Shown here in pieces: positions 1 through 35,630 of a stretch of DNA of 35,630 bases. Under the pieces are notes generated by a model, which saw only the letters and a list, made by a program, of their open reading frames with translations, ran no database searches and had not been told where the DNA came from. Within the stretch, counting starts at the first letter, position 1. The number at the start of each line of letters is the position of its first letter. Where the stretch lies: positions 1 to 35,630 of the forward strand of contig JAFPWS010000046.1 of NCBI GenBank assembly GCA_017412705.1. The letters are read 5' to 3'. Both the position numbers and the translations under genes were made by a program. This stretch comes from Prevotella sp. Lineage in GTDB: Bacteria; Bacteroidota; Bacteroidia; Bacteroidales; Bacteroidaceae.

Positions 1-137
1 CTATAGCGGGTGATGTTGTCGTATGTTGCCAAGAAACAGAAGTCATTGATGGCATAGATGTCCTTGGGATTCTTGACGATTTGCTTTAGGATGGTGTTCA
101 GACAACGGTAGCGCATTCGGTTGTACTCCAGACACAT
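1..137 (-). CDS. Truncated reading frame at left edge, unknown product
   Basis: On the minus strand an open frame starts with ATG at 137 and runs leftward off the window without a stop, giving about 45 residues beginning MCLEYNRMRYRCLN and continuing through KNPKDIYAINDFCFLATYDN. The residue mix looks like real coding sequence, but I do not recognise a family. Its ATG lies inside the anticodon loop of the tRNA fragment on the other strand, and an in-frame TGA occurs just upstream. There is no convincing ribosome binding site. The frame may therefore be the broken end of a gene joined to the tRNA fragment rather than a gene with its native start. No function is proposed. Confidence 0.35.
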   Translation of the reverse strand, partial: MCLEYNRMRYRCLNTILKQIVKNPKDIYAINDFCFLATYDNITRY

Positions 138-176
138 AATCTGGAGGTCGTAGGTTCAAGCCCTACCTGGTCCACT
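126..176 (+). tRNA. 3' half of a tRNA gene (Met/Ile2-like, CAT), degenerate or att-site remnant
   Basis: Positions 128-144 form an anticodon arm (CCAGA, loop CACATAA, TCTGG). A variable loop AGGTC, a perfect T-arm (GTAGG, TTCAAGC, CCTAC at 150-166) and a 3' acceptor strand CTGGTCC plus discriminator A (167-174) follow. No matching 5' acceptor strand (GGACCAG) or D-arm lies upstream; that stretch looks like the minus-strand coding frame instead. The near-universal T33 of the anticodon loop is A here. I read this as only the 3' half of a tRNA, as is left by integrases that target tRNA 3' ends. An intact functional tRNA is unlikely. Confidence 0.6.
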
Positions 177-189
177 TCTGAAAATCAGA

Positions 190-218
190 GAGTTACGACA
201 AGTTCGTAACTCCTTTTT
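190..218 (+). terminator. Intrinsic terminator after the tRNA fragment
   Basis: A 9-bp stem (GAGTTACGA at 190-198 with TCGTAACTC at 204-212), a 5-base loop and a run of five T at 214-218. It sits where the terminator of the original tRNA gene would be, so the sequence to the right probably represents the native chromosome flank. Confidence 0.75.
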
Positions 219-349
219 ATTTTCCGAGTGACCCTCAGGTGACCTTTTAAGAAGAAAAGTACAATATCTCATAGCTTTGGAATAAGATGTAATCCCGTGA
301 GCTTTCTTGAAATACTTGTGTTTGTGTTGGCCTTCCACAAATAAGACAC

Positions 350-445
350 TTTGTTACATCTTCCATGGTTTTTGTTTCACTCCACGTTATGGGGGGGTGC
401 CACAATAATTCGTCTTTGTTGCAAGCATCTACCATTTTGTTACGG
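350..445 (-). promoter_or_regulatory. Inverted array of GTGnAACAAA elements upstream of GH115
   Basis: Read on the minus strand, four copies are clear: 350-359 (ATGTAACAAA), 371-380 (GTGAAACAAA, perfect), 415-424 (TTGCAACAAA) and 436-445 (CCGTAACAAA). Spacings are 21, 44 (two turns of 22) and 21 bp; a weak fifth copy may lie near 394-403. The same element occurs in forward orientation before three other genes of this locus. Centre distances to the -7 box at 473 are about 32.5, 53.5, 97.5 and 118.5 bp. The first three nearly match the register at the 19.8-kb promoter. It is a likely operator array for the HTCS, an inference from the pattern and AraC-family behaviour. Confidence 0.65.
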
Positions 446-449
446 CCTA

Positions 450-480
450 TTGTAAGTATCAGACAAACTATCTATCTTTG
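450..480 (+). promoter_or_regulatory. Bacteroidetes-type promoter for GH115
   Basis: A TATCTTTG box at 473-480 matches the Bacteroidetes -7 consensus TAnnTTTG, and a TTG at 450-452 lies 20 bases upstream as a possible -33 element. Transcription would start within a few bases after 480. That places an upstream ATG at 478 at or before the transcript start and favours ATG 535 as the GH115 start. Confidence 0.7.
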
Positions 481-534
481 CCAGCGGAAATCGGACGAAC
501 CGATACCGAATTAGTAACAAAATATTATATAATT

Positions 535-3057
535 ATGAGAAAAGTAGTTCTGGTAATGATGTCTATCATGGTAGTTATAGCCAATGCGGCTGATACCTTC
601 GTGACACTTAAGAAAAATGAGGCCGGATTTGCAGTAGCCAAGAGCGGTCAAGTGCTAAGTATTGTCTATGATGCCCAAGACTACGAGGGTGTCCGCATGG
701 CGATAGAGAGTCTGCAGTCAGACTTCAAAGCTGTTACGGGCAGTGCCCCTCAGGCAGGTCAGGCAATACAAGAGCAATGCATCATTATCGGCAGTCTTCA
801 TTCCTGCCTTATCCAGCAGATGCTGAAGACGGGCAAACTGCAGAAGAAAGAAATAGAAGGTAAGCGGGAGAAGTATCTCCTGCAGATTGTTGATAAGCCC
901 CTGAGTGGCGTTAGCCAAGCTTTAGTGATTGCCGGTAGCGACAAGCGTGGTACCATCTACGGCATTTACGAGCTGAGCCGCCAGATGGGTGTGTCACCGT
1001 GGTATTGGTGGGCCGATGTCCCCGCACGGCATCAGGATAACATTTATATTAAGAAAGGTGTATATACCGACGGTGAGCCCAAGGTGGCTTACCGCGGTAT
1101 CTTCATCAACGACGAATGGCCCTCGTTCGGCAACTGGGCAGTGGAACACTTCGGTGGCATTAATAGCAAATGCTACCAGCATGTCTTCGAACTCTTGCTG
1201 CGCCTGAAAGCCAATTACATGTGGCCAGCCATGTGGGGCAGCGCGTTTTATGATGATGACAAGGAAAATGGAATACTAGCCGACAAGATGGGTATTGTGA
1301 TGGGGACCAGCCATCACGAACCAATGGCGTTGGCACAACAGGACTGGAAGCGCCGCAAGGGACATGGTAAGTGGAGTTTCACCACCAACCACGACGAGAT
1401 GATGGATTTCTGGCGTGGCGGTGTGGAGCGTGCCAAGAACTGGGAAACGATGTACACCGTAGGTATGCGTGGCGATGGTGACGAGGCTATGGAAGACAAG
1501 GCCACAGTGCAGTTGATGGAGCAGATTGTGAAGGAACAGCGCCTGCTGCTGGAGAAAGTGACGGGTAAGAAGGCCGCTGATGTCCCCCAAGTATGGGCCT
1601 TATATAAAGAGGTACAGGACTTCTACGACCAGGGAATGCAAGTTCCCGATGATATTATCCTGTTGCTTTGCGACGATAACTGGGGCAATATCCGCCGCTT
1701 GCCAGAACTTGGCACAGCCAAAGAGCGCAAGGGTGGTTTCGGTATGTATTACCATGTGGACTATGTTGGTGGTCCGCGCAATTCAAAGTGGATTAACGTC
1801 AGTCCGATTCCCCGTCTGTGGGAACAGATGAACCTGACCTATCAGTACGGTGTTGACCAGATGTGGATTTTGAATGTGGGCGACCTAAAGCCGATGGAAT
1901 ACCCCATCACCTTCTTCCTGGATATGGCATGGAATCCTGACCAGTTTAATCCGCAGAACCTATCGCTGCACAGCGTGGACTTCTGTCGTAGTATCTTCGG
2001 CAATGAATATGCAGATGAAGCAGCCCGCCTGTTGCGTACATACGCCAAGTTCAACCGTCGTGTGACGCCCGAGTTGCTCAACATGCGCACCTACTCCGTA
2101 GCCAACTACGACGAGTGGAGCCGTGTGACCGGCGAATACGACCAACTGGCACTGGATGCCGAGGCATTGGGCAAGAAGCTTCCGCAGAACCTACAGGATG
2201 CCTGGTTCCAACTGTTGGGGTATCCCATCATAGCAATGGCAAATCTCTACGATATGTATTATGCCCAAGCCATGAACCAGCGTCTCGCCAAGAAGAACGA
2301 CCCGATGGCTAACGGATGGGCCAAACGTGTGGAGGACTGTTTCAAAAAAGATGCTGCCCTTGCCGACCAGTATCATAAGATGAATGGTGGCAAGTGGAAC
2401 CACATGATGGACGAGCAGTACATTGGCTATAAGTCGTGGCAAGCACCTGAGAAGAAGGTCATGCCTGAGGTAAAGCGCGTAGAGGGCAATGCCACGGCAG
2501 CCATCACCCTGCCAAAGCCCGCCTATATCTCCTACAATCAGCCCAAGGGGATGCCAACCTTCGTAGCAAAGGATGGTTATGTTAGCATCGAGGCCGAGCA
2601 CTTCACCCGTAAGACCGACGGCAAGGAAGCCAAGTGGACCATCATTCCAGAACTGGGACGTACCCTCTCTGGCATTACGCCACAGCCCGTTACTGCCAAC
2701 GTGGATGGTATGGCGCTGGAATACGACATGGAGATTCCTGCTGAAGCTACAGCACGTGTTATCCTGCGCTTTTCTGCCACACTTAATTTCAACAAGACAG
2801 GCCTGCGCTATGCTGTGAGTTTCGACGGTGGCGAGGAACAAATTATCAATATCAATGGCGACTACAACGGTGAGACAGGCAATACATGGCACCGCGAGCA
2901 CGTCATCGACTCACAGACCATCCACCAGTTGAAGGGTGGCAAGCACACCCTGCACATCCGTCCGTTGGACAATGCGCTGGTGCTTCAGAAGATACTCATC
3001 AACCTGGGTGGCATGCACAAGAGTTATCTTGGACCGCAGGAAACCGTGAAGAAGTGA
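535..3057 (+). CDS. GH115 xylan alpha-1,2-glucuronidase, secreted
   Basis: Predicted GH115 enzyme that removes (4-O-methyl-)D-glucuronic acid from the xylan backbone, acting outside the cytoplasm. I chose ATG 535 (840 residues), not the in-frame ATG 478, because from 535 the protein begins with a clean signal peptide (MRKVVLVMMSIMVVIANA) and 478 lies inside the promoter's -7 box. Family blocks visible are NYMWPAMWGSAF (around residues 227-237, facing the active site in known GH115 structures), GTSHHEPM (about 257-264), DDNWGNIRR (380-388) and a C-terminal beta-sandwich from about 685 (YVSIEAEHF onward). Length is normal for the family. It is the first gene after the inverted operator array and is followed closely by a GH43 gene, so the two probably form one transcript. 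Product specificity within GH115 is inferred from the family. Confidence 0.92.
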   Translation: MRKVVLVMMSIMVVIANAADTFVTLKKNEAGFAVAKSGQVLSIVYDAQDYEGVRMAIESLQSDFKAVTGSAPQAGQAIQEQCIIIGSLHSCLIQQMLKTGKLQKKEIEGKREKYLLQIVDKPLSGVSQALVIAGSDKRGTIYGIYELSRQMGVSPWYWWADVPARHQDNIYIKKGVYTDGEPKVAYRGIFINDEWPSFGNWAVEHFGGINSKCYQHVFELLLRLKANYMWPAMWGSAFYDDDKENGILADKMGIVMGTSHHEPMALAQQDWKRRKGHGKWSFTTNHDEMMDFWRGGVERAKNWETMYTVGMRGDGDEAMEDKATVQLMEQIVKEQRLLLEKVTGKKAADVPQVWALYKEVQDFYDQGMQVPDDIILLLCDDNWGNIRRLPELGTAKERKGGFGMYYHVDYVGGPRNSKWINVSPIPRLWEQMNLTYQYGVDQMWILNVGDLKPMEYPITFFLDMAWNPDQFNPQNLSLHSVDFCRSIFGNEYADEAARLLRTYAKFNRRVTPELLNMRTYSVANYDEWSRVTGEYDQLALDAEALGKKLPQNLQDAWFQLLGYPIIAMANLYDMYYAQAMNQRLAKKNDPMANGWAKRVEDCFKKDAALADQYHKMNGGKWNHMMDEQYIGYKSWQAPEKKVMPEVKRVEGNATAAITLPKPAYISYNQPKGMPTFVAKDGYVSIEAEHFTRKTDGKEAKWTIIPELGRTLSGITPQPVTANVDGMALEYDMEIPAEATARVILRFSATLNFNKTGLRYAVSFDGGEEQIININGDYNGETGNTWHREHVIDSQTIHQLKGGKHTLHIRPLDNALVLQKILINLGGMHKSYLGPQETVKK

Positions 3058-3090
3058 AAAGTGAAGAAGTGAAAAGTGAAGAAGTGAAGA
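3046..3090 (+). repeat. Three tandem 15-bp purine repeats at the GH115/GH43 junction
   Basis: GTGAAGAAGTGAAAA occurs at 3046-3060 and 3061-3075, with a third copy (last bases GA) at 3076-3090. The first copy contains the GH115 stop codon, so the array forms the last codons of GH115 and nearly the whole 42-base spacer to the next gene. Every copy carries several TGA triplets. Confidence 0.9.
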
Positions 3091-3099
3091 AGTGAAGTT

Positions 3100-4962
3100 A
3101 TGAAAATGAGAATAATAGGTCTGTTTTGGGCATTTGTATCATTACAGATGATGGGACAGAACCCTTATCTCCCCCTTTGGGAGCACCTGCCCGATGGTGA
3201 GCCTCGCGTTTTTGCGGATCCCGATAACCCCGGCAGCTATCGAGCCTATATCATCGGTTCCCACGATACCCACAACAGCAAATATTGTGGTATCGACGTA
3301 CACATGTGGTCGGCTCCAGTGGAGAATCTCTCCCAATGGCGCGACGAGGGAGCTGTTTTTACTTGGCAGGTGGATGGGCTATGGGACACGATGTATGCCC
3401 CCGACCTTGTAGAGGTAAAAGACAAGAAGACAGGCAAGAATACCTATTGGCTCTATCCCCACTCCCGTGGTGACGGACGCGTGGAGATGGTATGCCGTGG
3501 CGACCGTCCTACTGGGCCATTTACTCCTGTGAACCTACAGCCAGACGGACGTCGTTGTGTCGAAGGCTCGTATATCAATTTTGACCCTGCAGCCTTCATC
3601 GAAACCGTCAGTAATCCCAAAGATCCAAATTTCGAACGTGGCTATCGGGCCTATGCCTACTGGGGCTTCAAAGGTTCGTCTGCCTGTGAGTTGGATCCAG
3701 ACAAGATGTATGCCGTTCGTGAGGGAAAGGAGGTTATCAGTCCTTTCCTGACAGAAGAGTTCAAGTTCTTCGAGGCCTCCAGTTTGCGACAGGTGGGCAA
3801 CAAGTATGTGATGGTTTACTCTGGCTATAGCGGTAGCGAATATGGCTTTAAGGACAGCAACTCCACGCTGCGCTATGCCTATGCCGACAGCCCCATGGGA
3901 CCTTGGAAACAGGGTGGTGTGTTGGTCGACTCACGTGGCATTGTGACGAGTGACGATGGCTCTCATCTCATTACAACAAATACTGGTCATAACACTCATG
4001 GCTCATTGTTGGAAATCAATGGCCAGTGGTATGTGTTCTATCACCGTTCGCCACGTCATTTCGGTTACGCCCGTCAAGGCATGGTGGCTCCTGTCTGTGT
4101 GAAATGGGATGAGAAGCCCGTGGCCGAAGGCGGTAAAGTAACTATCATAGGCGAGACCACCTATAAGGCAGCCGATGGCAACGAGTATCTTGGTGCTGAA
4201 GTTACCAGTGAAGGGTTCCAGATATTCGGTCTGCCTCCTTATCAATACTACTCTGCTGGTATCGCATGCTATATGAGCGACCAGAACTGGTTGCAGGATA
4301 ATTATGACGTATGGAACAATGGAATGGTGCTGAAGGGCATTCCCAATGGTGGTGTAATAGGCTTTAAGTACTTCGGCTTCGGTGGACTTCGGAAAGATGC
4401 CAAGGGTGTACGTGCATTCCAAGGTATCAAGAAAGGCGACGATGCCATGCTGAATCTTTTCCTTATGCCTCGCACTTCGAATTCCTTCCGCATTCATGTC
4501 AAATTAGATCAGCACGAGATCGCTGTGCTCGAAATTCCTGCCCAGTCAGAACGTGCAGTAACAGCCTATCAAGTTGCGTTACCTGCTGTTGAAGGCTTGA
4601 AAGGTAAACACGCCATCTATCTTGTTGCTGAAGGAGAAGACGGACGAGCTTTGTTCAACCTTTACGGAATAGGATTCTCGAAGAAAGGTTTATCTTGTAT
4701 CCGGCCTATCGTGCCTACAGTCAGCATTACTATTGATGGCAAATCGGTTGTGCTGCCTAAAATGCCCATCTTCGCAACCAACGAGAATGGTATCACTAAG
4801 ACCAACAGCTACCAGATACGCTGTACGCTACTTCCGAATAGCACTATCAAAGCTACTGCCAGCATTCCGGATGTGAATGTAGAAGTCAGTCCTATTGTCG
4901 GCGGCAAGGCCTCTGTACGCTGCACTTATCAAGGCCAGGAAAAGATATATCATATCAACTAG
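3100..4962 (+). CDS. GH43-family glycosidase, secreted (xylosidase/arabinofuranosidase type)
   Basis: Predicted inverting GH43 enzyme removing xylose or arabinose residues from xylan or its oligosaccharides. A short signal peptide ends near MMGQ (residue 20), so it is exported. The five-bladed propeller catalytic domain covers roughly residues 22-330. Candidate catalytic residues are the base D40 (VFADPD), the modulating D102 (YAPDL) and the acid E225 (FFEASS). About 290 further residues form C-terminal beta-rich regions, longer than a bare GH43 domain, possibly carbohydrate-binding. It lies 42 bases after GH115, with 15-bp repeats between them, and no promoter is seen, so it is probably co-transcribed. 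Subfamily and exact substrate cannot be fixed by eye. Confidence 0.85.
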   Translation: MKMRIIGLFWAFVSLQMMGQNPYLPLWEHLPDGEPRVFADPDNPGSYRAYIIGSHDTHNSKYCGIDVHMWSAPVENLSQWRDEGAVFTWQVDGLWDTMYAPDLVEVKDKKTGKNTYWLYPHSRGDGRVEMVCRGDRPTGPFTPVNLQPDGRRCVEGSYINFDPAAFIETVSNPKDPNFERGYRAYAYWGFKGSSACELDPDKMYAVREGKEVISPFLTEEFKFFEASSLRQVGNKYVMVYSGYSGSEYGFKDSNSTLRYAYADSPMGPWKQGGVLVDSRGIVTSDDGSHLITTNTGHNTHGSLLEINGQWYVFYHRSPRHFGYARQGMVAPVCVKWDEKPVAEGGKVTIIGETTYKAADGNEYLGAEVTSEGFQIFGLPPYQYYSAGIACYMSDQNWLQDNYDVWNNGMVLKGIPNGGVIGFKYFGFGGLRKDAKGVRAFQGIKKGDDAMLNLFLMPRTSNSFRIHVKLDQHEIAVLEIPAQSERAVTAYQVALPAVEGLKGKHAIYLVAEGEDGRALFNLYGIGFSKKGLSCIRPIVPTVSITIDGKSVVLPKMPIFATNENGITKTNSYQIRCTLLPNSTIKATASIPDVNVEVSPIVGGKASVRCTYQGQEKIYHIN

Positions 4963-4971
4963 TATGTATAA

Positions 4972-5024
4972 GTGAAACAAAAACGAGGTTGCATGTAACG
5001 TATTGGTAGAATCAACGAAACAAA
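4972..5024 (+). promoter_or_regulatory. Array of three GTGnAACAAA elements, 21/22-bp spacing
   Basis: Copies at 4972-4981 (GTGAAACAAA), 4993-5002 (ATGTAACGTA, weaker) and 5015-5024 (ACGAAACAAA). The invariant C positions are 4978, 4999 and 5021, giving spacings of 21 and 22 bp. The last C is 53 bp before the -7 box at 5074. The SusC promoter has exactly the same spacings and offset. It is a likely HTCS operator. Confidence 0.7.
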
Positions 5025-5073
5025 AGCGATGGTGCGAGATAATATATCAAATGCCTGTTTCAGGAATAGTGCG

Positions 5074-5081
5074 TAACTTTG
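5074..5081 (+). promoter_or_regulatory. -7 box for the 164-residue protein gene
   Basis: TAACTTTG matches TAnnTTTG and is followed by GCAC, as at the SusC promoter. No clear -33 TTG is present, which fits dependence on an activator. AAAATCGA at 5089-5096 recurs at the same offset downstream of the 19,843 promoter. Confidence 0.7.
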
Positions 5082-5140
5082 CACCATCAAAATCGAGATA
5101 GAAAATGTATTAATAACAAATCATTTAAAACTAAAGAATT

Positions 5141-5635
5141 ATGAAGAAATTGATGTTTGTATGCCTGATGGCAATGTTTGCAGTGACAATGAATGCCCAG
5201 ACTCCTTGGAAGATCATCGACATGGAGAATGTAACAAAGCACGGTGGCAACTGTGACTACGATGACGAGACGCTGACCGCAACCTTTAAGGAGAAGTGGG
5301 ACCGCTGGTTCGACCTGCCCGAGGTGAGTGGTGACATCACTGGTCACACCCAGCTGAACATGACTGTGTTGAAGAGTACCTGTATGCTGAAGGTGGTGCT
5401 GCGCTACAAGGATGCCGATGGCAAGCAACAGCAGGTGGACGCTGCCCAGCTTTATTATAATATGGGTAAGACCATTGACAGTCCGAAGAAGATGAAGATC
5501 GACCTGACCAACAAAGGCAAGATTGGTGAGGACGCGTTGAAGAACATCACCAGCATCCGCATCTCGATGGCTAAAGCCGTTGATGGCAACGAAGAGCCTT
5601 GGATGGTACAGTTTGGCGAGGTAACCATTCAATAA
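5141..5635 (+). CDS. Small secreted beta-sandwich protein, possible carbohydrate-binding module
   Basis: A 164-residue protein with a signal peptide ending at about residue 20 (MKKLMFVCLMAMFAVTMNAQ). The remainder is a single alternating beta-strand domain, including WKIIDMENV, LTATFKEKWDRWFDL, LKVVLRYKDADG, KMKIDLTNKGKIG and ITSIRISMAK. The order of features (tryptophan-containing strand, hydrophobic strand, arginine/tyrosine strand, KTIDLT-like strand, then a strand ending in an ISM/IRF motif) resembles the C-terminal modules of the fimbrillin-like proteins at 19.9 and 22.2 kb. I infer a stand-alone glycan-binding module. It has its own promoter with the locus-wide operator array and its own terminator, so it may be expressed strongly on xylan. 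No catalytic motif is seen and I assign no known family. Confidence 0.8.
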   Translation: MKKLMFVCLMAMFAVTMNAQTPWKIIDMENVTKHGGNCDYDDETLTATFKEKWDRWFDLPEVSGDITGHTQLNMTVLKSTCMLKVVLRYKDADGKQQQVDAAQLYYNMGKTIDSPKKMKIDLTNKGKIGEDALKNITSIRISMAKAVDGNEEPWMVQFGEVTIQ

Positions 5636-5640
5636 TCAAT

Positions 5641-5665
5641 GGAGCACCTCCTTTGGTGCTCCTTT
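5641..5665 (+). terminator. Intrinsic terminator after the 164-residue protein gene
   Basis: GGAGCACC (5641-5648) pairs with GGTGCTCC (5655-5662) around a 6-base loop and is followed by a short T run. It begins five bases after the stop codon. Confidence 0.75.
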
Positions 5666-5746
5666 AGTCCTCCTTAGGTGTTCCTTTTGAGTCTCGGTAG
5701 AGTTTCGGTTATGTTTCGGTATATCTTCGGTAGGGCTTCGGTAATC
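5658..5746 (+). repeat. 11-bp tandem repeat, five clear and three degenerate units
   Basis: Five units with the core TCGGTA occur at 5692-5702, 5703-5713, 5714-5724, 5725-5735 and 5736-5746; the CGG triplets start at 5695, 5706, 5717, 5728 and 5739, exactly 11 bp apart. The preceding 34 bases fall into the same phase as three degenerate units with a TCCTT core. The array fills most of the space between the upstream terminator and the beta-helix gene. Confidence 0.85.
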
Positions 5747-5787
5747 CAACGGAATAAACACAAAGAACAAAATAATACATCACAAAA

Positions 5788-7497
5788 ATGAAAAACAAAA
5801 TTACCCTTTTATTAATGGCTCTGTTTCTGGGAGCAGGATGTGTGTGGGCAGATGATGTAACCATCAGTTCTGAAGCAGAATGGAAATCTTTCGTAACAAC
5901 TGTAAAATCATCGCCTTCGACAAATGCGAAACTGACCGCAAACATTACTCTCACAGCAAATGCAAGCAATTTTGCAAATGACTACATGCCAGGAACATCG
6001 TCTTCTCCATATTCAGGAACATTTGATGGTCAAGGATTTACTGTAACATATAATAAAAATGGACTTTCTGAAGAGGTACAAGGCCTTTTCCGTTATATAT
6101 CCGGAGCTACCATTAAAAATTTGAGGACTGAAGGGTCATTGGAATCTTCTGGCACAGTGATGGGAGGCATTGTAGGGCAAGCCTTAGGCACTTGCACCAT
6201 TACGAATTGTGCAAGCTCGGTAACACTGACCAGAACAGGTTCTCCCACTGATGATGCAACTTATGGTGGAATAGTAGGTCGCACTGGAGATAATTCTACA
6301 GGAAATATTTCTATACAGAATTGTATTTACACAGGTGTTATATCCGGCAACAAGAGCATTTCTGGAATAGTGGGATATGTACGAAACAACTGTACGGTAA
6401 ATATAAGTAACACTTTGTTTGCCGGAACGTTAACCTCTACGGGGTCAAACAAATGTAATTTCTATCGTAGTGGAGGTACGTGCAACTTAGTTTCCAATTG
6501 TTATTACATCTCCAATTATGATTCGCAAGGTACAGCAGCTACTTCTGCTAACTTGTTAAATGGCGAACTTGCTTATACTTTAGCAAGTGCAGATGATACT
6601 AATAATACATTATTCTGGGGACAGGGTAATCTGAATAAGTCAAACATTGATGCATATCCAAATCTGACCAGCGAAGCAACAAAAAAAGTGGTTAAAGTTG
6701 ATATTAATGGTATGAGTACAAAACCATGTGTAAATCCTGGTGGAGCAATTCCTAACCCTTGCCGCTTTGGTAAATTGGGATTCAAGCTTAATAGTGGTGA
6801 TGCCTATTCTCTTGAAACCATGCCGACAGAAGGTGGCACATTCACCTATGGTACAAGCAAACTGGAAACAACGACGGGAATGTACTGTATCACGCTCTCT
6901 GCAGCTGCAACCACATTGATACTACCTTTTGACTGTGAGTCATTGCCAGACGGCATTACTGCTTATGATGTCACATATTCATCTGGTGATGCGGTCACAG
7001 CAACCCAAGTTACAAAGATTACGGCTGATAAACCTGTACTAATCAATGGCACCGCAGGTACAACCTATAAGTTTACGGGAACCTTTGGCGGAACCTTCTC
7101 TGGGACATTGTCAGATGGGGTAAAAGCTCATACTAATGGTGCACTGACAGGTGTTTATGTGGATGCTAACGCCAACAGTGGTTACAACCCCATTGCCTAT
7201 GTTCCTGCTAACAGCTATGTGCTACAGAATGGTACTGAAGGCCTTGGCTTCTATCAGGTTCAGAACGAGAATACCGTTCGCATCACTTCTTTCCGTGCTT
7301 ATCTAACGGTGCAAAGTGGTAGTTCTGCAGCACGTCGCTTGACTATTACATTCGACGACAATAATACAACGGGTATCAAGAATATCAGTGAGCAGACGAA
7401 CAACGATGATGCCATCTATACCTTAAACGGAACCCGTGTGGATCATCCAGTCAAGGGACTGTATATTAAGAATGGCAAAAAGTATATCGTAAAGTAA
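5788..7497 (+). CDS. Secreted GLUG-type beta-helix protein with type IX sorting tail
   Basis: A 569-residue exported protein with a signal peptide ending near residue 21 (GAGCVWA). Residues about 60-240 form a right-handed beta-helix of GLUG-like repeats: YSGTFDGQGFTVTY, VQGLFRYISGATIKNLRTEG, MGGIVGQALG, YGGIVGRTGD, ISGIVGYVRN. Residues about 360-530 are a beta-rich module ending with FRAYL, which also occurs in the GH98 protein at 24.9 kb. The last 30 residues (IYTLNGTRVDHPVKG then LYIKNGKKYIVK) look like a type A sorting domain of the type IX system, implying surface attachment or release. Function is unknown; adhesion or polysaccharide binding are possibilities. Base composition is AT-richer than its neighbours. 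No clear -7 box was found upstream; 11-bp repeats lie there instead. Confidence 0.85.
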   Translation: MKNKITLLLMALFLGAGCVWADDVTISSEAEWKSFVTTVKSSPSTNAKLTANITLTANASNFANDYMPGTSSSPYSGTFDGQGFTVTYNKNGLSEEVQGLFRYISGATIKNLRTEGSLESSGTVMGGIVGQALGTCTITNCASSVTLTRTGSPTDDATYGGIVGRTGDNSTGNISIQNCIYTGVISGNKSISGIVGYVRNNCTVNISNTLFAGTLTSTGSNKCNFYRSGGTCNLVSNCYYISNYDSQGTAATSANLLNGELAYTLASADDTNNTLFWGQGNLNKSNIDAYPNLTSEATKKVVKVDINGMSTKPCVNPGGAIPNPCRFGKLGFKLNSGDAYSLETMPTEGGTFTYGTSKLETTTGMYCITLSAAATTLILPFDCESLPDGITAYDVTYSSGDAVTATQVTKITADKPVLINGTAGTTYKFTGTFGGTFSGTLSDGVKAHTNGALTGVYVDANANSGYNPIAYVPANSYVLQNGTEGLGFYQVQNENTVRITSFRAYLTVQSGSSAARRLTITFDDNNTTGIKNISEQTNNDDAIYTLNGTRVDHPVKGLYIKNGKKYIVK

Positions 7498-7512
7498 AAG
7501 GAGGATAGCATT

Positions 7513-7653
7513 ATGAAAAAGAACTATATGAAGCCCAACATGAAGGTAGTAGAGCTGAAAAGCCGTCAAATGCTATTAGCAGGCAGTGCCGTTGGCACAA
7601 ATGTATATAGCGGTTCTGGTTATTATGCAGATGAAGATGAAGAGACATTGTAG
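7513..7653 (+). CDS. 46-residue small peptide, unknown function
   Basis: A short gene with a strong ribosome binding site (AAAGGAGG just before it) starts 15 bases after the beta-helix gene and is probably co-transcribed with it. The peptide starts MKKNYMKPNMKVVELKSRQ and continues MLLAGSAVGTNVYSG, ending in the acidic tail DEDEETL. It has a basic N-terminal half, a short hydrophobic MLLAGS segment and a glycine/serine/tyrosine-rich acidic C-terminal half. I know similar tiny proteins (MKK-x-Y-x-P, VV, then an LLAGS-like segment) from Bacteroidales genomes but not a function. The leader-core look invites comparison with peptide precursors, but no modification enzyme is nearby. A strong terminator follows. 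Confidence 0.7.
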   Translation: MKKNYMKPNMKVVELKSRQMLLAGSAVGTNVYSGSGYYADEDEETL

Positions 7654-7695
7654 TTAGTTTCAGTTAGTAGTTTTCTTAGTAGTTAGTTAGAAAAG

Positions 7696-7729
7696 CGTCG
7701 GGCGCACAGCGGTGTAGCCCGACGTTTTT
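7696..7729 (+). terminator. Intrinsic terminator after the small peptide gene
   Basis: CGTCGGGC (7696-7703) pairs with GCCCGACG (7717-7724), followed by five T (7725-7729). It closes the beta-helix/peptide unit and separates it from the regulator genes. TTAGT-rich repeats lie between the peptide stop and the hairpin. Confidence 0.85.
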
Positions 7730-7783
7730 GCTTAAAAAAACTAAAATCATTGTGTGTTTGTAGAAAAAGAATAAAAACATCAT

Positions 7784-7837
7784 TAGATATATCAAATAAA
7801 AGTTGTATATTTGCAACAGATTTATTAGATATATCTA
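7784..7837 (+). promoter_or_regulatory. Promoter and paired operator-like sites of the XRE-HTCS unit
   Basis: TATATTTG at 7806-7813 matches the -7 consensus. It is flanked by two copies of TTAGATATATC at 7783-7793 and 7825-7835; the second is part of a perfect 12-bp palindrome, TAGATATATCTA (7826-7837). The copies are 42 bp apart, four helical turns, straddling the -7 box. This suggests repression of the unit by its own XRE product (inference). The GTGnAACAAA element is absent here. Confidence 0.6.
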
Positions 7838-7843
7838 TTTTCT

Positions 7844-8176
7844 ATGGTGGACATTTATGCACTGACCGACTCTGCTATATTGGTACAGATCGGGCAGAAG
7901 TTGAAAGAGGCTCGTATAGAGCAGAACATTTCTCAAAAAGCTCTGGCAGACAGTTGTGGGCTTTCCACTTTTTCCATCAGCCAGATGGAGAATGGTCACA
8001 ACACTTCTTTGCTAAGCCTTATCATGGTTTTGCGTGCATTGAACCGATTGGATGTCTTTGAGGGACTTTTCCGTGAAAAGCCCATCAGTCCGGTAGCCCT
8101 CTCTGAATTGATGAAGAAAAATCAGCAGCGGAAGCGTGCCTACACCACAAAGGCTGATGCGGACAAACAAAACTGA
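7844..8176 (+). CDS. XRE-family helix-turn-helix regulator
   Basis: A 110-residue cytoplasmic DNA-binding protein. Residues about 15-66 form the XRE/Cro-type helix-turn-helix (IGQKLKEARIEQNISQKALA, then GLSTFSISQMENG). The remainder is a short tail (LFREKPISPVALSEL then basic residues) reminiscent of HipB-like antitoxins, but no HipA kinase gene follows. The stop codon is two bases before the ATG of the HTCS gene, so the two are co-transcribed and probably translationally coupled. Palindromic sites flank its promoter, suggesting autoregulation. Its target genes cannot be told from sequence. A longer alternative ORF from 7750 in another frame is a shadow. Confidence 0.85.
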   Translation: MVDIYALTDSAILVQIGQKLKEARIEQNISQKALADSCGLSTFSISQMENGHNTSLLSLIMVLRALNRLDVFEGLFREKPISPVALSELMKKNQQRKRAYTTKADADKQN

Positions 8177-8178
8177 CG

Positions 8179-11100
8179 ATGATACAGAAACAAAGAATTT
8201 GGATGATGACGCTGATGCTGTCGGTAGTACTGACAACCTTGGCCGATAATGTGCGTTTCTACGATGCCGAGCAACTGTCGTCGAACCTGATAACAGGTAT
8301 CTGTCAAGACCAGAACGGTTATGTCTGGATTGGAACAGAATACGGTCTGAACAAGTTTGACGGAGTGCGGTTCATCAAGTACTATAACGACGAGGATAAT
8401 CCGAATTCGCTGGCAGACAATATTGTGCGCCGAATGTTGATGAGCCGCAAAGGTGAGCTATGGGTGGTCACCAACCTCAGCGTGCAACGCTATTTGTCGA
8501 ACAAGGATCACTTTGAGACGGTTCATTTTGGCGACGACACGAACGCCAATGTGGACAACATCGCTGAGACCCCCGACGGCCATATCTGGCTACACAGCAT
8601 TGCCCATGGCGTGATGGAGGTTGACTTTCAGCAGATGAACATCCGAAAACTGGATCAACTGAACAAACACATCCATCAAGAGCAAGTAAGCCGGATTTAT
8701 GTAGACTGCCACTACCGGCTCTGGGTTTGCTATAAGGACGAAGGTCTGCTGATGATAGACACAAAGACCGGCAAGACACGCCATTATTCCACTGACCAGT
8801 TGGGCGATAAGCGTGTCGTAGATCTGACAGAAGATGGAAAAGGCCAGTTGTTGCTGCTTACCTATTCGTCGGTATTGCGTTTGGACGACAGGACGACGGC
8901 TCTGGTTCCCGTTGTCAACATACCCTTGGAGTTGTCTGTCCACCATCTGTATAAAACTCATCAAGGAGAATTCCTTGTCGGATCATCCAGTCACGGTATC
9001 TACCAGATAGACTTTCAGGCAAAGACATTGAAACCAGTACTGGCGGCCCACTTTAACGGAACAGAGGTGCACCAGCAGAAAGTGCATGCCTACATAGAGG
9101 ATAAAGACGGCAACTCGTGGCTAGGCTGCTATAAATACGGTCTTGTGTTTATGTCGGCCAAGCCACAGCCCTTCCGTCAGATACCACTCAGCAGTATGGC
9201 TGCCAACAATGGAAAATTCCTGCGTTATATCTTTGCTGACAACCTGAAAAGGGTGTATATCTGTCAGGAACAGAACGGTCTGGTATCCATCAATCCTTCA
9301 GGAGAAATGTTGCGTCAGTGGCTGAAAGGCTATACGGTGGTCAGTGCCTATCAAGATAAGGCGGGACGCTATTGGGCAGGAACCTATCGCGATGGAGCCT
9401 GTCGCATAGACGAACAGAGTGGTAATCCCACCTGGATATCTTCGCTGGCGACTAAACGCGTGAAGAGTATTACCGAAGACAAGGACGGCAACATCTATAT
9501 GGCTGTATTCAACGACGGATTGCACAGCTATCGTCCTGACAATCTGGCGGAGAGAGTGTTGGGGAAAGGGCAGTTGGAATTGCATAACCGTTTCCTAAAC
9601 TCCGTGTTCACTGACACCAAGGGAATGATATGGATTGGTCACTACTATGGTATTGATGTCTATAATCCCAAGACAGACCAGTTAGTGGATGTAGGAGTCA
9701 ACGATACCCTGCGTCCAGCCATCACCTATGTGATAACAGAGACCAAGGATGGTGCGATGTGGGTAGGAACCAACAAGGGTCTCTTTTGCTATGACAACCG
9801 CCACCAATGGCATCGTTATACCGTGAAAGACGGTCTGGCCAATGAGAACGTCTGCGGCATCGTAGAAGCCCCCGACGGCTACTTGTGGATAAGTACCTAC
9901 CGAGGACTGAGCCGTTTCAGCAGGCAGGACGGCAGTTTCGTCAACTTCTATCAGGGCTATGGACTCGATACAAAAACCTACGAACGCGGTATATGCATGT
10001 TATCAGGAAAAGGTGAAGTTATCTTCGGCAGCGAGAAGTCTATGCTCTATTTTAAGTCAGAAACCATTGGTAAGGAAGATTTCAAACGAGGTCTTACGCT
10101 GACGGGCATCTGGCTGAATGGTGAGTCGGTAAACACTTCATCTCTATCAAATGGTTCTGCCATCATCGAGAAGCCTATTGAGACGACAGATGAAATGACC
10201 TTCTCTTATTACGACAACACCTTCACCCTGCAGTTCTCACCGCTTGATTTCCGTGAAGCAGAGAATGTGAGCTACGAATACCGCTTTAAGGACGAACCCG
10301 AAGGGACTTGGCATCAAACACCCATCGGTTCTGCAGAAATCACTTTCACCCATCTGTCTGCAGGTCGTCATCAACTCATGGTACGTGCCTGCGACAATGG
10401 TGTCTATTCACCTGTCAAGACTTTAACAATCCGCATCCTTTCGCCTTGGTATCGTTCACCGGGAGCCTATGTGTTCTATCTCCTGCTGCTCTGCGGCATC
10501 GGCCTGCTATGGTGGCGTAATTATTGGAACCGCCGTCAGGCAGAAACCAACGAAGAAAAGATCAAGTTCTTCGTGGATATCAGTCATGAGCTGCGCTCAC
10601 CACTGACACTTATCAAGAGTCCCCTTGACCAGCTGTTAAAGTCCACCCACGAGTCATCTTCTGTCAGGGCACTGCGTAACATTGAGCGTAACACCAACCG
10701 TCTGTTGACGCTGACTAACCAGATACTGAGCATCCGCAAGATAGAAAAAGGTCAGATGACTATGCGCTTTGCCGAGACACCACTGAGTGAATTCGTCAGC
10801 GACATCTGTCACGATTACGATTATCAGGTAGACAAGCGACAATTGAAACTGACCTTTACCAATGAGGCTGATGACATGAAAGTGTGGATAGACCGCGACC
10901 ACTTCGATAAGGTTGTTACCAACCTCATTAATAACGCCATCAAATATGTTTCCGACGGTGGCGAGATCAATATCATAGTACGTCATTCTGCTGACGGACA
11001 GGCAGAACTTGTTGTGAGAGACAATGGTACAGGTATTGACGAGTCACAGTTACGAAAGATTTTCGAGCGGTTCTACCAGGCATCAGTACGTCCTGCAGTC

Positions 11101-12141
11101 GGTCAGATGAGCTACGGTATCGGACTGAACCTGACACAGAAGATTGTCAGGATGCATCGCGGCACCATTGCAGCACACAATCGCACCGACGTAGAACACG
11201 GTTCGGAATTCATCGTGAGACTGCCTTTGGGCAACCAGCATCTGCCACAAGAGCAGTTGGTGGATAAAGACTATTTCGCTACAGTCTCTGCTACTGCCGA
11301 CGAGAAACCTTCTGCTTTAACGACAGATGCCGGAAAGTCCCGCCGTGCCAGAAAGAAGACCACCTATCACATTGCCGTTGTTGACGATGATGACGATATC
11401 CGTCAGTTCCTCCAGACCGAACTGAGCGACACCTATCATGTACATGCCTACGCCGATGGTCAGAAAGCCTTGGAAGGCATTGCCGATATCGTTCCCGACT
11501 TGGTGGTAAGCGATGTCGTTATGCCACAGATGGACGGCATAGAACTGCTGAAACGCATCAAGAGCAGTACCAAGACCAGCCACATTCCCGTTATTCTGCT
11601 CACTACTAAGACCGATCACATGTCGCGTGTAGAAGGTCTTGACCAAGGTGCCGATGCATACGTTGACAAGCCCTTTAATCTGGAAGAACTGGAGGCCCGC
11701 ATAGCCAGTCTTATTGCCAACCGCATCCGCGTAAGAGGTAAGTTTACCGGAGTCCAGGAGCAGGAAGATAAGGTGCGTAAGATTGAACTGAAGGGTAACG
11801 ATGCCGCCCTGATGGAGAAGATTATGAAAGCTGTCAACGACCGTTTGGACGACGATACCTTCAACGTGGAGGCCCTGGCTGATGAGGTAGGACTCAGTCG
11901 CGTGCAGCTGCACCGTCGCATGAAGGAGCTGACAGGCATCACCGTTGGTGAGTTCATACGAAACATACGATTACAACAGGCTGCCAAACTTTTGGAGGCT
12001 GGTGACACCTCGGTAGCACAGGTCACTTATGCCGTAGGTTTCTCAAATCCCAACCATTTCACCACTGCCTTTAAAAGGCATTTCGGAGTCACTCCATCAG
12101 AGTATATGGCTAAGGCTGCGCGTAAGCGAGAGCAGAGCTAA
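8179..12141 (+). CDS. Hybrid two-component system sensor-regulator (HTCS)
   Basis: A 1320-residue one-protein signalling system typical of Bacteroidetes polysaccharide loci. In order: signal peptide (about 1-22); two-propeller periplasmic sensor with many ligand-binding-type repeats such as GYVWIGTEYGLNKFDG; Y_Y_Y domain (about 685-755); one transmembrane segment (about 760-783, VFYLLLLCGIGLLWW); histidine kinase with phospho-acceptor H803 in FVDISHELRSPL; ATP-binding domain with N-box NLINNAIKY (915-923) and DNGTGI; receiver with D1112 in VVSDVVMP after the acidic VVDDDDD; and a C-terminal AraC-type DNA-binding domain (about 1225-1315). All key residues are present. It presumably senses xylo-oligosaccharides and activates the promoters with GTGnAACAAA arrays in this window (inference from position and from AraC-type 21-bp site spacing). 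Confidence 0.95.
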   Translation: MIQKQRIWMMTLMLSVVLTTLADNVRFYDAEQLSSNLITGICQDQNGYVWIGTEYGLNKFDGVRFIKYYNDEDNPNSLADNIVRRMLMSRKGELWVVTNLSVQRYLSNKDHFETVHFGDDTNANVDNIAETPDGHIWLHSIAHGVMEVDFQQMNIRKLDQLNKHIHQEQVSRIYVDCHYRLWVCYKDEGLLMIDTKTGKTRHYSTDQLGDKRVVDLTEDGKGQLLLLTYSSVLRLDDRTTALVPVVNIPLELSVHHLYKTHQGEFLVGSSSHGIYQIDFQAKTLKPVLAAHFNGTEVHQQKVHAYIEDKDGNSWLGCYKYGLVFMSAKPQPFRQIPLSSMAANNGKFLRYIFADNLKRVYICQEQNGLVSINPSGEMLRQWLKGYTVVSAYQDKAGRYWAGTYRDGACRIDEQSGNPTWISSLATKRVKSITEDKDGNIYMAVFNDGLHSYRPDNLAERVLGKGQLELHNRFLNSVFTDTKGMIWIGHYYGIDVYNPKTDQLVDVGVNDTLRPAITYVITETKDGAMWVGTNKGLFCYDNRHQWHRYTVKDGLANENVCGIVEAPDGYLWISTYRGLSRFSRQDGSFVNFYQGYGLDTKTYERGICMLSGKGEVIFGSEKSMLYFKSETIGKEDFKRGLTLTGIWLNGESVNTSSLSNGSAIIEKPIETTDEMTFSYYDNTFTLQFSPLDFREAENVSYEYRFKDEPEGTWHQTPIGSAEITFTHLSAGRHQLMVRACDNGVYSPVKTLTIRILSPWYRSPGAYVFYLLLLCGIGLLWWRNYWNRRQAETNEEKIKFFVDISHELRSPLTLIKSPLDQLLKSTHESSSVRALRNIERNTNRLLTLTNQILSIRKIEKGQMTMRFAETPLSEFVSDICHDYDYQVDKRQLKLTFTNEADDMKVWIDRDHFDKVVTNLINNAIKYVSDGGEINIIVRHSADGQAELVVRDNGTGIDESQLRKIFERFYQASVRPAVGQMSYGIGLNLTQKIVRMHRGTIAAHNRTDVEHGSEFIVRLPLGNQHLPQEQLVDKDYFATVSATADEKPSALTTDAGKSRRARKKTTYHIAVVDDDDDIRQFLQTELSDTYHVHAYADGQKALEGIADIVPDLVVSDVVMPQMDGIELLKRIKSSTKTSHIPVILLTTKTDHMSRVEGLDQGADAYVDKPFNLEELEARIASLIANRIRVRGKFTGVQEQEDKVRKIELKGNDAALMEKIMKAVNDRLDDDTFNVEALADEVGLSRVQLHRRMKELTGITVGEFIRNIRLQQAAKLLEAGDTSVAQVTYAVGFSNPNHFTTAFKRHFGVTPSEYMAKAARKREQS

Positions 12142-12148
12142 TTTCGAG

Positions 12149-12201
12149 GTGTAACAAAAACAGAGGTATATGCAACAAATCCGATGTATAGACTTAACAA
12201 A
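12149..12201 (+). promoter_or_regulatory. Array of three GTGnAACAAA elements before susC
   Basis: Copies at 12149-12158 (GTGTAACAAA), 12170-12179 (ATGCAACAAA) and 12192-12201 (ACTTAACAAA). The invariant C positions are 12155, 12176 and 12198, with spacings 21 and 22, and the last lies 53 bp before the -7 box. These numbers are identical to the 4972-5024 array. The array starts eight bases after the HTCS stop codon. Confidence 0.75.
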
Positions 12202-12250
12202 TACTAAGGTGAAGCGGACTCACAGATAGGCCCTTTTCGCTTATTTCCCG

Positions 12251-12258
12251 TAACTTTG
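12251..12258 (+). promoter_or_regulatory. -7 box of the susC operon
   Basis: TAACTTTG matches TAnnTTTG and is followed by GCAC as at the other arrays. No TTG is seen at the usual -33 distance, consistent with activator dependence. Confidence 0.75.
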
Positions 12259-12307
12259 CACTCGCAGAAAGTAGAATTCCGGTTCTCTCTCTGCGAGTGC
12301 TTTTTTT
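12258..12307 (+). terminator. Terminator-like hairpin in the susC leader, overlapping the promoter
   Basis: GCACTCGCAGA (12258-12268) is perfectly complementary to TCTGCGAGTGC (12290-12300), and seven T follow at once (12301-12307). This has the form of a strong intrinsic terminator, but its left arm starts at the last base of the -7 box, so only part of it would be transcribed from this promoter. It may trim read-through from the HTCS gene, or form a 5'-end hairpin or attenuator in the susC mRNA. The susC ATG is 29 bases downstream. Confidence 0.65.
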
Positions 12308-12335
12308 GTATTTCTAATTTTAAAACAAGTATAAA

Positions 12336-15300
12336 ATGAATGACAAGAAGTTTTGGAGAATGCTCCTTCTGTTGCTCTTAATGCCTATCGGTATTCTGGC
12401 GCAAGACTTGGTGACAGCATCTGGCAACGTGGTGGATGCCACTGGCGAGCCATTGATAGGCTGTACGGTGCAGTTGAAGGATGGAAAGGCAGGTACCGTT
12501 GCCGATATGGACGGCAACTTCAAGCTACAGGTGCCAAAGAATGCTGTGCTCGTCTTCTCGTTCATCGGCTACAAGACTCAGGAGCTGAAAGCTGCTGCAG
12601 GGATGAAAGTAGTGATGAAGGACGACTCTCAGGTGATGAACGAAGTGGTGGTGGTAGGTTACGGCACCATGAAACGTAGCGACATCACCGGATCGGTAGT
12701 CTCGGTAAAAGCTGAAGACATGCAGCAGACGTCAGCCTCGACAATGGATCAGATGTTGCAAGGCCGTGCTGCCGGTATGCAACTGACCTCGAACAGCGGT
12801 GCTGCCGGTGGTAGTACCAGCATCCAGATTCGTGGTGTCAACTCGCTGAACTCCAGCAACGAGCCCGTCTATGTCATCGACGGCGCCATCATTACCTCTG
12901 AGGCAGGTTCTAATGTCTATAGCAATCCGCTGGCCGACCTGAACCCCAACGACGTAGAGAGCATTGAGATTCTGAAGGATGCCTCGGCTACTGCCATCTA
13001 TGGTGCCCAGGCTGCTAACGGTGTCATCATTGTCAATATGAAGAAGGGCTTCGAGGGCAGTGCACCGAAAATTAGTTTCAAGGGCCAGATGGGCTGGGAT
13101 ATGCTGCCTCATAAACTGGATGTGATGAACCTGCAGCAGTTTGCCGAGTGGGCACGCGAGGCCAACCTACAGCGCACCACCCCCAAGGAGAGTAATATGT
13201 TTGCCAACCCAGAGACGCTGGGCAGTGGCTCCGACTGGCAGGATGCCCTCTTCCGCACAGGTCTGCGACAGGAGTATAACCTCTCTGTACGCGGAGGCGG
13301 CAAGGGCGTCAACTACAGTCTCTCAGGAGGCTACTTCTCGCAGGAGGGTATCACCATCAACAATGACTTCCACCGTATCACGCTGCGTGGCTCGTTCGAT
13401 GTGAAAGCCTACAAATGGCTGGATTTGGGGGCGACATTCAATATCGGTCAGTCTGACCGCAACACCGGTATGGCCTCGTGGGACGTTGTACCCAATGCGC
13501 TGAGCGACACACCCAACAATGCCGTACGCAATCCCGACGGCTCGTGGGCCAAGTCGGGCTACAACGGCGATACCGATACCTGGCAGCCCAATCCCGTGGC
13601 GCTGGCCGAGATTACCACCCGTAAGAACAAGATTACCAGCAGCCGCACCAATATCTACTTCACGCTGAAGCCCTGGTCGTGGCTCAACTGGAAGAACGAG
13701 GCTACCTACGATACCAATACCGACAACTACCGCTATCTGTTGCCCGAGTATCAGTTGGGCGAGAATGGTGCCACCCGCGAATATGCCACCCATCAGTCCT
13801 CCAAGACCTACAACCTCTACTGGTCGTTGAAGTCGGTGGCTACCGGCAACTGGAAACTCAAGAAGGTTCACAAGATATCGCTGATGATAGGTGCAGAGAT
13901 GAACCATCGCTATCGTGACTATCTGTATGGTCAGCGTCTGGGTGGCTCGAATACCAATCTGGCACTGTCGGGAGGCGATGCCAGCCGCGACGACAATGCC
14001 GGCTACACCACTACCAAACGCTTCAGCAGTCTCTTCTCGCGTGTTACCTATAATTATAAGGACCGATATATGTTCACCGGCACCCTGCGTCACGATGGTT
14101 CTTCACTCTTCGAGCGCGGACAGCGCTGGGGCACCTTCCCATCAGCGGCTCTGGCCTGGCGCATCACCGAAGAGCCGTTCTGGATGATGCTGCAGGAGCG
14201 GTCGCACCTCTTTGGTGCCATCAGTTCGCTGAAACTGCGTGTGGGCTACGGACTGGTAGGTAACGCCAACCTGACGGAGAGCACCTTTATGGCCAACTTT
14301 GCCAATCTGGAATCCAACTTCGGCACCAGCTATAAAACCGCCAATATGCCCAACTACGACAAGCTGACCTGGGAGAAAACCGACTCATGGAATGTCGGCC
14401 TCGATTTGAGTCTGCTCGATAACCGCATTGAGTTTATCTTCGATGCCTTCCTGAAGAACACCCGTGACCTGCTGATGCAGACAGCCCTGCCGTTCTATTC
14501 CGGCACCTCTACCAAAGTCACGGGAAGTGCCGAACCGCAGTGGGCCAATATCGGCAACATGCGTAACCGAGGTATCGAGATGACGCTGAATGCCCATATC
14601 TTCAACAAGAAACACCTGAAGTGGAAGACATCGCTGACCTACTCGCTGGTGCAGAACGAGGTGACCAAGCTGAACAGCGAATCGGGATTTATCGACAAGA
14701 CCCTCGACTATGAGGGTACCGGCGAGACCATCACCCGCACTGCCGTAGGCTATGGCATCAGCCAGTTCTATGGCTTCCAGGTTGCAGGACGCATCAACTC
14801 TGCCGCCGACTTCCTGCGCAACAACGGCGATGGCACCAGTACGGTGATAGTCGCCACCCCCAACTATCGCATAGGAACGGTGGTCTACAACAGTTCTGCC
14901 AAGAACCTGCTGACCAGCATCGGCGACCTGCTGTTCCGCGACCTGAATGGCGACGGCATCATCGACGACAACGACAAGACGTTCCTCGGCAATGGTCTGC
15001 CCAAGTACACCTTCGGATGGAACAACACCTTTACTTACAAGCAGTTCGGACTCACCATTTTTATGTATGGCAGCGTAGGCAACAAGGTGTTCAACTGGAC
15101 ACGCCGCCGTATGGACGATCCGTCGCTGACGCCTGGTGGTGCTGCCTGGAACAAGTATGTGCGTACTGCCAACTATGCCAAGTGGGCTTATGTCGATGGC
15201 AACAGCGGCAATCTGGATGTATGGAATGTCTATGTGGCTCCTGGTGCCGAACCTTCTATCCCACGTATCGACAACCTGCACAACAACTATAATTCCAGAG

Positions 15301-15590
15301 TCAGCGACCGCTATGTCGAGGATGCCAGCTATCTGCGTATCAAGAACATTACGCTGACCTACAACGTTCCCAAGAACCTTCTCAAGAAATTCCACCTCTC
15401 CGACCTGCGCCTGTCGGCCAACATCCAGAACGTATGTACCCTCACGGGCTATACAGGCTACGACCCAGAGGTAGGCAGTCAGAACGGACAGTACTCGATG
15501 TCGGGTCAGGGCATGCTGATGTATGGTGTCGATACCGGTCGTGTACCGTCGCCCCGCTCGTTCATTTTCGGCATTGAAGCCACTTTCTAA
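12336..15590 (+). CDS. SusC-family TonB-dependent outer-membrane transporter
   Basis: A 1084-residue outer-membrane importer for xylan oligosaccharides. It has a signal peptide (about 1-22, ending ILAQ), a carboxypeptidase-regulatory-like N-terminal domain (about 27-105: ASGNVVDATGEPLIGCTVQL), and a TonB-box region with the SusC signature NEVVVVGYGT. A plug domain (about 115-225, with PVYVIDGAI and ASATAIYGAQAANGVIIV) and a long barrel follow, ending in the aromatic-terminated strand FIFGIEATF expected for BAM-dependent insertion. Length is normal for SusC proteins. It is first in the operon with SusD and two surface lipoproteins and sits behind a putative HTCS operator array. The coding sequence is G+C-richer than the HTCS gene before it. 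Substrate is inferred from the neighbouring enzymes. Confidence 0.96.
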   Translation: MNDKKFWRMLLLLLLMPIGILAQDLVTASGNVVDATGEPLIGCTVQLKDGKAGTVADMDGNFKLQVPKNAVLVFSFIGYKTQELKAAAGMKVVMKDDSQVMNEVVVVGYGTMKRSDITGSVVSVKAEDMQQTSASTMDQMLQGRAAGMQLTSNSGAAGGSTSIQIRGVNSLNSSNEPVYVIDGAIITSEAGSNVYSNPLADLNPNDVESIEILKDASATAIYGAQAANGVIIVNMKKGFEGSAPKISFKGQMGWDMLPHKLDVMNLQQFAEWAREANLQRTTPKESNMFANPETLGSGSDWQDALFRTGLRQEYNLSVRGGGKGVNYSLSGGYFSQEGITINNDFHRITLRGSFDVKAYKWLDLGATFNIGQSDRNTGMASWDVVPNALSDTPNNAVRNPDGSWAKSGYNGDTDTWQPNPVALAEITTRKNKITSSRTNIYFTLKPWSWLNWKNEATYDTNTDNYRYLLPEYQLGENGATREYATHQSSKTYNLYWSLKSVATGNWKLKKVHKISLMIGAEMNHRYRDYLYGQRLGGSNTNLALSGGDASRDDNAGYTTTKRFSSLFSRVTYNYKDRYMFTGTLRHDGSSLFERGQRWGTFPSAALAWRITEEPFWMMLQERSHLFGAISSLKLRVGYGLVGNANLTESTFMANFANLESNFGTSYKTANMPNYDKLTWEKTDSWNVGLDLSLLDNRIEFIFDAFLKNTRDLLMQTALPFYSGTSTKVTGSAEPQWANIGNMRNRGIEMTLNAHIFNKKHLKWKTSLTYSLVQNEVTKLNSESGFIDKTLDYEGTGETITRTAVGYGISQFYGFQVAGRINSAADFLRNNGDGTSTVIVATPNYRIGTVVYNSSAKNLLTSIGDLLFRDLNGDGIIDDNDKTFLGNGLPKYTFGWNNTFTYKQFGLTIFMYGSVGNKVFNWTRRRMDDPSLTPGGAAWNKYVRTANYAKWAYVDGNSGNLDVWNVYVAPGAEPSIPRIDNLHNNYNSRVSDRYVEDASYLRIKNITLTYNVPKNLLKKFHLSDLRLSANIQNVCTLTGYTGYDPEVGSQNGQYSMSGQGMLMYGVDTGRVPSPRSFIFGIEATF

Positions 15591-15618
15591 GTTAAGAGTT
15601 AAGAATTAAGAGTTAAGA
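15591..15618 (+). repeat. Four tandem 7-bp repeats between susC and susD
   Basis: GTTAAGA, GTTAAGA, ATTAAGA, GTTAAGA occupy 15591-15618, filling nearly all of the 33-base spacer. A related heptamer array in the opposite orientation lies inside the second TIG-domain gene at 19130-19157. Confidence 0.9.
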
Positions 15619-15623
15619 GTGAT

Positions 15624-17573
15624 ATGAAAAAGTATTTATTCTTTATATTCAACAGCACCCTGATGCTATTGGTAGCAAGCGTGGCAATGGTGTTTATGCT
15701 ATCCAGCTGCGATGACTACCTTGACACCACCAACGAACGCATCGTACCGGCTCACGATGAACTGACTGACGGCGATGCCCTGCGTGCTACCACCGCCAGC
15801 CTCTATGCCCAGCCCTGGTACTACTTCCACAAGCAGCGCTTCATATCGCTGGGCGATGCCCGTGCCAACAACCTGTATATCTCGAACTCCACACTGGGCG
15901 AGGTCAACGCACAGGCAACCCTCAACGAGGAGAAGCAGAATGCCTCTATCCAGTATTCGTGGGCATCGCTTTACAATGTGGTTACGCAGGCCTGCTATAT
16001 CATCAACGACTATGCACCCTACTGCATCGCTAACGGCGTGTGCAGCGAGGCCGACGCCAATGCCTGTGCTGGCGAGGCCCGTTTCATGCGTGCCCTGGCC
16101 TATTGGTATCTGGCTATGTACTGGCACGACGTACCCATCGTCGACGACCCTGTGACGCAGAGTCCTACCGCCTATGCCAACAGTTTTGAGTATGTCATCC
16201 AGTATGCCCTCTGCGATGCCGAATATGCTGCCAAGTGGCTGTCTGTCTCTCCCATCAGTCGGGGTCGTGTGTCGCAGGTCAGCGCATGGGGCTTGCTCTC
16301 ACGCATCTACCTGACAGCTGCTGCCTGGGCCAACGGCAACCATTTCACGCAGTCATTCCAGACCTCCGTGCTCGATGCCTATTACGACGGCGATATTGAG
16401 TATGGTGCCAAGCAGAGCCTTGCGGAGTTCTACTATGCCAAAGCAGCCCTCGCCGCCCGAAAGGCCCTGGAACAGGCACCTGCGGCGGGCTACAGCCTGA
16501 TGGACGACTACGAGCAGCTGTTCCGTGTGCAGAACAACAACTGCCAGGAGGTGCTCTTTGCCATCCAGACGGTGGCGTCGAGCACCAGCTACGGACTGGG
16601 CAACGAGCTGCAGGGCATGTTCTGCTACGACCGCTGCATCAACAAGAACTACGGCATGACCTACTTCAATTGGGCCAGCTACGACGTGGTACTCCTTGCC
16701 AAAGAGCGTGGCGGACTGTCGCGAACCCGTGGCAATATCATGCCTCACGGTATGACCTACGACTATCTGTTCCACGAGCAGGACACCTGCCGCATCAAGG
16801 GCACCCCCTGGACGGTCAACCGCAACTCGTGGGACCCCGTTGCCATCAAGAAGCAGGTGGTGGGCGGTCCGTTGGGCACCGACAACATCGCCATTCAGGG
16901 CAACTCAGGTTTCTGCACCCCCATGCTGCGTCTCAGCGAGGTCTATCTGAACCTGGCTGAAGCCCTGATGGGACTCTACGGCGAAGAGCAGACCACCAAT
17001 CCCAAGATTCTGGCTGCCGTCAACACCGTGCGCCAGCGAGCCTATAAGACGGAGATTGCCCTGGGCACCTATCCTGGCGACTACACCCGCCTGAGCCTCG
17101 ACTCGCTGTTGCTGGAGCGCCGCATGGAGTTCTTTGCCGAAGGGCTCTACTGGACCGACATCGTGCGCCGTTCGTTTATGGGCGACAGCCACCTGAAGCG
17201 TATGCTCGACTACCAGAACAACCGTATTGCCGAACTGGAGGACGAGCCGCTGATGGGTTGCCACCGCCTTTACAAGTATTCCTATAAGAAGGACGACGAC
17301 CTGACCAAGATAGGCACCCCCACGCTGAGCACCAACGCCGCCGACGGCAGCTACATCGTGATTCAGCCCAGCCGCGACTGTGTCCACAACGTTCCCGAGG
17401 GCAGCTACTGCCACTCGCAGCAGTTGGGTGTCGCCGACAACCTCTGGTCAATGATCTATCCCCCTACCGAAGTCATGCAGGATGCCCATCTGCTGGAGGC
17501 CCCTGTCAGCTACGATTTTACCACGATTATTCAAAACAAATATTCTTACCGCTATGACGAAGCAAATCAATAA
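15624..17573 (+). CDS. SusD/RagB-family surface glycan-binding lipoprotein
   Basis: A 649-residue outer-membrane lipoprotein that acts as the lid of the SusC transporter. The signal peptide ends in the lipobox MLSSC with C29, followed by DDYLD, a Bacteroidetes surface-export-like acidic signal. The tetratricopeptide-like helical fold is indicated by GEARFMRALAYWYLAMYWHD (about 150-170), then the RagB/SusD region with RLSEVYLNLAEAL and the late motif LLLERRMEFFAEGLYWTDIVR. Length is somewhat above the usual 500-600 residues. It is second in the operon, 33 bases after SusC, and its 3' end overlaps the start of the next gene by 20 bases. Confidence 0.95.
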   Translation: MKKYLFFIFNSTLMLLVASVAMVFMLSSCDDYLDTTNERIVPAHDELTDGDALRATTASLYAQPWYYFHKQRFISLGDARANNLYISNSTLGEVNAQATLNEEKQNASIQYSWASLYNVVTQACYIINDYAPYCIANGVCSEADANACAGEARFMRALAYWYLAMYWHDVPIVDDPVTQSPTAYANSFEYVIQYALCDAEYAAKWLSVSPISRGRVSQVSAWGLLSRIYLTAAAWANGNHFTQSFQTSVLDAYYDGDIEYGAKQSLAEFYYAKAALAARKALEQAPAAGYSLMDDYEQLFRVQNNNCQEVLFAIQTVASSTSYGLGNELQGMFCYDRCINKNYGMTYFNWASYDVVLLAKERGGLSRTRGNIMPHGMTYDYLFHEQDTCRIKGTPWTVNRNSWDPVAIKKQVVGGPLGTDNIAIQGNSGFCTPMLRLSEVYLNLAEALMGLYGEEQTTNPKILAAVNTVRQRAYKTEIALGTYPGDYTRLSLDSLLLERRMEFFAEGLYWTDIVRRSFMGDSHLKRMLDYQNNRIAELEDEPLMGCHRLYKYSYKKDDDLTKIGTPTLSTNAADGSYIVIQPSRDCVHNVPEGSYCHSQQLGVADNLWSMIYPPTEVMQDAHLLEAPVSYDFTTIIQNKYSYRYDEANQ

Positions 17574-18231
17574 TATCCTGTTTGTGCTGATGGCCTGTGT
17601 GTCATTGCCGTTACTCACCGCCTGCCAGAAAGATGAGGAGGCGCCGCGTATCGACAGCGTATGGATGAACATGGTGACGCGCCCTGTCGAGCAGGTGTCG
17701 TGTGCCTATCCTGGACAGACCATCTGCCTGCGTGGTGAGAACCTCGGCGACCTGAAGCGTGTCATTGTCAACCACACCGACATCAACCTCAACACGCTCT
17801 ATGTCTATGAGTCGTCCACTGCCGTCACCTTCCAGTTGCCGTCGGACGTCAACACCGCTGGCGACAACATCCGTGTCGTTACCAAGTGGGGCATGACCGA
17901 CCACACCTTCATCATCCGTCCGCTCGCCGAGCAGCCTGCCGTCACCGCCTTCTCGGCTACCACACTCGTTGCCGGTCGCACCCTCACCATCACAGGCGAG
18001 AATCTGGAGGGCGTCCGTGAGGTGTGGCTACCGCTGGCTTTCAACAGCCGTGTACAGTGCGACATCGATGCCTCTCAGCCTGCCGATGCCACCACCGTCA
18101 GCGTCATCATCCCCGACGGTGTCACCTTTGCCAAGGGCCAGTGCGAGCTTGTCATGCAGAAGACCGATGCCACTCGCGGCATTACCTATACCGAGAAAGT
18201 TTACTCGTCGTCAACAGATTTCAGAAATTAA
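17554..18231 (+). CDS. TIG/IPT-domain surface lipoprotein (SGBP-like)
   Basis: A 225-residue lipoprotein likely to bind xylan at the cell surface. I chose ATG 17554, 72 bases inside the longest frame, because it gives MTKQINNILFVLMACVS with the lipobox LLTAC (C24). The upstream extension has no signal and lies in SusD coding sequence. The gene overlaps SusD by 20 bases, so translation is probably coupled. Two immunoglobulin-like TIG domains follow (about 45-125 with YPGQTICLRGENLGDLKRVI, and about 130-220 with VAGRTLTITGENLEGVREVW). This is the usual place for a surface glycan-binding protein in a Sus-type locus. It has no enzyme motifs and lacks the larger C-terminal binding domain seen in its downstream neighbour. 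Confidence 0.85.
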   Translation: MTKQINNILFVLMACVSLPLLTACQKDEEAPRIDSVWMNMVTRPVEQVSCAYPGQTICLRGENLGDLKRVIVNHTDINLNTLYVYESSTAVTFQLPSDVNTAGDNIRVVTKWGMTDHTFIIRPLAEQPAVTAFSATTLVAGRTLTITGENLEGVREVWLPLAFNSRVQCDIDASQPADATTVSVIIPDGVTFAKGQCELVMQKTDATRGITYTEKVYSSSTDFRN

Positions 18232-18238
18232 TACGCTT

Positions 18239-19735
18239 ATGAAAACCCATTCATTCCCCTTCGCCCTCATCCTTGCCGACATGCTGCTCTGTGCCTGCAA
18301 CAGCGATATCGAGATACCCGCGCTCCCTGAGCCTGAGAACGTAGAGGTAGCCGCAGGTGTTACCCTTGCCGCCGACCAGCTCTTTGGCATCTGGGAGGGC
18401 TCTACGGCAGTGGGCACCACCAATGCCAACCACTTCGAACAGACGTATCGTGTGGAGTTCCAGAGTGTCGACGATGCCGAGGCCATCTTCAGCCACTGGT
18501 ATGTCGATGCCTCGTCGGCCACCCGCGACTCCGTCTGCAATCTGGAGTATGCCTACACCTTCGATGGCACCACCGTCAGCCTGACGCCCAAAGCCACCGC
18601 TGCGGCTGGTGGAGCCGTCAGCATCAAGGCTGTTCATACCGGCAACAACCAGCTGGTGCTCTATACCACCCAGGCCGACCGCACCACTACCATGTGTACG
18701 CTCACCCGCACCGGCGACCCCGTGCCTGCCATCACCGCTGTCGATCGCACCCTGCCGCAGGCTGGCGAGACGGTCACCCTCACGGGGCGCAACCTGCAGT
18801 TTGTCGACCACCTCTACCTGCCTACCGCCACTGGCGAACTGGAGCTCACCAACTTCACTGCCACCTCTAAGCAGATTGTTTTCACCCTGCCACAGGCTGA
18901 CGTGGCTCCGGGCTATATCCGTTGCCAGGCCACAGGAGCTCACGTCAGCACCTATTCGCCCGCCATGTTCTGCCGCAACTGTGTGTTCTTCCATAACTTC
19001 TGCACCCAGGGCACCAGCAAGCCCTATACCGGCACGGAGTTCGAGAACACCATCAACATCACGCAGAGCCTCTTCGACAAGATTACCGCCGTCAGCGCCG
19101 CCAATCTGCCCGAGGGCCACGCCCTGACTCTCTCAACTCTAAACTCTAAACTCTCAACTTTCATCAGTCCCGATTCCATGCTCTGTTTCTTTGGCGATGT
19201 GCCCGTAGCGTGGGCTGTCGATGGCGGTCTCGATCCTGGCACCGGCATGCTGCGCTTCAGCTTTGGCGACCGCTTGCAGTACGTCACAGAACATTCCGGC
19301 GGACTGATTACTGAAAAGACCAAGTGTGCCGATGCCGCCATCCAGATGGACCTCTTTGTCTATAGCGACGGACAGCCCGAGTGGAACACCGGTTTCATGT
19401 CGTTCCGCCTCGACAAAGATCAGGGCAAGTCGCTCACCCAGTCGTGGTTTGCGCAGACCGCAGGTTGGCAGATGGACGCCCCCATGTCGTTTGCCGACGG
19501 ATGGAAGACCTTCACCATCCCCCTTTCAGCCTTCAAGGTCACCGAGAGCGAGGCCTACGCCACGGTGGGCAATCTGATGAACTATCTGAAGCAGAACAAG
19601 AAGCAGGCCATCATCAAGCTCATCAACTATCAGCTCGATGCCGCGCACCCCGCCCAGGCCCTCAGCTCGTTCCAGTTCTGCATCGCCAACATGCGCCTCG
19701 TGCCCTACGGAATCCCCGCCAATAGCGAGGAGTAA
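18239..19735 (+). CDS. TIG-domain surface glycan-binding lipoprotein with C-terminal binding domain
   Basis: A 498-residue lipoprotein. I chose ATG 18239 over the much longer frame from 17969, because it yields the signal MKTHSFPFALILADMLLCAC with lipobox cysteine C20, and because the extension lies entirely inside the preceding gene. An N-terminal beta-rich domain (about 40-160, LFGIWEGSTAVG) is followed by a TIG domain (about 165-245, AGETVTLTGRNLQFVDHLYL). A large C-terminal domain of about 250 residues ends in a strand pair typical of SGBPs (FCIANMRLVPYG). The C-terminal domain presumably carries the xylan-binding face. A heptamer repeat array encodes residues about 298-308 (LSTLNSKLSTF). 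It is last in the susC operon; the next promoter array begins seven bases after its stop. Confidence 0.85.
   Translation: MKTHSFPFALILADMLLCACNSDIEIPALPEPENVEVAAGVTLAADQLFGIWEGSTAVGTTNANHFEQTYRVEFQSVDDAEAIFSHWYVDASSATRDSVCNLEYAYTFDGTTVSLTPKATAAAGGAVSIKAVHTGNNQLVLYTTQADRTTTMCTLTRTGDPVPAITAVDRTLPQAGETVTLTGRNLQFVDHLYLPTATGELELTNFTATSKQIVFTLPQADVAPGYIRCQATGAHVSTYSPAMFCRNCVFFHNFCTQGTSKPYTGTEFENTINITQSLFDKITAVSAANLPEGHALTLSTLNSKLSTFISPDSMLCFFGDVPVAWAVDGGLDPGTGMLRFSFGDRLQYVTEHSGGLITEKTKCADAAIQMDLFVYSDGQPEWNTGFMSFRLDKDQGKSLTQSWFAQTAGWQMDAPMSFADGWKTFTIPLSAFKVTESEAYATVGNLMNYLKQNKKQAIIKLINYQLDAAHPAQALSSFQFCIANMRLVPYGIPANSEE
19130..19157 (+). repeat. Four tandem 7-bp repeats inside a coding sequence
   Basis: CTCTCAA, CTCTAAA, CTCTAAA, CTCTCAA run from 19130 to 19157. 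On the minus strand this reads TTGAGAG/TTTAGAG, close to the TTAAGAG heptamers between susC and susD. The frame stays open across it, adding a serine/leucine-rich stretch to the SGBP-like protein in an otherwise G+C-rich gene. Confidence 0.85.
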
Positions 19736-19741
19736 CAAGTA

Positions 19742-19814
19742 GTGATACAAAAGCAGTAAGTAGTGTAATTATCTATGGGAGAAGTGAAACAAAATCCTTC
19801 TTCAGCGAAACAAA
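19742..19814 (+). promoter_or_regulatory. Array of four GTGnAACAAA elements before the fimbrillin-GH98 operon
   Basis: Copies at 19742-19751 (GTGATACAAA), 19763-19772 (GTGTAATTAT, weak), 19784-19793 (GTGAAACAAA) and 19805-19814 (GCGAAACAAA), spaced exactly 21, 21 and 21 bp. The third copy is 53 bp before the -7 box, the same offset as the last copy at the other two forward arrays. The fourth is one turn-pair closer, at 32 bp. Confidence 0.75.
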
Positions 19815-19842
19815 TAAGTAGGCTGTTTTAGATGAAATGCAC

Positions 19843-19850
19843 TAATTTTG
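19843..19850 (+). promoter_or_regulatory. -7 box of the long fimbrillin-to-uxuB operon
   Basis: TAATTTTG matches TAnnTTTG and is followed by GCAC. AAAATCGA at 19858-19865 lies 15 bases after the start of the box, as at the 5074 promoter. A CTGTTT about 20 bases upstream is a poor -33 candidate. Confidence 0.7.
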
Positions 19851-19905
19851 CACTCAGAAAATCGAATCAAATTCAAGTGATTAATAACTTCTAAAAAAAC
19901 AAAAA

Positions 19906-21267
19906 ATGAAGGCAAACAAATTTTTCATCGGAATGGCAAGTCTGGTAGCAGCAATGACGCTTACCGCTTGTTCGCAAGACGAGGCTGAACTTCAGCAGAG
20001 TAACTACAACAAAGGCAACGTGATAAGCCTGACCTATCAGTTGGCGCAGACACGTGCTGCCAGTGACCCTCAGACCAGCGCCCTGAGTACATCTAATAAG
20101 GTGGGCGTGTTTGTGACCAGCGGCTCGGCAACGATTACCAACGGTAACAACAATGAGCATTCAGTAGGTGCTGCCGGTGCTCTGACAACGAGCAACACGA
20201 TGAACTATCCTACCGAGGACGGTGCTAAGGTAAACATCTACGCCTATGCTCCATACGCATCGGGGATGGCACTCAGCAACGATAACAACTTCTCGGTATC
20301 GACAGACCAGAGTGCAGAAACGGGCTATCTGGCCAGCGACCTGGTATATGCCTCAAAGACCGACCAGGCTTCGAGTGAGACGGCTGTTGCTCTGAACTTT
20401 GCCCATAAGCTGAGTCAGCTGCAGATTACCATACAGAACGATGCCAATGTTGACCTGACAAGTGCGGTGGTAACGGTGACGGGTACGAAGATTGCCACTA
20501 CCTTCAATCCCTCTACAGGTGCTATTGGAGCAGCTTCGGGTGAGGCTACCGACATCAAGGCGGCTACCATCAGTGCTGCCACTACGGTATATGCCATCGT
20601 CGTGCCACAGAACCTTGCAGCAGAGACAGAGCTGGTGAAGATTACCACCAGCGACAAGGCATACGTTGCCAAGCTGAGCAGCGCAGCAACACTGGCAGCA
20701 GGGAAGGCGCATAGCTTTACCGTGAAACTGGTAGGAGCAACAACTCCGGTAGTGGAGGTTCCAGTATCGCTGAATGCCACATCTATCACAGAATGGGGTA
20801 CTCCCACCAGCCTCGGTGAGGCCGATATGGAGGAAGAAGAGGTGGAAGTAACCTCTCCGCTGTATGCCACCTTCGGTACACCTGGCGGCAATGCCAGCTA
20901 TGATGCCAACACCTTTACATACACATGGACAGGTACCACCAACAACGTGATGAGTTGCTTCACATTCAGCAATGGTGAACTGGCTCAGTATAGCACATTG
21001 AAATTCAAGTTCACAGAGTTGTCGGGCGGATCAGTAAGAATCAACCTGCTGTTCAGTGACAACAAGAATGTGAACACCAATTCTGGTTTCTACAGCGCAG
21101 GTGAAAAGACCATCACCCTGAGTGAACTGAATCTTACATCTTCTGACAATACAGCCCACACGCTTGCCGACGTTACAGCCATCCGCTTTGCAGGAAACAC
21201 CATCGGATCGGGTAATTCGCAGGAGACCACCATTATCAAGGCTTCAGAAATGTACTTGGAGAAATAA
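19906..21267 (+). CDS. Fimbrillin-like lipoprotein with C-terminal beta-sandwich module
   Basis: A 453-residue lipoprotein with lipobox LTAC (C22). Residues about 35-310 match the fimbrillin (Mfa-like) pattern: KVGVFVTSGSATITNG, AKVNIYAYAPYASG, DQSAETGYLASDLVYA, ALNFAHKLSQLQITI, and a final strand ending in SITEWG. From about residue 318 a separate module of about 135 residues begins (LYATFGTPGGNASY ... FSNGELAQYSTLKFKFTELS ... FYSAGEKTITLSEL). The same module occurs twice in the protein at 22.2 kb. Classical fimbrillins build fimbriae, but here the gene leads a xylan-degradation operon behind an HTCS-type promoter. I therefore infer a surface glycan-binding or anchoring role. First of four related genes. 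Confidence 0.85.
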   Translation: MKANKFFIGMASLVAAMTLTACSQDEAELQQSNYNKGNVISLTYQLAQTRAASDPQTSALSTSNKVGVFVTSGSATITNGNNNEHSVGAAGALTTSNTMNYPTEDGAKVNIYAYAPYASGMALSNDNNFSVSTDQSAETGYLASDLVYASKTDQASSETAVALNFAHKLSQLQITIQNDANVDLTSAVVTVTGTKIATTFNPSTGAIGAASGEATDIKAATISAATTVYAIVVPQNLAAETELVKITTSDKAYVAKLSSAATLAAGKAHSFTVKLVGATTPVVEVPVSLNATSITEWGTPTSLGEADMEEEEVEVTSPLYATFGTPGGNASYDANTFTYTWTGTTNNVMSCFTFSNGELAQYSTLKFKFTELSGGSVRINLLFSDNKNVNTNSGFYSAGEKTITLSELNLTSSDNTAHTLADVTAIRFAGNTIGSGNSQETTIIKASEMYLEK

Positions 21268-21287
21268 AACGAATAACATAACTGATT

Positions 21288-22175
21288 ATGACAAGGAATA
21301 GTATTTTCATCGGGATACCGACACTCATGGCCTGTGTGATGCTGCTTTCTGGCTGCACGGCAGAGGAGATGGATGTGCAGAACACGAAACGTAGTACCGA
21401 AATAAGGCTGACGGCATCGATGCAGCAGACCACCCGCTCGGCAAGCAGCCTGCAGGACACGCAGGTAAGCACGGCAGTGGCAGTGGGCGTGTATGGTGTG
21501 GCCGGTGGAAATACTATTGCCAATGGCGACAATACAGCCTATAGTGTTGACAACAATCATCAGCTGTCGACAGAGAGTGCGATGGCATGGCCCGAGAGTG
21601 GCAGCGTTACCATCTATGCCTACGCTCCGCGCCAGGAAAGCTGGAGCTACAGTCTGGATGCCAAGACATTCACTGTTGCCGCTGATCAAAGCAGTGATGC
21701 GGGCTATCTGGCCAGCGACCTGATATATGCCAAGGTAACGCCTACCGACCAGAACACGGTGAATCTTGCGTTTGCTCACAAGCTGTCACGGATAGTCCTG
21801 ACGCTGCAGACCGATGAGGGTACATCGCTCACGGATGCTACCGTCAAGATTGTGGGAACGAAGCCTTCGACGGTTTTCACGCTGACAGACGGAAGCATAG
21901 GCGCAGCTACGGGAACAGCCGCAGACATCACCATTGGCAGTGGCGTTTCTGTTGGTGCCAGCAGTAGCACGACGCTTTATGGTGTTTTGGTGCCACAGAC
22001 CATCAGTGCCAACACCACCATGATAGAGGTGACAGCTGGAGGTAAGGTGTGGAGATACCACTTCAGCAGCGATGCTGTTTTTGTCGGCGGCAAATCGCAC
22101 TCGGCAAGCATCACAGTCAGTTCCAACAGCTTTACATCGACAATAGGCGGAAATGCCACAGAGCCTGCAAATTAA
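21288..22175 (+). CDS. Fimbrillin-like lipoprotein, short form
   Basis: A 295-residue lipoprotein with lipobox LLSGC (C23), 20 bases after the previous gene. It carries the fimbrillin core (VGVYGVAGGNTIANGDN, SVTIYAYAPRQESW, DQSSDAGYLASDLIYA, LAFAHKLSRIVLTL) but ends soon after the last strand of that domain (KSHSASITVSSN), lacking the added C-terminal module of its neighbours. It is clearly paralogous to the genes on both sides. Role inferred as for them: a surface-exposed binding or assembly subunit. Whether these subunits polymerise by strand exchange, as true fimbrillins do, cannot be decided from the sequence. Confidence 0.82.
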   Translation: MTRNSIFIGIPTLMACVMLLSGCTAEEMDVQNTKRSTEIRLTASMQQTTRSASSLQDTQVSTAVAVGVYGVAGGNTIANGDNTAYSVDNNHQLSTESAMAWPESGSVTIYAYAPRQESWSYSLDAKTFTVAADQSSDAGYLASDLIYAKVTPTDQNTVNLAFAHKLSRIVLTLQTDEGTSLTDATVKIVGTKPSTVFTLTDGSIGAATGTAADITIGSGVSVGASSSTTLYGVLVPQTISANTTMIEVTAGGKVWRYHFSSDAVFVGGKSHSASITVSSNSFTSTIGGNATEPAN

Positions 22176-22211
22176 GAAATACAACAAATAAATAATAGTA
22201 AAAACAAAATT

Positions 22212-23966
22212 ATGAAGAAGCTATCATTCTTTTCCTTGGGTCTCGCCTTGCTGACCCTCGCAAGTTGCTCTCAGGACGATGCTGAGCAGCAGAGTATGAA
22301 CCAGCCTACGCCTATCACTTTTGTGAGTAGCGTGGCCCAAACGCGTAGTGCCAACACCTCGCTACAGAAAGTGCAGATTGCCAATGGCGTTGAGGTGGGT
22401 GTGTTTGCCAAAAGCGGCAGTGCCTACATCACCAATGGCGACAACGCCAAGTTGACTGCCGACGGTAATGGCAGCTTTACCGGTACACAACTGTATTTCC
22501 CCACCGACGGCAGTGCTGTGAGCGTTACGGCATACGCCCCCTATAGCACAGCTTTTTCAGGTAAAGACGGTGAGGCAGTGGCTTTCTCGGTGGCTGCCGA
22601 CCAGAGCAGCGATGCAGGTTATCTAAAGAGTGACCTGCTGTGTGGTGCTCCTACGGGAACTAACTCGTTTACAAAGGACAATCCTACCGTTGCCCTGAAC
22701 TTCGCACACAAGTTGTCGAAACTGACCATCAAGTTCACCCTCGGCGACAATACCGACGTAGATCTGAAGGGTGCTGTTGTGAACATCGTCAACACCCTGC
22801 CCACAACATCGTTGAAGGTTTCTGACGGCACTGTAGGTGATGCATCGGGTTCGGCAACAACCATCAAGGCTGTGACCTTTGCCAGTGATGCGACAACATT
22901 CCTGGCCAGTGCCGTGATTGTGCCGCAGACCGTCAGCGCAGGAAGTTTTATTCAGGTGATGCTGGCCGACAAGATGCTGGATGCCAAGCTGAACAGCGCT
23001 GCCACATTCGCTTCGGGCAAGGCATATACCTATAACGTGAATATCAGTGGTAGCGGTGCTGAGACGAAGGCAGAAATCGTGCTGGGTAGTACGGTGACCG
23101 ACTGGGTTGACGATGATACGGAACTGACTGGCGACGTGACAGAAGGAGAACTGCCTGAGGTGACCTATTCGCCAACATCGTTCTCGACACCTGGTGGTAA
23201 CGCTACCTACGAGAATGGCCTTTACACCTGGACTGGCAGTACCAACAACCTGATGACTATCGTAGAGTTTGCTGCCGGAGAACTGGCTAATTACAAGACG
23301 CTGGAGGTGACCACCAGTAACATGTCGGAAGGAGCCAACTGGCGTATGGGCTACGTGCTGGACGGCGGTTCGTTCACTCAGTTCACTGGTTCGCCATACT
23401 ACAGTGCCGGCAAGAAGACCGTTGACCTGACAGCCCTTGCAGCATCGGGTGTTGACCTGTCGAAGGTCACCAAGATTCAGATGGGTGGTAACAGCGGCAG
23501 CGGTTCTATTGAGATAGTGCCCAGCGGCGTAGTGCTGAAAGGCAATGCTGGCAGCGGCAACAACGATAACACTGGTGGTGACAACACCGGTGGCGACAGC
23601 AATACACTTACTGCTACCTTCGGAACACCTGGAAGCAACGCTTCGTACAGTGCACCTACTTATACATGGACTGCAGGCAACAACAACCTGATGTCGGTAT
23701 TCGAGTTCAGCAATGGCGAACTGGCCAACTATACCACGCTGACCTTTACCTTCAGCAACCTCGTGGACGGTCCTGTACGCATGGGCTACTATGTAGGCTC
23801 TGATTTTACTGAGTTTGGTAATGGTTACTATAGTGCAGGCACGAAGACGGTAGATCTGACAGCACTGGGTATAGACCTCGCTACCGTAACCAAGATTGCC
23901 TTCGGTGGCAGAAGCAATGCCGGTTCATGCGACATTGTAGCCACGGATGTCATTCTGTCGAAGTAA
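22212..23966 (+). CDS. Fimbrillin-like lipoprotein with two tandem beta-sandwich modules
   Basis: A 584-residue lipoprotein with lipobox LASC (C19). The fimbrillin core spans about 30-310 (VEVGVFAKSGSAYITNG, VSVTAYAPYST, DQSSDAGYLKSDLLCG, ALNFAHKLSKLTIKF). Module 1 (about 316-446) contains FSTPGGNATYENG, TNNLMTIVEFAAGELANY and YYSAGKKTVDLTAL. A glycine/asparagine/aspartate linker (GNNDNTGGDNTGGDSN) follows, then module 2 (about 467-584) with FGTPGSNASYSAP, NNLMSVFEFSNGELANY and YYSAGTKTVDLTAL. The duplicated module joined by a flexible linker is what is expected for a binding protein that gains avidity. Its conserved tyrosine, tryptophan and asparagine positions could form a sugar-binding face (inference). 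No catalytic motif is seen. Confidence 0.85.
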   Translation: MKKLSFFSLGLALLTLASCSQDDAEQQSMNQPTPITFVSSVAQTRSANTSLQKVQIANGVEVGVFAKSGSAYITNGDNAKLTADGNGSFTGTQLYFPTDGSAVSVTAYAPYSTAFSGKDGEAVAFSVAADQSSDAGYLKSDLLCGAPTGTNSFTKDNPTVALNFAHKLSKLTIKFTLGDNTDVDLKGAVVNIVNTLPTTSLKVSDGTVGDASGSATTIKAVTFASDATTFLASAVIVPQTVSAGSFIQVMLADKMLDAKLNSAATFASGKAYTYNVNISGSGAETKAEIVLGSTVTDWVDDDTELTGDVTEGELPEVTYSPTSFSTPGGNATYENGLYTWTGSTNNLMTIVEFAAGELANYKTLEVTTSNMSEGANWRMGYVLDGGSFTQFTGSPYYSAGKKTVDLTALAASGVDLSKVTKIQMGGNSGSGSIEIVPSGVVLKGNAGSGNNDNTGGDNTGGDSNTLTATFGTPGSNASYSAPTYTWTAGNNNLMSVFEFSNGELANYTTLTFTFSNLVDGPVRMGYYVGSDFTEFGNGYYSAGTKTVDLTALGIDLATVTKIAFGGRSNAGSCDIVATDVILSK

Positions 23967-23996
23967 GATTTAAATCACAATTAATTAGAAAGAACA

Positions 23997-24896
23997 ATGA
24001 AACGTATTCCATCTTCATCATCCATCATACAGGCCGCCTGTTGGTTGGCAAGTGTCCTCATGCTGTTTTCGGCTTGCAGCAAGCAAAGCGAGTTTGAATA
24101 CATTGACGAGGAAGTAGAAAACACCGACGAGAAGCCGAATGTCATCGTAACCGACGAGAACGGCAATGAAACCACGATGACGCCAGGAAGCACGATAGGC
24201 ATCTATGTGGTTGGTGAGGATGGAAACGTTACCCTGCAACAAGTAGAGGTGGACGAGAATGGTAACGCCATTCTCCCTGCCTCTAACCAGGGAACCATCA
24301 TTGCCTATACACCCTACCAAGAAGATTGGGGTGAAGATGCGCTGACATCGAATCCTGTCTTTACGGTAGAGAGCGACCAAACGACTCAGGAACGATTCAG
24401 AGCCAGTGATCTGATGATTGGCAGCACTGGCCAGTCAACACGTGCCGCTACCGACGGAAGCATGACATTCCATCACATGCTGGCAAAGGTAGCCATACAT
24501 ATTGTTGATGAGACTGGTCGTGTAAACCTGCAGGCCATCGCTGCCGAATTGCTTGGTGTAAACAATAGCGTGACGGTAGATCTGGTGCATCAGAGCGTAA
24601 GTAATATTGAAGAAGAACGGGCCAACATACCGATGCTGTCGGAGATGACTACCGACTGGCGCATCTCTTCATACGCCATCGTAGCTCCACAATATGTGGC
24701 AGAGGGTGCTGAGTTTTATGCCGTAACACTATATGGCAACCGCCAGACCTATCCTATACCCGAAGCTGTCACACTGGAAGGAGGTAAGACCTATACCATC
24801 AACATGCGTCTGACAGAGCATGGACTATTGCCTGACGGGTGGTATATCACCGACTGGGACGAACAGGAGGAACGGAATATTGATGTGAATTCGTAA
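23997..24896 (+). CDS. Divergent fimbrillin-like lipoprotein
   Basis: A 299-residue lipoprotein with lipobox FSAC (C27), 30 bases after the previous gene. The fimbrillin pattern is present but more distant: STIGIYVVGEDGNVTL, GTIIAYTPYQEDWG, SDQTTQERFRASDLMIG, MTFHHMLAKVAIHIV, and the ending GGKTYTINMRL ... YITDWDEQEE. A strongly acidic stretch follows the lipid anchor (about 30-50), as in surface-exported Bacteroidetes lipoproteins. It has no added C-terminal module. Fourth in the tandem set, and followed after 16 bases by the GH98 gene. It could be an anchor subunit for the other three, by analogy with Mfa/FimB organisation, but this is speculation. Confidence 0.78.
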   Translation: MKRIPSSSSIIQAACWLASVLMLFSACSKQSEFEYIDEEVENTDEKPNVIVTDENGNETTMTPGSTIGIYVVGEDGNVTLQQVEVDENGNAILPASNQGTIIAYTPYQEDWGEDALTSNPVFTVESDQTTQERFRASDLMIGSTGQSTRAATDGSMTFHHMLAKVAIHIVDETGRVNLQAIAAELLGVNNSVTVDLVHQSVSNIEEERANIPMLSEMTTDWRISSYAIVAPQYVAEGAEFYAVTLYGNRQTYPIPEAVTLEGGKTYTINMRLTEHGLLPDGWYITDWDEQEERNIDVNS

Positions 24897-24912
24897 TATA
24901 AAAGAGGAAGAT

Positions 24913-27900
24913 ATGAAAAAGACTATAATGATGAAGAGATTGTTGTTCTCGGTTGTGCTTTTTGCGTCGAGTGTTGTCAGCTGGGCAACGACAGATTATC
25001 TTCGCAGACCGATTTCCACATCACAACCGGCCTGGATTATCCATATAGACGTATGGAACTATGCCGATCCGCAGAAGGTGATTGACATGGTTCCTGAGGA
25101 TGTGCGTCCGTATGTCATCTTCAATATTGCCACATCGTCGAGTGACGAGAAATCGCCCAACGGCCCGAATATCTATGACTCTTGGATGAAGGTGTGTGCA
25201 CAGAATCGTGTGTGGACGATGATACAGTGTTCAAGCGGTGCCACTAACCGTATGCCTGACACCCCCAACGACCTGACGGCATACGAGAAATACTTCAAGG
25301 ACTATCCTAATTTCATCGGTTTCAACTTTGCCGAACAGTATTGGGGGTTCGACAGTGAAGGCAGCGTAACCTTTGACAACCGGCTCCAGCTTTTCGCCAA
25401 TCTGTTGTCGCTCTGTAAGACCTACGGCGGCTATCTGGCAGTCAGTTTCGCCGACTCCTATCATAATGCCAACAAGATGCCTGTTGCCTGGATGCAACGC
25501 AACGCAGACATCAATACATTCTTGAGCAGTACGCCTGAACATTTTATCTGTTTTGAAAAGTACACCCAGAAGAAGAATTTCCTTTTTAACGAGAGTCATT
25601 GCCTGGGTGCGTGGCTTAGTGGATTCGCTGGTAGCTACGGTATCCGCTTCGACAGTAGCGGATGGGTGGAGAATGGCGTGAAACCCGACATGCAAGAAGG
25701 AGATACCCAATATACAATAGGTGCTTCTGATTTCGTACGCGCTGCAGGTGCCATCCCTGTAGCAGAACACATGATGCTGACGGGTCAGACCATTATGGAT
25801 GGTCCTGAGCTGATTTGGAAGGAATGTTCTACGGAGGGAAGCACGTCGAATGTTGACGGTTATACCCGTCGCAACTGGGAGTGGAAGTCACAATGGAACG
25901 CCATTACACTCGATTGGTTTCGTAAGATTCTGGATGGCACCGTTCGCATACCATCAAAGGAAGAGGTTATGGCCCGCACCAAAGTTTGTGTAGTCAATGG
26001 TGGAAGCGGTACAAGCAACGAATCATATCGCATACCTGCCGCCCTTTACGACGGACTGTACCGCAACGAAAAGGACTACGGCGGGCTGCAAGGCCGCGAT
26101 GCCAATCACTGGCTGAATAATCGCTGGTGGATGAAGTCGACAGGTCGTTATCCCACTATACCTGATATGCTGAGCGCAGGAACGCTGACGGATATCAGTA
26201 GCTATGTTGATTCAAAAGAATCTAAAGTGAATTATCTTAATGGGCTGTTCCCAGAGGAATATACGGGCACCATCTACGCCGGAAGACACGAAAACGGATG
26301 GGTAACCTATAACCCGTTCCAATATGACGATGTGACAACTGATGGCATCCGTACCTTGTCGAAGTCAACGACAAGGGCAACCGGTAACATTCCCTTCCAA
26401 TATAACACATGTACCAGCGTTGACCTGGACTATGCACCTTATTCTCTGGGCATCATGAAGGAATATGCCAATAAGGTAACGTTCTACCTGCAGAATTATG
26501 AAGGTGGTACGGATGTCATCAAGATCAATGGAGCCAGCACAAAACCATCATATACAGCCAATGGAGGTATTATTACAGAGTCGTGGACAGACAACATCTA
26601 TACATTGACTATAGAACACAGCGGTGCTGCCGTAGAACTGTCTGTCAACTGTAGTGGCAGTGCGACAGAGAGACTGACAGGCTATACAGCGGCCACCATT
26701 GTTGAGCCAGAAAAGCCTGCTGCATATACTGGTGAACTGCAATATGAGGCAGAACTGGCCGATTATAAGAGCGTGACGATAAGAAAATCAGGATATGGTC
26801 AGGGACATGATGACTATATGGGACAAGGGTATTCTGAAATGACTTCGGCGAGCAGTGCTTTGCGTTTCCATGTGAAGATACCTGAATCGGGATATTACTT
26901 GTTTACCCTGCGCTACCAGGCTGATGCAGCGGGAAGTGTGACGCTTTCAGCTGGAGAGACTTCACAACAGATGGACATCAAGGCTGTCAGCGAGTGGCAA
27001 GAGGCGCGTTTCCCTGTCTTGCTGGAAGCTGGCGAACAGACCATAGACGTGACGAATACTGACGGTCAGAAGACATACGTGGATTGTATTAAACTGGAAA
27101 AGAAAAAAATCGCTCACTTTAAGTATAATACGGTGAATGGAGAGTATCATGTTGATTTTGCATATATGACATGTAGTGGCAACGTGACTTTTGATGCAGC
27201 AACGGGCGTAGCCAGTGTACCTGCAAAAAAATCAGGAGCCTTAACACTGCTATTGGATGCTGCAGATTTCTCGAATGCGACAAGACTCACTTTGAGTAAG
27301 ACAGGCGGTGATGTCTTTAACTATCTGACTATTACTGATGCAGACGGGAATAAAGTCAACGACGGTAACTTCTGGAGTAGCAAATACAATCTGGATTACA
27401 CGAACCATCAGTCAAAAGATACCAGCAAGAAAGTATATAAGCTGGAGTGGATAGCCAATACTCAGAATACAGAGGATCAGTCGATGACTATCACAGACAT
27501 CGTGGTGAAAGTAGATCTGGGTACAGAGGCAGGCATTATCAATGAAAGCAATGGTACACCAGCTGTTATTCCAAGTTCTGTTGAAAGTGCCGACATCACT
27601 TACACCCGCATGCTTACAAGTACGACGGAAGGTGATGTTGTCATTGAAGGTGAAAACGCAACGCTCTATACGGTTTGTCTACCATATCAGCCCGCTACGG
27701 GTAACGGATTGAAATACTATACACTTAGCGGAGTGAACGACGGTGCACTGGTGTTTACAGAGGTTAGCAGTGTAGTGGCTAATACACCTTATCTGGTGGC
27801 AGTGACAAGCGGTAGTACAAATGCTGGAAACGGCACTGCTACAGCAGTAGATTTCAATGCCGCCATTAATGATGGTACGGTTTATGACGGGTTCCAGTTG

Positions 27901-28221
27901 AAGGGTACTTTAAGAGGATTGAGCAATAGCGATGCCCAAGGATTCTACATTCTTCAACCAGGCAACGTATGGGGGAAGGTTACTTCAGATAATCTGGATG
28001 TCTATATTCCTCCATTCCGTGCCTATATAACCTCTGCCACACCCAGTAATGCGAGACTGTATTCATCTATATACAACGGGACTTCCGATATCCAACATAT
28101 ACAAACCATTGATGCTGACAGCACAGTACGTTGGTATGATTTGAATGGACGTTCTATTCCGCAACCCACCAAGAAGGGACTATATATTAGAAACGGCAAG
28201 AAAATACTGGTAAACAACTAA
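24913..28221 (+). CDS. GH98-family glycosidase, candidate endo-xylanase, with type IX sorting tail
   Basis: A 1102-residue secreted multidomain enzyme. A signal peptide (about 1-25) precedes a GH98 catalytic domain (about 26-345): QPAWIIHIDVWNYADPQKVI, VRPYVIFNIATSSSDEKSP, FIGFNFAEQYWGF with E141 a likely catalytic acid, and GPELIWKE. A GH98 C-terminal domain runs to about 610. Then come a CBM6/35-like module (about 620-735, LQYEAELADYKSVTI ... SGYYLFTLRYQA), another beta-sandwich (about 735-875), the FRAYI-ending module shared with the 5.8-kb protein, and a sorting tail WYDLNGRSIPQP ... GLYIRNGKKILVNN. GH98 contains blood-group endo-beta-galactosidases and also Bacteroides enzymes that cut decorated xylan. 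The xylan locus favours the second (inference). It lies in the fimbrillin operon. Confidence 0.85.
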   Translation: MKKTIMMKRLLFSVVLFASSVVSWATTDYLRRPISTSQPAWIIHIDVWNYADPQKVIDMVPEDVRPYVIFNIATSSSDEKSPNGPNIYDSWMKVCAQNRVWTMIQCSSGATNRMPDTPNDLTAYEKYFKDYPNFIGFNFAEQYWGFDSEGSVTFDNRLQLFANLLSLCKTYGGYLAVSFADSYHNANKMPVAWMQRNADINTFLSSTPEHFICFEKYTQKKNFLFNESHCLGAWLSGFAGSYGIRFDSSGWVENGVKPDMQEGDTQYTIGASDFVRAAGAIPVAEHMMLTGQTIMDGPELIWKECSTEGSTSNVDGYTRRNWEWKSQWNAITLDWFRKILDGTVRIPSKEEVMARTKVCVVNGGSGTSNESYRIPAALYDGLYRNEKDYGGLQGRDANHWLNNRWWMKSTGRYPTIPDMLSAGTLTDISSYVDSKESKVNYLNGLFPEEYTGTIYAGRHENGWVTYNPFQYDDVTTDGIRTLSKSTTRATGNIPFQYNTCTSVDLDYAPYSLGIMKEYANKVTFYLQNYEGGTDVIKINGASTKPSYTANGGIITESWTDNIYTLTIEHSGAAVELSVNCSGSATERLTGYTAATIVEPEKPAAYTGELQYEAELADYKSVTIRKSGYGQGHDDYMGQGYSEMTSASSALRFHVKIPESGYYLFTLRYQADAAGSVTLSAGETSQQMDIKAVSEWQEARFPVLLEAGEQTIDVTNTDGQKTYVDCIKLEKKKIAHFKYNTVNGEYHVDFAYMTCSGNVTFDAATGVASVPAKKSGALTLLLDAADFSNATRLTLSKTGGDVFNYLTITDADGNKVNDGNFWSSKYNLDYTNHQSKDTSKKVYKLEWIANTQNTEDQSMTITDIVVKVDLGTEAGIINESNGTPAVIPSSVESADITYTRMLTSTTEGDVVIEGENATLYTVCLPYQPATGNGLKYYTLSGVNDGALVFTEVSSVVANTPYLVAVTSGSTNAGNGTATAVDFNAAINDGTVYDGFQLKGTLRGLSNSDAQGFYILQPGNVWGKVTSDNLDVYIPPFRAYITSATPSNARLYSSIYNGTSDIQHIQTIDADSTVRWYDLNGRSIPQPTKKGLYIRNGKKILVNN

Positions 28222-28236
28222 TAGGAGGAAGATAAT

Positions 28237-29361
28237 ATGACAATAAAGAATAGGATCATCATATACTCTCTGATAGGGATTCTTTCTGGCTGGACCATCC
28301 AAGTAAAAGCACAGGGATTAAAAGACGTATTGGGCAAATACTTTTTGGTAGGTGCGGCCTTGAACACAGGACATGTAAGTGTATCATGCGATACTACTAT
28401 CACACGGCTTATTACGGCAAACTTCAACAGTATTGTGGCAGAAGACTGTATGAAGCCGGAAGCACTACAACCTACTGAGGGGAATTTCAAATGGCGCAAG
28501 GCTGATCGTTTAGTGAAGTTCGGCGAAGACAGGGGGATGGCTGTTATAGGCCATGTGCTGGTGTGGCACTCGCAGACGCCTGACTGGTTTTTCAAAGATG
28601 CTCTGGGGAAACCTGCTTCTAAGGAACTGCTCACTGAACGGATGCGTACACACATCCATACGGTAGCGGGGCACTTTAAGGGGCACATTAAGGGATGGGA
28701 CGTGGTGAACGAAGCCATTGAAGACGATGGCAGCTACCGACAGTCGCCCTGGTATCAGATAATCGGTCCGGAGTATATTGAACTTGCTTTTCGTTTTGCC
28801 CACGAGGCTGACACTGATGCAGAACTCTATTATAACGACTACTCCATGTCGAATCCTGCCAAACGCGAAAAGGTTTGTGAAATTGTACGAAGTCTGAAAC
28901 AGAAAGGTTTGCGCATAGATGGTATCGGAATGCAAAGTCATAACGGACTGGACTGGCCCGACATGAAAGAATATGAAACCAGTATCGATGCATTTGCCGC
29001 TTGTGGAGTGAATGTAATGATAACAGAACTTGACATGAATGTGTTGCCCAATCCTGACTCTTTTGCCGGGGCAGAGGTGTCGCAGAGTTTCGAGTACAAC
29101 CAACGTATGGATCCATACAAGAATGGACTGCCCGATGATGTGGCACAACGCATTAATGACCGTTGGTTGGAGTTTTTCAGACTATACAAACGCCATCAGC
29201 ATCAGATAAGCCGCGTCACCTTGTGGGGTGTCAGCGATGCGCAGTCGTGGATGAACGACTGGCCTATCAGTGGGCGTACGGCATTCCCTCTGCTCTTTGA
29301 TAGACAGTATCAGCCAAAATTGGTCATCAAAGATATAATCAAACTCTATCAACAAAAGTAA
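28237..29361 (+). CDS. GH10 endo-beta-1,4-xylanase
   Basis: A 374-residue retaining xylanase cutting the xylan backbone. An N-terminal hydrophobic segment (IIIYSLIGILSGW) ends at VKAQ, so it is exported; there is no lipobox. The single GH10 barrel shows GHVLVWHSQTPDWF, the acid/base E159 in WDVVNEAIED, and the nucleophile E264 in ITELDMN. HNGLDWP and a late WGVSDAQSWMNDWP block that shapes the -1 subsite are also present. Length is normal for a one-domain GH10, with no binding module. It starts 15 bases after GH98 behind a perfect AGGAGG ribosome binding site, and the transporter follows four bases after its stop codon. Confidence 0.95.
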   Translation: MTIKNRIIIYSLIGILSGWTIQVKAQGLKDVLGKYFLVGAALNTGHVSVSCDTTITRLITANFNSIVAEDCMKPEALQPTEGNFKWRKADRLVKFGEDRGMAVIGHVLVWHSQTPDWFFKDALGKPASKELLTERMRTHIHTVAGHFKGHIKGWDVVNEAIEDDGSYRQSPWYQIIGPEYIELAFRFAHEADTDAELYYNDYSMSNPAKREKVCEIVRSLKQKGLRIDGIGMQSHNGLDWPDMKEYETSIDAFAACGVNVMITELDMNVLPNPDSFAGAEVSQSFEYNQRMDPYKNGLPDDVAQRINDRWLEFFRLYKRHQHQISRVTLWGVSDAQSWMNDWPISGRTAFPLLFDRQYQPKLVIKDIIKLYQQK

Positions 29362-29365
29362 TACC

Positions 29366-30757
29366 ATGGAACAACAAAACGGATTTTACCGCCTGTCGTG
29401 GTTGCAGCGTATAGGCTTCGGCTCAGGCGATCTGGCTCAAAACCTCATCTATCAGACGATATGTATGTATCTGCTGATATTCTATACCAACGTTTACGGA
29501 CTGGAGCCTGCCCAAGCCGCATTCATGTTCCTCGTAGTACGTGTCGTGGACGTATTGTGGGACCCACTTGTCGGCACCTACGTCGACAAGCACAATCCCC
29601 GCATGGGCAAGTACCGTTCCTATCTGGTACTTGCCGGCATACCGCTGACAGGCTTTGCCGTCTTGTGTTTCTGGAATGGCTTTGCTCCTTCGCTGGTCTA
29701 TGCTTACGCTACATACGTGGGACTGTCCATGCTCTACACCTTGATTAATGTGCCCTACGGAGCACTCAATGCCTCGCTCACTCGAGATACGAACGAGATA
29801 ACCATCCTTACGTCTGTGCGCATGTTCCTGGCCAATGTGGGCGGTCTGGCTGTGGCATACGGCATCCCCAAAATCGTTTCCGCACTGTCTCCCGACGGAC
29901 AGATTCACTCACAAGCATCGGCCGGTGCATGGTTTACGACCATGGCAATTTACGCGTTGGCGGGACTCCTGCTGCTGTTCTTCTGCTTCTCTCAAAGCAA
30001 GGAGAGGGTCGTGATGGATGTCTCAGAGACGGCCAATGTGAAAGTCAGCGACCTGTGGGTGGAATTCCGTCGCAACCGTCCGCTCCGAGTGCTTGCCTTC
30101 TTCTTCGTCACGGCTTTTGCAATGATGGCGGTAGGCAATGCGGCAGGTTCATACTATATGATCTATAACATACATGGTACGAGCGACCAAATGGCAAACT
30201 TCATGGCTTTGGGGTCTATTCCGGCCTTTATCTTCATGCCGATGGTGCCTGCTATTAAAAAGGCTGTCGGCAAGCGGGGCATGTTCAACATTTTCCTGTC
30301 AGTTGCCATAGTCGGCATGGCAGCGCTCTATGCCATCTCCATGATACCGGCCCTGCACGATGAGATATGGCTAATCTATATTGCCCAGTTTGTCAAGTCT
30401 ACAGGCGTCATTGTGGCGACAGGCTATATGTGGGCATTGGTACCAGAGGTCATCTCGTATGGTGAGTACACGCACGGCAAGCGTATATCGGGCATCGTCA
30501 ATGCACTGACAGGCATCTTCTACAAGGCAGGCATGGCACTGGGTGGTGTTGTTCCAGGACTGGTGCTTGCTTACGTAGGATTCGACCAGACCAATGAGCA
30601 TGTACAGTCGGCTATGGCTGAACAGGGCATTCTCTGGCTGGTATGCATCATCCCTGCTCTCCTGTTGGCACTGGCCATGTTCATTATCTCAAAATATGAG
30701 CTGACCGACGAAGTGATTGACAACATCAACCGCGAAATAGAAGCAAGAAATAAATAA
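29366..30757 (+). CDS. GPH-family sugar:cation symporter (MFS_2)
   Basis: A 463-residue inner-membrane transporter with about 12 hydrophobic segments and a cytoplasmic start (MEQQNGFYRLSWLQRIGFGSGD). The GPH signature is clear: VVDVLWDPLVGTYVDK followed by D74-K-H-N-P-R-M-G-K-Y-R84, and NVPYGALNASLTRDTNEI. It resembles XynP/XylP-type carriers of xylosides and glucuronides and probably moves xylose oligosaccharides, or glucuronate-bearing products, from periplasm to cytoplasm. It is placed between GH10 and the cytoplasmic GH43 that would process its cargo, four bases after GH10 and seven before GH43. Substrate is inferred from context. Confidence 0.9.
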   Translation: MEQQNGFYRLSWLQRIGFGSGDLAQNLIYQTICMYLLIFYTNVYGLEPAQAAFMFLVVRVVDVLWDPLVGTYVDKHNPRMGKYRSYLVLAGIPLTGFAVLCFWNGFAPSLVYAYATYVGLSMLYTLINVPYGALNASLTRDTNEITILTSVRMFLANVGGLAVAYGIPKIVSALSPDGQIHSQASAGAWFTTMAIYALAGLLLLFFCFSQSKERVVMDVSETANVKVSDLWVEFRRNRPLRVLAFFFVTAFAMMAVGNAAGSYYMIYNIHGTSDQMANFMALGSIPAFIFMPMVPAIKKAVGKRGMFNIFLSVAIVGMAALYAISMIPALHDEIWLIYIAQFVKSTGVIVATGYMWALVPEVISYGEYTHGKRISGIVNALTGIFYKAGMALGGVVPGLVLAYVGFDQTNEHVQSAMAEQGILWLVCIIPALLLALAMFIISKYELTDEVIDNINREIEARNK

Positions 30758-30764
30758 TAAGACT

Positions 30765-31715
30765 ATGAAGGAACCGCGCTACATTTTCCCGCATGATTTT
30801 ATGGCAGACCCCTCTGCCCATGTGTTTGGCGACAAAATCTATATCTACCCGTCACACGACCGCGAGGGCGACGTGTCAGAAAACGACAATGGCGACCACT
30901 TTGACATGAAGGACTATCACTGTCTCGTGCTGGAAGACCCAGAGATGAGCATCTGTCAGGACAAGGGTGTCATCCTAAGTGTCGAGGACATTGCATGGGC
31001 AGGCCGACAATTGTGGGACAGTGACGTCGTAGAGAAGAACGGATGCTACTACATGATATTCTGTCTGAAGGACCGAAACGACATTTTCCGTATGGGTATT
31101 GCCACGAGCAACGGCCCCGAAGGCCCATTCAAGGCTGAACCAGATCCTATTAGAGGGTCCTATTCCATCGATCCCTGCCTGTTCAAGGATGATGACGGTG
31201 AAGTCTACTGTTGCTTCGGTGGTATCTGGGGTGGACAGTTACAGTGGTACAGAAACAATAAGTTGATAGAGTTTCCAATGCTCCCGAAAGGAACCGAATT
31301 GGCCATACAACCACGCATTGTCCGGATGACCGAGGATATGCTTCAGTTTGCAGAAGAACCACGCCCCATTGTCATCCTTGATGCCAACCATCTGCCGATG
31401 CAGGCCGAAAACCCGCACCACTTCTTTGAGGCATCGTGGCTGCACAAGCGTGGCGACAAATACTATTTCAGCTATTCCACTGGCGACACGCACATGATTT
31501 GCTATGCTGTGGGGGATAATCCTTACGGCCCGTTCACCTATCAGGGCGTTCTGTTAGAGCCTGTTGTCGGATGGACTTCTCATCACAGCATTTGCGAATA
31601 TCGCGGACAATGGTATTTGTTCCATCATGACAGTGCTCCTTCTGGACGAACGTGGCTCCGCAGTCTGAAAGTTAAAAGGATTGATTATGATGCAGAAGGA
31701 ATCATCATCCCATGA
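30765..31715 (+). CDS. Cytoplasmic GH43 glycosidase, probable beta-xylosidase
   Basis: A 316-residue enzyme without a signal peptide, so it acts in the cytoplasm on products delivered by the adjacent transporter. It is a single five-bladed propeller with candidate residues D15 (FMADPSAHV, catalytic base), D87 (LWDSDVVE, modulator) and E222 (HHFFEASWL, acid). The compact size, the start a few residues before the base and the intracellular location fit the xylosidase-type GH43 group (subfamily 1-like) rather than the extended arabinofuranosidase types. The 3' end overlaps the downstream sigma-factor gene by 29 bases, so the two are translationally linked. Activity on xylobiose and longer oligosaccharides is inferred. 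Confidence 0.88.
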   Translation: MKEPRYIFPHDFMADPSAHVFGDKIYIYPSHDREGDVSENDNGDHFDMKDYHCLVLEDPEMSICQDKGVILSVEDIAWAGRQLWDSDVVEKNGCYYMIFCLKDRNDIFRMGIATSNGPEGPFKAEPDPIRGSYSIDPCLFKDDDGEVYCCFGGIWGGQLQWYRNNKLIEFPMLPKGTELAIQPRIVRMTEDMLQFAEEPRPIVILDANHLPMQAENPHHFFEASWLHKRGDKYYFSYSTGDTHMICYAVGDNPYGPFTYQGVLLEPVVGWTSHHSICEYRGQWYLFHHDSAPSGRTWLRSLKVKRIDYDAEGIIIP

Positions 31716-32202
31716 ATTAATCGCCGATTATTATAGTCAGCACTTTGATGAACTCTGCGGTTATATCAGAAGGCGATTAAGGAATGACTTCTGTTCGGAG
31801 GATATTGCACAGGATGTCTTTATGAGACTCTTGGCGGCAGACAAATTGATTATCCCCGCCACGCTCCCTGCATTAGTCTATAAAACTGCGAACCATTTAC
31901 TAATTGATCGTCAACGCAGGTTTCACCACCGCTGCCAGTATGAGAAAGTGAGCAGATGGGAAAAGGATTGGAGCTATAGTGGTGAGTCAGTATATTCGAC
32001 TCAAGAAATCATCGAATGGATGGAACGCGGGATGGCTCGGCTGACAGCATCGGAAAGCCATGTCTATCGCATCCATATCTTTGACGGGATGAAAGTGAGT
32101 GATATCTGCAAGGTGACACAGATAAAATATAAGAGTGTTGAAGCCAAACTGGGAAAGGCGAGAAAGGAAATGCGGCGCTTTTTACGACCATTGGCAGTAT
32201 AA
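31687..32202 (+). CDS. ECF-type sigma-70 family factor, orphan
   Basis: A 171-residue protein resembling extracytoplasmic-function sigma factors. Region 2 is visible as FDELCGYIRRRLRNDF then EDIAQDVFMRLLA (about 20-55). Region 4 is at the C-terminus: RLTASESHVYRIHIFDGMKV, DICKVTQIKYKSVEAKLGKA (about 115-165). A TTG at 31681 is in frame, but ATG 31687 (or ATG 31690) is more likely; both lie inside the end of GH43. No anti-sigma (FecR-like) gene or TonB receptor with a signalling domain adjoins it, unlike most Bacteroidetes ECF units. It could direct part of the xylan response or an unlinked target; its promoter specificity is unknown. Confidence 0.83.
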   Translation: MMQKESSSHELIADYYSQHFDELCGYIRRRLRNDFCSEDIAQDVFMRLLAADKLIIPATLPALVYKTANHLLIDRQRRFHHRCQYEKVSRWEKDWSYSGESVYSTQEIIEWMERGMARLTASESHVYRIHIFDGMKVSDICKVTQIKYKSVEAKLGKARKEMRRFLRPLAV

Positions 32203-32236
32203 AAAGAGAGACATACAACAATTATAATCAAGCAAT

Positions 32237-33490
32237 ATGGAAAGAACTTGGAGATGGTTTGGCAAGAAAGACAAGATCACACTTGCCATGTTGAGGCAAA
32301 TCGGAGTAGAGGGTATCGTAACAGCCCTTCATGATGTGCCATTAGGTGAAGTATGGACACGTGAGAAAATACGTGACCTGCGTGAGTATATTGAGAGCTA
32401 CGGCATGCGCTGGAGCGTGGTAGAGAGTCTGCCGGTAGTTGAGACTATAAAATATGGTGGGCTTGATAGAGACCATCAGATAGAGGTCTATAAGGAGAGC
32501 CTTCGTAATCTCTCTGCTGAGGGTATACACTGCATCTGCTATAATTTCATGCCAGTGCTTGACTGGGCTCGTACAGACCTGTTCCATACTAATCCCAACG
32601 GTTCTACGAATCTGTATTTCAACTATGCCGAGTTCGCATATTTTGACATCTATATCCTTAAGCGCAAGGGCGCACGTGAGGAATGGGAGAAGTTCCAGTT
32701 CCCGGATGGATGGGGCAAAGGACGCAGCGTTATCGCTGAGTGCGAAGAACTGGCAAAGACAATGACTCCAGAGAAAGATCACAAGTTGGTGGAGAATATC
32801 GTCATCAAGACTCAGGGATTCGTAAGCGGAAACTTCAGTGAGAGTGACGAGGCTCCTGTTCAGAAGTTCCGGGAGTTCCTCGACCTATACAAGGGCATCG
32901 ACAAAGCACAACTGCGAGAGAACATGAAGTATTTCCTCGAGGCTATCATGCCTGTCTGTGAGGAGTGTAACATGAACATGTGTGTACATCCTGATGATCC
33001 CCCTATTGAGATTCTCGGCCTGCCACGCATCGTACGTACCGAGGAGGATATCCAATGGTTCCTCGATGCTGTGCCCAATAAGCATAACGGCCTTACATTC
33101 TGTGCCGGTTCTTTGAGCGCAGGTGCATATAATAATGTGGTAGAGCTGGCTAAGAAGTTCGCTTCGCGCACTCACTTTGTTCATCTGCGCTCATGCCACA
33201 TCTTCCCCAATGGCGACTTCACAGAGGCCAGCCATCTTGGCGGTCGTGCCGATCTGATTGAGCTCTGCCGAATTTTTGAGAAGGAGAACCCAGAGCTGCC
33301 CATGCGCGTTGACCACGGTATGACATTTACCGACGAGTCAGGTGGCATTATGGACGAGAGCAGTCACGGCCACAACGCAGGTTATACACTCCTTGGCCGC
33401 ATGTTCGCCCTTGGTCAGGTGCAAGGCATCCTCGCTACCGTCGACCGTGAGTTAGGAATAGAATACAAACAACCCGGATTCTTTGATTAA
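32237..33490 (+). CDS. uxuA: Mannonate dehydratase
   Basis: UxuA converts D-mannonate to 2-keto-3-deoxy-D-gluconate in the cytoplasm (EC 4.2.1.8), part of glucuronate breakdown. The 417-residue protein has the typical start MERTWRWFGKKDKITL and metal-binding blocks C249-V-H251-P-D-D (NMCVHPDDPP), the FVHLRS block with H316, and V-D359-H360-G (MRVDHGMTF). GHNAGYTLLGRMFALGQVQG precedes the C-terminus. Length is normal for the family. It starts 34 bases after the sigma-factor gene and ends one base before the uxuB start codon, so uxuA and uxuB are co-translated. Its place behind GH115 and the transporter suggests it uses glucuronate taken from xylan. Confidence 0.95.
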   Translation: MERTWRWFGKKDKITLAMLRQIGVEGIVTALHDVPLGEVWTREKIRDLREYIESYGMRWSVVESLPVVETIKYGGLDRDHQIEVYKESLRNLSAEGIHCICYNFMPVLDWARTDLFHTNPNGSTNLYFNYAEFAYFDIYILKRKGAREEWEKFQFPDGWGKGRSVIAECEELAKTMTPEKDHKLVENIVIKTQGFVSGNFSESDEAPVQKFREFLDLYKGIDKAQLRENMKYFLEAIMPVCEECNMNMCVHPDDPPIEILGLPRIVRTEEDIQWFLDAVPNKHNGLTFCAGSLSAGAYNNVVELAKKFASRTHFVHLRSCHIFPNGDFTEASHLGGRADLIELCRIFEKENPELPMRVDHGMTFTDESGGIMDESSHGHNAGYTLLGRMFALGQVQGILATVDRELGIEYKQPGFFD

Positions 33491-33491
33491 T

Positions 33492-35078
33492 ATGAAACTA
33501 ACAGATATATTGAGCGGCCAGTTTAATGCCGCAGAGTGGGAAGCCAAAGGTTATCAGCTTCCTAAGTTCGACATCAAGGCCGTGCGTGAGAAAACGGCCA
33601 AGGAACCCACATGGGTACATTTCGGTGGAGGAAACATCTTCCGTGCCTTCCCTGCAGCTATTCTCAATGACGCCCTGAACACTGGCAAGTACGACCGTGG
33701 CGTCATCGTGGCAGAGACATTCGACTTCGAGGTAGTGGATAAGGCATACGCCCCTTATAACAACCTCTCGCTGTGCGTAAACCTCTGTTCTGACGGCAGT
33801 ATCGAGAAGAAGGTCATAGCTTCTGTAACAGAGGCTTTAAAGGCTGACCCTCAGTTTGACGATTGGAAGCGTTTGGTGGAGATTTTCCGCAATCCGTCGC
33901 TCCAGATGATTTCGTTTACCATCACCGAAAAGGGATATAGCTACAACGAAACTGACTTAGCTCGCGGACTGAAGCCCATGTTCGCACTTGGAAAGGTGAC
34001 AGCACTGCTCTACGAGCGTTGGCAGGCTGGCGTACTTCCACTAACCATCCAGTCGATGGACAACTGTTCTCACAATGGCGACAAGGTAAAGGCTGGCGTA
34101 TTTGCTTATGCTGAGCGATGGCTGGCTGATGGACTGGTGCCACGCGGATTTGTGAATTACCTCAAGGACAACAAGTCAATTACTTTCCCCTGGTCAATGA
34201 TTGACAAAATTACCCCACGTCCTCATGAGAAGGTAAAGGAACTTTTGGCAGCCGACGGTTTCGAGGACAATGATTATATAGAGACAGAGAAGCACACTTT
34301 CACAGCTCCTTTCGTGAATGCCGAAGAGGTGCAGTATCTCGTTATCGAGGACAACTACACCAATGGCCGTCCCCCACTTGATTTGGGAGGTGCACTCTAT
34401 ACCACACGAGAAACAGTAGATAAGGTGGAGACGATGAAGGTGACAACCTGTCTAAACCCTCTGCATACGGCTATGTCTATCTACGGCTGCATGTTAGGTT
34501 ACACGCTGATCTCAGCTGAAATGGCCGATGAAGACATACGTGCTTTCATCCAGAAAATTGGCTATATTGAGGCCATGCCAGTAGTCGTTGACCCAGGCGT
34601 GCTGAACCCCTACGAGTTCATCGGTGCTGTGCTCAACAAGCGCCTGCCTAACCCTTTCATGCCCGATGCTCCACAGCGCATTGCGATGGACACCTCCCAG
34701 AAGTTGCCTATCCGCTTTGGTGAGACCATTAAAAAGTACATTTCCCGCGGACTCGACATGTCGAATCTTGTTTTGATACCACTTACATTGGCTGGTTATG
34801 CTCGCTACCTAAAAGGTATCAAGGATGACGGCACACCATTCGACTGTTCTCCCGACCCTATGTTGGCAGAATTGCAGGCCATCGTTGCTCCATTAGAGAT
34901 TGACAAGGCAGAGCAAGACTGGAGTTGCCTAAAACAGCTCTACAGCCGTAAGGACGTGTTCGGTCTCGACCTCTACGAGGCTGGTCTCGGTGATCAAATA
35001 GAAGGAATGGTACGCGAGCTCTTTTCCGGCAAGGGGGCCGTCAGGGCCACACTCCACAAATATGTCTGTAACAGATAA
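33492..35078 (+). CDS. uxuB: Fructuronate reductase (mannitol dehydrogenase family)
   Basis: UxuB reduces D-fructuronate to D-mannonate with NADH (EC 1.1.1.57) and feeds UxuA. I chose ATG 33492, one base after the uxuA stop, over the in-frame TTG at 33483 that lies inside uxuA; this gives 528 residues. The N-terminal Rossmann region shows VHFGGGNIFRAF (H43 onward). Later blocks are FTITEKGYS, SMDNCSHNG, FPWSMIDKITPRP and CLNPLHTAMSIYG, all typical of long-chain mannitol dehydrogenases of the uronate branch. It is the last gene of the long operon. The isomerase UxaC, which would make fructuronate, is not in the window. No forward intrinsic terminator is evident after it apart from the shared hairpin at 35117-35155. 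Confidence 0.94.
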   Translation: MKLTDILSGQFNAAEWEAKGYQLPKFDIKAVREKTAKEPTWVHFGGGNIFRAFPAAILNDALNTGKYDRGVIVAETFDFEVVDKAYAPYNNLSLCVNLCSDGSIEKKVIASVTEALKADPQFDDWKRLVEIFRNPSLQMISFTITEKGYSYNETDLARGLKPMFALGKVTALLYERWQAGVLPLTIQSMDNCSHNGDKVKAGVFAYAERWLADGLVPRGFVNYLKDNKSITFPWSMIDKITPRPHEKVKELLAADGFEDNDYIETEKHTFTAPFVNAEEVQYLVIEDNYTNGRPPLDLGGALYTTRETVDKVETMKVTTCLNPLHTAMSIYGCMLGYTLISAEMADEDIRAFIQKIGYIEAMPVVVDPGVLNPYEFIGAVLNKRLPNPFMPDAPQRIAMDTSQKLPIRFGETIKKYISRGLDMSNLVLIPLTLAGYARYLKGIKDDGTPFDCSPDPMLAELQAIVAPLEIDKAEQDWSCLKQLYSRKDVFGLDLYEAGLGDQIEGMVRELFSGKGAVRATLHKYVCNR

Positions 35079-35105
35079 TAATATCCTAAATTAAGGAGAA
35101 ACGAT

Positions 35106-35155
35106 AAAAAAAGGAAGGCTATTGAATACGGTATGCACTATCGGTTCCAATAGCC
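35106..35155 (-). terminator. Intrinsic terminator of the convergent minus-strand gene
   Basis: GGCTATTG (35117-35124) and CAATAGCC (35148-35155) are complementary. On the minus strand the hairpin is followed by CCTTCC and seven T (complement of 35106-35112). It lies 46 bases beyond the stop of the minus-strand gene and could also slow transcription leaving uxuB. Confidence 0.65.
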
Positions 35156-35200
35156 ATCCCTATTTTCTGGAAAAGATCAAATTGGAAATTGTTGACTTTG

Positions 35201-35617
35201 TTACCGCTTCCATCTATACCTTGGTTTAGCACACTCCGTCTTCGCTGCCTGATGACATCGACGAGCAAAGGCCAGTTCATCTTCATCATCCTTCTTTTTT
35301 GGCAATTCGTTGTTAGATTCTCCTCCGCCACACGATACGGAGATTGTGGTTGCTGCATCAGCATATCCGAAGAACAGGCAGGCGGTGGTGGCAATCTCCA
35401 TCACGTTCTCTGTTACCCCTACAGCCAAATCCAACCCGATTTTCGTAAGATAGCTTACAGCTGATTCAGCGCCTATTTGATAGACTTCAGCTCTCGTGCC
35501 ATTCGCAATGTCACGGAGAGCTCCTGCGGCCTTCAACATCCATTCGGCATTGGCCAATCTCTCCTTGGGCTTTTCACCAAGTGCCTTCCTAATGGTCTCC
35601 TTCTCCCTATCGTTCAT
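35201..35617 (-). CDS. Hypothetical 138-residue protein, unknown function
   Basis: A minus-strand frame starting MNDREKETIRKALGEKPKER with ATG at 35617. The N-terminal half is helical and charged (ANAEWMLKAAGALRDIANGT). A mildly hydrophobic middle follows (LDLAVGVTENVMEIATTACL), then CGGGESNNELPKKKDDEDEL and a basic end AFARRCHQAAKTECAKPRYR. The composition looks like genuine coding sequence, and a terminator on the same strand follows, which supports the gene. I do not recognise a family. It is convergent to uxuB and looks unrelated to xylan use, so the locus probably ends between 35078 and 35117. The promoter lies beyond the right edge of the window. Confidence 0.6.
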   Translation of the reverse strand: MNDREKETIRKALGEKPKERLANAEWMLKAAGALRDIANGTRAEVYQIGAESAVSYLTKIGLDLAVGVTENVMEIATTACLFFGYADAATTISVSCGGGESNNELPKKKDDEDELAFARRCHQAAKTECAKPRYRWKR

Positions 35618-35630
35618 GACATAACTGTCA

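Follow-up and report, generated by a model that had tools for sequence, protein, structure and literature searches.

Forward and reversed 21-bp half-site arrays as predicted HTCS operators in a Prevotella PUL

Results

Genes and repeat arrays of the locus

We analysed a 35,630 nt stretch of DNA, referred to here as the window (Prevotella sp., GCA_017412705.1, contig JAFPWS010000046.1), which was read directly for arrays (Table 1). Besides the listed genes, the window encodes an ECF-like sigma factor and a 110-aa HTH_3 protein, whose gene immediately precedes that of the HTCS. Pfam and NCBIfam gave nothing over cut-off for the 164-aa protein. The HTCS gene sits between arrays 1 and 2. Its product carries a propeller sensor, a histidine kinase, a receiver and a C-terminal AraC-type domain on one chain; the C-terminal HTH_18 match in Pfam bears out the preliminary description of an HTCS ending in such a domain. 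The translated receiver contains SHIP, a form of the S/CHIP motif of the HTCSs in the accessible text of PMC11253607.

Table 1. Features of the window. Offsets count from the first base of the promoter box.
Feature	Position	Strand	Details
Reversed array before GH115	347..445	-	C at 439, 418, 374, 353 (-34, -55, -99, -120)
Box TATCTTTG of GH115	473..480	+	-7-type; likely ATG 535
GH115 gene	478..3057	+	ORF called from TTG 478; in-frame ATG 535
Array 1	4972..5027	+	C at 4978, 4999, 5021 (-96, -75, -53)
Box TAACTTTG of 164-aa gene	5074..5081	+	-7-type
164-aa protein gene	5141..5635	+	
HTCS	8179..12141	+	Reg_prop, Y_Y_Y, HisKA, HATPase_c, Response_reg, HTH_18 (Pfam)
HTCS HTH_18 DNA-binding domain	11875..12111	+	residues 1233-1311; proposed array reader
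Array 2	12149..12204	+	C at 12155, 12176, 12198 (-96, -75, -53)
Box TAACTTTG of susC	12251..12258	+	-7-type
susC-type TonB-dependent receptor gene	12336..15590	+	
Array 3	19742..19817	+	19748 (C), 19769 (T, degenerate), 19790 (C), 19811 (C) (-95, -74, -53, -32)
Box TAATTTTG before fimbrillin-like genes	19843..19850	+	-7-type
First of four fimbrillin-like (Mfa_like_1) genes	19906..21267	+	

Forward arrays keep a fixed register to the box

Arrays 1-3 precede susC and further genes of the HTCS-encoding PUL, each with at least two same-strand sites ~21 bp apart. The half-site spans ~13 bp (rTGnAACAAAAnC). Because it recurs every 21-22 bp, or two helical turns, the copies fall on the same side of the DNA. 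With the first base of TAnnTTTG as reference, the forward ladder occupies -53, -74/75 and -95 to -97, and also -32 at some promoters. The preliminary description had reported a copy exactly 53 bp before the box, GCAC behind the box, and identical spacings of 21 and 22 bp in arrays 1 and 2. All of this was confirmed, the first two points at 3/3 promoters (copies at 5021, 12198 and 19790); array 3 is spaced 21, 21, 21. Its three arrays with a 10-bp repeat every 21-22 bp are real, but a fourth, reversed array at GH115 had been overlooked. The C described as invariant is present in nine of ten copies, the exception being 19769, and the 10-bp word GTGNAACAAA is matched in full by only three of ten (4978, 12155, 19790).

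Array 3 has strong copies at both -32 and -53, so another copy lies closer to the promoter there than the anchoring one at -53. A strong -32 site is absent from the susC and 164-aa promoters. The -33 word, TTTG, was absent between -30 and -10 in 13/13 promoters, an absence that is common by chance over 20 bp.

The arrays stand out from background

A weight matrix was built from the ten plus-strand copies of the window. Nine matrix pairs at 21/22 bp in the window reached a score of 11 or more, and every one falls within the four arrays. Pairs scoring at least 17 numbered nine in the window, whereas 20 first-order Markov sequences averaged 0.05. The comparison is circular for the pairs on the plus strand (seven) and not for the two minus-strand pairs at GH115, which scored 28.1 and 18.6. 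Two AACAAA words spaced 21/22 bp apart occurred 12 times in the home assembly (3.42 Mb, 86% complete); six were on the 35.6-kb contig, five of these in the arrays.

Profile R1, which combines array and box and has the three window promoters in its training set, gave 85, 77 and 64 bits at those promoters; the next place in the home genome (G000) reached 30.5 bits. Among the 150 of 662 first-look candidates that were scored in the home assembly, the window promoters were the only matches above 31 bits. R1 also found the 164-aa promoter of a relative (G529), outside the training set, at 48 bits. Control boxes within ORFs (n = 86) had no forward pair and one reversed pair, at -109. A chance origin of the arrays was rejected on the Markov controls, the conservation described below and these control boxes.

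The arrays before susC and the 164-aa gene are conserved in relatives

Three relatives with orthologous HTCS and PUL DNA were compared (G594, G529, G482). Their HTCSs are 57-69% identical to that of the window, and their HTCS DNA-binding domains 75-82%. The array was present before susC in 3/3 relatives and before the 164-aa gene in 3/3, and all six promoters were in register. With the window's three promoters counted in, the -53 copy occurs at 9/9 forward promoters. A weight matrix derived solely from the window located the arrays at the orthologous genes of all three relatives, a non-circular test. The fimbrillin array was not found in these relatives.

The first recognition helix of the HTCS reads SR(V/A)QLHRRMKEL in the three relatives; among 53 paralogue loci, SRAQLHRKMKEM was the most frequent form (20/53). 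A search for relatives by the HTCS locus gave remote matches only (best full-length match, 28% identity). A fourth HTCS orthologue, G613, shares 53% identity. Its best susC match is 38%, with none close, and no full array was found (top R1 score, 25 bits); G613 therefore provides no test of the link between HTCS and array.

A reversed array precedes GH115

The GH115 array forms a minus-strand ladder at -34, -55, (-76), -98/99 and -119/120. We observed it at -34/-55 in 4/4 species, the window and the three relatives. Service to a divergent gene was considered and rejected for the window, G594 and G482, as no own-strand TAnnTTTG lies within 130 bp there. G529 may have a second target at this site: it has a TATCTTTG on the plus strand at distances of 72, 93 and 114 bp from the copies, outside the -53 register.

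The reversed form was firmly seen only at GH115 genes, and none of 96 promoters of other HTCS loci had a reversed array in register. Two of eight GH115 promoters scored as reversed (L224, L227) proved to be forward, with a -53 site; their repeat also scores backwards. As a general reversed mode, the bare TTTGTT pair pattern gave lengths spread over 56-58 and 64-70.

The register recurs at other HTCS loci

In the 96 promoters at HTCS loci, lag-21 identity was found in 160 (overlapping) sequence windows versus 7-28 at 14 other lags, with the biggest peak at -60 to -54. Where pairs are present at other HTCS loci, they lie mostly at -53/-32. HTCS motifs across the genus have TGnAACA in common. In a motif-free count over eight other HTCS-type stretches of the same genome (18 promoters), lag 22 gave 41 windows and lag 21 gave 10; the single array there, at -72/-51/-29, misses the register by two to three bp. 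Contigs C96 and C36 of this genome carry HTCSs whose DNA-binding domains are 46% and 58% identical to that of the window HTCS, and two C96 promoters have a half-site at -53. Outside the family, lag-21 windows at 17 Bacteroidota loci numbered 40 in 46 promoters and 62 in 155 control boxes.

A -53 register as the mark of a xylan regulon is not supported by these data, because most pairs at other HTCS loci are also at -53/-32 and C96 half-sites are at -53. The earlier proposal that the array defines the xylan regulon is supported in a narrow sense, in that the three promoters alone exceed 31 bits with R1 among the candidates scored; such a regulon has to include the reversed GH115 array as well.

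Discussion

Our data suggest that arrays 1-3 and the reversed GH115 array are operators of the adjacent HTCS (8179-12141), a prediction from sequence to which we assign a probability of about 0.8. As the preliminary description proposed, the candidate reader is an AraC-domain HTCS encoded in synteny with the arrays, and the arrays are conserved with that HTCS in three relatives. Published 21-bp direct repeats lend further support. The window also offers an HTH_3 protein and an ECF-like sigma factor as possible readers. A two-turn direct repeat suits AraC-type domains, whereas repressors of the HTH_3 type usually bind inverted repeats as dimers and ECF factors recognise a -35/-10 pair. By tblastn (E up to 0.01), neither gene was detected in the relatives' stretches (L139-L145), three of which keep the arrays, and we consider reading by either protein very improbable.

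Because HTCS motifs are alike in TGnAACA, a paralogue might also use the arrays. Binding by a paralogous HTCS instead of the local one, or by several HTCSs together, draws on the C96 and C36 proteins, the two C96 promoters with a -53 half-site and the genus-wide motif. We regard it as unlikely, since in its own assembly the full-array profile exceeds 31 bits only beside the local HTCS, and the paralogues' DNA-binding domains are well below the orthologues in identity (46% and 58% versus 75-82%). The repeats could also be phased A-tracts, acting through DNA bending or as a UP-like element with no specific activator: AAACAAA is A-rich, 21 bp is two turns, and weaker length classes recur about every 10 bp too. 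Yet the top conserved letters include G at -4 (44/51 sites) and C at 0 (46/51), bends require no 21-bp TGnAACA copies, and high array-plus-box scores occur at this locus only in the assembly. This last explanation is the least probable of all. Among the observations that run against the HTCS-operator reading, the fimbrillin array is missing in relatives, lag 22 prevails over lag 21 in the other HTCS-type stretches of the same genome, and both main promoters have a weak -32 site or none.

If the HTCS reads the arrays, xylan-derived oligosaccharides would be sensed, the HTCS would be phosphorylated and its AraC-type domains released to bind the ladder as tandem protomers. The protomers nearest the promoter may then aid sigma and RNA polymerase, making up for the lack of a -33 word. 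Where a promoter has the -53/-32 pair, the inner of the two sites would cover the -33 region, an arrangement resembling class II activation. At susC and the 164-aa gene, activation would depend on the trio at -53, -75 and -96, and GH115 activation would come from the reversed orientation.

E. coli AraC uses direct half-sites, araI1 and araI2, 21 bp apart, and its proximal half-site lies close to the -35 region. The present arrays resemble these in AraC-type domains, direct half-sites and the 21-bp interval. They differ in that araI1/araI2 are two half-sites for a soluble sugar-binding AraC, whereas here there are up to four copies and a membrane hybrid kinase.

HTCSs are a major regulator class for glycan utilisation in Bacteroidota, and 21-bp HTCS direct repeats are already published. 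According to the accessible text of Ravcheev et al. 2013 (PMC3878776), HTCS motifs of B. thetaiotaomicron are direct repeats with an average of 21 bp between sites, located in PUL-operon promoters beside the HTCS gene, and a dimer on one DNA face was proposed. Those motifs have two sites each, whereas the window arrays have three or four, stand in constant register with the -7 box and include a reversed one; that text describes no promoter-box distance and no reversed arrays. A receiver plus AraC domain of HTCSs binds susCD promoter DNA (BT4124/BT4663 on bt4114 and bt4662; PMC11253607), and half-site geometry is not dissected in the accessible part of that paper. The accessible parts of PMC12125979, PMC6874557, PMC10994844, PMC7366714 and PMC10766802 give no promoter geometry for HTCSs. 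HTCS operators thus appear in the searchable literature, as far as its text is accessible, as direct repeats without a promoter coordinate, and we found there no strict -7-box register, ladders of three to four copies or conserved reversed array. A base-exact register would make operator prediction a positional test and help to infer start sites and regulons with nothing but sequence. It would also provide a design rule by which glycan-responsive promoters could be built or inverted.

We tentatively propose, at somewhat less than even odds, that HTCS promoters of the genus share one strict geometry with two polarities: a forward 21-bp ladder with -53 and often -32, or a reversed one at about -34/-55. 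If so, one activator would drive PUL genes from opposite orientations and helix faces, and the conserved polarity (GH115 reversed in 4/4 species) would set the alpha-glucuronidase response apart from uptake and backbone cleavage. The conserved reversed array raises the question of how a single activator anchored in the membrane could act from either orientation. An AraC-family activator acting in both orientations at different promoters has been published; in the accessible text its reverse sites are mostly placed further upstream, and sites are bound singly, whereas here the reversed sites form 21-bp ladders. The arrays also depart from the MarA-type class I/class II rule, by which forward sites overlap the upstream sigma element and reverse sites are distal. 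The forward -53/-32 pairs fit this rule, but the reversed -34/-55 pairs occupy nearly the same place, lying only ~6 bp upstream of the forward-pair location.

Phased half-site arrays in the glucuronoxylan-type locus

The preliminary description placed three same-strand arrays, with copies 21-22 bp apart, ahead of the 164-aa gene, susC and the first fimbrillin gene (arrays 1-3), and our reading of the DNA bore this out. Half-site positions refer to the distance from the half-site C to the first base of the −7 box (TAnnTTTG). In 3/3 arrays, one copy lies exactly 53 bp ahead of TAACTTTG or TAATTTTG. The C described as invariant holds at the other listed positions, but position 19769 is a T. We observed a fourth array, overlooked previously, ahead of GH115; it consists of two pairs with 44 bp between them. 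A weight matrix built from the ten plus-strand copies, without the two minus-strand pairs, gave 9 pairs scoring ≥11 in the window, all 9 inside the four arrays. Nine pairs scored ≥17, whereas 20 Markov sequences averaged 0.05. Among sites over threshold, off-ladder sites included, the half-site motif rTGnAACAAAAnC had the C in 46/51 and a G at −4 in 44/51.

The window is the entire contig C56; the assembly to which it belongs has 96 contigs, totals 3.42 Mb and is 86% complete. Judged by its genes, it holds a polysaccharide utilisation locus (PUL) of glucuronoxylan type, a substrate deduced from gene families. These genes encode GH115, 620-aa, 164-aa and 569-aa proteins, an HTH_3 protein, the hybrid two-component system protein (HTCS), SusC, SusD, a glycan-binding protein, four fimbrillin-like proteins, GH98, GH10, an MFS transporter, GH43, an ECF-like sigma factor, UxuA and a mannitol-dehydrogenase-type protein.

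Conservation with the orthologous HTCS

The HTCS was searched against 398 genomes of this genus, sampled from a larger group, and the two best candidates per genome were scored. HTCS orthologues were found in four genomes besides the window's own: G529 (58% identity to the window HTCS), G482 (57%), G613 (53%) and G594 (69% over residues 745-1317, plus a second piece at 47%, in a split frame). The next-best match among the candidates scored was 38%. In the PUL DNA of G529, G482 and G594, the window-only matrix found three or four copies ahead of both susC and the 164-aa gene in 3/3 relatives. Each of these arrays includes a −53 copy, the remaining copies lying at −74/75 and −95 to −97, and GCAC directly follows the box in 4/6 of the promoters. 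An additional copy at −32 is strong in array 3 and weak in two 164-aa promoters. Array 3 has no counterpart in these three relatives. G613 has no close susC (best match 38%) and is therefore no test of the link between HTCS and array.

Separately, the G594 HTCS (L143, G594:C22) is split across two frames, yet the arrays there are intact. In G613, a good half-site pair, reminiscent of array 3, precedes a gene whose C-terminal part is fimbrillin-like, and a susC-like gene has reversed TGAAACAAA-type copies (see table).

A reversed array at GH115

GH115 orthologues are 81-86% identical, and each of the four species has its array on the opposite strand. The gene upstream of GH115 points the same way as GH115 in G594 and G482, so a divergent target fails to explain the reversed polarity there. 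A divergent box does lie near the array in G529, but not in the −53 register. The block CTATTGnAnGTnT, between the reversed array and the GH115 box, is conserved in three species and is perhaps a further element.

Features and coordinates of the arrays and neighbouring elements
Feature	Stretch	Coordinates	Strand	Positions from box
Array 1 (164-aa gene)	window	C at 4978/4999/5021	plus	
Array 2 (susC)	window	C at 12155/12176/12198	plus	
Array 3 (first fimbrillin)	window	19748/19769/19790/19811	plus	
Fourth array (GH115)	window	347-445; C at 439/418 and 374/353	minus	−34, −55, −99, −120
Reversed GH115 array	G594			−34, −55, −98, −119
Reversed GH115 array	G529			−34, −55, −76
Reversed GH115 array	G482			−34, −55 (weaker)
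CTATTGnAnGTnT block	L144	within 14688-14823		
CTATTGnAnGTnT block	L145	within 7043-7150		
CTATTGnAnGTnT block	window	within 345-485		
Half-site pair (fimbrillin-like gene)	L158 (G613:C95:399-3498)	C near 1565	minus	−53/−32
susC-like gene, reversed copies	L168 (G613:C182:2134-5205)			−75/−97
ECF-like sigma factor gene	window	31681-32202		
tRNA-Asp call	window	14908-15000	minus	
tRNA-like text	window	near 95-177	plus	
Four fimbrillin-like genes	window	19906-24896		

A GH115 match was present in 253/348 genomes searched. We surveyed 37 upstream regions (8 plus 29 from the best-scoring matches; the window's own promoter excluded). Forward pairs passed the set threshold in 11 regions and reversed pairs in 8, compared to 0.85 and 0.75, respectively, in mononucleotide shuffles of the regions. 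Forward pairs with a box had a −53 site in 9/9 promoters, which cluster into 7 groups at 75% identity. Of the reversed candidates, L224 and L227 were rejected: they are forward, with a −53 site (10.9), and their repeat scores backwards too. The six left comprise the three orthologues (−34), the second GH115 genes of G529 (−55) and G594 (−33, −54), and the weak L243 (−55). In the own genome, the second GH115 (contig C36) is preceded by a lone strong reversed site at −36, with a weak one at −57.

Specificity within the genome

The training set of R1, a profile of array plus −7 box, was eight forward promoters; the window's three, which belong to that set, scored 85.2, 77.2 and 64.2 bits. The next place in the own genome, among 150 of 662 first-look candidates scored, was the paralogous HTCS locus on contig C96 (30.5 bits). 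R1 also found the G529 164-aa promoter, outside the training set (48.4 bits). The C96 locus has a half-site at −53 in two promoters (13.5, 11.2), the best at −32 scoring only 1.5. Eight other HTCS-type stretches of the genome (18 promoters) gave 41 windows at lag 22 compared to 10 at lag 21; their sole matrix pairs form the −72/−51/−29 array ahead of the C96 HTCS gene.

A paralogous HTCS could share the array sites, but in its DNA-binding domain the window HTCS is 46% and 58% identical to the closest two of the own-genome paralogues examined (C96 and C36, respectively), compared to 75-82% for the three orthologues. It is very improbable that the HTH_3 protein or the ECF-like sigma factor reads the array instead, as searches at E ≤0.01 detected neither in the compared stretches of relatives. 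Least probable of all are phased A-tracts, which leave the conserved C and G of the half-site unexplained.

Register at other HTCS loci

We sampled 53 other HTCS loci, orthologues left out, from this genus and its family, giving 96 non-redundant promoter-like boxes of 105. A motif-free test counted overlapping 10-letter windows in which ≥8 letters matched at a given lag. We observed 160 windows at lag 21, compared to 7-28 at 14 other lags within 15-29. The highest lag-21 peak was at −60 to −54, matching the prediction from a C at −53, and in 13/96 promoters a lag-21 window began between −64 and −50 (0-3 at other lags). The matrix found 23 forward pairs, 14 at −53, 3 at −54 and 6 elsewhere; the 86 control boxes inside ORFs gave none. 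A pair is missing from most of the 96 promoters; the pairs that occur are mostly in register. Five reversed pairs lay at −86 (2), −79, −43 and −24, all outside the GH115 register, which counts against a general reversed mode. R1-picked loci, a biased set of 33 promoters, contributed 11 forward pairs, of which 4 lay at −53 and 2 at −54; their reversed pairs lay at −54 and −35.

A genus-wide pattern search (398 genomes) returned at least 150 places, from which 16 rows of G325, G341 and G590 were dropped as a dispersed repeat. Of 134 listed places, 40 had the length of the −53/−32 register (63 or 64 bp), compared to 4 at 62 and 6 at 65. In G325 and G341, the dispersed AACAAAGTTATTAAGATTGTT-type units often end in TTATTAACTTTG and therefore mimic an array plus −7 box.

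Proposed mode of action

On one tentative reading of these data, HTCS promoters in this genus are read forward at −53 or reversed at about −34/−55. We place the probability at roughly 0.4, down from 0.5 because L224 and L227 proved forward and the 96 promoters sampled at other HTCS loci had no in-register reversed pairs. Published work describes recognition by the primary sigma factor of TAnnTTTG, the −7 box, and of TTTG at −33 (PMC7366714), HTCS motifs as direct repeats averaging 21 bp (PMC3878776), and binding of receiver-plus-AraC parts of HTCSs to susCD promoters (PMC11253607). HTCS protomers would sit in tandem on one DNA face, fitting the two-turn spacing. A −32 site would act close to the −33 element, and at susC and the 164-aa gene the −53/−75/−96 trio would stand in for it. 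TTTG was absent between −30 and −10 in 13/13 promoters, a weak result, as most 20-bp stretches lack TTTG. At GH115, activator sites would be reversed and slightly upstream. MarA-type activators (PMC10268841) offer a precedent for reverse-orientation activation; unlike at GH115, reverse sites in that case tend to lie farther upstream. The 21-bp repeats of HTCS operators are already known. Searches of open-licence PubMed Central papers showed no promoter register, multi-copy ladders or reversed HTCS operators, which is not proof of absence.

Other observations in the locus

The ECF-like sigma factor gene lies between GH43 and UxuA, with no anti-sigma seen alongside. ARAGORN called a tRNA-Asp within the susC ORF, probably falsely, and left a tRNA-like text uncalled. 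Four successive fimbrillin-like (Mfa_like_1) genes, then GH98, lie within this xylan-type PUL, and similar fimbrillin-like genes are found at the corresponding position in G529, G482 and G594.
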